Below are positions 1-64,000 of a DNA stretch of 64,000 nucleotides, piece by piece (the stretch's first letter is position 1; each line of letters begins with the position of its first letter). Location of the stretch: contig CM046348.1 in the NCBI GenBank assembly GCA_025403435.1, forward strand, positions 26,905,899-26,969,898, read 5' to 3'. Under the pieces are notes generated by a model. The model made no database searches and was not told where the DNA came from. It saw nothing but the letters and a program-made list of their open reading frames with translations. This stretch comes from Artocarpus heterophyllus (Eukaryota; Streptophyta; Magnoliopsida; Rosales; Moraceae). The position numbers were made by a program, and so were the translations under genes.

Positions 1-23
1 TAGCTAGTTATTATTGTAGATTC

Positions 24-617
24 ATGGAAGACTTCTCCAAGATAGTAGCACCACTCATGAATCTAACCTGCAAGGGAAAGAAGTTCGAATGGATAGAAGC
101 ATATGAGAAAAGTTTCCAAGAACTGAAGAAGAGGCTAACAATAGCTCCAGTTTTGGCCATTCTAGAAGGAAGTGATGGATTTGTGATTTACAGTGATGCC
201 TCTAAGATGGGCCTTGGTGCTGTTCTGATGCAGAATGACAAAGTGATTGCTTACGAATTGAGACAATTAAAGGACTATGAGAAGAACTATCCTACTCATG
301 ACCTTGAGTTAGTGGCCATTGTTTTTGCACTAATGATATGGAGACATTATTTATATGGGGTCCAATGCAAGATCTTCACTGATCATCAAGGTTTAAAGTA
401 TTTCTTCACCCAGAGAGACCTGAACATGAGACAACGAATATGGTTAGAGTTGGTGAAGGATTATGACTATGAAATCCTTTATCATCCAGGAAAGGCTAAT
501 CGAGTGGCTGATGGTCTAAGTAGGAAGACAGCAGCTACGCTAATGTTAGTGCAAGCAATGTCTCAAACTTTAAGGAAAGAAATTCTAGACTTCGGTTTGG
601 AACTCATAATAGGGTAG
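24..617 (+). pseudogene. Ty3/gypsy RT C-terminus and RNase H (element I)
   Basis: This is the end of the reverse transcriptase and the RNase H domain of a gypsy polyprotein whose upstream part lies outside the window. The open stretch begins at the end of the RT thumb (MEDFSK, with KKFEW and FQELK) and runs through RNase H. Candidate RNase H catalytic acidic residues are visible in YSDAS, HDLELV, FTDHQ and VADGLSR, so this domain looks intact. The frame then stops at 615-617, just before the integrase, where an active element would stay open. The same domain occurs at 60596-61440 in element III with high similarity, which places both in one family. Confidence 0.88.
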
Positions 618-1656
618 CTTTTAGCACTCACTCTTGCTCCAATGTTGCATGATGAGATTCGGAGTAAGCAAGATGAAGATGTAAGCCTCGCAAGGATTAA
701 GCAGGAGATGAAATAAGGGAAATGTGAAGAGTTTCATATTGTAGATAACAGAACTCTATACCTCAAGGTTCACTTATGTGTTCCCAACGTTGATGGCCTA
801 AGGGAAAGAATCTTGGCTGAAATTCATGGTACTCCTTATTCAATTCATCCAGGTGCAACAAAGATGTACAACGATCTAAGGGATAACTTCTAGTGGTTTG
901 GAATGAAATGCAATGCTGCCATATATGTGAAGAAATGTTTGACATGCCAACAAGTTAAAGCTAAACACCAGAGACTTGGTGGTGATCTATAGTCTATCCA
1001 GATACTAGAATGGAAATGGGAGGATATTGCAATGGATTTCATTACCGGTTTGCCCAAGACTATCAATGGTTATGATGCTATTTGGGTTGTTGTGGATCGA
1101 CTGACGAAGACCGCGCATTTTATCCCTATCAGGATCACTTACTTTATGGAGCAGTTAGTGGAACTCTATGTCAAGGAGATTGTATGACTTCATGGAATCC
1201 CTAAGTCTATCATCTTCGATCGTGATGGTAGGTTCACGTCCAAGTTCTAAAAAAGTGTATAGACTATGATGGGGACCAAGTTACACTTCATTACAGCATT
1301 TCATCCTCAGATTGATGGCTAAACAGAGAGGATGAACTTGATCTTAGAGGATATGCTTCGGGCCTGTACTCTCGATTCAAGACCAACTGGACTAAAATGT
1401 TGCCATTAGTAGAGTTTACGTATAACAACAGCTATCAGGCGATGATTAGAATGGCACCTTATGAGGCCCTGTATGGGCAAAATGCAGGTTGCCTATATGT
1501 TGGCATGAAGCTAGTGAAAAGAAGTTGATGGAAAGCATTGACGATGAAAAGACCGATTTTGTTATTGAAACCTTTGAGATGATTAAGTTGATTCGGAAAA
1601 GAATAGAGACCACTTAGAGTCGGCAAAAAAGTTATGTTGATAGAAGAAGAAGACCC
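618..1656 (+). pseudogene. Decayed gypsy integrase, zinc-binding and catalytic core (element I)
   Basis: In pieces of frame this reads as the HHCC zinc domain (HPGATKMY, then CLTCQQVKA) followed by the rve core. The first catalytic Asp lies in MDFITGLP and the second in FDRDGRF; the Glu region reads TERMN. Multiple in-frame stops break it, for example TAG where the family has Ser before WFG and TAA where it has Gln before TERMN. No integrase can be made from this copy. The order RNase H, integrase, chromodomain, LTR is that of a Ty3/gypsy element. Confidence 0.85.
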
Positions 1657-2078
1657 TTGGAATTATCTGTAGATGGCTTAGTGTTCTTGAAATTAGCACC
1701 GATGAAAGGAGTTATGAGGTTTGGAAAGAAAGGCAAATTGAACCCAAGATTTATCGGGCCTTATGAAATCGTGAAACGAATAGGCAAAGTAGCTTATCAG
1801 CTGAGGATGCCTTTAGAAATCTCTGCAAGGCATGATGCATTCCATGTTTCGATGCTCAAGAAATATGTCCCAGACCCTACGCACGTGATCGAGCCATAAG
1901 TGATCGAGATTCAAGATGACTTAAGTTATGAAGAAAAGCCAATTGGGATTTTAGATAGGAACCTTGAGGAGTAAAGAAATTCCATTGGTCAAAGTCTTAT
2001 GGTGAAATCACCAAGTGGAAGAAGCTACATGGGAACGCGAGGATGGCATGAGAATCAAGTATCTGCATTTATTCTGAG
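1657..2078 (+). pseudogene. Integrase C-terminus and chromodomain (element I)
   Basis: An 80-residue open stretch carries the integrase C-terminal region (APMKGVMRF, PRFIGPYEIVKRIGKVAYQL, HDAFHVSMLKKYVPDP). After a stop at 1897-1899 a recognisable chromodomain-like segment follows, broken by frameshift: IEIQDDLSYEEKPIGILDR, then a shifted frame ending near GMRIKY. This arrangement assigns the family to the chromoviruses of Ty3/gypsy. The long LTRs seen elsewhere in the window fit the Tekay/Del branch, but that sub-assignment is inference. Confidence 0.8.
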
Positions 2079-2100
2079 TTTTGAGGACGAAACTCTTATA

Positions 2101-2111
2101 AGGTTGGGAGA
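2101..2111 (+). other. Polypurine tract of element I
   Basis: A purine-rich tract AGGTTGGGAGA sits immediately before the LTR start (TGTAAC at 2114) and just after the end of the coding region. This is the position and composition of the plus-strand primer of an LTR retrotransposon. It is interrupted by TT, in line with the decayed state of the element. Confidence 0.6.
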
Positions 2112-2113
2112 AT

Positions 2114-2960
2114 TGTAACATCCGCCAATTTTCATGTAACATATGAGTAATGATGTTATGATATTTCCTTAATGATATATGATATATATATATTTATATT
2201 GGTACTAACTATTTTTATTTTAAGTATTATGACAGGTGACGGCCACATGGAACGGCAGGCCGATGCAATTTCATCGGCAGGCCGAACTTCACGCCTTCGG
2301 TAGGCCAAACTAAGCAGTCGGCAGGCCGAAGACTGCTGACGAGCAGTCAGTAAAAATCTCTCCCAAAATTTGTGACAAGGATGATTATGTGATTGGATAT
2401 AATTGAATGATTAATTATGATTGATTGGCATATTTTTGGCTTGATTTCTTATTTTAGGAAATTGAATGTTTGACTTTCATTGATGATTGGTTTAATTGAT
2501 AAGGTTTCCTATTTTGAAAGCTTGAAATATGGCAAGTGAAGCTAAATTAGTTGACTCTCCCTCAATTCTATCCATTATCCCACGAGAAATGTACCATTTT
2601 TCTTTAGAATTTATGCTGCCAATTTAGGGAGTATTGACCTCTCATAACATTCTCCTCATTCAGTGTGAAAAAAAAAATATTTTTCTACCCATTTTTTTTC
2701 TCTTCTCCTCTTCTTCTCTTCCCCACAAATTTCTTCCTCCTTCCTCCTCTATTTTCTTGCAAATACTTAAAGAAATATTGAAATTTCATTGGGGTTTACT
2801 CAAGGAGGTTTGAGAAGAAATTTGTTTAAGGTAAAAACTCGTTTTTTTGGTATTTCTGAAATGTATTTCTCCTCTTTAATCCGTCTACCATAACTTTGTC
2901 TAGGAATTTTCTTTTGCTCTAAAATTTTAGTATGATGTTCATATATGTGTTATGTGATAG
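2114..2960 (+). mobile_element. Truncated 3' LTR of element I
   Basis: The LTR begins TGTAACATCC after the polypurine tract. It matches the first about 0.85-0.9 kb of the LTRs starting at 47870 and 54535: the same TTTCATGTAA near the start, the same GACAGGTGAC, the same GGCAGGCCGA cluster, and the same ATGTGTTATGTGATA just before it breaks off. At about 2961 it joins gag sequence in reverse orientation, so more than 2 kb of the LTR is missing. It holds no host gene. Confidence 0.82.
2252..2330 (+). repeat. GGCAGGCCGAA motif cluster in LTR of element I
   Basis: Four imperfect copies of a quasi-palindrome (TCGGCAGGCCGAA and variants such as CGGTAGGCCAAA) lie within 80 bp, about 140 bp inside the LTR. 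The same cluster recurs in every gypsy LTR in the window. The role is unknown; it could be a transcription-factor site array or a methylation-prone GC patch in otherwise AT-rich DNA. Confidence 0.75.
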
Positions 2961-3365
2961 TCTAGCCTCCATGGTGAGACAGTACGAAGCACAGAGAACC
3001 TTCTCGTTATCCGTGAAGCCCATGAGTCTTAGAGTGGCTTTAATTGTCTTTAGCCATCCTTGGGTGGCTAGTGGATCCTTAGAACCTTCAAAGTCTGCTA
3101 GCTTAACCCTCTTCCATCTAACTAGCAAGGGTTCCCGATATGCCGGTCTGGGTTCAGCAACAGGAGCCAAGACTTCATTTACTTATGGCTAGGGAGGAGG
3201 AGAAGGCGGCATATCATTGTCCTGTCGTTCACCATCTTGACCATTGGCCCTTAGTTCTACAATTTCTCTTCTTTGTTCCTCGAGTTGCCTTTACAGCTTA
3301 GCGATCATCATCATCAGCCTTTCATTGGTTTGAGTATGAGTTTGCATTCTTCTATGGCCGTCCAT
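2961..3365 (-). pseudogene. Gag N-terminal fragment of minus-strand gypsy element II
   Basis: Read on the minus strand, this starts with ATG at 3365 (MDGHRRMQTHTQTNERL) and continues to a segment at 3170-2961 (VKLADFEGSKDPLATQGWLK, then LRLMGFTDNEKVL). The same segment occurs on + at about 58290-58460 in element III. Internal stops break the N-terminal part. The fragment ends abruptly inside the coding region where it meets the LTR of element I. It lies downstream of a primer-binding site and LTR in the correct order for a 5' end. Confidence 0.83.
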
Positions 3366-3564
3366 TGTCGATTTCCTATAAGGATTTGGAATTAAGGAAT
3401 AATCCTCTAATTATGAGATAGGATTTCACTACTAGGGCATTAATCATTAAACAACTAAATCTTATACTTATCATCAAACTTGCATCCTTAACAATTAACT
3501 TAAAATATACTTTCTTGGAGGACTTAGACCAACGTGCGGCAATATGTATTGAAAACAAAAATCC

Positions 3565-3576
3565 GCTCTGATACCA
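3565..3576 (-). other. Primer-binding site of element II (tRNA-Met type)
   Basis: On the minus strand these 12 bases read TGGTATCAGAGC, the canonical plant initiator-tRNA-Met primer-binding site. They begin five bases inside the LTR end, which reads TTACA, and lie upstream of gag. This fixes the orientation of element II and the inner edge of its 5' LTR. Confidence 0.9.
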
Positions 3577-3581
3577 AAGCC

Positions 3582-6500
3582 TGTAACGCCCCCTTATGGA
3601 CGTCACAGATATGGTTACATTCATTATTTTTGCCATTATTTAAGATAAACTATTTGATTGAAACATAATTTGGATTCATACTCCAGGATCCATGCATATG
3701 TTTTTTTATCAGTATTAATAAATCACTTGATTAAACACATTCTTTAAATAGTTTATCACACCAAATAATAAAACCATAATTTAAATAAAAACAACACAGC
3801 ATTTAAAATCTACTTGCACAGTTTGGTAGACTAAACATCAGACTTCGGTAGGGCGAACTTGGCTGGTAGTTCAAACTTCAACCACCGATAGGGCGTCTGA
3901 GGCTCTGCAAAATTGGGTTTTAAAGTTAATAAGATGGGCATGCTAATACTGACACCGGCAGACTGACCAATAATGATCAGTAGGCCAAACTACCGTTAAA
4001 AACAAAATTCTTAATTTAAAACAAGTCTCAATATTTCAAATGAAAAAGACAAATATAAATCCTGTAAAATTATAAAAACATAGTTCCAATCTCTAAAAAA
4101 AAACTTTTCAAATAAACATGCTCAGATAAATAAACGTACTCAGAAAACAAAACATAGTTTATAACTTTTTGAAACTTCTTTGGCGTGTTCCATTTTCAAT
4201 CTATCGTTCTTTGCTTATTTCAGATGCCTATCCTCACCCTCCACCTAATCTATGATCTTCTTACCCTTATTTGCAACATGACGTAAAACTGAGTAAGCAA
4301 AAGCTTAGTAAGTACATTTTTATCTTACATTGTAAAACATTATATGAAAACATCATAACCATAATCATCATCATTATCATCATAAAAGTGCACTAGGCAT
4401 AGTTTCGTATAGAACATATCTTTTGTTAACATTAACCATATTAAAAACCTTGTTCATTTTATCTTTAGGGGCCCAAGTGTTGCACCATATCACAATTATA
4501 GGCATGCAGTCGTGAGAGGAGAGGGGTAGCTAATCCCAAACCAAACACGACATCATAAACATAAATGTAACATTACGTTGGGTGTGCAACACTTTTTTTT
4601 AGGTGATACATGTATACATATTTATACTTTCATACTTTAAAATACGTCATCATCTAATGTGCATTACTTTTGATAAATCAAACTTTCATAATAGAACATC
4701 AATAACACCATCAAAGATTCATCATAGAAATCATCATAAACATGAATTTCAAACTTTTCACAAACCACATCCTATTGCAGGTGAGAATGTACTTACTTGT
4801 TTAGCTTACTCAACCCTTATGGTAGGTGACGTCGTCGTGGTCTTGATGTGCTCACTCCTTAGTGTGTTCATGTCATACATTCATTTTAAAAAAATTAACA
4901 TTTATTTACATTTAAAGAATCATCCATTACCATAACACATATACACCCGCAATTCAAAAAAAAAAAAAAATACATGAACACAAATATCTGCTTGAACTTT
5001 ATGTATTCCTAATTTGATAACTCACAATTTGTACACAACTAAGGTATGAGACTTTAAAGGGGCAAAGCTAACACATAAACATAATATCATAATTTTTCGT
5101 TGGCCATAAAAATTTCATTTGGTATTTAAAACAAGTCACAATTTCATGTCACAAAATCTGTCAGCAGTAACAAAACAGTGAGCAGTCCATACTTACATTC
5201 ATAAAATAAATTATCAATAGGCTAAAATAATTTCATAAAAATACTACATATAATAGACACTTAAAATTACAAAATAACCAAAAATCACCTTAAATAAATT
5301 CAATACAATCCAAAACGTGTATTTGAATTTAGAGACAAAAATGACTTTAAACAAGTCAGTTAGTGAGTTACATGCGATCATCATTCCCAAACAATTTGAA
5401 TAAATTTATTTAGACCCTAAAATTTATATGACAACTTATTAACATATAATTATAGAAGCACAAAAAGTTTCATCACCCAATAAATTCATTTAGTCATACA
5501 AAAATGTCACACAACATAAGTACGAACAATCCACTGATAAAGTAGTGTCATAATGTAGTCTTAATGAAAATTCAATAAAATATTCATCAAATCATCACAA
5601 AATTTTCCAGTCCATAACTTAACATATACATGAACATATTTGTAGAATTTCGTAGGAAATAACAATCATTTGCACTTTGAACAAAACCTATATTTTTGTG
5701 CAACACAACCAATCAACAACAATTTTCTATGAGTGGCAGAGAGAATTTCATATCTCAACGTAGAAAAATCCAATAAATGTGAAATTTGGCAGAACATCAC
5801 ATAACATATTAAAATTTCAGAGCAAACAAAAATTCTTAGGAAAAGTTACAGAAGTCGGATGACAGGGGAACATTACATTTTAGAAGCACCGAGAACGAGT
5901 TCTTACCTTAAAACAAATTCTTCTCAATTTACCTTTGAATTCACCCAAGGAAAATCCAATATTTCTTCCTATTGTTTGTAGGGGAATAATGGAGAGTGGA
6001 AGGAGAAGAAAACGTGGAGACGGAAGAAGAAAAAAAAAGTATGAGAGAATATGTCTATGAGAGAGAGAGAGAGAGAGTGAAATTATCGTGAAAAAAATGA
6101 GAATGGCTCAAAAGGAGAAGTTATTCTTCTCTATAATATCAAAAATTTTCTAACTAAGTTTAGGGTAGATTCGTGTGGGAAAGGTGAGAAATAGAAGAAA
6201 GTCAAATTGATTAAGCTCCACTTACCATATTTCAACTTTCAAAAATAGGAAACCATATCAAATAATTCAATCATCATTAAAAGTCAAACATTTTATTACC
6301 AAAATTAAGGAAACAGACCACAAATATGCTAATCAATCACAATTTATTATCCAATTATATCCAATCATAAATATCAAAATTTTGGGAGGTTTCTACTGAT
6401 TGCTCGTCAGCTGACTTCGGCCTACCAACTGCCCTGTTCGGCCTACCGAAGACATGAGCTCCGACCTGCCGATTAAGTTCGTTGGCCTACTGTTGCGTGA

Positions 6501-6779
6501 GGTACAATTCAGCCTACTGAACTTGAAGGATCGGTCTGTCAAACTGCCATGCATAAATACTAATACGTAACAAAAATTAATTTTTTAATTAAATAATTAT
6601 TAAGCATACAACGTAATTGACATGAACATCTTGAACACATCAATTCCACGTGACCGTCACCTATCATAATACTCAGAATAAAATAGTTAGTAATATTATA
6701 TCATATATCAATAAGGAAATTACTAACGGCGTTATTCAATTGACATAATCCGTTACATGAAAATTTGATAGGTGTTACA
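3582..6779 (-). mobile_element. 5' LTR of element II (about 3.2 kb), parent of the array's LTR segment
   Basis: On the minus strand the LTR starts TGTAACACCTATCAAATTTT at 6779 and ends GGGGGCGTTACA at 3582, next to the primer-binding site. Its start and end match the LTRs at 47870 and 54535. It contains a (GA)n tract near 6060, pyrimidine/purine-rich leader-like sequence and two GGCCTACC-type clusters (about 3840-3990 and 6415-6540). The half from 5343 to 6779 is the part copied into every unit of the CLE array; the half from 3582 to 5342 occurs only here. This shows the LTR was in place before the amplification. Confidence 0.86.
6415..6540 (-). repeat. TTCGGCCTACC motif cluster in LTR segment (copied in all units)
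   Basis: Several degenerate copies of TTCGGCCTACC/GACCTGCCGA lie within about 125 bp, close to the start of the minus-strand LTR. Because it is inside the amplified unit it is present nine times in the array, always about 1.5 kb upstream of a CLE start codon. Confidence 0.75.
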
Positions 6780-7666
6780 ATTCATAATTACCTTAAGGAT
6801 AAATTATGTTTTACCTATTTGATTATTTTTATCTTATTTTCCATTATCTCACCATTGGAAAACTTACTATCCATAAATAGTATACTATTTGGTTACAACT
6901 ATCTATCCAAGTGGTTGAGTGCACTAGTTTTCTAATTACAAGATAATGTCTATAAAAGAATATCATTACTCTACAAAAGAGCTATGAATTTCATATTTAG
7001 GAATAACGCGTCGATGTCAATCAAGAGTCATATCTTTAATGCACCAGTATGCATACCTTCACCTAATTCAGTATGTCACCTTTTGGTACATCAAAAGACA
7101 AAAGTAAAAAATACAGACCCATTAATTCATTTTAGGATTAAGGTACAACACATAAGATTTTCTAAAGTGAATTGCGTTAGACAACTGGAATTATTAATCA
7201 ATTTAATTTAAATTTTTATCCCGATCCAATATATCATTATCTATAACAATATACCAATGTTTCTACTTGTAGAGTCCAAGTCTGATGAAATTTTGATAGA
7301 TGGACCACTCAAATCTCTTGGTTTTTCAATAAGAGTACCGCTACAACTTAATTTAGACACACTAATCTTATAAAATAGGTCTCAAAGGATTTTTTTGCAA
7401 CACCAAAGTTTCAACTACTATAATATAAAGCTTTCATATACTATAACATAACGCTTTCATATATTATAGCATTTATGTTCCAACTTGGTTCTTAAATAGT
7501 GCTCTCTAAAGTTGAATTTACTACTCATATTCAATAAAACCAATATTAGAGATTGGAAGAGATATAGAATCTGGTATTATATTGGGCATTTAATTTCACA
7601 ACTCTGCCTTTTATTAAAGACAACTAATATTTGTATGGATTTTAGCACATTCTTTGAAGATTTCTC

Positions 7667-7714
7667 ATGCCATATGTAGCACTTCACAATTGATGCCATA
7701 TGTAGCATTTCACA
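7667..7714 (+). promoter_or_regulatory. 22-bp direct repeat in CLE promoter
   Basis: The sequence ATGCCATATGTAGCACTTCA appears twice in 48 bp, the second copy (7693-7714) differing at one base, each followed by CA. Both copies are also kept at about 53967-54014 upstream of the diverged CLE pseudogene, where much of the surrounding sequence has changed. The core CCATATG(G/T) resembles a CArG/E-box-like site, but no factor can be assigned from sequence alone. Confidence 0.5.
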
Positions 7715-8032
7715 TTGCTAGCATTTTACTGCAGAATTAATATGTCCTTATTGATTGGCTATGATCCTATCCCTTCAAAATGCTACATCACATAATATCT
7801 CTCTTTCTATGTACAAAAGTAAATACAAAATCCTCTCATTAACTTCCTTCGTAATTAATACGGAGGATGTGGGTACATCATAATTAGGCTCATATTTCAT
7901 TCCATTCTCATCCAAGAAAATAATAAATTTAATATTTATTTCATGCCTCGATTTGGAACAAAATCCCTCCTTTATAATCTCAAAAACACCTACAAGATCC
8001 TGAACCTTAATTTGGCTCCCTCATTTTGAGCC

Positions 8033-8039
8033 TATAAAA
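8033..8039 (+). promoter_or_regulatory. TATA box of CLE copy 1 (same offset in copies 2-9)
   Basis: TATAAAA lies 44 bp before the first ATG of the ORF. The same box occurs at 12021, 15332, 19050, 22768, 26666, 30160, 34058 and 37550 for copies 2 to 9. Transcription would be expected to start about 30 bp downstream, giving a very short leader before Met1 (8077) or about 35 nt before Met9 (8101). In the dead paralogue the equivalent site reads CAATAAAATG, so the box is damaged there. Confidence 0.65.
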
Positions 8040-8076
8040 CGCATGTCTTTTTTGATTTAAAGTAAACACCTTTTGC

Positions 8077-9351
8077 ATGTCTAGTTCAACTTTAACAAAG
8101 ATGTCCATAACAATGCTCTCTTCTGTCATCTTCTTCTTTTTCCTACTCTTTTCCATTCTCTCTAAAGCACAAACAATAAATGTAGGAGTCATCAAACAAG
8201 CTTCAGATCCAATTCATGATCCTAATCCTCTTCTTCCTCCTGCTAAGGTACAAAAAATAAATGCAAGAATCAACAGAGATGCTCCAGCAGGGCCAGATCC
8301 AATTCATCATCCTCCTGCTAAGGGACAAAAAATAAATGCAAGAACCAACAGAGATGCTCCAGCAGGGCCAGATCCAATTCATCATCCTGCTCCTCGTGCT
8401 CCCCCTCTTAAGGCACAAAAAATGAGTGCAGGATTCACCAAACAAGCTCTAGGAGGGCCATATCCAATTCATGATCCTAATCCTCTTCTTCCTCCTGCTA
8501 AGGTACAAAAAATAAATGCAAGAATCAACAGAGATGCTCCAGCAGGGCCAGATCCAATTCATCATCCTCCTGCTAAGGTACAAAAAATAAATGCAAGAAT
8601 CAACAGAGATGCTCCAGCAGGGCCAGATCCAATTCATCATCCTCCTGCTAAGGTACAAAAAATAAATGCAAGAATCAACAGAGATGCTCCAGCAGGGCCA
8701 GATCCAATTCATCATCCTCCTGCTAAGGGACAAAAAATAAATGCAAGAACCAACAGAGATGCTCCAGCAGGGCCAGATCCAATTCATCATCCTGCTCCTG
8801 GTGCTCCCCCTCTTAAGGCACAAAAAATGAGTGCAGGATTCACCAGAGAAACTCCAGGAGGGCCAAATCCAATTCAAAATCCTGCTCCTGGTGCTCCCCC
8901 TCTTAAGGCACAAAAAATGAGTGCAGGATTCACCAGAGAAACTCCAGGAGGGCCAAATCCAATTCAAAATCCTGCTCCTGGTGCTCCCCCTCTTAAGGCA
9001 CAAAAAATGAGTGCAGGATTCACCAGAGAAACTCCAGGAGGGCCAAATCCAATTCAAAATCCTGCTCCTGGTGCTCCCCCTCTTAAGGCACAAAAAATGA
9101 GTGCAGGATTCACCAGAGAAACTCCAGGAGGGCCAAATCCAATTCAAAATCCTGCTCCTGGTGCTCCCCCTCTTAAGGCACAAAAAATGAGTGCAGGATT
9201 CACCAGAGAAACTCCAGGAGGGCCAAATCCAATTCAAAATCCTGCTCCTGGTGCTCCCCCTCTTAAGGCACAAAAAATGAGTGCAGGATTCACCAGAGAA
9301 ACTCCAGGAGGGCCAAATCCAATTCAAAATGACTTTAAACAAGTCAGTTAG
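8077..9351 (+). CDS. Multi-CLE peptide precursor, copy 1 (13 motifs, 424 aa)
   Basis: Secreted precursor for CLE-type signalling peptides. Residues 1-31 form a signal peptide: a short polar N-terminus, a hydrophobic core around VIFFFFLLFSIL, and likely cleavage after SKA. A shortened motif, KQASDPIHD, sits at 40-48. Full 12-residue motifs follow: RDAPAGPDPIHH at 67, 92, 152, 177, 202 and 227; KQALGGPYPIHD at 122; RETPGGPNPIQN at 257, 287, 317, 347, 377 and 407. Spacers of 13 or 18 residues are rich in Pro, Lys, Arg and Gln. The motifs keep CLE positions R1, P4, G6, P7, P9 and 12. CLE peptides are normally cut out, hydroxylated on Pro, and sensed by leucine-rich-repeat receptor kinases; action here is inferred. 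The last six residues, DFKQVS, come from antisense LTR sequence. Met9 could be the true start. Confidence 0.85.
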   Translation: MSSSTLTKMSITMLSSVIFFFFLLFSILSKAQTINVGVIKQASDPIHDPNPLLPPAKVQKINARINRDAPAGPDPIHHPPAKGQKINARTNRDAPAGPDPIHHPAPRAPPLKAQKMSAGFTKQALGGPYPIHDPNPLLPPAKVQKINARINRDAPAGPDPIHHPPAKVQKINARINRDAPAGPDPIHHPPAKVQKINARINRDAPAGPDPIHHPPAKGQKINARTNRDAPAGPDPIHHPAPGAPPLKAQKMSAGFTRETPGGPNPIQNPAPGAPPLKAQKMSAGFTRETPGGPNPIQNPAPGAPPLKAQKMSAGFTRETPGGPNPIQNPAPGAPPLKAQKMSAGFTRETPGGPNPIQNPAPGAPPLKAQKMSAGFTRETPGGPNPIQNPAPGAPPLKAQKMSAGFTRETPGGPNPIQNDFKQVS

Positions 9352-12300
9352 TGAGTTACATGCGATCATCATTCCCAAACAATTTGAATAAATTTATTTA
9401 GACCCTAAAATTTATATGACAACTTATTAACATATAATTATAGAAGCACAAAAAGTTTCATCACCCAATAAATTCATTTAGTCATACAAAAATGTCACAC
9501 AACATAAGTACGAACAATCCACTGATAAAGTAGTGTCATAATGTAGTCTTAATGAAAATTCAATAAAATATTCATCAAATCATCACAAAATTTTCCAGTC
9601 CATAACTTAACATATACATGAACATATTTGTAGAATTTCGTAGGAAATAACAATCATTTGCACTTTGAACAAAACCTATATTTTTGTGCAACACAACCAA
9701 TCAACAACAATTTTCTATGAGTGGCAGAGAGAATTTCATATCTCAACGTAGAAAAATCCAATAAATGTGAAATTTGGCAGAACATCACATAACATATTAA
9801 AATTTCAGAGCAAACAAAAATTCTTAGGAAAAGTTACAGAAGTCGGATGACAGGGGAACATTACATTTTAGAAGCACCGAGAACGAGTTCTTACCTTAAA
9901 ACAAATTCTTCTCAATTTACCTTTGAATTCACCCAAGGAAAATCCAATATTTCTTCCTATTGTTTGTAGGGGAATAATGGAGAGTGGAAGGAGAAGAAAA
10001 CGTGGAGACGGAAGAAGAAAAAAAAAGTATGAGAGAATATGTCTATGAGAGAGAGAGAGAGAGAGTGAAATTATCGTGAAAAAAATGAGAATGGCTCAAA
10101 AGGAGAAGTTATTCTTCTCTATAATATCAAAAATTTTCTAACTAAGTTTAGGGTAGATTCGTGTGGGAAAGGTGAGAAATAGAAGAAAGTCAAATTGATT
10201 AAGCTCCACTTACCATATTTCAACTTTCAAAAATAGGAAACCATATCAAATAATTCAATCATCATTAAAAGTCAAACATTTTATTACCAAAATTAAGGAA
10301 ACAGACCACAAATATGCTAATCAATCACAATTTATTATCCAATTATATCCAATCATAAATATCAAAATTTTGGGAGGTTTCTACTGATTGCTCGTCAGCT
10401 GACTTCGGCCTACCAACTGCCCTGTTCGGCCTACCGAAGACATGAGCTCCGACCTGCCGATTAAGTTCGTTGGCCTACTGTTGCGTGAGGTACAATTCAG
10501 CCTACTGAACTTGAAGGATCGGTCTGTCAAACTGCCATGCATAAATACTAATACGTAACAAAAATTAATTTTTTAATTAAATAATTATTAAGCATACAAC
10601 GTAATTGACATGAACATCTTGAACACATCAATTCCACGTGACCGTCACCTATCATAATACTCAGAATAAAATAGTTAGTAATATTATATCATATATCAAT
10701 AAGGAAATTACTAACGGCGTTATTCAATTGACATAATCCGTTACATGAAAATTTGATAGGTGTTACAATTCATAATTACCTTAAGGATAAATTATGTTTT
10801 ACCTATTTGATTATTTTTATCTTATTTTCCATTATCTCACCATTGGAAAACTTACTATCCATAAATAGTATACTATTTGGTTACAACTATCTATCCAAGT
10901 GGTTGAGTGCACTAGTTTTCTAATTACAAGATAATGTCTATAAAAGAATATCATTACTCTACAAAAGAGCTATGAATTTCATATTTAGGAATAACGCGTC
11001 GATGTCAATCAAGAGTCATATCTTTAATGCACCAGTATGCATACCTTCACCTAATTCAGTATGTCACCTTTTGGTACATCAAAAGACAAAAGTAAAAAAT
11101 ACAGACCCATTAATTCATTTTAGGATTAAGGTACAACACATAAGATTTTCTAAAGTGAATTGCGTTAGACAACTGGAATTATTAATCAATTTAATTTAAA
11201 TTTTTATCCTGATCCAATATATCATTATCTATAACAATATACCAATGTTTCTACTTGTAGAGTCCAAGTCTGATGAAATTTTGATAGATGGACCACTCAA
11301 ATCTCTTGGTTTTTCAATAAGAGTACCGCTACAACTTAATTTAGACACACTAATCTTATAAAATAGGTCTCAAAGGATTTTTTTGCAACACCAAAGTTTC
11401 AACTACTATAATATAAAGCTTTCATATACTATAACATAACGCTTTCATATATTATAGCATTTATGTTCCAACTTGGTTCTTAAATAGTGCTCTCTAAAGT
11501 TGAATTTACTACTCATATTCAATAAAACCAATATTAGAGATTGGAAGAGATATAGAATCTGGTATTATATTGGGCATTTAATTTCACAACTCTGCCTTTT
11601 ATTAAAGACAACTAATATTTGTATGGATTTTAGCACATTCTTTGAAGATTTCTCATGCCATATGTAGCACTTCACAATTGATGCCATATGTAGCATTTCA
11701 CATTGCTAGCATTTTACTGCAGAATTAATATGTCCTTATTGATTGGCTATGATCCTATCCCTTCAAAATGCTACATCACATAATATCTCTCTTTCTATGT
11801 ACAAAAGTAAATACAAAATCCTCTCATTAACTTCCTTCGTAATTAATACGGAGGATGTGGGTACATCATAATTAGGCTCATATTTCATTCCATTCTCATC
11901 CAAGAAAATAATAAATTTAATATTTATTTCATGCCTCGATTTGGAACAAAATCCCTCCTTTATAATCTCAAAAACACCTACAAGATCCTGAACCTTAATT
12001 TGGCTCCCTCATTTTGAGCCTATAAAACGCATGTCTTTTTTGATTTAAAGTAAACACCTTTTGCATGTCTAGTTCAACTTTAACAAAGATGTCCATAACA
12101 ATGCTCTCTTCTGTCATCTTCTTCTTTTTCCTACTCTTTTCCATTCTCTCTAAAGCACAAACAATAAATGTAGGAGTCATCAAACAAGCTTCAGATCCAA
12201 TTCATGATCCTAATCCTCTTCTTCCTCCTGCTAAGGTACAAAAAATAAATGCAAGAATCAACAGAGATGCTCCAGCAGGGCCAGATCCAATTCATCATCC

Positions 12301-12643
12301 TCCTGCTAAGGGACAAAAAATAAATGCAAGAACCAACAGAGATGCTCCAGCAGGGCCAGATCCAATTCATCATCCTGCTCCTCGTGCTCCCCCTCTTAAG
12401 GCACAAAAAATGAGTGCAGGATTCACCAGAGAAACTCCAGGATGGCCAAATCCAATTCAAAATCCTGCTCCTGGTGCTCCCCCTCTTAAGGCACAAAAAA
12501 TGAGTGCAGGATTCACCAGAGAAACTCCAGGAGGGCCAAATCCAATTCAAAATCCTGCTCCTGGTGCTCCCCCTCTTAAGGCACAAAAAATGAGTGCAGG
12601 ATTCACCAGAGAAACTCCAGGAGGGCCAAATCCAATTCAAAAT
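9331..12643 (+). repeat. Array unit 2
   Basis: The LTR-derived part is 9331-10767, followed by upstream DNA and copy 2. At 3,313 bp it is the shortest unit, because the coding tract lacks the block running from the KQAL motif through the second RDAP cluster. A private C-to-T change is seen near 11210 (TATCCTGATCC instead of TATCCCGATCC). Confidence 0.93.
9387..9392 (+). terminator. Possible poly(A) signal within LTR sequence after copy 1 (repeated after copies 2-8)
   Basis: AATAAA lies 36 nt past the stop codon, inside the antisense LTR segment that replaces the native 3' end. The same hexamer lies at the same distance after copy 2 (12700) and in the other chimeric copies. It could supply a new 3' end to transcripts that lost the native signal at 39121. 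This rests on one short motif in AT-rich DNA. Confidence 0.4.
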
Positions 12644-12664
12644 GACTTTAAACAAGTCAGTTAG
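12065..12664 (+). CDS. Multi-CLE peptide precursor, copy 2 (5 motifs, 199 aa)
   Basis: Shortest member of the array. It has the same signal peptide and shortened KQASDPIHD motif as copy 1, then RDAPAGPDPIHH at 67 and 92, RETPGWPNPIQN at 122, and RETPGGPNPIQN at 152 and 182, then DFKQVS. The Trp at motif position 6 replaces a Gly that is almost invariant in CLE peptides, so that motif is probably inactive. The missing middle block is bounded by two copies of the PAP-APPLKAQKMSAGFT spacer, which suggests loss by recombination between repeats. Reading frame and promoter are intact. Confidence 0.83.
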   Translation: MSSSTLTKMSITMLSSVIFFFFLLFSILSKAQTINVGVIKQASDPIHDPNPLLPPAKVQKINARINRDAPAGPDPIHHPPAKGQKINARTNRDAPAGPDPIHHPAPRAPPLKAQKMSAGFTRETPGWPNPIQNPAPGAPPLKAQKMSAGFTRETPGGPNPIQNPAPGAPPLKAQKMSAGFTRETPGGPNPIQNDFKQVS

Positions 12665-15600
12665 TGAGTTACATGCGATCATCATTCCCAAACAATTTGA
12701 ATAAATTTATTTAGACCCTAAAATTTATATGACAACTTATTAACATATAATTATAGAAGCACAAAAAGTTTCATCACCCAATAAATTCATTTAGTCATAC
12801 AAAAATGTCACACAACATAAGTACGAACAATCCACTGATAAAGTAGTGTCATAATGTAGTCTTAATGAAAATTCAATAAAATATTTATCAAATCATCACA
12901 AAATTTTCCAGTCCATAACTTAACATATACATGAACATATTTGTAGAATTTCGTAGGAAATAACAATCATTTGCACTTTGAACAAAACCTATATTTTTGT
13001 GCAACACAACCAATCAACAACAATTTTCTATGAGTGGCAGAGAGAATTTCATATCTCAACGTAGAAAAATCCAATAAATGTGAAATTTGGCAGAACATCA
13101 CATAACATATTAAAATTTCAGAGCAAACAAAAATTCTTAGGAAAAGTTACAGAAGTCGGATGACAGGGGAACATTACATTTTAGAAGCACCGAGAACGAG
13201 TTCTTACCTTAAAACAAATTCTTCTCAATTTACCTTTGAATTCACCCAAGGAAAATCCAATATTTCTTCCTATTGTTTGTAGGGGAATAATGGAGTGGAA
13301 GGAGAAGAAAACGTGGAGACGGAAGAAGAAAAAAAAAGTATGAGAGAATATGTCTATGAGAGAGAGAGAGAGAGAGTGAAATTATCGTGAAAAAAATGAG
13401 AATGGCTCAAAAGGAGAAGTTATTCTTCTCTATAATATCAAAAATTTTCTAACTAAGTTTAGGGTAGATTCGTGTGGGAAAGGTGAGAAATAGAAGAAAG
13501 TCAAATTGATTAAGCTCCACTTACCATATTTCAACTTTCAAAAATAGGAAACCATATCAAATAATTCAATCATCATTAAAAGTCAAACATTTTATTACCA
13601 AAATTAAGGAAACAGACCACAAATATGCTAATCAATCACAATTTATTATCCAATTATATCCAATCATAAATATCAAAATTTTGGGAGGTTTCTACTGATT
13701 GCTCGTCAGCTGACTTCGGCCTACCAACTGCCCTGTTCGGCCTACCGAAGACATGAGCTCCGACCTGCCGATTAAGTTCGTTGGCCTACTGTTGCGTGAG
13801 GTACAATTCAGCCTACTGAACTTGAAGGATCGGTCTGTCAAACTGCCATGCATAAATACTAATACGTAACAAAAATTAATTTTTTAATTAAATAATTATT
13901 AAGCATACAACGTAATTGACATGAACATCTTGAACACATCAATTCCACGTGACCGTCACCTATCATAATACTCAGAATAAAATAGTTAGTAATATTATAT
14001 CATATATCAATAAGGAAATTACTAACGGCGTTATTCAATTGACATAATCCGTTACATGAAAATTTGATAGGTGTTACAATTCATAATTACCTTAAGGATA
14101 AATTATGTTTTACCTATTTGATTATTTTTATCTTATTTTCCATTATCTCACCATTGGAAAACTTACTATCCATAAATAGTATACTATTTGGTTACAACTA
14201 TCTATCCAAGTGGTTGAGTGCACTAGTTTTCTAATTACAAGATAATGTCTATAAAAGAATATCATTACTCTACAAAAGAGCTATGAATTTCATATTTAGG
14301 AATAACGCGTCGATGTCAATCAAGAGTCATATCTTTAATGCACCAGTATGCATACCTTCACCTAATTCAGTATGTCACCTTTTGGTACATCAAAAGACAA
14401 AAGTAAAAAATACAGACCCATTAATTCATTTTAGGATTAAGGTACAACACATAAGATTTTCTAAAGTGAATTGCGTTAGACAACTGGAATTATTAATCAA
14501 TTTAATTTAAATTTTTATCCCGATCCAATATATCATTATCTATAACAATATACCAATGTTTCTACTTGTAGAGTCCAAGTCTGATGAAATTTTGATAGAT
14601 GGACCACTCAAATCTCTTGGTTTTTCAATAAGAGTACCGCTACAACTTAATTTAGACACACTAATCTTATAAAATAGGTCTCAAAGGATTTTTTTGCAAC
14701 ACCAAAGTTTCAACTACTATAATATAAAGCTTTCATATACTATAACATAACGCTTTCATATATTATAGCATTTATGTTCCAACTTGGTTCTTAAATAGTG
14801 CTCTCTAAAGTTGAATTTACTACTCATATGCAATAAAACCAATATTAGAGATTGGAAGAGATATAGAATCTGGTATTATATTGGGCATTTAATTTCACAA
14901 CTCTGCCTTTTATTAAAGACAACTAATATTTGTATGGATTTTAGCACATTCTTTGAAGATTTCTCATGCCATATGTAGCACTTCACAATTGATGCCATAT
15001 GTAGCATTTCACATTGCTAGCATTTTACTGCAGAATTAATATGTCCTTATTGATTGGCTATGATCCTATCCCTTCAAAATGCTACATCACATAATATCTC
15101 TCTTTCTATGTACAAAAGTAAATACAAAATCCTCTCATTAACTTCCTTCGTAATTAATACGGAGGATGTGGGTACATCATAATTAGGCTCATATTTCATT
15201 CCATTCTCATCCAAGAAAATAATAAATTTAATATTTATTTCATGCCTCGATTTGGAACAAAATCCCTCCTTTATAATCTCAAAAACACCTACAAGATCCT
15301 GAACCTTAATTTGGCTCCCTCATTTTGAGCCTATAAAACGCATGTCTTTTTTGATTTAAAGTAAACACCTTTTGCATGTCTAGTTCAACTTTAACAAAGA
15401 TGTCCATAACAATGCTCTCTTCTGTCATCTTCTTCTTTTTCCTACTCTTTTCCATTCTCTCTAAAGCACAAACAATAAATGTAGGAGTCATCAAACAAGC
15501 TTCGGATCCAATTCATGATCCTAATCCTCTTCTTCCTCCTGCTAAGGTACAAAAAATAAATGCAAGAATCAACAGAGATGCTCCAGCAGGGCCAGATCCA

Positions 15601-16359
15601 ATTCATCATCCTCCTGCTAAGGGACAAAAAATAAATGCAAGAACCAACAGAGATGCTCCAGCAGGGCCAGATCCAATTCATCATCCTGCTCCTCGTGCTC
15701 CCCCTCTTAAGGCACAAAAAATGAGTGCAGGATTCACCAAACAAGCTCTAGGAGGGCCATATCCAATTCATGATCCTAATCCTCTTCTTCCTCCTGCTAA
15801 GGTACAAAAAATAAATGCAAGAATCAACAGAGATGCTCCAGCAGGGCCAGATCCAATTCATCATCCTCCTGCTAAGGTACAAAAAATAAATGCAAGAATC
15901 AACAGAGATGCTCCAGCAGGGCCAGATCCAATTCATCATCCTCCTGCTAAGGTACAAAAAATAAATGCAAGAATCAACAGAGATGCTCCAGCAGGGCCAG
16001 ATCCAATTCATCATCCTCCTGCTAAGGGACAAAAAATAAATGCAAGAACCAACAGAGATGCTCCAGCAGGGCCAGATCCAATTCATCATCCTGCTCCTGG
16101 TGCTCCCCCTCTTAAGGCACAAAAAATGAGTGCAGGATTCACCAGAGAAACTCCAGGAGGGCCAAATCCAATTCAAAATCCTGCTCCTGGTGCTCCCCCT
16201 CTTAAGGCACAAAAAATGAGTGCAGGATTCACCAGAGAAACTCCAGGAGGGCCAAATCCAATTCAAAATCCTGCTCCTGGTGCTCCCCCTCTTAAGGCAC
16301 AAAAAATGAGTGCAGGATTCACCAGAGAAACTCCAGGAGGGCCAAATCCAATTCAAAAT
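12644..16359 (+). repeat. Array unit 3
   Basis: The LTR-derived part is 12644-14078, 2 bp shorter than elsewhere through loss of one AG near 13291 (ATGGAGTGG instead of ATGGAGAGTGG). It also carries ATATTTATC near 12882 and CATATGCAA near 14826; unit 7 shares the latter but most units do not. Confidence 0.93.
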
Positions 16360-16380
16360 GACTTTAAACAAGTCAGTTAG
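15376..16380 (+). CDS. Multi-CLE peptide precursor, copy 3 (10 motifs, 334 aa)
   Basis: Same architecture as copy 1 with three terminal repeats fewer: RDAPAGPDPIHH at 67, 92, 152, 177, 202 and 227, KQALGGPYPIHD at 122, and RETPGGPNPIQN at 257, 287 and 317, ending DFKQVS. The spacer before the first RETP motif has PAPG, as in copies 1 and 4, against PAPR in copies 5, 7 and 9; this groups 1, 3 and 4. A silent A-to-G change in the codon for Ser43 (TCA to TCG, near 15505) is private to this copy. Confidence 0.84.
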   Translation: MSSSTLTKMSITMLSSVIFFFFLLFSILSKAQTINVGVIKQASDPIHDPNPLLPPAKVQKINARINRDAPAGPDPIHHPPAKGQKINARTNRDAPAGPDPIHHPAPRAPPLKAQKMSAGFTKQALGGPYPIHDPNPLLPPAKVQKINARINRDAPAGPDPIHHPPAKVQKINARINRDAPAGPDPIHHPPAKVQKINARINRDAPAGPDPIHHPPAKGQKINARTNRDAPAGPDPIHHPAPGAPPLKAQKMSAGFTRETPGGPNPIQNPAPGAPPLKAQKMSAGFTRETPGGPNPIQNPAPGAPPLKAQKMSAGFTRETPGGPNPIQNDFKQVS

Positions 16381-19300
16381 TGAGTTACATGCGATCATCA
16401 TTCCCAAACAATTTGAATAAATTTATTTAGACCCTAAAATTTATATGACAACTTATTAACATATAATTATAGAAGCACAAAAAGTTTCATCACCCAATAA
16501 ATTCATTTAGTCATACAAAAATGTCACACAACATAAGTACGAACAATCCACTGATAAAGTAGTGTCATAATGTAGTCTTAATGAAAATTCAATAAAATAT
16601 TCATCAAATCATCACAAAATTTTCCAGTCCATAACTTAACATATACATGAACATATTTGTAGAATTTCGTAGGAAATAACAATCATTTGCACTTTGAACA
16701 AAACCTATATTTTTGTGCAACACAACCAATCAACAACAATTTTCTATGAGTGGCAGAGAGAATTTCATATCTCAACGTAGAAAAATCCAATAAATGTGAA
16801 ATTTGGCAGAACATCACATAACATATTAAAATTTCAGAGCAAACAAAAATTCTTAGGAAAAGTTACAGAAGTCGGATGACAGGGGAACATTACATTTTAG
16901 AAGCACCGAGAACGAGTTCTTACCTTAAAACAAATTCTTCTCAATTTACCTTTGAATTCACCCAAGGAAAATCCAATATTTCTTCCTATTGTTTGTAGGG
17001 GAATAATGGAGAGTGGAAGGAGAAGAAAACGTGGAGACGGAAGAAGAAAAAAAAAGTATGAGAGAATATGTCTATGAGAGAGAGAGAGAGAGAGTGAAAT
17101 TATCGTGAAAAAAATGAGAATGGCTCAAAAGGAGAAGTTATTCTTCTCTATAATATCAAAAATTTTCTAACTAAGTTTAGGGTAGATTCGTGTGGGAAAG
17201 GTGAGAAATAGAAGAAAGTCAAATTGATTAAGCTCCACTTACCATATTTCAACTTTCAAAAATAGGAAACCATATCAAATAATTCAATCATCATTAAAAG
17301 TCAAACATTTTATTACCAAAATTAAGGAAACAGACCACAAATATGCTAATCAATCACAATTTATTATCCAATTATATCCAATCATAAATATCAAAATTTT
17401 GGGAGGTTTCTACTGATTGCTCGTCAGCTGACTTCGGCCTACCAACTGCCCTGTTCGGCCTACCGAAGACATGAGCTCCGACCTGCCGATTAAGTTCGTT
17501 GGCCTACTGTTGCGTGAGGTACAATTCAGCCTACTGAACTTGAAGGATCGGTCTGTCAAACTGCCATGCATAAATACTAATACGTAACAAAAATTAATTT
17601 TTTAATTAAATAATTATTAAGCATACAACGTAATTGACATGAACATCTTGAACACATCAATTCCACGTGACCGTCACCTATCATAATACTCAGAATAAAA
17701 TAGTTAGTAATATTATATCATATATCAATAAGGAAATTACTAACGGCGTTATTCAATTGACATAATCCGTTACATGAAAATTTGATAGGTGTTACAATTC
17801 ATAATTACCTTAAGGATAAATTATGTTTTACCTATTTGATTATTTTTATCTTATTTTCCATTATCTCACCATTGGAAAACTTACTATCCATAAATAGTAT
17901 ACTATTTGGTTACAACTATCTATCCAAGTGGTTGAGTGCACTAGTTTTCTAATTACAAGATAATGTCTATAAAAGAATATCATTACTCTACAAAAGAGCT
18001 ATGAATTTCATATTTAGGAATAACGCGTCGATGTCAATCAAGAGTCATATCTTTAATGCACCAGTATGCATACCTTCACCTAATTCAGTATGTCACCTTT
18101 TGGTACATCAAAAGACAAAAGTAAAAAATACAGACCCATTAATTCATTTTAGGATTAAGGTACAACACATAAGATTTTCTAAAGTGAATTGCGTTAGACA
18201 ACTGGAATTATTAATCAATTTAATTTAAATTTTTATCCCGATCCAATATATCATTATCTATAACAATATACCAATGTTTCTACTTGTAGAGTCCAAGTCT
18301 GATGAAATTTTGATAGATGGACCACTCAAATCTCTTGGTTTTTCAATAAGAGTACCGCTACAACTTAATTTAGACACACTAATCTTATAAAATAGGTCTC
18401 AAAGGATTTTTTTGCAACACCAAAGTTTCAACTACTATAATATAAAGCTTTCATATACTATAACATAACGCTTTCATATATTATAGCATTTATGTTCCAA
18501 CTTGGTTCTTAAATAGTGCTCTCTAAAGTTGAATTTACTACTCATATTCAATAAAACCAATATTAGAGATTGGAAGAGATATAGAATCTGGTATTATATT
18601 GGGCATTTAATTTCACAACTCTGCCTTTTATTAAAGACAACTAATATTTGTATGGATTTTAGCACATTCTTTGAAGATTTCTCATGCCATATGTAGCACT
18701 TCACAATTGATGCCATATGTAGCATTTCACATTGCTAGCATTTTACTGCAGAATTAATATGTCCTTATTGATTGGCTATGATCCTATCCCTTCAAAATGC
18801 TACATCACATAATATCTCTCTTTCTATGTACAAAAGTAAATACAAAATCCTCTCATTAACTTCCTTCGTAATTAATACGGAGGATGTGGGTACATCATAA
18901 TTAGGCTCATATTTCATTCCATTCTCATCCAAGAAAATAATAAATTTAATATTTATTTCATGCCTCGATTTGGAACAAAATCCCTCCTTTATAATCTCAA
19001 AAACACCTACAAGATCCTGAACCTTAATTTGGCTCCCTCATTTTGAGCCTATAAAACGCATGTCTTTTTTGATTTAAAGTAAACACCTTTTGCATGTCTA
19101 GTTCAACTTTAACAAAGATGTCCATAACAATGCTCTCTTCTGTCATCTTCTTCTTTTTCCTACTCTTTTCCATTCTCTCTAAAGCACAAACAATAAATGT
19201 AGGAGTCATCAAACAAGCTTCAGATCCAATTCATGATCCTAATCCTCTTCTTCCTCCTGCTAAGGTACAAAAAATAAATGCAAGAATCAACAGAGATGCT

Positions 19301-20077
19301 CCAGCAGGGCCAGATCCAATTCATCATCCTCCTGCTAAGGGACAAAAAATAAATGCAAGAACCAACAGAGATGCTCCAGCAGGGCCAGATCCAATTCATC
19401 ATCCTGCTCCTCGTGCTCCCCCTCTTAAGGCACAAAAAATGAGTGCAGGATTCACCAAACAAGCTCTAGGAGGGCCATATCCAATTCATGATCCTAATCC
19501 TCTTCTTCCTCCTGCTAAGGTACAAAAAATAAATGCAAGAATCAACAGAGATGCTCCAGCAGGGCCAGATCCAATTCATCATCCTCCTGCTAAGGTACAA
19601 AAAATAAATGCAAGAATCAACAGAGATGCTCCAGCAGGGCCAGATCCAATTCATCATCCTCCTGCTAAGGTACAAAAAATAAATGCAAGAATCAACAGAG
19701 ATGCTCCAGCAGGGCCAGATCCAATTCATCATCCTCCTACTAAGGGACAAAAAATAAATGCAAGAACCAACAGAGATGCTCCAGCAGGGCCAGATCCAAT
19801 TCATCATCCTGCTCCTGGTGCTCCCCCTCTTAAGGCACAAAAAATGAGTGCAGGATTCACCAGAGAAACTCCAGGAGGGCCAAATCCAATTCAAAATCCT
19901 GCTCCTGGTGCTCCCCCTCTTAAGGCACAAAAAATGAGTGCAGGATTCACCAGAGAAACTCCAGGAGGGCCAAATCCAATTCAAAATCCTGCTCCTGGTG
20001 CTCCCCCTCTTAAGGCACAAAAAATGGGTGCAGGATTCACCAGAGAAACTCCAGGAGGGCCAAATCCAATTCAAAAT
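16360..20077 (+). repeat. Array unit 4
   Basis: The LTR-derived part is 16360-17796, then upstream DNA and copy 4. It is nearly the same length as unit 3 and has the same CLE repeat pattern, so the two may be direct products of one exchange. It is the last unit with the CCTACTGAACTT form; units 5-9 have CCTACTAAACTT or a 1-bp deletion of it. Confidence 0.93.
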
Positions 20078-20098
20078 GACTTTAAACAAGTCAGTTAG
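19094..20098 (+). CDS. Multi-CLE peptide precursor, copy 4 (10 motifs, 334 aa)
   Basis: Motif order and number are as in copy 3. Two private changes lie in spacers and not in motifs: PPTKGQ for PPAKGQ near residue 215, and KMGAGFT for KMSAGFT before the last motif. That these few changes avoid the dodecapeptides fits constraint on the peptide units, but the number is too small to prove it. Confidence 0.84.
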   Translation: MSSSTLTKMSITMLSSVIFFFFLLFSILSKAQTINVGVIKQASDPIHDPNPLLPPAKVQKINARINRDAPAGPDPIHHPPAKGQKINARTNRDAPAGPDPIHHPAPRAPPLKAQKMSAGFTKQALGGPYPIHDPNPLLPPAKVQKINARINRDAPAGPDPIHHPPAKVQKINARINRDAPAGPDPIHHPPAKVQKINARINRDAPAGPDPIHHPPTKGQKINARTNRDAPAGPDPIHHPAPGAPPLKAQKMSAGFTRETPGGPNPIQNPAPGAPPLKAQKMSAGFTRETPGGPNPIQNPAPGAPPLKAQKMGAGFTRETPGGPNPIQNDFKQVS

Positions 20099-23000
20099 TG
20101 AGTTACATGCGATCATCATTCCCAAACAATTTGAATAAATTTATTTAGACCCTAAAATTTATATGACAACTTATTAACATATAATTATAGAAGCACAAAA
20201 AGTTTCATCACCCAATAAATTCATTTAGTCATACAAAAATGTCACACAACATAAGTACGAACAATCCACTGATAAAGTAGTGTCATAATGTAGTCTTAAT
20301 GAAAATTCAATAAAATATTCATCAAATCATCACAAAATTTTCCAGTCCATAACTTAACATATACATGAACATATTTGTAGAATTTCGTAGGAAATAACAA
20401 TCATTTGCACTTTGAACAAAACCTATATTTTTGTGCAACACAACCAATCAACAACAATTTTCTATGAGTGGCAGAGAGAATTTCATATCTCAACGTAGAA
20501 AAATCCAATAAATGTGAAATTTGGCAGAACATCACATAACATATTAAAATTTCAGAGCAAACAAAAATTCTTAGGAAAAGTTACAGAAGTCGGATGACAG
20601 GGGAACATTACATTTTAGAAGCACCGAGAACGAGTTCTTACCTTAAAACAAATTCTTCTCAATTTACCTTTGAATTCACCCAAGGAAAATCCAATATTTC
20701 TTCCTATTGTTTGTAGGGGAATAATGGAGAGTGGAAGGAGAAGAAAACGTGGAGACGGAAGAAGAAAAAAAAAGTATGAGAGAATATGTCTATGAGAGAG
20801 AGAGAGAGAGAGTGAAATTATCGTGAAAAAAATGAGAATGGCTCAAAAGGAGAAGTTATTCTTCTCTATAATATCAAAAATTTTCTAACTAAGTTTAGGG
20901 TAGATTCGTGTGGGAAAGGTGAGAAATAGAAGAAAGTCAAATTGATTAAGCTCCACTTACCATATTTCAACTTTCAAAAATAGGAAACCATATCAAATAA
21001 TTCAATCATCATTAAAAGTCAAACATTTTATTACCAAAATTAAGGAAACAGACCACAAATATGCTAATCAATCACAATTTATTATCCAATTATATCCAAT
21101 CATAAATATCAAAATTTTGGGAGGTTTCTACTGATTGCTCGTCAGCTGACTTCGGCCTACCAACTGCCCTGTTCGGCCTACCGAAGACATGAGCTCCGAC
21201 CTGCCGATTAAGTTCGTTGGCCTACTGTTGCGTGAGGTACAATTCAGCCTACTAAACTTGAAGGATCGGTCTGTCAAACTGCCATGCATAAATACTAATA
21301 CGTAACAAAAATTAATTTTTTAATTAAATAATTATTAAGCATACAACGTAATTGACATGAACATCTTGAACACATCAATTCCACGTGACCGTCACCTATC
21401 ATAATACTCAGAATAAAATAGTTAGTAATATTATATCATATATCAATAAGGAAATTACTAACGGCGTTATTCAATTGACATAATCCGTTACATGAAAATT
21501 TGATAGGTGTTACAATTCATAATTACCTTAAGGATAAATTATGTTTTACCTATTTGATTATTTTTATCTTATTTTCCATTATCTCACCATTGGAAAACTT
21601 ACTATCCATAAATAGTATACTATTTGGTTACAACTATCTATCCAAGTGGTTGAGTGCACTAGTTTTCTAATTACAAGATAATGTCTATAAAAGAATATCA
21701 TTACTCTACAAAAGAGCTATGAATTTCATATTTAGGAATAACGCGTCGATGTCAATCAAGAGTCATATCTTTAATGCACCAGTATGCATACCTTCACCTA
21801 ATTCAGTATGTCACCTTTTGGTACATCAAAAGACAAAAGTAAAAAATACAGACCCATTAATTCATTTTAGGATTAAGGTACAACACATAAGATTTTCTAA
21901 AGTGAATTGCGTTAGACAACTGGAATTATTAATCAATTTAATTTAAATTTTTATCCCGATCCAATATATCATTATCTATAACAATATACCAATGTTTCTA
22001 CTTGTAGAGTCCAAGTCTGATGAAATTTTGATAGATGGACCACTCAAATCTCTTGGTTTTTCAATAAGAGTACCGCTACAACTTAATTTAGACACACTAA
22101 TCTTATAAAATAGGTCTCAAAGGATTTTTTTGCAACACCAAAGTTTCAACTACTATAATATAAAGCTTTCATATACTATAACATAACGCTTTCATATATT
22201 ATAGCATTTATGTTCCAACTTGGTTCTTAAATAGTGCTCTCTAAAGTTGAATTTACTACTCATATTCAATAAAACCAATATTAGAGATTGGAAGAGATAT
22301 AGAATCTGGTATTATATTGGGCATTTAATTTCACAACTCTGCCTTTTATTAAAGACAACTAATATTTGTATGGATTTTAGCACATTCTTTGAAGATTTCT
22401 CATGCCATATGTAGCACTTCACAATTGATGCCATATGTAGCATTTCACATTGCTAGCATTTTACTGCAGAATTAATATGTCCTTATTGATTGGCTATGAT
22501 CCTATCCCTTCAAAATGCTACATCACATAATATCTCTCTTTCTATGTACAAAAGTAAATACAAAATCCTCTCATTAACTTCCTTCGTAATTAATACGGAG
22601 GATGTGGGTACATCATAATTAGGCTCATATTTCATTCCATTCTCATCCAAGAAAATAATAAATTTAATATTTATTTCATGCCTCGATTTGGAACAAAATC
22701 CCTCCTTTATAATCTCAAAAACACCTACAAGATCCTGAACCTTAATTTGGCTCCCTCATTTTGAGCCTATAAAACGCATGTCTTTTTTGATTTAAAGTAA
22801 ACACCTTTTGCATGTCTAGTTCAACTTTAACAAAGATGTCCATAACAATGCTCTCTTCTGTCATCTTCTTCTTTTTCCTACTCTTTTCCATTCTCTCTAA
22901 AGCACAAACAATAAATGTAGGAGTCATCAAACAAGCTTCAGATCCAATTCATGATCCTAATCCTCTTCTTCCTCCTGCTAAGGTACAAAAAATAAATGCA

Positions 23001-23975
23001 AGAATCAACAGAGATGCTCCAGCAGGGCCAGATCCAATTCATCATCCTCCTGCTAAGGGACAAAAAATAAATGCAAGAACCAACAGAGATGCTCCAGCAG
23101 GGCCAGATCCAATTCATCATCCTGCTCCTCGTGCTCCCCCTCTTAAGGCACAAAAAATGAGTGCAGGATTCACCAAACAAGCTCTAGGAGGGCCATATCC
23201 AATTCATGATCCTAATCCTCTTCTTCCTCCTGCTAAGGTACAAAAAATAAATGCAAGAATCAACAGAGATGCTCCAGCAGGGCCAGATCCAATTCATCAT
23301 CCTCCTGCTAAGGTACAAAAAATAAATGCAAGAATCAACAGAGATGCTCCAGCAGGGCCAGATCCAATTCATCATCCTCCTGCTAAGGTACAAAAAATAA
23401 ATGCAAGAATCAACAGAGATGCTCCAGCAGGGCCAGATCCAATTCATCATCCTCCTGCTAAGGGACAAAAAATAAATGCAAGAACCAACAGAGATGCTCC
23501 AGCAGGGCCAGATCCAATTCATCATCCTGCTCCTCGTGCTCCCCCTCTTAAGGCACAAAAAATGAGTGCAGGATTCACCAGAGAAACTCCAGGAGGGCCA
23601 AATCCAATTCAAAATCCTGCTCCTGGTGCTCCCCCTCTTAAGGCACAAAAAATGAGTGCAGGATTCACCAGAGAAACTCCAGGAGGGCCAAATCCAATTC
23701 AAAATCCTGCTCCTGGTGCTCCCCCTCTTAAGGTACAAAAAATGAGTGCAGGATTCACCAGAGAAACTCCAGGAGGGCCAAATCCAATTCAAAATCCTGC
23801 TCCTGGTGCTCCCCCTCTTAAGGCACAAAAAATGAGTGCAGGATTCACCAGAGAAACTCCAGGAGGGCCAAATCCAATTCAAAATCCTGCTCCTGGTGCT
23901 CCCCCTCTTAAGGCACAAAAAATGAGTGCAGGATTCACCAGAGAAACTCCAGGAGGGCCAAATCCAATTCAAAAT
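20078..23975 (+). repeat. Array unit 5
   Basis: The LTR-derived part is 20078-21514. This unit and unit 6 together (20078-27468, 7,391 bp) match units 7 plus 8 (27469-34860, 7,392 bp) in length and in private coding variants, so they form a higher-order dimer. Confidence 0.93.
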
Positions 23976-23996
23976 GACTTTAAACAAGTCAGTTAG
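22812..23996 (+). CDS. Multi-CLE peptide precursor, copy 5 (12 motifs, 394 aa)
   Basis: Signal peptide and first motifs as in copy 1. Full motifs: RDAPAGPDPIHH at 67, 92, 152, 177, 202 and 227; KQALGGPYPIHD at 122; RETPGGPNPIQN at 257, 287, 317, 347 and 377; then DFKQVS. The spacer before residue 257 carries PAPR, as in copies 7 and 9. The spacer before residue 317 has KVQKMSAG instead of KAQKMSAG, a change shared only with copy 7. Confidence 0.85.
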   Translation: MSSSTLTKMSITMLSSVIFFFFLLFSILSKAQTINVGVIKQASDPIHDPNPLLPPAKVQKINARINRDAPAGPDPIHHPPAKGQKINARTNRDAPAGPDPIHHPAPRAPPLKAQKMSAGFTKQALGGPYPIHDPNPLLPPAKVQKINARINRDAPAGPDPIHHPPAKVQKINARINRDAPAGPDPIHHPPAKVQKINARINRDAPAGPDPIHHPPAKGQKINARTNRDAPAGPDPIHHPAPRAPPLKAQKMSAGFTRETPGGPNPIQNPAPGAPPLKAQKMSAGFTRETPGGPNPIQNPAPGAPPLKVQKMSAGFTRETPGGPNPIQNPAPGAPPLKAQKMSAGFTRETPGGPNPIQNPAPGAPPLKAQKMSAGFTRETPGGPNPIQNDFKQVS

Positions 23997-26900
23997 TGAG
24001 TTACATGCGATCATCATTCCCAAACAATTTGAATAAATTTATTTAGACCCTAAAATTTATATGACAACTTATTAACATATAATTATAGAAGCACAAAAAG
24101 TTTCATCACCCAATAAATTCATTTAGTCATACAAAAATGTCACACAACATAAGTACGAACAATCCACTGATAAAGTAGTGTCATAATGTAGTCTTAATGA
24201 AAATTCAATAAAATATTCATCAAATCATCACAAAATTTTCCAGTCCATAACTTAACATATACATGAACATATTTGTAGAATTTCGTAGGAAATAACAATC
24301 ATTTGCACTTTGAACAAAACCTATATTTTTGTGCAACACAACCAATCAACAACAATTTTCTATGAGTGGCAGAGAGAATTTCATATCTCAACGTAGAAAA
24401 ATCCAATAAATGTGAAATTTGGCAGAACATCACATAACATATTAAAATTTCAGAGCAAACAAAAATTCTTAGGAAAAGTTACAGAAGTCGGATGACAGGG
24501 GAACATTACATTTTAGAAGCACCGAGAACGAGTTCTTACCTTAAAACAAATTCTTCTCAATTTACCTTTGAATTCACCCAAGGAAAATCCAATATTTCTT
24601 CCTATTGTTTGTAGGGGAATAATGGAGAGTGGAAGGAGAAGAAAACGTGGAGACGGAAGAAGAAAAAAAAAGTATGAGAGAATATGTCTATGAGAGAGAG
24701 AGAGAGAGAGTGAAATTATCGTGAAAAAAATGAGAATGGCTCAAAAGGAGAAGTTATTCTTCTCTATAATATCAAAAATTTTCTAACTAAGTTTAGGGTA
24801 GATTCGTGTGGGAAAGGTGAGAAATAGAAGAAAGTCAAATTGATTAAGCTCCACTTACCATATTTCAACTTTCAAAAATAGGAAACCATATCAAATAATT
24901 CAATCATCATTAAAAGTCAAACATTTTATTACCAAAATTAAGGAAACAGACCACAAATATGCTAATCAATCACAATTTATTATCCAATTATATCCAATCA
25001 TAAATATCAAAATTTTGGGAGGTTTCTACTGATTGCTCGTCAGCTGACTTCGGCCTACCAACTGCCCTGTTCGGCCTACCGAAGACATGAGCTCCGACCT
25101 GCCGATTAAGTTCGTTGGCCTACTGTTGCGTGAGGTACAATTCAGCCTACTAAACTTGAAGGATCGGTCTGTCAAACTGCCATGCATAAATACTAATACG
25201 TAACAAAAATTAATTTTTTAATTAAATAATTATTAAGCATACAACGTAATTGACATGAACATCTTGAACACATCAATTCCACGTGACCGTCACCTATCAT
25301 AATACTCAGAATAAAATAGTTAGTAATATTATATCATATATCAATAAGGAAATTACTAACGGCGTTATTCAATTGACATAATCCGTTACATGAAAATTTG
25401 ATAGGTGTTACAATTCATAATTACCTTAAGGATAAATTATGTTTTACCTATTTGATTATTTTTATCTTATTTTCCATTATCTCACCATTGGAAAACTTAC
25501 TATCCATAAATAGTATACTATTTGGTTACAACTATCTATCCAAGTGGTTGAGTGCACTAGTTTTCTAATTACAAGATAATGTCTATAAAAGAATATCATT
25601 ACTCTACAAAAGAGCTATGAATTTCATATTTAGGAATAACGCGTCGATGTCAATCAAGAGTCATATCTTTAATGCACCAGTATGCATACCTTCACCTAAT
25701 TCAGTATGTCACCTTTTGGTACATCAAAAGACAAAAGTAAAAAATACAGACCCATTAATTCATTTTAGGATTAAGGTACAACACATAAGATTTTCTAAAG
25801 TGAATTGCGTTAGACAACTGGAATTATTAATCAATTTAATTTAAATTTTTATCCCGATCCAATATATCATTATCTATAACAATATACCAATGTTTCTACT
25901 TGTAGAGTCCAAGTCTGATGAAATTTTGATAGATGGACCACTCAAATCTCTTGGTTTTTCAATAAGAGTACCGCTACAACTTAATTTAGACACACTAATC
26001 TTATAAAATAGGTCTCAAAGGATTTTTTTGCAACACCAAAGTTTCAACTACTATAATATAAAGCTTTCATATACTATAACATAACGCTTTCATATATTAT
26101 AGCATTTATGTTCCAACTTGGTTCTTAAATAGTGCTCTCTAAAGTTGAATTTACTACTCATATTCAATAAAACCAATATTAGAGATTGGAAGAGATATAG
26201 AATCTGGTATTATATTGGGCATTTAATTTCACAACTCTGCCTTTTATTAAAGACAACTAATATTTGTATGGATTTTAGCACATTCTTTGAAGATTTCTCA
26301 TGCCATATGTAGCACTTCACAATTGATGCCATATGTAGCATTTCACATTGCTAGCATTTTACTGCAGAATTAATATGTCCTTATTGATTGGCTATGATCC
26401 TATCCCTTCAAAATGCTACATCACATAATATCTCTCTTTCTATGTACAAAAGTAAATACAAAATCCTCTCATTAACTTCCTTCGTAATTAATACGGAGGA
26501 TGTGGGTACATCATAATTAGGCTCATATTTCATTCCATTCTCATCCAAGAAAATAATAAATTTAATATTTATTTCATGCCTCGATTTGGAACAAAATCCC
26601 TCCTTTATAATCTCAAAAACACCTACAAGATCCTGAACCTTAATTTGGCTCCCTCATTTTGAGCCTATAAAACGCATGTCTTTTTTGATTTAAAGTAAAC
26701 ACCTTTTGCATGTCTAGTTCAACTTTAACAAAGATGTCCATAACAATGCTCTCTTCTGTCATCTTCTTCTTTTTCCTACTCTTTTCCATTCTCTCTAAAG
26801 CACAAACAATAAATGTAGGAGTCATCAAACAAGCTTCAGATCCAATTCATGATCCTAATCCTCTTCTTCCTCCTGCTAAGGTACAAAAAATAAATGCAAG

Positions 26901-27468
26901 AATCAACAGAGATGCTCCAGCAGGGCCAGATCCAATTCATCATCCTCCTGCTAAGGGACAAAAAATAAATGCAAGAACCAACAGAGATGCTCCAGCAGGG
27001 CCAGATCCAATTCATCATCCTGCTCCTCGTGCTCCCCCTCTTAAGGCACAAAAAATGAGTGCAGGATTCACCAGAGAAACTCCAGGAGGGCCAAATCCAA
27101 TTCAAAATCCTGCTCCTTGTGCTCCCCCTCTTAAGGCACAAAAAATGAGTGCAGGATTCACCAGAGAAACTCCAGGAGGGCCAAATCCAATTCAAAATCC
27201 TGCTCCTGGTGCTCCCCCTCTTAAGGCACAAAAAATGAGTGCAGGATTCACCAGAGAAACTCCAGGAGGGCCAAATCCAATTCAAAATCCTGCTCCTGGT
27301 GCTCCCCCTCTTAAGGCACAAAAAATGAGTGCAGGATTCACCAGAGAAACTCCAGGAGGGCCAAATCCAATTCAAAATCCTGCTCCTGGTGCTCCCCCTC
27401 TTAAGGCACAAAAAATGAGTGCAGGATTCACCAGAGAAACTCCAGGAGGGCCAAATCCAATTCAAAAT
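23976..27468 (+). repeat. Array unit 6
   Basis: The LTR-derived part is 23976-25412, then upstream DNA and the short-form gene copy 6. It has the same length as unit 8 (3,493 bp). Confidence 0.93.
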
Positions 27469-27489
27469 GACTTTAAACAAGTCAGTTAG
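26710..27489 (+). CDS. Multi-CLE peptide precursor, copy 6 (7 motifs, 259 aa)
   Basis: Short form lacking the KQAL block. Motifs: RDAPAGPDPIHH at 67 and 92, RETPGGPNPIQN at 122, 152, 182, 212 and 242, then DFKQVS. One spacer carries a Cys (PAPCAPP in place of PAPGAPP, near residue 137), the only Cys I see in the mature part of any copy; copy 8 shares it. Confidence 0.85.
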   Translation: MSSSTLTKMSITMLSSVIFFFFLLFSILSKAQTINVGVIKQASDPIHDPNPLLPPAKVQKINARINRDAPAGPDPIHHPPAKGQKINARTNRDAPAGPDPIHHPAPRAPPLKAQKMSAGFTRETPGGPNPIQNPAPCAPPLKAQKMSAGFTRETPGGPNPIQNPAPGAPPLKAQKMSAGFTRETPGGPNPIQNPAPGAPPLKAQKMSAGFTRETPGGPNPIQNPAPGAPPLKAQKMSAGFTRETPGGPNPIQNDFKQVS

Positions 27490-30400
27490 TGAGTTACATG
27501 CGATCATCATTCCCAAACAATTTGAATAAATTTATTTAGACCCTAAAATTTATATGACAACTTATTAACATATAATTATAGAAGCACAAAAAGTTTCATC
27601 ACCCAATAAATTCATTTAGTCATACAAAAATGTCACACAACATAAGTACGAACAATCCACTGATAAAGTAGTGTCATAATGTAGTCTTAATGAAAATTCA
27701 ATAAAATATTCATCAAATCATCACAAAATTTTCCAGTCCATAACTTAACATATACATGAACATATTTGTAGAATTTCGTAGGAAATAACAATCATTTGCA
27801 CTTTGAACAAAACCTATATTTTTGTGCAACACAACCAATCAACAACAATTTTCTATGAGTGGCAGAGAGAATTTCATATCTCAACGTAGAAAAATCCAAT
27901 AAATGTGAAATTTGGCAGAACATCACATAACATATTAAAATTTCAGAGCAAACAAAAATTCTTAGGAAAAGTTACAGAAGTCGGATGACAGGGGAACATT
28001 ACATTTTAGAAGCACCGAGAACGAGTTCTTACCTTAAAACAAATTCTTCTCAATTTACCTTTGAATTCACCCAAGGAAAATCCAATATTTCTTCCTATTG
28101 TTTGTAGGGGAATAATGGAGAGTGGAAGGAGAAGAAAACGTGGAGACGGAAGAAGAAAAAAAAAGTATGAGAGAATATGTCTATGAGAGAGAGAGAGAGA
28201 GAGTGAAATTATCGTGAAAAAAATGAGAATGGCTCAAAAGGAGAAGTTATTCTTCTCTATAATATCAAAAATTTTCTAACTAAGTTTAGGGTAGATTCGT
28301 GTGGGAAAGGTGAGAAATAGAAGAAAGTCAAATTGATTAAGCTCCACTTACCATATTTCAACTTTCAAAAATAGGAAACCATATCAAATAATTCAATCAT
28401 CATTAAAAGTCAAACATTTTATTACCAAAATTAAGGAAACAGACCACAAATATGCTAATCAATCACAATTTATTATCCAATTATATCCAATCATAAATAT
28501 CAAAATTTTGGGAGGTTTCTACTGATTGCTCGTCAGCTGACTTCGGCCTACCAACTGCCCTGTTCGGCCTACCGAAGACATGAGCTCCGACCTGCCGATT
28601 AAGTTCGTTGGCCTACTGTTGCGTGAGGTACAATTCAGCCTACTAAACTTGAAGGATCGGTCTGTCAAACTGCCATGCATAAATACTAATACGTAACAAA
28701 AATTAATTTTTTAATTAAATAATTATTAAGCATACAACGTAATTGACATGAACATCTTGAACACATCAATTCCACGTGACCGTCACCTATCATAATACTC
28801 AGAATAAAATAGTTAGTAATATTATATCATATATCAATAAGGAAATTACTAACGGCGTTATTCAATTGACATAATCCGTTACATGAAAATTTGATAGGTG
28901 TTACAATTCATAATTACCTTAAGGATAAATTATGTTTTACCTATTTGATTATTTTTATCTTATTTTCCATTATCTCACCATTGGAAAACTTACTATCCAT
29001 AAATAGTATACTATTTGGTTACAACTATCTATCCAAGTGGTTGAGTGCACTAGTTTTCTAATTACAAGATAATGTCTATAAAAGAATATCATTACTCTAC
29101 AAAAGAGCTATGAATTTCATATTTAGGAATAACGCGTCGATGTCAATCAAGAGTCATATCTTTAATGCACCAGTATGCATACCTTCACCTAATTCAGTAT
29201 GTCACCTTTTGGTACATCAAAAGACAAAAGTAAAAAATACAGACCCATTAATTCATTTTAGGATTAAGGTACAACACATAAGATTTTCTAAAGTGAATTG
29301 CGTTAGACAACTGGAATTATTAATCAATTTAATTTAAATTTTTATCCCGATCCAATATATCATTATCTATAACAATATACCAATGTTTCTACTTGTAGAG
29401 TCCAAGTCTGATGAAATTTTGATAGATGGACCACTCAAATCTCTTGGTTTTTCAATAAGAGTACCGCTACAACTTAATTTAGACACACTAATCTTATAAA
29501 ATAGGTCTCAAAGGATTTTTTTTGCAACACCAAAGTTTCAACTACTATAATATAAAGCTTTCATATACTATAACATAACGCTTTCATATATTATAGCATT
29601 TATGTTCCAACTTGGTTCTTAAATAGTGCTCTCTAAAGTTGAATTTACTACTCATATGCAATAAAACCAATATTAGAGATTGGAAGAGATATAGAATCTG
29701 GTATTATATTGGGCATTTAATTTCACAACTCTGCCTTTTATTAAAGACAACTAATATTTGTATGGATTTTAGCACATTCTTTGAAGATTTCTCATGCCAT
29801 ATGTAGCACTTCACAATTGATGCCATATGTAGCATTTCACATTGCTAGCATTTTACTGCAGAATTAATATGTCCTTATTGATTGGCTATGATCCTATCCC
29901 TTCAAAATGCTACATCACATAATATCTCTCTTTCTATGTACAAAAGTAAATACAAAATCCTCTCATTAACTTCCTTCGTAATTAATACGGAGGATGTGGG
30001 TACATCATAATTAGGCTCATATTTCATTCCATTCTCATCCAAGAAAATAATAAATTTAATATTTATTTCATGCCTCGATTTGGAACAAAATCCCTCCTTT
30101 ATAATCTCAAAAACACCTACAAGATCCTGAACCTTAATTTGGCTCCCTCATTTTGAGCCTATAAAACGCATGTCTTTTTTGATTTAAAGTAAACACCTTT
30201 TGCATGTCTAGTTCAACTTTAACAAAGATGTCCATAACAATGCTCTCTTCTGTCATCTTCTTCTTTTTCCTACTCTTTTCCATTCTCTCTAAAGCACAAA
30301 CAATAAATGTAGGAGTCATCAAACAAGCTTCAGATCCAATTCATGATCCTAATCCTCTTCTTCCTCCTGCTAAGGTACAAAAAATAAATGCAAGAATCAA

Positions 30401-31367
30401 CAGAGATGCTCCAGCAGGGCCAGATCCAATTCATCATCCTCCTGCTAAGGGACAAAAAATAAATGCAAGAACCAACAGAGATGCTCCAGCAGGGCCAGAT
30501 CCAATTCATCATCCTGCTCCTCGTGCTCCCCCTCTTAAGGCACAAAAAATGAGTGCAGGATTCACCAAACAAGCTCTAGGAGGGCCATATCCAATTCATG
30601 ATCCTAATCCTCTTCTTCCTCCTGCTAAGGTACAAAAAATAAATGCAAGAATCAACAGAGATGCTCCAGCAGGGCCAGATCCAATTCATCATCCTCCTGC
30701 TAAGGTACAAAAAATAAATGCAAGAATCAACAGAGATGCTCCAGCAGGGCCAGATCCAATTCATCATCCTCCTGCTAAGGTACAAAAAATAAATGCAAGA
30801 ATCAACAGAGATGCTCCAGCAGGGCCAGATCCAATTCATCATCCTCCTGCTAAGGGACAAAAAATAAATGCAAGAACCAACAGAGATGCTCCAGCAGGGC
30901 CAGATCCAATTCATCATCCTGCTCCTCGTGCTCCCCCTCTTAAGGCACAAAAAATGAGTGCAGGATTCACCAGAGAAACTCCAGGAGGGCCAAATCCAAT
31001 TCAAAATCCTGCTCCTGGTGCTCCCCCTCTTAAGGCACAAAAAATGAGTGCAGGATTCACCAGAGAAACTCCAGGAGGGCCAAATCCAATTCAAAATCCT
31101 GCTCCTGGTGCTCCCCCTCTTAAGGTACAAAAAATGAGTGCAGGATTCACCAGAGAAACTCCAGGAGGGCCAAATCCAATTCAAAATCCTGCTCCTGGTG
31201 CTCCCCCTCTTAAGGCACAAAAAATGAGTGCAGGATTCACCAGAGAAACTCCAGGAGGGCCAAATCCAATTCAAAATCCTGCTCCTGGTGCTCCCCCTCT
31301 TAAGGCACAAAAAATGAGTGCAGGATTCACCAGAGAAACTCCAGGAGGGCCAAATCCAATTCAAAAT
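27469..31367 (+). repeat. Array unit 7
   Basis: The LTR-derived part is 27469-28905. It matches unit 5 except for one extra T in a T-run near 29520 and CATATGCAA near 29654, a variant also found in unit 3. The mixture suggests conversion or exchange between non-adjacent units. Confidence 0.93.
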
Positions 31368-31388
31368 GACTTTAAACAAGTCAGTTAG
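30204..31388 (+). CDS. Multi-CLE peptide precursor, copy 7 (12 motifs, 394 aa)
   Basis: The protein appears identical to copy 5, including the KVQKMSAG spacer variant before residue 317. It therefore derives from the same dimer duplication. It is intact from signal peptide to the LTR-derived DFKQVS tail. Confidence 0.85.
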   Translation: MSSSTLTKMSITMLSSVIFFFFLLFSILSKAQTINVGVIKQASDPIHDPNPLLPPAKVQKINARINRDAPAGPDPIHHPPAKGQKINARTNRDAPAGPDPIHHPAPRAPPLKAQKMSAGFTKQALGGPYPIHDPNPLLPPAKVQKINARINRDAPAGPDPIHHPPAKVQKINARINRDAPAGPDPIHHPPAKVQKINARINRDAPAGPDPIHHPPAKGQKINARTNRDAPAGPDPIHHPAPRAPPLKAQKMSAGFTRETPGGPNPIQNPAPGAPPLKAQKMSAGFTRETPGGPNPIQNPAPGAPPLKVQKMSAGFTRETPGGPNPIQNPAPGAPPLKAQKMSAGFTRETPGGPNPIQNPAPGAPPLKAQKMSAGFTRETPGGPNPIQNDFKQVS

Positions 31389-34300
31389 TGAGTTACATGC
31401 GATCATCATTCCCAAACAATTTGAATAAATTTATTTAGACCCTAAAATTTATATGACAACTTATTAACATATAATTATAGAAGCACAAAAAGTTTCATCA
31501 CCCAATAAATTCATTTAGTCATACAAAAATGTCACACAACATAAGTACGAACAATCCACTGATAAAGTAGTGTCATAATGTAGTCTTAATGAAAATTCAA
31601 TAAAATATTCATCAAATCATCACAAAATTTTCCAGTCCATAACTTAACATATACATGAACATATTTGTAGAATTTCGTAGGAAATAACAATCATTTGCAC
31701 TTTGAACAAAACCTATATTTTTGTGCAACACAACCAATCAACAACAATTTTCTATGAGTGGCAGAGAGAATTTCATATCTCAACGTAGAAAAATCCAATA
31801 AATGTGAAATTTGGCAGAACATCACATAACATATTAAAATTTCAGAGCAAACAAAAATTCTTAGGAAAAGTTACAGAAGTCGGATGACAGGGGAACATTA
31901 CATTTTAGAAGCACCGAGAACGAGTTCTTACCTTAAAACAAATTCTTCTCAATTTACCTTTGAATTCACCCAAGGAAAATCCAATATTTCTTCCTATTGT
32001 TTGTAGGGGAATAATGGAGAGTGGAAGGAGAAGAAAACGTGGAGACGGAAGAAGAAAAAAAAAGTATGAGAGAATATGTCTATGAGAGAGAGAGAGAGAG
32101 AGTGAAATTATCGTGAAAAAAATGAGAATGGCTCAAAAGGAGAAGTTATTCTTCTCTATAATATCAAAAATTTTCTAACTAAGTTTAGGGTAGATTCGTG
32201 TGGGAAAGGTGAGAAATAGAAGAAAGTCAAATTGATTAAGCTCCACTTACCATATTTCAACTTTCAAAAATAGGAAACCATATCAAATAATTCAATCATC
32301 ATTAAAAGTCAAACATTTTATTACCAAAATTAAGGAAACAGACCACAAATATGCTAATCAATCACAATTTATTATCCAATTATATCCAATCATAAATATC
32401 AAAATTTTGGGAGGTTTCTACTGATTGCTCGTCAGCTGACTTCGGCCTACCAACTGCCCTGTTCGGCCTACCGAAGACATGAGCTCCGACCTGCCGATTA
32501 AGTTCGTTGGCCTACTGTTGCGTGAGGTACAATTCAGCCTACTAAACTTGAAGGATCGGTCTGTCAAACTGCCATGCATAAATACTAATACGTAACAAAA
32601 ATTAATTTTTTAATTAAATAATTATTAAGCATACAACGTAATTGACATGAACATCTTGAACACATCAATTCCACGTGACCGTCACCTATCATAATACTCA
32701 GAATAAAATAGTTAGTAATATTATATCATATATCAATAAGGAAATTACTAACGGCGTTATTCAATTGACATAATCCGTTACATGAAAATTTGATAGGTGT
32801 TACAATTCATAATTACCTTAAGGATAAATTATGTTTTACCTATTTGATTATTTTTATCTTATTTTCCATTATCTCACCATTGGAAAACTTACTATCCATA
32901 AATAGTATACTATTTGGTTACAACTATCTATCCAAGTGGTTGAGTGCACTAGTTTTCTAATTACAAGATAATGTCTATAAAAGAATATCATTACTCTACA
33001 AAAGAGCTATGAATTTCATATTTAGGAATAACGCGTCGATGTCAATCAAGAGTCATATCTTTAATGCACCAGTATGCATACCTTCACCTAATTCAGTATG
33101 TCACCTTTTGGTACATCAAAAGACAAAAGTAAAAAATACAGACCCATTAATTCATTTTAGGATTAAGGTACAACACATAAGATTTTCTAAAGTGAATTGC
33201 GTTAGACAACTGGAATTATTAATCAATTTAATTTAAATTTTTATCCCGATCCAATATATCATTATCTATAACAATATACCAATGTTTCTACTTGTAGAGT
33301 CCAAGTCTGATGAAATTTTGATAGATGGACCACTCAAATCTCTTGGTTTTTCAATAAGAGTACCGCTACAACTTAATTTAGACACACTAATCTTATAAAA
33401 TAGGTCTCAAAGGATTTTTTTGCAACACCAAAGTTTCAACTACTATAATATAAAGCTTTCATATACTATAACATAACGCTTTCATATATTATAGCATTTA
33501 TGTTCCAACTTGGTTCTTAAATAGTGCTCTCTAAAGTTGAATTTACTACTCATATTCAATAAAACCAATATTAGAGATTGGAAGAGATATAGAATCTGGT
33601 ATTATATTGGGCATTTAATTTCACAACTCTGCCTTTTATTAAAGACAACTAATATTTGTATGGATTTTAGCACATTCTTTGAAGATTTCTCATGCCATAT
33701 GTAGCACTTCACAATTGATGCCATATGTAGCATTTCACATTGCTAGCATTTTACTGCAGAATTAATATGTCCTTATTGATTGGCTATGATCCTATCCCTT
33801 CAAAATGCTACATCACATAATATCTCTCTTTCTATGTACAAAAGTAAATACAAAATCCTCTCATTAACTTCCTTCGTAATTAATACGGAGGATGTGGGTA
33901 CATCATAATTAGGCTCATATTTCATTCCATTCTCATCCAAGAAAATAATAAATTTAATATTTATTTCATGCCTCGATTTGGAACAAAATCCCTCCTTTAT
34001 AATCTCAAAAACACCTACAAGATCCTGAACCTTAATTTGGCTCCCTCATTTTGAGCCTATAAAACGCATGTCTTTTTTGATTTAAAGTAAACACCTTTTG
34101 CATGTCTAGTTCAACTTTAACAAAGATGTCCATAACAATGCTCTCTTCTGTCATCTTCTTCTTTTTCCTACTCTTTTCCATTCTCTCTAAAGCACAAACA
34201 ATAAATGTAGGAGTCATCAAACAAGCTTCAGATCCAATTCATGATCCTAATCCTCTTCTTCCTCCTGCTAAGGTACAAAAAATAAATGCAAGAATCAACA

Positions 34301-34860
34301 GAGATGCTCCAGCAGGGCCAGATCCAATTCATCATCCTCCTGCTAAGGGACAAAAAATAAATGCAAGAACCAACAGAGATGCTCCAGCAGGGCCAGATCC
34401 AATTCATCATCCTGCTCCTCGTGCTCCCCCTCTTAAGGCACAAAAAATGAGTGCAGGATTCACCAGAGAAACTCCAGGAGGGCCAAATCCAATTCAAAAT
34501 CCTGCTCCTTGTGCTCCCCCTCTTAAGGCACAAAAAATGAGTGCAGGATTCACCAGAGAAACTCCAGGAGGGCCAAATCCAATTCAAAATCCTGCTCCTG
34601 GTGCTCCCCCTCTTAAGGCACAAAAAATGAGTGCAGGATTCACCAGAGAAACTCCAGGAGGGCCAAATCCAATTCAAAATCCTGCTCCTGGTGCTCCCCC
34701 TCTTAAGGCACAAAAAATGAGTGCAGGATTCACCAGAGAAACTCCAGGAGGGCCAAATCCAATTCAAAATCCTGCTCCTGGTGCTCCCCCTCTTAAGGCA
34801 CAAAAAATGAGTGCAGGATTCACCAGAGAAACTCCAGGAGGGCCAAATCCAATTCAAAAT
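31368..34860 (+). repeat. Array unit 8
   Basis: The LTR-derived part is 31368-32804. Same length and gene as unit 6. It is the last unit whose coding tract is cut at the chimeric joint. Confidence 0.93.
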
Positions 34861-34881
34861 GACTTTAAACAAGTCAGTTAG
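34102..34881 (+). CDS. Multi-CLE peptide precursor, copy 8 (7 motifs, 259 aa)
   Basis: The protein appears identical to copy 6, including the PAPCAPP spacer. It is the second member of the duplicated 7.39-kb dimer. Confidence 0.85.
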   Translation: MSSSTLTKMSITMLSSVIFFFFLLFSILSKAQTINVGVIKQASDPIHDPNPLLPPAKVQKINARINRDAPAGPDPIHHPPAKGQKINARTNRDAPAGPDPIHHPAPRAPPLKAQKMSAGFTRETPGGPNPIQNPAPCAPPLKAQKMSAGFTRETPGGPNPIQNPAPGAPPLKAQKMSAGFTRETPGGPNPIQNPAPGAPPLKAQKMSAGFTRETPGGPNPIQNPAPGAPPLKAQKMSAGFTRETPGGPNPIQNDFKQVS

Positions 34882-37800
34882 TGAGTTACATGCGATCATC
34901 ATTCCCAAACAATTTGAATAAATTTATTTAGACCCTAAAATTTATATGACAACTTATTAACATATAATTATAGAAGCACAAAAAGTTTCATCACCCAATA
35001 AATTCATTTAGTCATACAAAAATGTCACACAACATAAGTACGAACAATCCACTGATAAAGTAGTGTCATAATGTAGTCTTAATGAAAATTCAATAAAATA
35101 TTCATCAAATCATCACAAAATTTTCCAGTCCATAACTTAACATATACATGAACATATTTGTAGAATTTCGTAGGAAATAACAATCATTTGCACTTTGAAC
35201 AAAACCTATATTTTTGTGCAACACAACCAATCAACAACAATTTTCTATGAGTGGCAGAGAGAATTTCATATCTCAACGTAGAAAAATCCAATAAATGTGA
35301 AATTTGGCAGAACATCACATAACATATTAAAATTTCAGAGCAAACAAAAATTCTTAGGAAAAGTTACAGAAGTCGGATGACAGGGGAACATTACATTTTA
35401 GAAGCACCGAGAACGAGTTCTTACCTTAAAACAAATTCTTCTCAATTTACCTTTGAATTCACCCAAGGAAAATCCAATATTTCTTCCTATTGTTTGTAGG
35501 GGAATAATGGAGAGTGGAAGGAGAAGAAAACGTGGAGACGGAAGAAGAAAAAAAAAGTATGAGAGAATATGTCTATGAGAGAGAGAGAGAGAGAGTGAAA
35601 TTATCGTGAAAAAAATGAGAATGGCTCAAAAGGAGAAGTTATTCTTCTCTATAATATCAAAAATTTTCTAACTAAGTTTAGGGTAGATTCGTGTGGGAAA
35701 GGTGAGAAATAGAAGAAAGTCAAATTGATTAAGCTCCACTTACCATATTTCAACTTTCAAAAATAGGAAACCATATCAAATAATTCAATCATCATTAAAA
35801 GTCAAACATTTTATTACCAAAATTAAGGAAACAGACCACAAATATGCTAATCAATCACAATTTATTATCCAATTATATCCAATCATAAATATCAAAATTT
35901 TGGGAGGTTTCTACTGATTGCTCGTCAGCTGACTTCGGCCTACCAACTGCCCTGTTCGGCCTACCGAAGACATGAGCTCCGACCTGCCGATTAAGTTCGT
36001 TGGCCTACTGTTGCGTGAGGTACAATTCAGCCTACTAACTTGAAGGATCGGTCTGTCAAACTGCCATGCATAAATACTAATACGTAACAAAAATTAATTT
36101 TTTAATTAAATAATTATTAAGCATACAACGTAATTGACATGAACATCTTGAACACATCAATTCCACGTGACCGTCACCTATCATAATACTCAGAATAAAA
36201 TAGTTAGTAATATTATATCATATATCAATAAGGAAATTACTAACGGCGTTATTCAATTGACATAATCCGTTACATGAAAATTTGATAGGTGTTACAATTC
36301 ATAATTACCTTAAGGATAAATTATGTTTTACCTATTTGATTATTTTTATCTTATTTTCCATTATCTCACCATTGGAAAACTTACTATCCATAAATAGTAT
36401 ACTATTTGGTTACAACTATCTATCCAAGTGGTTGAGTGCACTAGTTTTCTAATTACAAGATAATGTCTATAAAAGAATATCATTACTCTACAAAAGAGCT
36501 ATGAATTTCATATTTAGGAATAACGCGTCGATGTCAATCAAGAGTCATATCTTTAATGCACCAGTATGCATACCTTCACCTAATTCAGTATGTCACCTTT
36601 TGGTACATCAAAAGACAAAAGTAAAAAATACAGACCCATTAATTCATTTTAGGATTAAGGTACAACACATAAGATTTTCTAAAGTGAATTGCGTTAGACA
36701 ACTGGAATTATTAATCAATTTAATTTAAATTTTTATCCCGATCCAATATATCATTATCTATAACAATATACCAATGTTTCTACTTGTAGAGTCCAAGTCT
36801 GATGAAATTTTGATAGATGGACCACTCAAATCTCTTGGTTTTTCAATAAGAGTACCGCTACAACTTAATTTAGACACACTAATCTTATAAAATAGGTCTC
36901 AAAGGATTTTTTTGCAACACCAAAGTTTCAACTACTATAATATAAAGCTTTCATATACTATAACATAACGCTTTCATATATTATAGCATTTATGTTCCAA
37001 CTTGGTTCTTAAATAGTGCTCTCTAAAGTTGAATTTACTACTCATATTCAATAAAACCAATATTAGAGATTGGAAGAGATATAGAATCTGGTATTATATT
37101 GGGCATTTAATTTCACAACTCTGCCTTTTATTAAAGACAACTAATATTTGTATGGATTTTAGCACATTCTTTGAAGATTTCTCATGCCATATGTAGCACT
37201 TCACAATTGATGCCATATGTAGCATTTCACATTGCTAGCATTTTACTGCAGAATTAATATGTCCTTATTGATTGGCTATGATCCTATCCCTTCAAAATGC
37301 TACATCACATAATATCTCTCTTTCTATGTACAAAAGTAAATACAAAATCCTCTCATTAACTTCCTTCGTAATTAATACGGAGGATGTGGGTACATCATAA
37401 TTAGGCTCATATTTCATTCCATTCTCATCCAAGAAAATAATAAATTTAATATTTATTTCATGCCTCGATTTGGAACAAAATCCCTCCTTTATAATCTCAA
37501 AAACACCTACAAGATCCTGAACCTTAATTTGGCTCCCTCATTTTGAGCCTATAAAACGCATGTCTTTTTTGATTTAAAGTAAACACCTTTTGCATGTCTA
37601 GTTCAACTTTAACAAAGATGTCCATAACAATGCTCTCTTCTGTCATCTTCTTCTTTTTCCTACTCTTTTCCATTCTCTCTAAAGCACAAACAATAAATGT
37701 AGGAGTCATCAAACAAGCTTCAGATCCAATTCATGATCCTAATCCTCTTCTTCCTCCTGCTAAGGTACAAAAAATAAATGCAAGAATCAACAGAGATGCT

Positions 37801-38682
37801 CCAGCAGGGCCAGATCCAATTCATCATCCTCCTGCTAAGGGACAAAAAATAAATGCAAGAACCAACAGAGATGCTCCAGCAGGGCCAGATCCAATTCATC
37901 ATCCTGCTCCTCGTGCTCCCCCTCTTAAGGCACAAAAAATGAGTGCAGGATTCACCAAACAAGCTCTAGGAGGGCCATATCCAATTCATGATCCTAATCC
38001 TCTTCTTCCTCCTGCTAAGGTACAAAAAATAAATGCAAGAATCAACAGAGATGCTCCAGCAGGGCCAGATCCAATTCATCATCCTCCTGCTAAGGTACAA
38101 AAAATAAATGCAAGAATCAACAGAGATGCTCCAGCAGGGCCAGATCCAATTCATCATCCTCCTGCTAAGGGACAAAAAATAAATGCAAGAACCAACAGAG
38201 ATGCTCCAGCAGGGCCAGATCCAATTCATCATCCTGCTCCTCGTGCTCCCCCTCTTAAGGCACAAAAAATGAGTGCAGGATTCACCAGAGAAACTCCAGG
38301 AGGGCCAAATCCAATTCAAAATCCTGCTCCTGGTGCTCCCCCTCTTAAGGCACAAAAAATGAGTGCAGGATTCACCAGAGAAACTCCAGGAGGGCCAAAT
38401 CCAATTCAAAATCCTGCTCCTGGTGCTCCCCCTCTTAAGGCACAAAAAATGAGTGCAGGATTCACCAGAGAAACTCCAGGAGGGCCAAATCCAATTCAAA
38501 ATCCTGCTCCTGGTGCTCCCCCTCTTAAGGCACAAAAAATGAGTGCAGGATTCACCAGAGAAACTCCAGGAGGGCCAAATCCAATTCAAAATCCTGCTCC
38601 TGGTGCTCCCCCTCTTAAGGCACAAAAAATGAGTGCAGGATTCACCAGAGAAACTCCAGGAGGGCCAAATCCAATTCAAAAT
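34861..38682 (+). repeat. Array unit 9 (terminal unit, joined to unique sequence)
   Basis: The LTR-derived part is 34861-36296, with a 1-bp deletion near 36036 (CCTACTAACTT). Homology to the other unit ends would stop at 38682, after the fifth RETP motif. Here the reading frame instead continues into coding sequence found nowhere else in the array. This marks it as the copy that keeps the original 3' end. Confidence 0.9.
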
Positions 38683-39066
38683 CCTGCTCCTAGTGCTCCC
38701 CCTCTTAAGGCACAAAAAATGAGTGCAGGATTCACCAGACAAGCTCCAGGAGGGCCAGATCCAATTCATAATCCTACTCCTCGTGCTCCCCCTCTTGAGG
38801 CACAAAAAGTTAATGTAGGAATCACCAGACAAGCTCCAGGAGGGCTAGATCCAATTCATGATCCTGCTCCTCCTCTTTCCCTTCCCAAAGCACGAACAAT
38901 AAATGAAAAAATCACTAAACAGGCTCCAGGAGGACTAGATCCAATTCATGATCCTAATAGTCTTCTAACAATAAATGCAAGAATCACTAGACAAGCTCCA
39001 GGAAGGCAAGATCCTATTCATGACCCTCCTATAGGCAAAGAAGTTGTTAGGAATGTACAAGGATAA
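37594..39066 (+). CDS. Multi-CLE peptide precursor, copy 9, full-length form (15 motifs, 490 aa)
   Basis: Likely founder-type gene. Signal peptide at 1-31 and shortened motif at 40-48. Full motifs: RDAPAGPDPIHH at 67, 92, 152, 177 and 202; KQALGGPYPIHD at 122; RETPGGPNPIQN at 232, 262, 292, 322 and 352. Four C-terminal motifs found only here follow: RQAPGGPDPIHN at 382, RQAPGGLDPIHD at 412, KQAPGGLDPIHD at 442 and RQAPGRQDPIHD at 466, then the tail PPIGKEVVRNVQG. The first of these four is closest to the textbook CLE consensus; in the later three P7 is Leu or Gln. The C-terminal spacers are more varied than the repeats before them, as expected for older, unhomogenised repeats. A poly(A) signal lies at 39121. 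Confidence 0.87.
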   Translation: MSSSTLTKMSITMLSSVIFFFFLLFSILSKAQTINVGVIKQASDPIHDPNPLLPPAKVQKINARINRDAPAGPDPIHHPPAKGQKINARTNRDAPAGPDPIHHPAPRAPPLKAQKMSAGFTKQALGGPYPIHDPNPLLPPAKVQKINARINRDAPAGPDPIHHPPAKVQKINARINRDAPAGPDPIHHPPAKGQKINARTNRDAPAGPDPIHHPAPRAPPLKAQKMSAGFTRETPGGPNPIQNPAPGAPPLKAQKMSAGFTRETPGGPNPIQNPAPGAPPLKAQKMSAGFTRETPGGPNPIQNPAPGAPPLKAQKMSAGFTRETPGGPNPIQNPAPGAPPLKAQKMSAGFTRETPGGPNPIQNPAPSAPPLKAQKMSAGFTRQAPGGPDPIHNPTPRAPPLEAQKVNVGITRQAPGGLDPIHDPAPPLSLPKARTINEKITKQAPGGLDPIHDPNSLLTINARITRQAPGRQDPIHDPPIGKEVVRNVQG

Positions 39067-39120
39067 AGGTTATTTAATTTATGATGGGAGCAAAATATTT
39101 TTGCACCAAGAAATATGTTA

Positions 39121-39126
39121 AATAAA
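39121..39126 (+). terminator. Poly(A) signal of CLE copy 9
   Basis: AATAAA lies about 55 nt after the stop codon, a normal distance for a plant 3' UTR. It is the native signal lost by copies 1-8. Confidence 0.55.
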
Positions 39127-39940
39127 ACGTATTTAAAATTAAGCTATATCCATTTATATTGCTTGTGTTGTCCTTTTTCTTAGTTTTTTTTTTAATTTGT
39201 AGCCATATGACACTTTATCAACATAGTAAGCAATTTTTTTTTTCTTTTACTCACAAGCCATTTAATGCATTACCTTAAATGACTACGTTGAGAATAACAT
39301 TTTACTCTAGCTCAAATCAATCCAAATATTTTTAATAATAAAAATATTCGATGCTGCGTACCAAACTCTATACAAACAAATAACAAATATAAGCCTATTT
39401 TAGGCATAAATCAACTTTTAAAATTTAATTATTCACCCAACTCTGTAAAGGTAGTATTTCCTCTGATTCACGAAAATATGATGATCTTTTTCGATTTAGG
39501 TTTGTTAAGGACTGCAGTTTTGAAATATATTTATGATTTAAGAAATTAACAGAACAAAACACCCATAGAATTTCTTTGTAGCTTTGTAATGTAATTAGCA
39601 AAAGTCAATTTTTGGAATCAATCTTGACGTAGAACGTAAAACATTAAAATGCTAAATTATCATTTTTTTGCTAATTCTAAACAACTCCGACAATAATTAA
39701 GGGTGATCTGAAGATGGGAGATCATTGAGATGTCAAAATTTAAAGGGTGGAGGCAGAACAATGTCAGAAAGAGCTACGGGAGGGACTCACGTGACAACAT
39801 ATAATCATGGGAGAGACTTGGAATCGCACCATGGCTACAGTTGGGGCACGACGACGCAACAAAAAGCCCTTGGAGGGAGACTGACGCAATAATATTGGGA
39901 AGAAAGGATTTTACATGCTTAACCCAGATAGAGTATTACA
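39127..39940. other. AT-rich intergenic DNA downstream of the array
   Basis: No coding region, RNA gene or clear repeat is visible. T-runs occur near 39190 and 39235. A short GC-richer stretch at 39740-39900 does not resemble a known feature. Confidence 0.4.
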
Positions 39941-39954
39941 AAATCCACCCAAAC

Positions 39955-40450
39955 ATGGCCCTCCATGATGGTTTTAAGCCATCGTAGAAAGCTTTCATGA
40001 TGGTTTAGAAGCCATCGTGAAAACCTCTATCATGATACCAAATTGAGTTTTCACGACAGTTTTTACCGTTGTGGAATATCCGTTTACGCACCAATCTAGG
40101 ACATTTGGGGCCTTCTATCACAACAGCTTTGTCAAAAAAATGTCATGGAAATATATCCTTACACGATGGTTTATGAAAAACCATCATGGAAATGAAACCT
40201 TACATGACGGTTTTCTTAAAAAACTGTCATGGAAGGTAACATTACATGACGGTTTTTTTTAAAATTGCTTTTAAAAATTAACATCCCTAAACCTTACACG
40301 ACGGTTTCATGGAAGGTAACATTGCATGACGGTTTTTTTTAAAACTGCTTTTAAAAATTAACATCCCTAAACCTTACACGACTGTTTTTCTTAAAAACCA
40401 TCGTGTAAGGCTTTATTTCCACAATGGTTTTAAATAAAAATCGTCATAGA
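39955..40450. repeat. CACTA-type subterminal hairpin repeats, left cluster
   Basis: Many short inverted repeats of the form (C)ATGATGGTTTT..AAAACCATCGTG and CACGACGGTTTT..AAAACCGTC are packed in about 0.5 kb. Two near-identical blocks at about 40200-40275 and 40300-40380 share the run TAACATCCCTAAACCTTACA. Dense subterminal repeats of this kind are typical of plant CACTA (En/Spm) transposons, and TNPA/TNP2-like fragments lie just to the right. I could not find a clean CACTA terminus. Confidence 0.7.
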
Positions 40451-40499
40451 AAATTGGTTGTGGACAAAAAAAATACACTTAATTTCTGATTTCCTATGG

Positions 40500-41860
40500 G
40501 ATAGCCAGTCTCGTGTGTTATCTATTACTACAAGGCAGTAATTGCGAAAAAAAGATACGCATATTGAAATTACAAAATCTTTAGAAATCATTTATAGTGA
40601 ACTATTTTACATAATCATTTATCTACTATTCTAGCTATATATGACATACCTATTTATAAATTGTACTCATTGAACTCTAACTTTATTTAAATTTGTATGT
40701 ATATAAAATTCCATTTTTGATAGGATTTGTATATCATTATTAATTATACCCTACATATAACGTAAAATAAAAAAATCACATTCTAAGTTTTCTTGTTATC
40801 TTGGACATTTACAATTGGAATATAGTGTTCCGTTCGCTCACCTTATTGCACTACTTCCCACTTAAAGTTTCCAATCGTTAAACACCCTAACAATATGTCA
40901 TGATTAAAATGAATTAATAAACACAATTAGGTAAAATATTTAGTCCTCCCATGGTAAAACAAGTGTCAACATCTAATGTTCTCCCACATTGTATGGAATG
41001 AGGAATAATTTCCCCCTCGGTGCCTAGGTGGAGGAGTGACGTGACGCGCTCTTTAACATCACTTTGTAAGTCTCTTACAATACTTGAAACAAAGGCTAGA
41101 GATATGAAGCCAAAATTGTGCACCTTGTGTTGATGTTCACAATATTCCAACAAAAAACTACAACGAAAACAATGCACTTACTTATTTGAATGCACCTTAC
41201 AACTTTACTTAGATTTTAAAAAGTAAGAATTAAGGATGGAGTTATTACTTGAGGTATACCATTATACAGTTCACCCCTATTTTATCAAAGGTGAGGAAGT
41301 AGTAAATGTCTTCATACCCCACATGGATAGGCATTTCATTGCCAATGATTATTTTCGATATCAGGCACTGAACCATCAACCCATCGCATATGAAAGAATG
41401 TGTGTACAAAACCAACTGCATAAATTCTTAAGGTACTAAAGAAAAGTTAAATATAGGCAGAGGCTCATTCACAACGTGTTGTTTCCTAACTGCTCATTCT
41501 TGTTCTACCTCAGGTTGTGACTCTCTTGCTTTTCTGGCACTTTTCCTTTTTTGGCATTTCTTTCCCTTAATATAGGAATATGGCTAGGCACTCGACTTGT
41601 CTTTGTCATTGCAACGACTTCAATTAACCTTTTTTTCCATGCAATGAAGCTTTTCACAGATTCACCCATGGTTGTTACTTCAATTGTCTAGACAAGCAAT
41701 TTAGCCTTTCTAACTCAAGAACTAACGATGTTAACATGCATGTTTTCATCCCCTACAGGTCTTCTGTACTATATTAGTCAGAAGACTCTTTATCCACGCC
41801 TTCTCAAGCCCAACAAGTATACATCCGCCATTAATTCTATAGCTAACAAGGAGTCTAGAT
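40500..41860. other. Probable CACTA interior without a clear gene
   Basis: AT-rich sequence between the hairpin cluster and the TNPA-like fragment. Short open stretches on both strands (for example minus 40914-41177) have no recognisable domain. A stretch near 40460-40540 (ending CCAGTCTCGTGTGTTAT) resembles 44335-44400 (CCAGCCTGTGTCTTAT), so related terminal sequences occur twice. Confidence 0.4.
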
Positions 41861-41868
41861 TCTTAATA

Positions 41869-42804
41869 TTATTTGGGCTCATGGTGATGAGGTGACAATT
41901 GGACTTTTGGAGTTTGTGGAGCTTCTACTTCTTGGATAGAGGAGTTGCAGCTAGCCTTGAAGCTATTGTGTTGTGAAAGGCTCTCATCTGTTAGTTTGGC
42001 ACTTTCATGGGAAATAAATTCGTTCACAAGGCCTAGTAATTTTGTAATTTCCTGCTGCATCTTCGACATTTGGGAAGAATTTTGAAGATGGTTGGATGTC
42101 AAAGTATTGAGACCACTTGACATACTTAGATTAACCATGAACACGTCCTGACTTTTTCAGTTTCCCTAGTGCCATTGTAAGTATGCCTTCGTTACTAATG
42201 GACTCGAAGGCCCTTTAACTTCATTACATTGTGTACTCGTCCTGTAAAGCAAAAACAAACCAAGTTGTTCTCAATATGCTTCAAAAGTTTTAAAAATATA
42301 AATTAATAATTTAAGTTCAATAAACTTATAATCAAGTTTTCAATTTCTACACAATTTAGATTTTTAAATTGTCCATTAGGATCCTGAAGAGATTTTACTG
42401 ATAACTTCTTCCATAATGCCAGCACACCCATCTCAGCTAGCTATATTTTGTTATGTTAATAACATATTAATGATACAATAATTGATATATGTAATAAGAG
42501 TATGATAATAGCATACCAATGATTGCTTAAGCACTCTATATCCATCTTGGCTAATCATAGAGCCGTATTCATTTAGTGCTCTTGTTTTTCTTATATGTGT
42601 CGATAGCAGTTGGAATTCGGCAAAACGTTGATACTTAACAAAAGCTTTCCAATCGTCATCGCTTATAGGGAGGTAGTAGTATACTGTTATAGGAGGCTGC
42701 TTAAATACATTTTCATTGTCCTCTAGAATGGAAAGATTGGGCTTTATAAAAATAACATAGAGGTCGAATATAAGACCCTTTGTTAATTTGCCACAAATCT
42801 TCAA
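41869..42804 (-). pseudogene. TNPA-like CACTA protein fragment
   Basis: The minus-strand stretch 42804-42451 reads PISDDDWKAFVKYQRF..EFQ, then RKTRALNEYGSMISQDGYR. That pattern (Trp-x-x-Phe, then an N-x-Y and a GGY/DGY block) resembles the plant En/Spm Ptta-type transposase domain. A second open stretch, 42144-41869, is Ser/Gln/Glu-rich with a possible coiled-coil segment (MQQEITKLLGLVNEF) and may be its C-terminal exon. Introns and decay cannot be told apart here. The flanking hairpin clusters support a CACTA origin. Confidence 0.55.
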
Positions 42805-42849
42805 AGATTTTTTCCTATACCATTCCTCAACTATGAAAGCTTCATAAAT

Positions 42850-43850
42850 CTCTATTCAAACAACATCTCATACTCGGCCTAAATCCTTATTTCTCTAATC
42901 TTTAATCTATATTGGAATGTGTTCTCAACTAGGGACTCCAATCTAACTACTTAATTCATTTGCAAGTGTACCTTCTGGTTGGCCTTTTGTGTCAAATGTC
43001 ACTTCTATTCTTAAACCTCTTTTGTTTATCTAATGAACTTTTTCATCAAAGTAACTTTCCACTCAAAATCTACTTTGGGATTGAATTCGGTGTCTCTTCA
43101 GGGCTTGCTAACTTGTTTTCCCTTGCTATGTTGAGAGAAAGATGGCATGGACTCTTCATTATAGTGATCATTACTGCTCTTTTGAGACATTTTTTCCAAA
43201 TCTAAACCAAATACTCGTGGAAAAGGAAACACATAAACTTAGATAGCAAAATCAAACAAACATGTAAAGTGAAGTTGTATTGATCTCCAAACTTGACATA
43301 CTCAAAATAAATATGAACTATAATTTTGCTAATTAATGCATAAAAAGAGAGACAAAAATGAAATATAAACATTATATAAAAAGGACAAGAACGACTGTAA
43401 CAATAATAGCACACAACCAAGAACTAAAATCAAAGGAAGAAAATTATGTTTTTAATTTTTGCATAAAGTACTGAGAAAGTGAAGCTACCATTGAGAACTA
43501 AGAAACAAATATTAATAGGCAAACTCTTTGATTATATCAAACACAAAAAAAGAATTGCTAAAATCAACTATTTTTTTAGGTCCCTAAAGGCCTAAGCATC
43601 ATTAAGTTTTTGTCCTTTAAAATACACTTTAGTGCTCAGTAATTTAAATGATTAAACCTAAAAACAATAATAAAAAAATTAATTTAGATTCAAAATAAAA
43701 AAAGAAAAAAAAGTAGCCAGCAAGGTTCTTTACATCAATCTCTTTAACATCATAGACTCGTAAGTTGCAAAGAATGCTTTTTCATCCAACTAATTATATC
43801 CTCACCATGCCATTGATGGCTCAAAAAAAAAAACAAAAAACAAAATAAAA
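42850..43850. other. Non-coding stretch, probable CACTA intron or spacer
   Basis: AT-rich with poly(A) and poly(T) runs (43550-43700, 43800-43850). No convincing product in any frame. The short reading frames on + (42960-43205) and minus (43420-43202) show no known motif. Confidence 0.35.
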
Positions 43851-43859
43851 TAGGACTTA

Positions 43860-44110
43860 CAGAATGATGGCGACAACGAGAAGTGGCTACAGTGAGAAGC
43901 GGCTATGGTGAAAAGTGGCTACGGTGAGAAATGGTGACAACGACAGTGTGGGTTTGAGTCGACGGTAGCAACAGTGATGGTGTCGCTTAGAGATCGGTCG
44001 AGGGTGATGGGAGGGATGGTGTCAAGGGCAAGAGAGTGTGGGAGAGGTTAGAGCCTAGGGTTAAAAGAGAGAAAAGTGATATTTCAAAATATAAGACTTA
44101 TGTCGAGGGC
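43860..44110 (-). other. GC-richer leader or first-exon-like segment of a CACTA element
   Basis: This segment is low in stops and has a GGCTACGGTGAGAA-type imperfect repeat, beside (AG)-rich sequence. On the minus strand it precedes the TNPA-like fragment and follows a hairpin cluster, the position of a 5' leader or first exon. The stretch at 63380-63650 lies in an equivalent position. Its coding status is uncertain. Confidence 0.35.
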
Positions 44111-44129
44111 ACGGTTTGGAGTGGGGGCT

Positions 44130-44330
44130 AAAACTACACCATTTAGCCATCAAAGTACATGATGATTTTCTAGAAAAACATTGTGTAATAAAAAGCTAAC
44201 ATGATTTTTTTTAGAAAAAACTATAGTGGAATGTCAAACTTTCACGAGGGTTTTTTTAATAAAAAACCATCATGGTAGCTTTTTATTACTCAATGATTTC
44301 TTAAAAACTTATTGTGAAAAATCGGTCAAA
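44130..44330. repeat. CACTA-type subterminal hairpin repeats, middle cluster
   Basis: Degenerate inverted repeats (CATGATGATTTTCTAGAAAAACATTG, CACGAGGGTTTTTTTAATAAAAAACCATCATGG) match the left cluster. They lie between the TNPA-like and TNP2-like regions, so they may mark the end of one CACTA copy against another. Confidence 0.6.
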
Positions 44331-44524
44331 AACACCAATTCATCAGAACTCTTCCTCTTCTACCCAGGGTGGCCAGCCTGTGTCTTATGCATCCAATGGC
44401 TCAAAGTTTCTATTTTTTGCCTTTTTTTTTCACAAAAATAACTATATATAGACATATCCCTTAGCTTAAAAAAGAAGAAAAAACAAAATAAAAAATACAT
44501 TGACATAAATTTGTTTAGAAATGC

Positions 44525-47500
44525 TCATTTTTTTCTCTGTTTTTTTTTTTGTTCCTCAATACATATCCATTCCACATCTTCACGAAGCAAGTGGGAAACA
44601 TCATTGCCAAAATCATAGATCTCTTCAATCGATGGCAATCCCTTTATGAATGAGGGGATATCTGTGCCATCCTTGGTAATTTCTTCACCGTCAATAACTA
44701 CTCTTAGCTTGATTGGGATGACTAGGGATAATTTTGAATCTTTGGGATTCATCATACAAAAAAAGTTGGGTTGTATGTGATGCCATAATGAATGGATCAT
44801 TTTTGTATTCCACTCTTCTAAAGTCAACCACTGTAATGCCGTCATTATCGGTCTTAACATAGTTATTGTTGGCCTACTTACACTAAAAAAGTGTTATACA
44901 CAATCCTCCATAGTCTAGTTCCCAAATATCTTCAATTAAACCAAAGTAGTTCATGGTCCCATGTACCAGATTCTTATCCTTGGTGGAGGAAATATGCATA
45001 GCCTTGGCTCGAAGAGTCACACTGCTATTTTGGATAGGATGCTTCTCACCTCTTTCATGAGTGTAGAAAGTGTATTTTTACGGAATATGGTGTATACCTT
45101 ATAACTATCAACGACGGTCCTTTAGCTAGGTTTTTTAGTCTTGTGACATGCTTCTATCTTGTGATGTGGAGCACTTGGCATAGATGCATGTTGAAAAGGT
45201 CTTGTTATGTTCATCTTGCAACCGCTTCTCATTTCTTGCTCTTTTTGGGTTCATCTTTTTTAATTCCTTCATGTGCACCTCAACAAAAGGCTCTACTTTA
45301 TTAGCATTATACAAGACATGAAGGCAAGCTTGCTCCTACTCCACTTGATTTACCAACGAAGGATTGCGAATAGATAGTCTCCTAGTCTCAATGTTTATTT
45401 TCTTTGGCATCCTAATTGCTTCTACATTTGACAAGTACTCGGAGCCAAATTCAATTGATTCTGCAGCTATGTAACTTTCTACTATACATCCTTCTGCCTA
45501 TTTCAGTTCTTCACATAGCCTTTCAAAACCTTCATATACCTTTCAAATTGGTACAACCATCTAAAATATACTGCTCCATATAACTTAACTTCATGTACTA
45601 AGTGCATCATTAGATAAATCATGATGTGAAAAAATACCAGTGGAAAATACTTCTTAAGCATGCACAAGGCTTACGCCAATTCCAATTGTAACTTTCTATG
45701 ATATATCCTTCCACCTATTTCGATTCTTCACATAACCTTTCAAAACCTTCATATACCTTTCATATTGGTACAGCCATCTAAAATATACTGGTCCACATAA
45801 CTTAACTTCATGTACTAAATGCATCATTAGATGAATCATAATGTGAAAAAATACCAGTGGAAAATACTTCTAAAGCATGCACAAGGTTTGTACCAATTCC
45901 AATTGTAGTGAATCTAACATAAGTGGATCAATTACCTTGGAGTATATTGAATTAAAGAACGAGTACAACCTAGTAATTGCAAATCTCACATCCTTTGTTA
46001 GAATTCCCAGCAACACAAGTGGTAGTAATTGTTGCATCAACACATGACAATAACGTGTTTTCATGCTAATAAGTTTCAAATCCTTCACCAGCGCCAACTT
46101 TTTAAAGTTTGAAGAATAGTCGTCTGGCACTTTTAACGAAGCAAGCTATTCACAAAGCTTTCTCGTTTCAACTCTTGATAACGTGTGCATCGCCAGAGGT
46201 AAGTAAATATTGTTCCCTTTTTTTCTCAAGAAACAAATTAGGCCTAATCTCTTTTTCCATGAGATCCAACTGTGCTTTTTATCATCCTTAGTCTTGCCCG
46301 GAATGTCAAGCAATGTACCAATTATTAATTCACAAATGCTTTTCTTAATATGCAAAACATCCAAGCAATGATGAACAAAACATGTCTTCCAATATGGAAG
46401 TTCAAAAAAGATTGATCTCTTTTTTCATGGTCTATCTATCGACGGCTCGTGCTTACCTCACTTTCACTTCCCAAGTACCACTTTCATATCTTTTACCATT
46501 TCAAATATTTGTTTACCTATCAAAGGATGAGGAGGGTCTCTTTCTTCAATTTTGCCATCAAAGGCGTTCTTTTCTTTACGATAATGATGATCTCTTGGCA
46601 ACCATCTTTATGAACAAGAAAACAGTTTTCTTACCATATTTTACATAAATTGGACAAACAATAGAACTCTTCACCAAATAAATTGCCATTTGTAAGGAAG
46701 TCATTAATTGTCCATATCAACATTACACAGAGTGTGAACTTCTCTTCTAGATAAGCGTCTCTAAATTCAATTCCATCTTACCATAAGTCCATAAGGTCAT
46801 CGATTAATGGTGCCAACTACACATCAATGTCATGCCCTAATTAGTGAGGACCTAAAATCAATAAAGACAACATTAAGAACTTCCGCTTCATGCATATTTT
46901 TAGAGAGAGATTCTAGTTGACAAGTGTTATAAGTGAAGTACTATGCCTACAACTCATGTTACCATAGGGGTTCATTCCATTCGTCGATAAAGCAAAATGT
47001 ATATTCATTGGATCCACACTAAACTCGGGATGATCAGCTTCAAAGTCTTCTATTGTGGTGAATCCGCCAGATGTCTAAGCATGCCATCGTCGTCATGATG
47101 CCACGTCAAATTCTTGGCATGCTTTGCGTTTCCTAAGAAACGCGTCAAACATGGTACCAGTAGAATATACCACAACACCTTCGTCGGCACTCCATTCTTA
47201 TCATCTTTTGGCTCTTTTCCTTTTATCCACCTTGACTCTTTACAAACCGGGCAATAATTCTCATTCTCATACTCATTCCTATGAAGAAAACAATCATTTT
47301 CACAAGCATGAATTTTCTCATACTTCATTCCCAAAGTGCTCAAAGTCTTCTTAGCATCATGCATACTAGTTGGCAATTTATTACCCTCCGATAGAAGCCT
47401 TCCTTGAAATTCTAAAAGATTTATGAAACTAGAATTTGACAACCTACTTGATGCTTTCAAATTCCATAATCCAACTAAAGTGGATAATTTGGTAAATTTG

Positions 47501-47852
47501 GTACACCTCTCATATATGGGTGTCTTCGTATCATTCATCATTGGCTCAAATAAGTCCAATCAATATAAAAAGTGTCCTTCTAAGTCATTGACCATGACAA
47601 CCATATTTTCGTGATTATCCATATTATCTTCTACAATAGCTTCTTTTTCTTTACTTACTAAAGTTTGATTGAACATAGGCTCGTTAGGAAAATGCCACGT
47701 TTGGTAACGACTTCTAATCCCATTTTGAAATAAATGTATCCTTTAACAATTTGGAATTGAATGAGATCTATGATTTTCATATTGAACATAAGGATACCAA
47801 ATTTTATCACCATAGGCATGAGTTTTAACAAAATCCATGAACTTTTCCACAC
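44525..47852 (-). pseudogene. CACTA TNP2-type transposase, decayed
   Basis: Minus-strand pieces appear in family order. Near 47852 lies an N-terminal transposase-associated-like region. At 47559-47050 is the TNP2 zinc-like block (LPTSMHDAKKTLSTLG, YEKIHACENDCFL, CPVCKESRW). At 46364-46146 comes ICELIIGTLLDIPGKTKDD and at 46130-45870 DDYSSNFKKLALVKDLKL and CHVLMQQLLPL. The C-terminal part is at 44860-44525 (FFCMMNPKDSKLSLVIP). Stops and frameshifts separate the pieces, so no full transposase can be made. A gypsy solo LTR interrupts it at 47870. TNP2 proteins catalyse CACTA transposition. Confidence 0.8.
45484..45910 (-). repeat. About 217-bp tandem duplication inside the TNP2 pseudogene
   Basis: Two similar blocks (about 45484-45700 and 45701-45910) share TTCACATA(G/A)CCTTTCAAAA, AAATATACTG, TTAACTTCATGTACTAA and ACCAGTGGAAAATACTTCT. 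They differ at many positions, so the duplication is old. On the minus strand the segment encodes the region after the LMQQLLPL block. Confidence 0.75.
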
Positions 47853-48118
47853 TATTCACATATTGTCCATGTAACGCCCGCCTATTTCATGTAACGAACC
47901 ACGCTAAGTTGGTAACGTTAATAAGGAATGTTATTAATAATAATGTTATATGATATGATATGTGATGTGCATGTTACTAACTTTTTATGACAAGTTTTGT
48001 GACAGGTGACGACCGCATGGGATCGTTGTGCTCTAGTGTTCATGTGAAATTTTAAGCATATGTTTATTTATGATGCAATGATGTATGAATGTTTTATGTT
48101 ATGGCATTTAATGACAGA

Positions 48119-48246
48119 TCGGCAGGCCAAACTTTTAAGCTCGGCAGGCCAAACTTCTTGTCCGAGAACGGCGGGCTAAAGAACCTCACCGGCAGGCCAA
48201 ACTTGCTGGAACCGGTAGGCCGAAGGGGAAAACCGGCAGGCCGAAC
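48119..48246 (+). repeat. GGCAGGCCGAA motif cluster (5' side of solo LTR)
   Basis: Six imperfect copies of GGCAGGCCAAA/GGTAGGCCGAA within 130 bp, all in the same orientation, at the position matching 2252-2330 in element I. Confidence 0.75.
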
Positions 48247-51200
48247 ATGGCTGACGAGCAGTTAGCAGAAATCTCTCCAAAATTATGGCTGAGTTAATTA
48301 CGTTAATTGGGTGATTTAATGTGATTAATTGGCATCATAATGGAATGTTTTATCAGTTAAGGAAATAAAAAGGGGTTTGACTTGCATGATTTATGTCAAT
48401 TTATATGGTTTCCAATTTAAATAGGGCAAAACATGGTAAGTATTAAGTGGGAGATTGGACTTTCCTTCTTTCTCTCTTTCCTTCCACGCCAACAGCCCTT
48501 AACAGTCAAAAAAAAAATCTGACTTAATGAAGGGAATTGAATTCCTATCAATTATGTTTAATACGTTAAAAAATTTTAACGTTTCTTTTTTCATTATTTT
48601 CTCTCCTTCTCACATTTTCCTCTCAGAAAAATTTCTAAGATGATCTTTCATTTCTCTTCTCTTCTCCACGAGTTCTTCCTCTCTCTCTCTCTCACGAAAA
48701 TTTTCTGAGTACATTGAAAGAAAAATCTTATTTCGTTGGTTAATTCAAGGATTTTGAGAAGAAACTTCAAGGTATAAATTTAGCTTTCTCTGGTATTTTT
48801 GAAAAGAAATTCTTCTCCTCGTTTCATCTACAATATCTTTATATAGGTCTTGTGTTTTGTCTTGAAATTTTAAATGTGATGTTATGCATATATGTTATGT
48901 GGTGCTTTCTAATTTCATGTTATATGAATGTTTTATGAAAATATGATATTTCTATCTTCTACCCTCACAGTAATATGTTACTGTATAATTTTGAGAGTAT
49001 GAAAAATGTAATGATTATTCAAGGGGTAAAAATGATGTTTTCATGAAAAATTGTTATAATATCCATATGTATGAGTATGATAGATGAATGTGTTTTATTT
49101 ATATGTTATGAAATGTTATGTATGTTTAAAAGATTTTATGATAATAAAATAATTTCATGCATGATAATATGATGCTTGTATGGAGTTTTAAATTAAAATA
49201 TAAATATATTAATTGTTTGAAAATGTTTTATTTAAAAGATAATTATATTCAAAATGTATGGTTTGTTTTATATGCTTAAGGTAATTTTTATAATTTAAGA
49301 AAAATCATAATAACATGTTTATGTGATGACGATTTTATGGTTATGAATTATGTTTATAATATGAGATGAGTGTATGGATAGTTCATGATAAGTATTGATT
49401 TTTATTGCATCTTTAAATGATAAATGACATGAACACTCAAGGAAGCGAGCACATCGAGACCGCGACGTCGTCACCAAGTGCATTTTTAAGGTTAAGTAAG
49501 CTACCGTTAAGGTAAGTACAATCTCACATGCAATATGACACCTTTTACAAGGATTGATGATATGTTTTACAAGGATGTTCATGATGATTTTATGATGATT
49601 TTTCCTTAAAGGATTTCTTATGAAAGATTTTCATGATTTTAAAGATATGCATGTATGATGATGACATGTTTCAAAGAATGAAAAGTATGTATATATGTAT
49701 CACCTAATAAGTGTTGCACACCCAATGTTATGAAATGTTATGTTATGATGTCATGTTTGGTTTGGGATTAGCTACCCTTCTCCTCTCGTGACGGCGCGCC
49801 TATGATGATGTTTATGGTGCAACACTTAGGCCCTTAAGATAAAATGGATTAAGTTTTAAAATGGTTAACGTTACGAAAGATATGTTCTATGAAATTGTGC
49901 TTATGGCACTTTAATGATGCGATGACAATGATGATGTTGATGTTGTTGTTTATAAAATGTTTTAAATTGTGAGAATATATGTACTTACTAAGCTTTAGCT
50001 TAATCATGTTTTATATGTCATGTTGCAGATAAGGGTAAGAGAATCATGGACTAGGTGGAGGACATGGGAAGGCGTGCGATCAACATGAACGATGAATTGT
50101 AACCGGAAGCTGTTAGACATGTATGCTCTAAGGAGTAAAAATGTAATACGTTTTTGGAGACATTTTTATCAATAAAGAATTTATTTATATATACCAAATC
50201 TTGTCCTCTTTACGTTCATATTTGTTGAATGTATGATAAGCAAACAGTAGTCTGAGACTGTCAGTCTAAACCTTAAGAGTTGGGCATATGATGGACTGAT
50301 TATGCAGAAGACACGATTCTTAAGGTGATGGTCTAAAACATATGATCCGCAATCGAGGGAATAAAGTTGGGCACTTTATTCATGTAAAGATTGTTATGTT
50401 GTCTATATCCCTTTTGGGAGATGGTTTGTCTTGGCCATCGGAGTTGGACTCCATGAATAGAAACATTGGTACGTTGTCAAAGGTGACAATGCGTTGGATC
50501 GGGACATAAAGTGAATTGATTTGGATTAATAATTCTGTCTTGGCAAATCGATTCACTTTAGACAATCATTTGTATTGTATCTTAATCCTGAGATGAATAA
50601 TGGGCCCGTTGTCTCGACTTGTGTCTTTTGATGTACCAATGGGTGACTCCCACATCTCTATAGTGGCATGCATGCCGGTACGTTGGAGGCATGACTCTTG
50701 ATAGCGTAGACTTGTTATTCATAGATATAGAATCCATAGCTCCTCTTTAGGAGTAATGATATCCTCTTATATGCGTTGTCCTGTAATTGGAAAACTGAAG
50801 CGCTCAACCATTTGGATACATAGGTGTAACCGAATGGTATACTATCTTTGGATGGTAAGTTTTCTAATGGTGAGACAATGGAATGTAAGATAAAAATAAT
50901 CGGGAAGGTAAGACAGAACTTGTCTTTAAGCCGATTATGGATGATCATATGGGGATACGATACACTATGATATGTCATGGAGACTTAGCTACATGAGCTT
51001 CGTAATTCTATAAAGTTCGAGAGTGCAGCTCCAAGCTTTTAGTGGAGTAGCGTTGGAGTTGATAATTGTGAAATGTATATCTGGGATATTGGGTTTCATA
51101 ATTATCATGAGCTTGAACTTTATAGGTCCATTTTGGTCCCCTTTGCTAGCTCACAAAATCTTGTAACGACACGGCGTGCTTTTCCAATAATTGGTGACTT

Positions 51201-51543
51201 ATGTCAGATTTATCAGATTGGTTTAAAATTTGTAAGAATCAAATAATTCATGTCTGTTTATCGGTTGAATTAATTATGCAAGAAAATTAGTTCAAGATGA
51301 ACTTGTTGAATTATTGCGTTCGGGTAATTCTTGTATGTTTATCAGTTGTTTTAATTTTGGACAATTAGAACAAGATAAACTTGTAGAATTATTGTGAATT
51401 GATTTATTTTCTTAGAGATTATCTTGATAAAGTTTGTTTTGATCAGATATCTTTTCTATTGGGCTATTTGAATCAAAACTGAGACTTTATCCTTTAGAAT
51501 CTCGGGTGGAAAATAAAAGATTCACGAAGATTTTTTCTTGGCA

Positions 51544-51606
51544 GTTCGGCCTGTCGGATGACGTGTTCGGCCTGCCTATCAGACAGTTCGGCCTACCTAT
51601 CAGCGC
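51544..51606 (+). repeat. TTCGGCCTGCC motif cluster inside the copia LTR
   Basis: GTTCGGCCTGTCGG, GTTCGGCCTGCC and GTTCGGCCTACC lie in about 60 bp, 115 bp before the TATA box. The motif is otherwise seen here only in gypsy LTRs, so its presence in a copia-type LTR is unexpected. Confidence 0.75.
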
Positions 51607-51718
51607 ACATAAGATTACGCGTTTTTCACGCGTATCTTATCAGATATTGATCCGAACTTGATTCTGTTTCAATTTTTTGAGACCTAATCTGATATGGACT
51701 GACCCTAGGACCAATAGG

Positions 51719-51727
51719 TATAAAAAG
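51719..51727 (+). promoter_or_regulatory. TATA box of the copia-type solo LTR
   Basis: TATAAAAAG followed by an AG/GT-rich start region, about 400 bp before the LTR end, a normal place for the U3/R border of a plant LTR. Confidence 0.55.
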
Positions 51728-52318
51728 GGAGTGAGTCTAATGATTTACTCAGATCAATTTGAGAGATTAAGAGTGATACTCTTCTAGTGAGCATCTGAAA
51801 ACTCCCTGAGAGCTTTTGTTCACAAATCACGAACACTAGCTTTGGGTTCTCTCTATTGGTTGGAAGGAGAGTCACCGGTGGAAGAGCTGTATGTGTGAGC
51901 CCACACTCACTCTGGTTGTGGATAGAGAATAGCAAAGAAGACCAGTTGGTTGAGGCTCTTCTGGAACGTTACTTCTCTACAAAGGTCGCGGAGGTTCTTC
52001 GGCACACTGAGGTTAGTAAGATCTGTTTAATTTATACATATAACATGTCAAAATTGTATTTTGGAAAATACTCTGATGAAAAATTTTTTAAAATTCCGCT
52101 GCGCACTTTGTTTCCAACAGAAGCACGCCAAGAAAATGATTTTATGATTTAATCAAGTTTTTTATATATTTTTTTTTAACATGTTTTTGTGTTAAGTTTT
52201 TAAGAACACTTATATTATGGTTTTATAAGTTATTTTCTTATGAATTATGAACTTCCGCTATATTTTACGTAAAGTTGGTATTTTTAAAATTAAGTTTTCC
52301 AAAGGAATTTGGTCTCAT

Positions 52319-52490
52319 ACGGCCTGCCGAACTCTGTGGCCGGCCTATCGAAGACCAGAAGTTCGGCCTGCCGAACATGGATGAATTTTTAATCCGAGTT
52401 GCAAGGCCTCTGTTGGCCTGCCGGTTGGGGGAATTTCGGCCTGCCGATGATGTTCGGCCTGCCAAAGTCCCAAGTTTGGCCTGCCGAACT
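52319..52490 (+). repeat. TTCGGCCTGCCGAA motif cluster (3' side of solo LTR)
   Basis: About seven copies of TTCGGCCTGCCGA or close forms in 170 bp, in the opposite orientation to the cluster at 48119-48246. The two clusters of one LTR thus form an inverted pair about 2.2 kb apart once the nested insertion is removed. Confidence 0.78.
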
Positions 52491-52850
52491 GTGGGAACAA
52501 ATGGATTTCTAATGATGTGATGATCAAAGAGTTTTAATGTGATATTTTTATAAGTCCTGATTTTACAAATCGACAAACCTATATTATTATATAAGTTCAT
52601 GATTAATTTAGAGTATAAATGAATAAATTATGATAAGGAATAATTTAAACAATGCTTTTCGAAACAACGTTAAGTTTTTTTAAAAAAAAAAAAACGTATG
52701 GATGGATCCTGGTAACGTAAGTTTAAGCACTTTTAAAATCCGTAGTAATGATTAAGTTTGATATTATTTATAATTTTAAAGTTTATGAATGTACGAATGT
52801 AAGTATGTAACGATATCTGTGACGTCTGAATTGAGGGGCATTTCAGTCTA

Positions 52851-53353
52851 GACAGTCAAAAATCCCACATCTATTTCCTATATATTTTGCACGTCCTAAA
52901 TCAAAAAATATATAATGCGATTCAATTAAAAACAATTTCATAGATTAATTAGCCTACCGTATATAAATCATACCCTAAATTCATAAATTTCACAAATTAT
53001 TCATACCCATCAATTTCAATATAGCTAATCATACTCATATATCCACAAATTACACCATATTCAAATAATAAATCATATTTATAAAACAAATTAATCATAC
53101 CCATATCCAAATAACTAATTATATCTACAAAACAGTAAACATTGATCAATAATATTAATTGATCCATAAATTAATCATACCCAACATAATACATTAAACG
53201 ATATATTAAATGATTAATAATATTTGTAGGTTTCACTTAAAAAAAAAAGGTTTTGAAGAAGAAAGAAAAAGATAATGAGATTTATAATTATATTGTAATG
53301 GCCAACAAAATAAGAAAATAAGCAACGATGGAATGTAATTTTAACTAATCAAC
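52851..53353. other. AT-rich DNA between solo LTR and CLE pseudogene region
   Basis: It should contain the rest of the CACTA 5' part and the edge of the old CLE locus, but I see no coding region, hairpin cluster or CACTA terminus. Repeated short AATCATA(C/T)CCATA-like words give it low complexity. Confidence 0.35.
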
Positions 53354-54378
53354 GGTATAATGAAATTTTGATAGGAGGACCACTTAAATCTCTTGGTTTT
53401 TCAACAAAAGTACCACTATAGCTTAATTTTGATAAACTAATTTTATAAAATAGGTCTTAAAGGACTTTTTTTTTAACATAACAGTTTCAACTACTACAGT
53501 ATGAAGCTCTCATAAGCTATAATGTAAAGCTTGCGTATGTTATAGTGTTTATGTTCCAACTTAGTTCTTAAACAATACTCTCTAAAGATGAATTTAATGC
53601 TCATGTTCAATCAAACCAATTTTAAAGATTGGAAGCAATATAGAGTTAGCATTATATTGGGCATTTGGTTTCACAGAGTTAGCAATATACAGTTAGCAAG
53701 ATTGGAAGCAATATAATACTACAGTATGAAGCTCTCATAAGCTATAATGTAAAGCTTGTGTATGTTATAGTGTTTATGTTCCAAGTTAGTTCTTAAACAG
53801 TACTCTCTAAAGATGAATTTAATGCTCACGTTCAATCAAACCAATTTTAAAGATTGGAAGCAATATAGAGTTAGCATTATATTGGGCATTTGGTTTCACA
53901 CCTCTGCCTTTTATTAAAGACTAATAATATTCATATGGATTTTAGCACATCCTTTGAAGATTTCTCACGCCATATGTAGCATTTCACAATTGATGCCATA
54001 TGTAGCATTCCACATTGCTAGCATTTGAAGACAAAATTAATATGTTCTTATCGATTAGATATGATCTTATCCCTTCAAAATGCTACATCACCTAATATCT
54101 CTCTTTTTATGTACAACAATAAATACAAAATCCCCTCATTAACAGTCCTTCCTAATTAATACGGAGGAAGTGGGTACATCAAGATTAAGCTTAGATTTAA
54201 TTCCATTCTCATCCAAAAAAGTAACAAATTTAATAATTATTTTATGTCTCGATTTTGAACAAAATCTCTTCTCTAAAATCTCAAAAACACCTCCGAGTTA
54301 CTGCACCTTAATTTGGCTCCCTCATTTTGAGCCAATAAAATGCAAGTATTTTTGGACTTGAGCAAACACCTTAAGCAT
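53354..54378 (+). promoter_or_regulatory. Diverged copy of the CLE upstream region
   Basis: Homologous to 7283-8076 of unit 1 (TGAAATTTTGATAG, ACCACT(C/T)AAATCTCTTGG, the 22-bp direct repeat, CTCCCTCATTTTGAGCC), but clearly more diverged than array units are from each other. A local duplication (53493-53677 and 53718-53898) adds about 225 bp. The TATA position reads AATAAAA. Confidence 0.75.
53493..53898 (+). repeat. About 225-bp tandem duplication in the old CLE upstream region
   Basis: ACTACAGTATGAAGCTCTCA to GGCATTTGGTTTCACA occurs twice with a few differences, separated by a short scrambled joint (GAGTTAGCAATATACAGTTAGC). The array units have only one copy of the matching segment. Confidence 0.8.
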
Positions 54379-54534
54379 GTCTAGTTCAGCTTAAACAAAG
54401 ATGTCAATAAAAATGTTCACTTCTGTTGTCTTCGTCTTTTTCCTACTCTTTTCCATTCACTCTAAAGTACAAATAATAAAAGTAGGAATAACCAAATAGA
54501 CTCCAGATCCAATTCATGATCCTAGTCCACTTTT
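54379..54534 (+). pseudogene. Dead CLE precursor paralogue, cut by LTR insertion
   Basis: Starts ATGTCTAGTTCAGC like the array genes but has a stop after five codons. Reading from the second ATG gives a good signal peptide (SVVFVFFLLFSI) and the shortened first motif, which here has a stop at its second residue before TPDPIHD. Homology ends at CTAGTCCACTTTTT, where a gypsy LTR begins. It shares the three-residue shortening of the first motif with all array genes, so that feature is older than their split. No product is expected. Confidence 0.85.
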
Positions 54535-54750
54535 TGTAACTCCCACCATTTTTCATGTAATGGTTAATGATAGATAATTAACGATGTTAAGTATTTTATT
54601 ATGAAATAGTGTTACTAATTATGTTATTTTAAGTATGATGACAGGTGACGGTCACGTGAAATTGATGTGCTCAAGGTATTCATGTCATTTATGATGTGCC
54701 GAAGGTAGATATTGAATGATTGTTTGTGTGTAGTGTTTTATGTGACACTT

Positions 54751-54784
54751 CAGTAGGCCGAAATTTCAAATTCGGCAGGCCAAA
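54751..54784 (+). repeat. GGCAGGCC motif pair (5' side of LTR III)
   Basis: Two copies (AGTAGGCCGAA and CGGCAGGCCAAA) at the place where the other LTRs have four to six; the cluster is reduced here. Confidence 0.6.
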
Positions 54785-57429
54785 TATTGTTGTTGAGAAA
54801 TCAGTAGAAACTCTTCAAAATTTGTGACAATGATGATTGTTGTGATTGGATGAAATATTCTAATTGATTGACACATAAATGGTTTATTTCCTTATTTTAT
54901 GTAATGGATAATTTGACTTTTTGGATGGCTTGATCATTTGATAAGGTTTCCTATTTTTAAATTATGAAATGTGGTAAGTAGAACAAATTCTTGGAAACCT
55001 TGACTTTTCCTCTCAATTCTCTCCATTTGCCCACATGAAATGCATCATTTTTTTTAGAATTTCTGCTGCCAGTATTGAGAATGTTGACCTCTCATAGCAT
55101 TATTCTCATTCACGTAAAAATTTCTTTCTCTACCGTATTTTCTCTCTCAAAAAATTTCCTCAATTTTTTTTTCTTTCTCCTTCTCTTCTCTACGCTTTCT
55201 TCCCCTTGTCTCCCTCAATTTTTGCTGCAAATAATTGAAAGAAATATTGAGTTTTGTTTTGGTGAATTTGAAGGAAGAATGAAAAGAAATTGTTTTGAGG
55301 TAAGAAACTCTTTCTCAACAATTCTAAAATTTTGATCACCCTATAATACTACTACTATATCTTTGTCTACAAATTTCTGCTTGCTCTAAAATTTTAACAG
55401 GATATTTATGTATGTGTTATGTGATACTCCTCAAAATTTCACATTATTTGGAGTTTTCTAGGCTAAGATATGGAATTTTTAGTCTCAGCCACTCATAGTT
55501 AATTAATGTTAATCGGTAACGTTGTATTTTCTTTGTGTTCTGACCCCCATAACTTTGTATACAAATCTCCCTTTGCTCTTAAATTTTAGTATGATTTTCG
55601 TGTACATGCTATGTGATGTTTCTCCAAGTTTTGTGTCATTTGGTATTGTCTATGCTGAGATATTAAATGTTCATGCTCTGCATCTCATCATCGCAATGTT
55701 GCTGATTGGTATATCCTTGTATAAACATGGTTTTTGTTCAAGGGACAAATATGCTTTGATTTTTATGAAATTTGTCAGAGATGTTCATGGTTATATTAGG
55801 TTGTGAACAGGAAAATTTAGTGGTAATATGATGTGTATTTTGTGAGTTGTTAAACAATCTTCAAACTAGGTTTTTATGGCTGCAAACTTGCAAACTTTGG
55901 ACCTCTTGCTTCTCTAACTTTTTATTTAATCTAAATGATTTTGTTTGGTCATGGGAATTTTTGTAGTAGGATATTATTATGTATATAAACTGTCACAAAA
56001 ATTTTGAGGTCAAAATTATTTTTGTGATATTTTTCTTAAATGATAGTTTGAAAGGTGTTTGCTGCCCATGTTTGTAAAATCAGTTTTACTACTGATTTCA
56101 ATAGTGTATTTTGACCTGCCTGATTTTTGTTGAAGCCAATTTTTGGATATGTTATAGTTTTGTGTGTATTATATGTGTTAATTCTTGTAGATTTTTCTAC
56201 GGCATCAATAATGTGATAAATGGATTTGAGCTGAGGGTTGTTGACTGCCTAACTATTGCTTGCAGATTTTGTGTCATGAAATTTGTGACATGTTTTAAAT
56301 ATCAAATGGAATTTTATGGCCAATAAAAAAATCATAGTATTATGTTTGTATGTTAACTTTGTCCCTGCCAAGTTTGATGCTTGAATTGTGTGCGAATTAT
56401 GAGATATTGGGCTGTGAATTCATAAGGGTCAGACAGCATTTGTATTGGTAGTTTTACTGAAATGCTTTTTTTAAGATAGATAAAATGTGTTTTGAATTGT
56501 ATTCTTAAGAGAAGCATGTATGAGTATGTTGTGTGGTATTGAATGATATCATGGAGATGAATGTTAATTTCTTGTATATATGAATGGTTGACATGAACAT
56601 TTGAAGAGTAGAGCACATCAAGACCGTGGTGACGTCATCTAAATTAAGGTGTAGTAAGCAAGCTAGACAAGTAAGGACATTCTTACCTATAACATGATAA
56701 AGTTTATGAAAATTTTGAAATCTATATTCATGACAATTTTATGATAATTTCTATGATAATTATATATGATGTTTCATTATGAAAGTTTTGAGGTCTAGAA
56801 AGTTTATGCATGTTTCAGTGATGACATATTTCAAAGTATAAAAGTATATATATGTATATATACATCACCTAAATGAGTGTTGCACACCCCATGTTATGTT
56901 ATGCTTATGTTTATGATGACATGCTTAGTTTAGGACTAGCTACCCCTCTCCTCTCATGGTAGCACGCCTACGATGATGAAAATAGTGCAACACTTGGGCC
57001 CTTAAAGATAAAATGAATGGAGTTTTAATATGGATAATGTAATGAAAGATATGTTCTATATGAAACAGTGCCTAGTGCACTACTATGTTGATGTTGATTA
57101 TGATTACGATGTTTCATAAAGATGTTCATAAAATGTTTTATCTTGTGAGATTGTAAGTGTACTTACTAAGCATTTTGCTTACTTAGTTTTACATCATGTT
57201 GTAGATAGAGGTAAAAAGATCATGGATTAGGTGGAGGGCAAGGAAGGGCATGTGAGCTATACACAATGGATTGAAAATAGAAGATGCCAAGAAAGAAGTT
57301 TTAAAATTTTTAAACTATGATTTTATTGCATTGTATGTTTAAGTTTTCCGCACTTTGAGATATTTGGGACTTGTTTTAATTTACTTTTGTTTTAGACAGA
57401 AGATTGGCTTACTAGTCATTACTGGTTGG

Positions 57430-57586
57430 TCTACCGATCGACCTACCAATTTTCCTATATCGGCCTGCTGATCATAGTATTTTAAAACTCTAATTTTGCA
57501 AGGCTTCGGAAGCCTTGCCGATAGTTGAAGTTCGGACTACCGGTCATGTTCAGCCTACCGGTGTCCAAAGTTTGGCCTACTGAACT
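57430..57586 (+). repeat. TCGGCCTGC motif cluster (3' side of LTR III)
   Basis: Degenerate copies including TATCGGCCTGC, GTTCGGACTACCGG, TTCAGCCTACCGG and TTTGGCCTACTGAAC, matching 52319-52490 in position and orientation. The drift is mainly C-to-T and G-to-A, as expected if the cluster was once methylated. Confidence 0.65.
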
Positions 57587-57834
57587 GTGAATAGAATTAA
57601 ATGATGATTTTAAATTCTATTTGCATTATGGCTTTGTTAATTTGGTATAGATAAACTATTTAAATAAATGTAAAATTTTTGAAATATTGATATTTAGTAA
57701 AAAAATATGTATGCATGGATCCTAGGATATGTTTAATAAACTTTACCTTATTTAAATGGTTAATCTTAAAAGTAATAAAAATGGGAATGAATGTAACGAC
57801 ATCTGTGACGTCTGTAAGAGGGCGTTAGGGGCTT

Positions 57835-57846
57835 TAGTATCATAGT
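57835..57846 (+). other. Decayed primer-binding site of element III
   Basis: TAGTATCATAGT differs at three positions from TGGTATCAGAGC (intact in element II), at the same distance from the LTR end. Confidence 0.7.
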
Positions 57847-58045
57847 GAATTTTTTTTTTCAATTCATATCACCAGACGTCGGTCCAAGTCCTCCAAGTAA
57901 GTTTGTTCTAAGTTAATTGTTAAGGATGGAAGTTCGATGATAAGTATGAGATTTAGTTGTTTAATGATAAATGCCTAGTAGTGAGATCCTATCTCATAAA
58001 TTAGAAGATTATTCCTAAGTTCCTAACCCTTTCAGGAAATCAACA

Positions 58046-59229
58046 ATGGACGGCTGAAGAAGAATGCAAACTCGTGCTCAAACCAACGAAAGGTTGATAA
58101 TGATGATCGCCAAGCTACAAAGGCAACTCGAGGAGTAGAGAAGGGAAATTGAAAAACTAAGCACCAATGGTCAAGGCAAGGAATGATGAGGCAATGGCAT
58201 GCTGCCTCCTCCTCCTCCCCGGCCACAAGTAGTTGAAGTCCCAGCTCCTGCAATAGAACCAAGAACAATCTACCAGGAACGCTTATTAGTCAGATGAAAG
58301 AGGTTAAGCCAACAGATTTTGAAGGTTCTAAAGATCCTCTAGCGGCTCAAGGATGACTAAAGACAATTAAGGCCACTCTAAAACTCATGGGCTTCACAGA
58401 TAATGAGAAGGTTCTTTGTGCTTCGTACTACCTCACCATGGAGGCCAGAATTTGGTGGGACGGAATCAAATAGAGCAGGAATGTCGATGAGATGACATGG
58501 GCCAATTTCATTCTTAAATTCAACATGAAGTTCTTCCACATGAACATTACTAGGAAGCATTATGATGAGTTCGAGAACCTATGCTAGGGAGACATGTCGG
58601 TTATAGATGTGGTGGCAAAATTTGATCAGTTAGCTCATCTTTGCCTACGGATGGTCAGTAATGAGAGCGAAAGGGCCAGAAGACTGATCAGAGTCCTTAG
58701 GCCAGAGATTGCTGCAATTGTTGATGGGGCAAGTCCACCCAGAAATCAAGAGCAGGTTGTTTTGAGGGTCCAACGTATTGAATTTCATCTATCGAAGTTA
58801 AGAAGAAACCAGCCTCAGTCAGGTTAGCCAACAAATAATACAAGCACCTAGAACCACCCTCAAAACAAGAACAACAACAACAACAGCCAACACTAGAGGA
58901 ACAACAAGAGGAAGGGCAACTCACAGAACCCATAGAGCCAAGGTAACAAGAGGCATAATGGTGGCCAGTCCAACAACAATAACAGGTAGATTTAGCCATG
59001 CACCAAATGTGAGAAGAAACATCTAGGAAAATGTCATTTGGAAATGAACCAATGTTTCATCTATGGACGTGAAGACCACTTTGCCAAGAACTACCACAAT
59101 CAGATGAATGCACAAGCTCAGCAGAGAGTTCCTCATGCCCAACTCCATCAGATGCAAGCTGCCTTAGAAAGGCCGTTGATTAGCTAGGGAAGACTTGAAG
59201 CCCCACTTACTAATGCCTACATCTATGCA
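58046..59229 (+). pseudogene. Gag of element III, broken
   Basis: ATGGACGGC is followed at once by a TGA, where element II has an open codon, and further stops occur. Recognisable parts include DFEGSKDPLA near 58317 and the open stretch DVVAKFDQLAHLCLRMVSNE near 58606. The CCHC-like zinc region at about 58999-59095 reads CTKCEKKHLGKCH, then QCFIYGREDHFAKN, where Tyr stands in place of the second Cys of the knuckle. Gag forms the virus-like particle in active elements; this copy cannot. Confidence 0.82.
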
Positions 59230-59547
59230 ATGATGAAAGAACAAGTGGTTGTTGAAGCCTTTAATTTGGTCATATGTCAAATTTTAAGTCTCTCTATTAA
59301 TGCACATGTTCTCTTTGATATGGATGCCACACATTCTTTTGTATCATCGTCCTTTACTAAGAAGTTAGGGGTTCATTTAGAACCAATGAGACAGGGATTC
59401 ACTACAACAGTACCCTCTAGGGAAGTGATGATATCTATGCACTATTTACATACTATTCCTCTATGGATTTCTGAAAGGGAACTCTTCGTTGATCTTATTG
59501 TGATCGATATGTATGATTATGACATGATTCTCGGGTGGATTTTTTGA
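59230..59547 (+). pseudogene. Retroviral-type aspartic protease of element III, inactive
   Basis: The protease fold is recognisable (VLFDMDATHSFVSSSF, VIDMYDYDMILG) but the D-S/T-G catalytic triplet reads D-M-D at 59317-59325, and the last motif of the domain is cut by a stop after GWIF. It would normally cut the Gag-Pol polyprotein. Confidence 0.82.
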
Positions 59548-60590
59548 GCAAGTACAATGCTTCCATTGAATGCTAGAAACGAAAGGTAATCTTCCATCCA
59601 GAAGGTGAACGAAAGTTCATGTATGTGGGTGAATCTAGAAGGAAACCAGGTATGTTTTTGTCTGCCATGAATGCAAGGAAATTGCTAGCAAGCAGCTGCA
59701 TGGGTTACTTGGCAAACATTGTAGACAAAAGTTAGGAAGAAAAGGAAAGGATTGAAGATGTTGTAGTAATGCGAGAATTCTCAGAGGTGTTTCTAGATGA
59801 TTTGTTAAGCTTGCCCCCTAATAGAGAAATTGAATTTGAGATCGAGTTCGCTCCAAGCACCGACCCGATTTCAAAGGCACCCTATAAAATGGCCCTAGTA
59901 GAGTTGAAGGAGCTTCATTCTTAATTAAAGGAACTACTCGACAAACGCTTCATAAGGCCTAGTCACTCACCTTGAGGAGCCCTAGTCTTATTTGTCAAGA
60001 AGAAGGATGGATCTTTAAGACTTTGCATCGACTATAAAGAGTTGAACAAGGTGACGATCAAGAACAAATACCCGTTACCTTAAATCGATGACTTATTTGA
60101 TCAACTTAAAGGTGCATTTGTGTTCTCAAAGATCGACCTGCGGTCGAGATATCACTAGTTGAAGATTAAAGAAGGAGACATCCCAAAAACAGCCTTTAGA
60201 TCAAGGTATGGTCACTATAAATTTATGGTTATGCCTTTTGGTCTAATGAATGCACCTGCAGCCTTCATGGACCTGATGAATCAAGAGTTCAAGGATTTCC
60301 TCGATAAATTTGTTGTTGTGTTTATCAACGATATCCTTGTTTATTCAAAGAATCACGAAGACATGTTGAGCATCTGAGAATTGTGCTAGAGATATTAAGG
60401 AGACACAAGTTGTATGCAAAATTCTCCAAGTGTGAGTTTTGGCTCAACAGAGTGTCTTTTCTAGGGCATGTAGTATCAAAGGAAGGGATAATGGTAGATC
60501 CTGCTAAAGTAGAGGTTGTTCTCAACTAGAAACAACCGACGAATGCAAGTGAGATAAGGAGCTTCTTAGGCCTAGCCAGTTATTATCGAA
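59548..60590 (+). pseudogene. Reverse transcriptase of element III, broken
   Basis: Motifs in order: [19 protein letters not shown] near 60000, FSKIDLRSRYH with a stop at 60156-60158 where the family has Gln, then [20 protein letters not shown] and NAPAAF. The active-site motif reads F-I-N-D at about 60321-60332, so the first Asp of the D-D pair is Asn. A frameshift follows near 60375. The RT is inactive on several counts. Confidence 0.85.
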
Positions 60591-60595
60591 GATTC

Positions 60596-61440
60596 GTGGA
60601 AGACTTCTCCAAGATGGCAGTGCCACTCACAAACCTAACCTGGAAAGGAAAGAAGTTTGAATGGACAGATGCATGCGAGAAGAGTTTACAAGAACTAAAG
60701 AAAATGTTAACTACAGCTCCAGTATTGGCCATTCCTGAAGGAAGCGATGAATTTGTAATTTACAGTGATGCTTATAAGATGGGCCTTGGTGTTGTTTTGA
60801 TGCAAAATGACAGAGTGATCACTTACGCATTGAGACAACTAAAGGATTATGAGAAGAACTATCCTATTCATGACCTCGAGTTAGCGGTCGTTGTTTTTGC
60901 ACTAAAGATATGGAGACATTACTTATGTGGGGTTCAATGCAAGATCTTCACTGATCATCAAAGTTTAAATTACATCTTTACTCTAAAGGACCTGAACATG
61001 AGATAGCGAAGATGGTTAGAACTGGTGAAGGATTATGATTGTGAAATCCTTTATCATCCAAGAAAGGCTAATCTAGTGATTGATGCTCTAAGTATAAAGA
61101 CTGTTGCCACGTTGATGTCATTACAAGCAATGTCTCAGCCTTTAAGGAAAGAAATTCTGGACTTTGGTTTAGAACTCATAACAAGCCAGCTTTCAGCACT
61201 CACTCTTGCTCTAACGCTGTTCAATGAGATTCGGAGTAAGCAAGATGAAGATGTAAGCCTCGCAAGGATTAAGCAGGAAATAAAAGAAGAGAAATGTGAA
61301 GAGTTTCAAATTGCAGATGATGGAACTTTATCAAGGACTGCTTATGTGTTCCTAACGTTGATGCTTAAGGGAAAGAATCTTAGCAGAAATTCACGACACT
61401 CCTTATTCAATTCATCTAGGTGCAACAAAGATGTACAATG
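60596..61440 (+). pseudogene. RNase H and linker of element III, broken
   Basis: Continuation of the RT thumb (KKFEWTDACEKS) and RNase H (YSDAYKMGLG, HDLELAV, FTDHQSL). A stop at 61004-61006 interrupts the domain and the final conserved Asp region reads VIDALSI. The next segment leads to the integrase zinc domain. About 85 percent similar by eye to 24-617. Confidence 0.82.
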
Positions 61441-62092
61441 ATCTAAAGGATAACTTCTCATGGTTTGGAATGAAACGTGATGTTGCCATGTATGTGAAGA
61501 AATGCTTGACATGCCAGCAAGTTAAAGCTGAACACCAGAGACCTAGCGACGATTTACAGTCAATTCAAATATCAGAATGGAAATGGGAGGATATTGCAAC
61601 GGAATTTATTACTAGTTTGCCCAAGACTATGAATAGTTATGATGCTATTTGGGTTGTTGTCTACCGACTAATGAAGACGGTGCATTTCATTCCCATTAAG
61701 ATCACTTATGCTATGGAGCGGTTAGTGGAACTCTATGTCAAGGAAATTGTGCGACTTCATGGAATCCCTAAATCTATCATTTCTAATCGTGACGACAGGT
61801 TCACGTTCAAGTTCTAGAAAAGTGTATAGACTGTAATGGGAACAAAGTTGCACTTAAGTATAGCTTTTCATCCTCAAATAGATGGCCAAACAGAGAGGTT
61901 GAACTTGATCTTAGAGGATATGCTTCGGGGCTGTACTCTCAACTTCAAGACCAGTTGGTGTAAAGTGTTACCGTTAGCAGAATTCACTTACAACAGCAGC
62001 TACCAGGCGACGATTAGGATGGCACCTTATGAGGCCCAGCATGGCAGAAATGCAGTTCACCTATATGTTGGGATGAAGCTGGTGAAAAAAAG
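61441..62092 (+). pseudogene. Integrase of element III, broken
   Basis: Zinc region CLTCQQVKAEH, then the core. The first catalytic Asp position reads ATEFITSLP (family MDFITGLP), so Asp is replaced by Glu. The second reads SNRDDRF (family SDRD). A stop at 61816-61818 separates this from the part with HPQIDGQTERLN, which holds the catalytic Glu. Confidence 0.83.
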
Positions 62093-62373
62093 TTGATCGA
62101 AAGCATGGACGATGAAAAAACTGATTTTTTTAATAAAACCTCTGAGATGATTAAGTTGATACGAAAGAGAATAGAGACCACTCAAAGCTTTCAGAAGAGT
62201 TATGCTGATAAAAGAAAAAGGCCTTTAGAATTTGCTACATGCGATTCGGTGTTCCTAAAAATTGCGCCCATGAAAGGAGTTATGAGATTCGAAAGGAAAG
62301 GTAAGCTGAGCCCGAGATTTATCAGACCTTATGAAATTGTGAAGCGGATAGGAAAATAGCTTATTAGTTGATA
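62093..62373 (+). pseudogene. Integrase C-terminus of element III, truncated
   Basis: Matches 1522-1803 of element I (APMKGVMRF, PRFIRPYEIVKRIGK) up to about 62373, where it breaks off into hairpin-repeat DNA. The chromodomain, polypurine tract and 3' LTR are therefore missing. Confidence 0.82.
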
Positions 62374-63360
62374 TTAACAGCAGAAATCACAACTTCATGA
62401 TTATACAACCTTTATTTAACGACCGTTTCTCAAAAACCATCGTAATAAGGAAAAAAAAAAGCGGTGAGTTACTCTTGCGAAAATGAAAACCATCGTGGTA
62501 TTAACGAGAGCTACCACGACAGTTTTTTAAAAAACCATCGTATAAGATTAAACCTTTCACGACGTGGAAGGTTTTAAAATCTTTAAAAAATTTAATATTT
62601 CACGACGGTTTTTATAAAAACCATTGTGGAAGGTTTAGATGTTTGAAATTTTTAGTATCCTGCCTAATTTAAGCTTTCATGATGGTTTTTACAAAAACTA
62701 TCATGGAAGGTTCTGTATGTTTGAAATTTTTAGTAGCCCAGCAAAATTTAATCTTTCATAAAGGTTAAATTTAGATAGGAAACTAAAAATTTCAAACATA
62801 CAAACCTTCTATGATAGTTTTTATAAAAATCGTTATGAATGGGTTAAATTTGGTGACATACTAAAAATTTCAAACATGAGAACCTTCAATGATGGTTTTT
62901 AAAAAAACCGTCATGAAAGGGCTTCGATGATGGTTTTTTAAAAAACTATCATGAAAGGTTTGGATGTTTGAAATTTTTAGTATCTTGCCTAATTTAATCT
63001 TTCATGATGGTTTTTATAAAGGCCGTCATAGAAGGTTTGGATGTTTAAAATTTTTAGTATCTTGTCTAATTTAACCTTTCACGATGGTTTTTACAAAACC
63101 ATCTTGGAAGGTTTTGCATGTTTGAAATTTTTAGTAGCCCACCAAAATTTAATCTTTCACAAAGGTTAAATTTGAGAGGGAAACTAAAAATTTCAAACAT
63201 ACAAACCTTCCATGATGGTTTTTATAAAACCATCATGCAAGGTTAAATTTGGTGACATACTAAAAATTTCAGACATGAGAACCTTCCACAAAAATTTTTA
63301 TAAAAACCATCGTGAAATGTTCCGCATGTTCAAAATTTTTAGTATCCCGCTAAAATTTAA
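62374..63360. repeat. CACTA-type subterminal hairpin array, right cluster
   Basis: About 1 kb of repeated hairpins, each with GATGGTTTTTA..AAAACCATC(A/G)TGGAAGGTT, linked by a recurring GTTTGAAATTTTTAGTA segment. The linker also appears inverted (TACTAAAAATTTCAAACAT), so the array contains both orientations, switching near 62760 and again near 62900. It resembles the clusters at 39955 and 44130 but is longer and more regular. No CACTA terminus is clear. Confidence 0.7.
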
Positions 63361-63710
63361 TCTTGCGCCAATGACATAGCCTTCCTTATTTATTCAAAAT
63401 TTTTCCAACTCAAACCCACTAACTCTCAAACCCCTTTCTCTCTCTAACTCCTCCCCCCATGACCTAGCCACCGATGAACCCAACCTGCATGACATTCCAC
63501 TGACTTTGACATTCCTCTGTCAGTCTCTCCATGACCCACCCAACAAACCCGATGCCATTCACCACCGTTCATCCTTATCCCTTGATATTCTACCGACTCT
63601 ACCATCGTTCGACTCGTCCTTTACTGTTCCACCAACTCCACCGCCGTTGGTAAATTTCAAACCATTACTTTTAGTTTTAGCATTATTGTTAGTTCTAAAC
63701 TTAGTATTAT
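63361..63710 (+). other. Leader-like, C-rich segment after the hairpin array
   Basis: A C/T-rich stretch (CCCTTTCTCTCTCTAACTCC) leads into a short open frame (63506-63754, rich in Pro, Ser and Leu). Similar sequence lies beside the hairpin cluster at 43860-44110, so it is probably the 5' part of a CACTA element, cut by the next LTR. No product recognised. Confidence 0.4.
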
Positions 63711-64000
63711 TGTCACGCCCCGGAGTACAGGAGGTGACGTGGCGGGTTATTTAAATTAATTAAATAAGAATTTAATTAAAACCAATGGATTAAGGATTAA
63801 ATTAAATGAGAAATAAGAAGATTTCAACCACAATTTTATAAAAGAATTTATAAATCTTAAGCAAATAATAAAAATTAATAAAGAGCTGCGAGTATGGGTC
63901 CACCGACCCATGACTTGTGCACACACATAGTACTGACAATATAGTAAATAAAATTTAACCTACAATCCCTCCTACTGCTCCTGGGTTCTATCTGAAGAAT
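63711..64000 (+). mobile_element. Start of a further LTR (partial)
   Basis: TGTCACGCCCCGGAGTACAG followed by GGTGACGTGGCGGG is the usual start of a plant gypsy-type LTR (TGTCACGCCCC). It differs from the family in the rest of the window. It runs off the window, so its size and coding content are unknown. Confidence 0.55.

Follow-up and report, generated by a model that had tools for sequence, protein, structure and literature searches.

The 64,000-nucleotide stretch analysed here (the window) carries nine intact multi-CLE ORFs, as the earlier note had claimed. They lie on the + strand between 8077 and 39066 and encode 199-490 aa each. Read from the sequence, they probably represent one plant gene for a multi-CLE prepropeptide that tandem duplication has recently multiplied to nine copies, an explanation that covers both identity and origin. 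Gene 1 (8077-9351, 424 aa) has six A and six B motifs, making 12 strict motifs, while gene 2 (12065-12664, 199 aa) has two A, two B and one RETPGWPNPIQN, four of them strict. Genes 3 (15376-16380) and 4 (19094-20098), at 334 aa each, have six A and three B motifs (nine strict). The proteins of genes 5 (22812-23996) and 7 (30204-31388) are identical (394 aa; six A and five B; 11 strict), as are those of genes 6 (26710-27489) and 8 (34102-34881) (259 aa; two A and five B; seven strict). Gene 9 (37594-39066, 490 aa) combines five A and five B motifs with RQAPGGPDPIHN, KQALGGPYPIHD and three degenerate motifs (11 strict). The nine genes thus amount to seven different proteins and as many different CDS, set in tandem units of 3.3-4.0 kb with up to 99.9% identity between units.

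Two kinds of module make up the precursors, one of 25 aa with motif A (RDAPAGPDPIHH) and one of 30 aa with motif B (RETPGGPNPIQN). Strict motifs are spaced at 25 aa (26 cases), 30 aa (39 cases) or 60 aa (7 cases), the 60-aa spacings bridging a degenerate or mutated motif, and the 25- and 30-aa spacings fall inside the 24-35 aa range printed for legume multi-CLE modules (PMC5570945), a regular arrangement. The earlier count of about 91 motifs, at 5-15 per gene, resolves into 81 strict CLE dodecapeptides (41 A, 39 B and one RQAPGGPDPIHN) and ten near-variants (six KQALGGPYPIHD, one RETPGWPNPIQN and three in the gene 9 tail); the partial motif KQASDPIHD, present once per gene, was left out. Totals of the two classes are near-equal (42 A-class vs. 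39 B). All 81 strict motifs follow the CLE consensus R-x-x-P-x-G-P-D/N-P-x-H-H/N, though B has Q at position 11, where our strict pattern accepts Q, S or R. A six-frame scan of the whole window likewise found 81 strict motifs, on the + strand only, and since this equals the ORF total, no strict motif lies elsewhere in the window. Motif A is CLV3-like. TDIF agrees with motif B at 8 of 12 positions (E2, P4, G6, P7, N8, P9, I10 and N12), B having R1 for H1, T3 for V3, G5 for S5 and Q11 for S11; identification of B as TDIF was rejected because R opens every one of the 39 B motifs and a TDIF/B-type CLE needs histidine at position 1. The earlier note listed both motif types without treating A and B as different ligand types.

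CLE prepropeptides have an N-terminal signal peptide and are cysteine-poor and rich in lysine and serine, and the usual precursor is 60-120 aa long with one motif close to its C-terminus. With 199-490 aa and 4-12 strict motifs per precursor, the present genes depart from this single-motif form just as the known multi-CLE subset does. Their description as multi-CLE precursors with a hydrophobic leader is supported: in each of the nine proteins the N-terminus is hydrophobic and signal-peptide-like, and its 15-residue Kyte-Doolittle maximum in gene 9 is 2.67 at residue 14, with 0.17 after residue 32. A plausible S-K-A/Q cleavage site, judged by eye, follows the hydrophobic stretch. The composition of gene 9 includes no Cys, 6.7% Lys, 3.9% Ser and 19.3% Pro; genes 6 and 8 have one Cys each, in the spacer PAPCAPP. 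Proline stands immediately after the motif in 73 of 81 cases, which puts C-terminal trimming in doubt and counts against the preferred explanation.

The restriction of multi-motif precursors to some plants, with rice as the example, and to cyst nematodes, as first stated, proved too narrow, given that legumes, crucifers and other grasses such as wheat have them as well; 59 multi-CLE proteins from 27 species are attributed to Goad et al. 2017 (cited in PMC8496505). In the sections that describe them, the legume genes GmCLE37a/b, MtCLE14 and LjCLE32/33 likewise combine a signal peptide with several motifs in modules of 24-35 aa (PMC4526924, PMC5570945). GmCLE37a/b have six motifs and MtCLE14 seven (PMC4526924), four of those in MtCLE14 being identical (PMC4526924, PMC5570945), and LjCLE33 has nine (PMC5570945), the largest number among the multi-CLE precursors compared. 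These six to nine motifs contrast with 4-12 strict motifs (5-15 in all) here, and two alternating motif types set the present genes apart from the legume genes as described in those sections. MtCLE14 has two CLE neighbors within 9 kb (PMC5570945), as against nine multi-CLE genes in tandem here. The crucifers have the CLEm genes of Brassica napus and RsCLEm1/2 of radish, the radish ones with eight tandem motifs and short spacers; the radish account, in its passages on these genes, gives two multi-CLE genes and reports no array, whereas nine genes form an array here (PMC11172632). Wheat TaCLE26 has four motifs (PMC6747155). Motifs in rice CLE75/76 and wheat CLE30/31 lie mostly 25-37 aa apart, those of wheat CLE30/31 having a PIHH end with a proline two residues further on, and number at most six, alike within one protein in the portion describing them, in contrast to two types per protein here (PMC2254619). 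A single exon supplies the motifs of rice CLE75/76. PvCLE15a-d offer another case in which CLE genes were duplicated locally and in tandem, as here, although these are four genes, stand outside the multi-CLE list of that paper, and vary in their CLE residues between copies (PMC4526924). To judge from the letters, what appears new is the presence of as many as 12 strict motifs in one precursor, of two ligand types in each, and of a nine-fold array, which would exceed any other concentration of CLE motifs known to us. The A and B motif strings had no match in the literature searched, where limited search terms also found no tandem array of multi-CLE genes, leaving its absence unproven.

The tandem amplification proposed earlier is supported: the units are near-identical, and one junction is common to the array edge and eight gene ends. 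The start given earlier, 5343, was rejected as a gene start. The array opens at about 5342, where the duplication broke within an LTR, and gene 1 runs from 8077. A Ty3/gypsy-type LTR fragment (5342-6779, - strand, with its 5′ end TGTAACACC at 6779) is repeated at the start of every unit. Window positions 4131-6780 match the reverse complement of 54534-57341 in a single local alignment that passes through 5342, with 63-82% identity per 200-base bin, the weakest bins (63% and 69%) at 5200-5599, and some 100 bases of the 6400 bin left out of the alignment; the LTR-like starts are TGTAACACC and TGTAACTCC. The founding tandem duplication has its left breakpoint (5334-5363) in the LTR interior, at an AAAAT that recurs where a B motif ends. 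There, gene sequence CAATTCAAAAT/CCTGCT and LTR sequence GACAAAAAT/GACTTT have been joined as CAATTCAAAAT/GACTTT. The junction tail sequence occurs nine times, and the same junction, with its 5-base AAAAT microhomology, marks all eight copied gene ends as well as the left array edge. Because the LTR is joined to the gene after the B motif, eight genes end in DFKQVS; the other 3′ end belongs to gene 9 only, whose tail is presumably the older, ancestral one. The array shows a modular peptide gene tolerating a duplication junction inside its coding region. The promoter region of gene 1 (6780-8076, + strand) has TATAAAA at -44 of the ATG, as in all nine genes. Across the nine upstream regions (2733-2736 bp) only 7 alignment columns vary, and any two of them differ by 1.28 substitutions on average (range 0-3) over about 2735 bp, so that the array is either young or homogenized. 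One tandem duplication at the AAAAT microhomology would have founded the array, which may then have grown by unequal crossing over between units, while crossing over within genes would have changed motif number.

Such a precursor would be secreted and cleaved before and after every motif, with its prolines hydroxylated, and the two kinds of 12-mer would then act on CLV1/BAM-type and possibly also PXY/TDR-type LRR receptor kinases. Extra genes and extra motifs would raise the dose, and both ligands would be delivered together. Higher signal dosage from the array, which the earlier note put forward as an extreme amplification, is a plausible prediction from the sequence and has in our judgment an even chance of being correct. 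The multi-motif genes of switchgrass that were tested in Arabidopsis gave no amplified activity, for which the authors, in the portion concerned, offer several possible reasons (PMC8496505); more motifs, therefore, need not mean more activity. Whether a multi-CLE precursor increases the dose of its signal is a question that the switchgrass study, in that portion, left open (PMC8496505); the array would offer a natural test of it, and its copy and motif number could be typed across accessions and compared with meristem or vascular traits.

Only this dosage step separates the preferred explanation from a neutral one, under which the genes are real CLE relatives of the same origin but represent a recent satellite-like expansion that brought no selected benefit and in which most copies may be silenced. 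We regard neutral expansion as quite possible, if somewhat short of an even chance. It would fit the easy recombination of modular repeats, the almost nil divergence between units, the death of an earlier copy (the relic described below), and a locus amid retroelements with an LTR fragment in each unit. Selection estimates lean the same way: the repeat types of gene 9 give a motif pN/pS of about 1.55 and a spacer pN/pS of about 1.58 (overlapping pairs, small numbers), and with values of about 1.5 in both, purifying selection on the motif is not visible. Between RQAPGGPDPIHN on one side and A and B on the other, 8 base changes were counted, none of them synonymous. Since roughly 24% of sites are synonymous, the chance of zero synonymous changes is about 0.11 by hand calculation, and positive selection is thus not shown either. 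Nine intact TATA boxes and ORFs speak against neutrality, yet carry little weight because the copies are too young. Moreover, the strongly amplified modules are the canonical ones, P4, G6, P7 and P9 being kept in 81 of 91, yet the degenerate module KQALGGPYPIHD is carried in six of nine genes.

CLV3-like and TDIF-like classes are reported to act jointly in vascular growth. A bolder extension of the preferred explanation, which we consider doubtful, is that the array is a dual-ligand amplifier releasing CLV3-like A and TDIF-like B from one precursor, and that its growth to nine genes is a selected, accession-variable dosage switch, born when the LTR junction spared the last B motif and added a stop after six residues.

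That the assembler multiplied or mis-joined one or a few genes is unlikely, even with units of 3.3-4.0 kb that are up to 99.9% identical. In a secondary two-unit duplication (20077-34859), one substitution and one T-run indel are all that separates block 20077-27467 from block 27468-34859, a difference small enough to come from read errors. Against an artefact stand the seven distinct proteins and CDS among nine, with differing internal repeat numbers, the separate ending of gene 9 and the continuation of the left edge into LTR sequence. The true copy number could be somewhat below or above nine.

A proline-rich structural or cell-wall protein resembling CLE by chance is very improbable, although Pro makes up 19% of gene 9 and NCBI, according to the passage concerned, labelled one member of the radish multi-CLE pair a proline-rich protein (PMC11172632). 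No Pfam hit rose above the cut-off in the three of nine genes scanned (two sub-threshold lines, gene 1), but a matrix built from 27 Arabidopsis CLE dodecapeptides found 85 12-mers at or above its 10-bit cut-off in the nine proteins (the 81 strict motifs and 4 of the 10 near-variants). Motif A scores 24.6 bits, B 23.1 and RQAPGGPDPIHN 31.8, against 27.2-41.4 for the training peptides, so A and B fall slightly under the lowest of the 27; KQALGGPYPIHD reaches only 6.9. In 500 residue shuffles, of equal proline-rich composition, 12-mers of at least 10 bits numbered 0.28 on average and at most 3, the best scoring 20.9 bits, and with 85 against a maximum of 3 the CLE resemblance is not chance. R1, P4, G6, P7, P9 and I10 are, moreover, kept in two different repeat types. 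Searches with two of the nine genes returned no scoring protein homologue (E 0.001, 114 candidates; E 10, 116 candidates), even though multi-CLE proteins are on record; short repeats may defeat such a search. A control query, the RNase H ORF of the window, retrieved plant proteins, and plants are therefore represented in the collection searched; as the control was no CLE gene, the failure to find homologues is a weak negative. An effector-type CLE-like gene of a plant-feeding nematode is hardly credible: multidomain CLE precursors do occur in cyst and root-knot nematodes, according to the relevant part of PMC8618561, but among the best 120 of the 7665 proteins related to the RNase H ORF the named matches are plant elements (Tanacetum, Ulmus, Cucumis, Parasponia, Rosa, Striga, Mikania and Arctium), one row labelled Bifidobacterium apart.

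Outside the array, 1 of 27,542 stop-free 12-mers reached 10 bits, HDPPNKPDAIHH at 63530 on the + strand, which we took as chance. Antisense ORFs over the repeats (164-307 aa) were rejected as genes and regarded as a by-product of the 75- and 90-base repeats; their best CLE matrix score was -5.4 (two of nine tested). Nine other ORFs of the window comprise three with retroelement domains and six without a match. A dead relic copy (53360-54535, + strand) retains promoter and gene start, with a stop at codon 6, and is cut off by an LTR element from 54535. It is 84-86% identical to the array genes (CDS 134 of 156 bases, upstream 564 of 655), with a further upstream stretch at 83.6% over 317, and has lost its TATA box, TATAAAA being absent from the 120 bases before the ATG. 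The relic, the single microhomology junction and the gene 9 3′ end were absent from the earlier note. An inverted piece of the relic's upstream region (50436-50942, - strand) matches unit bases 6780-7287 at 75%.

The window, whose 64,000 bases contain no N, carries nine intact multi-CLE ORFs, all + strand, spanning 8077-39066. Each protein runs from a hydrophobic leader through a partial motif (KQASDPIHD) into A and B modules, with the CLV3-like motif A (RDAPAGPDPIHH) set in modules of 25 aa and the TDIF-like motif B (RETPGGPNPIQN) in modules of 30 aa. Every strict motif in the whole window (81/81; 41 A, 39 B, and one RQAPGGPDPIHN) lies on the + strand inside these ORFs. Ten near-variants bring the count to 91, reproducing the total of about 91 given in the earlier note.

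Motif scoring used a position matrix built on 27 Arabidopsis CLE dodecapeptides, which themselves score 27.2-41.4 bits. Motifs A and B, at 24.6 and 23.1 bits, fall slightly under this training range, and RQAPGGPDPIHN scores 31.8 bits. At a threshold of at least 10 bits, 85 12-mers were recovered in the nine proteins, namely the 81 strict motifs and 4 of the 10 near-variants. When the residues of these proteins were shuffled 500 times, such 12-mers averaged 0.28 with a maximum of three (top single 12-mer, 20.9 bits), and outside the array only 1 of 27,542 stop-free 12-mers reached the threshold. Hence, given 85 matches against these backgrounds, the CLE motif is real and not a product of chance. 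Motif A shares 8/12 residues with CLV3, and motif B shares 8/12 with TDIF but lacks its H1.

Multi-CLE precursors as a kind are already known. In the portions of the literature compared, the highest number for a single precursor was the nine motifs of LjCLE33 (PMC5570945), 'two to nine' motifs are given per multi-CLE precursor (PMC8618561), and poplar is credited with no multi-CLE gene (PMC4776436); further reports were also compared (PMC4526924, PMC11172632, PMC8213210, PMC12677920, PMC10436580, PMC11241622, PMC11756074, PMC8649752). Against this literature, what is new here is the nine-gene array and, relative to LjCLE33, the presence of up to 12 strict motifs per precursor (15 including near-variants).

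Upstream of their ATGs the nine genes are nearly identical: this stretch of 2733-2736 bases contains seven variable columns, and its copies differ pairwise by 0-3 substitutions (mean 1.28). With a plant mutation rate near 7e-9 per site and year, a hand calculation suggests that the units last shared ancestry, or were homogenised, about 30,000 years ago. DNA sequence is identical in 41/41 A motifs and likewise in 39/39 B motifs, with three spacer variants for A and five for B. Units 5-6 differ from units 7-8 by one substitution and one T-run indel over 7.4 kb, and judged on sequence this pairing is a second, later duplication.

The tail TGACTTTAAACAAGTCAGTTAG occurs nine times (starts 5342, 9330, 12643, 16359, 20077, 23975, 27468, 31367, and 34860). 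The copy at 5342 sits within an LTR and not in a gene; a single alignment of 4131-6780 to the reverse complement of 54534-57341 runs through 5342, weakest in the two flanking bins (63 and 69%), with ~100 bases of the 6400 bin unaligned. The other eight copies each directly follow a B motif. At the joint, AAAAT is common to the gene (…CAATTCAAAAT/CCTGCT) and the LTR (…GACAAAAAT/GACTTT). One tandem duplication through this microhomology would leave such a pattern and probably founded the array, with later copies probably produced by unequal crossing over. This origin would account for the DFKQVS ending of eight genes and for the longer and more varied tail of gene 9 alone, taken here to be the ancestral end.

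An older, dead copy of the promoter and gene start lies outside the array at 53360-54535, with 564/655 upstream and 134/156 CDS bases identical and 83.6% identity over an additional upstream stretch. Its codon 6 is a stop, its TATAAAA is gone, and an LTR element beginning at 54535 cuts it off; an inverted piece of its upstream region lies at 50436-50942. Its promoter also contains an internal duplication of a 184-base piece (53492-53900, 97.8% identity).

All nine array genes have TATAAAA 44 bases upstream of the ATG. The hydrophobic leader (maximum 2.67) suggests that the precursors are secreted. Each motif would then be excised and hydroxylated, and LRR receptor kinases would perceive the released peptides. 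Trimming at the C-terminus poses a difficulty, since the residue directly after the strict motif is proline (73/81) or aspartate (8/81); in wheat CLE30/31 one residue separates motif from proline (PMC2254619, Table 2). A and B in one precursor could act as a combined dose, given the acceleration of B-type vascular effects by A-type peptides described in PMC6747155. Counter-evidence comes from multi-motif switchgrass genes, which gave no amplified activity in Arabidopsis according to PMC8496505. Neutral expansion of the array is a strong rival explanation, favoured by pN/pS across the eight gene 9 repeat types; motif (1.55) and spacer (1.58) values, from overlapping pairs and small numbers, give no sign of motif constraint.

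Several minor features accompany the array. At 8077-8220, and at the equivalent site of each gene, the post-leader residues (SKAQTINVGVIKQASDPIHD) look like one of the repeat modules (KAQKMSAGFT...PIHD), which would fit a spread of the module out of the precursor's own start. Long antisense ORFs (164-307 aa; e.g., 8449-9372, - strand) run across every one of the nine genes and result from repeat periods that are multiples of three. Two copies (1-1804 and 60573-62371, 84% identical) are present of a Ty3/gypsy pol region that includes RNase H and integrase parts. For its RNase H ORF (3-614), the best matches among named relatives in the best 120 matches listed are plant elements, and one of the 120 is bacterial by name. 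At 59188-59544 there is an ORF for an aspartyl protease. The 169-aa ORF at 47053-47559 (- strand) presumably resembles the start of a CACTA transposase; its ATG-to-stop part had no significant Pfam match. Tandem repeats of AACCATCATGGAAGG-like stretches, perhaps a miniature transposon family, occur at 40134-40387 and 62587-63311 and share 80% over 70 bases, and a 217-base tandem repeat is present in two copies (90%) at 45470-45907.
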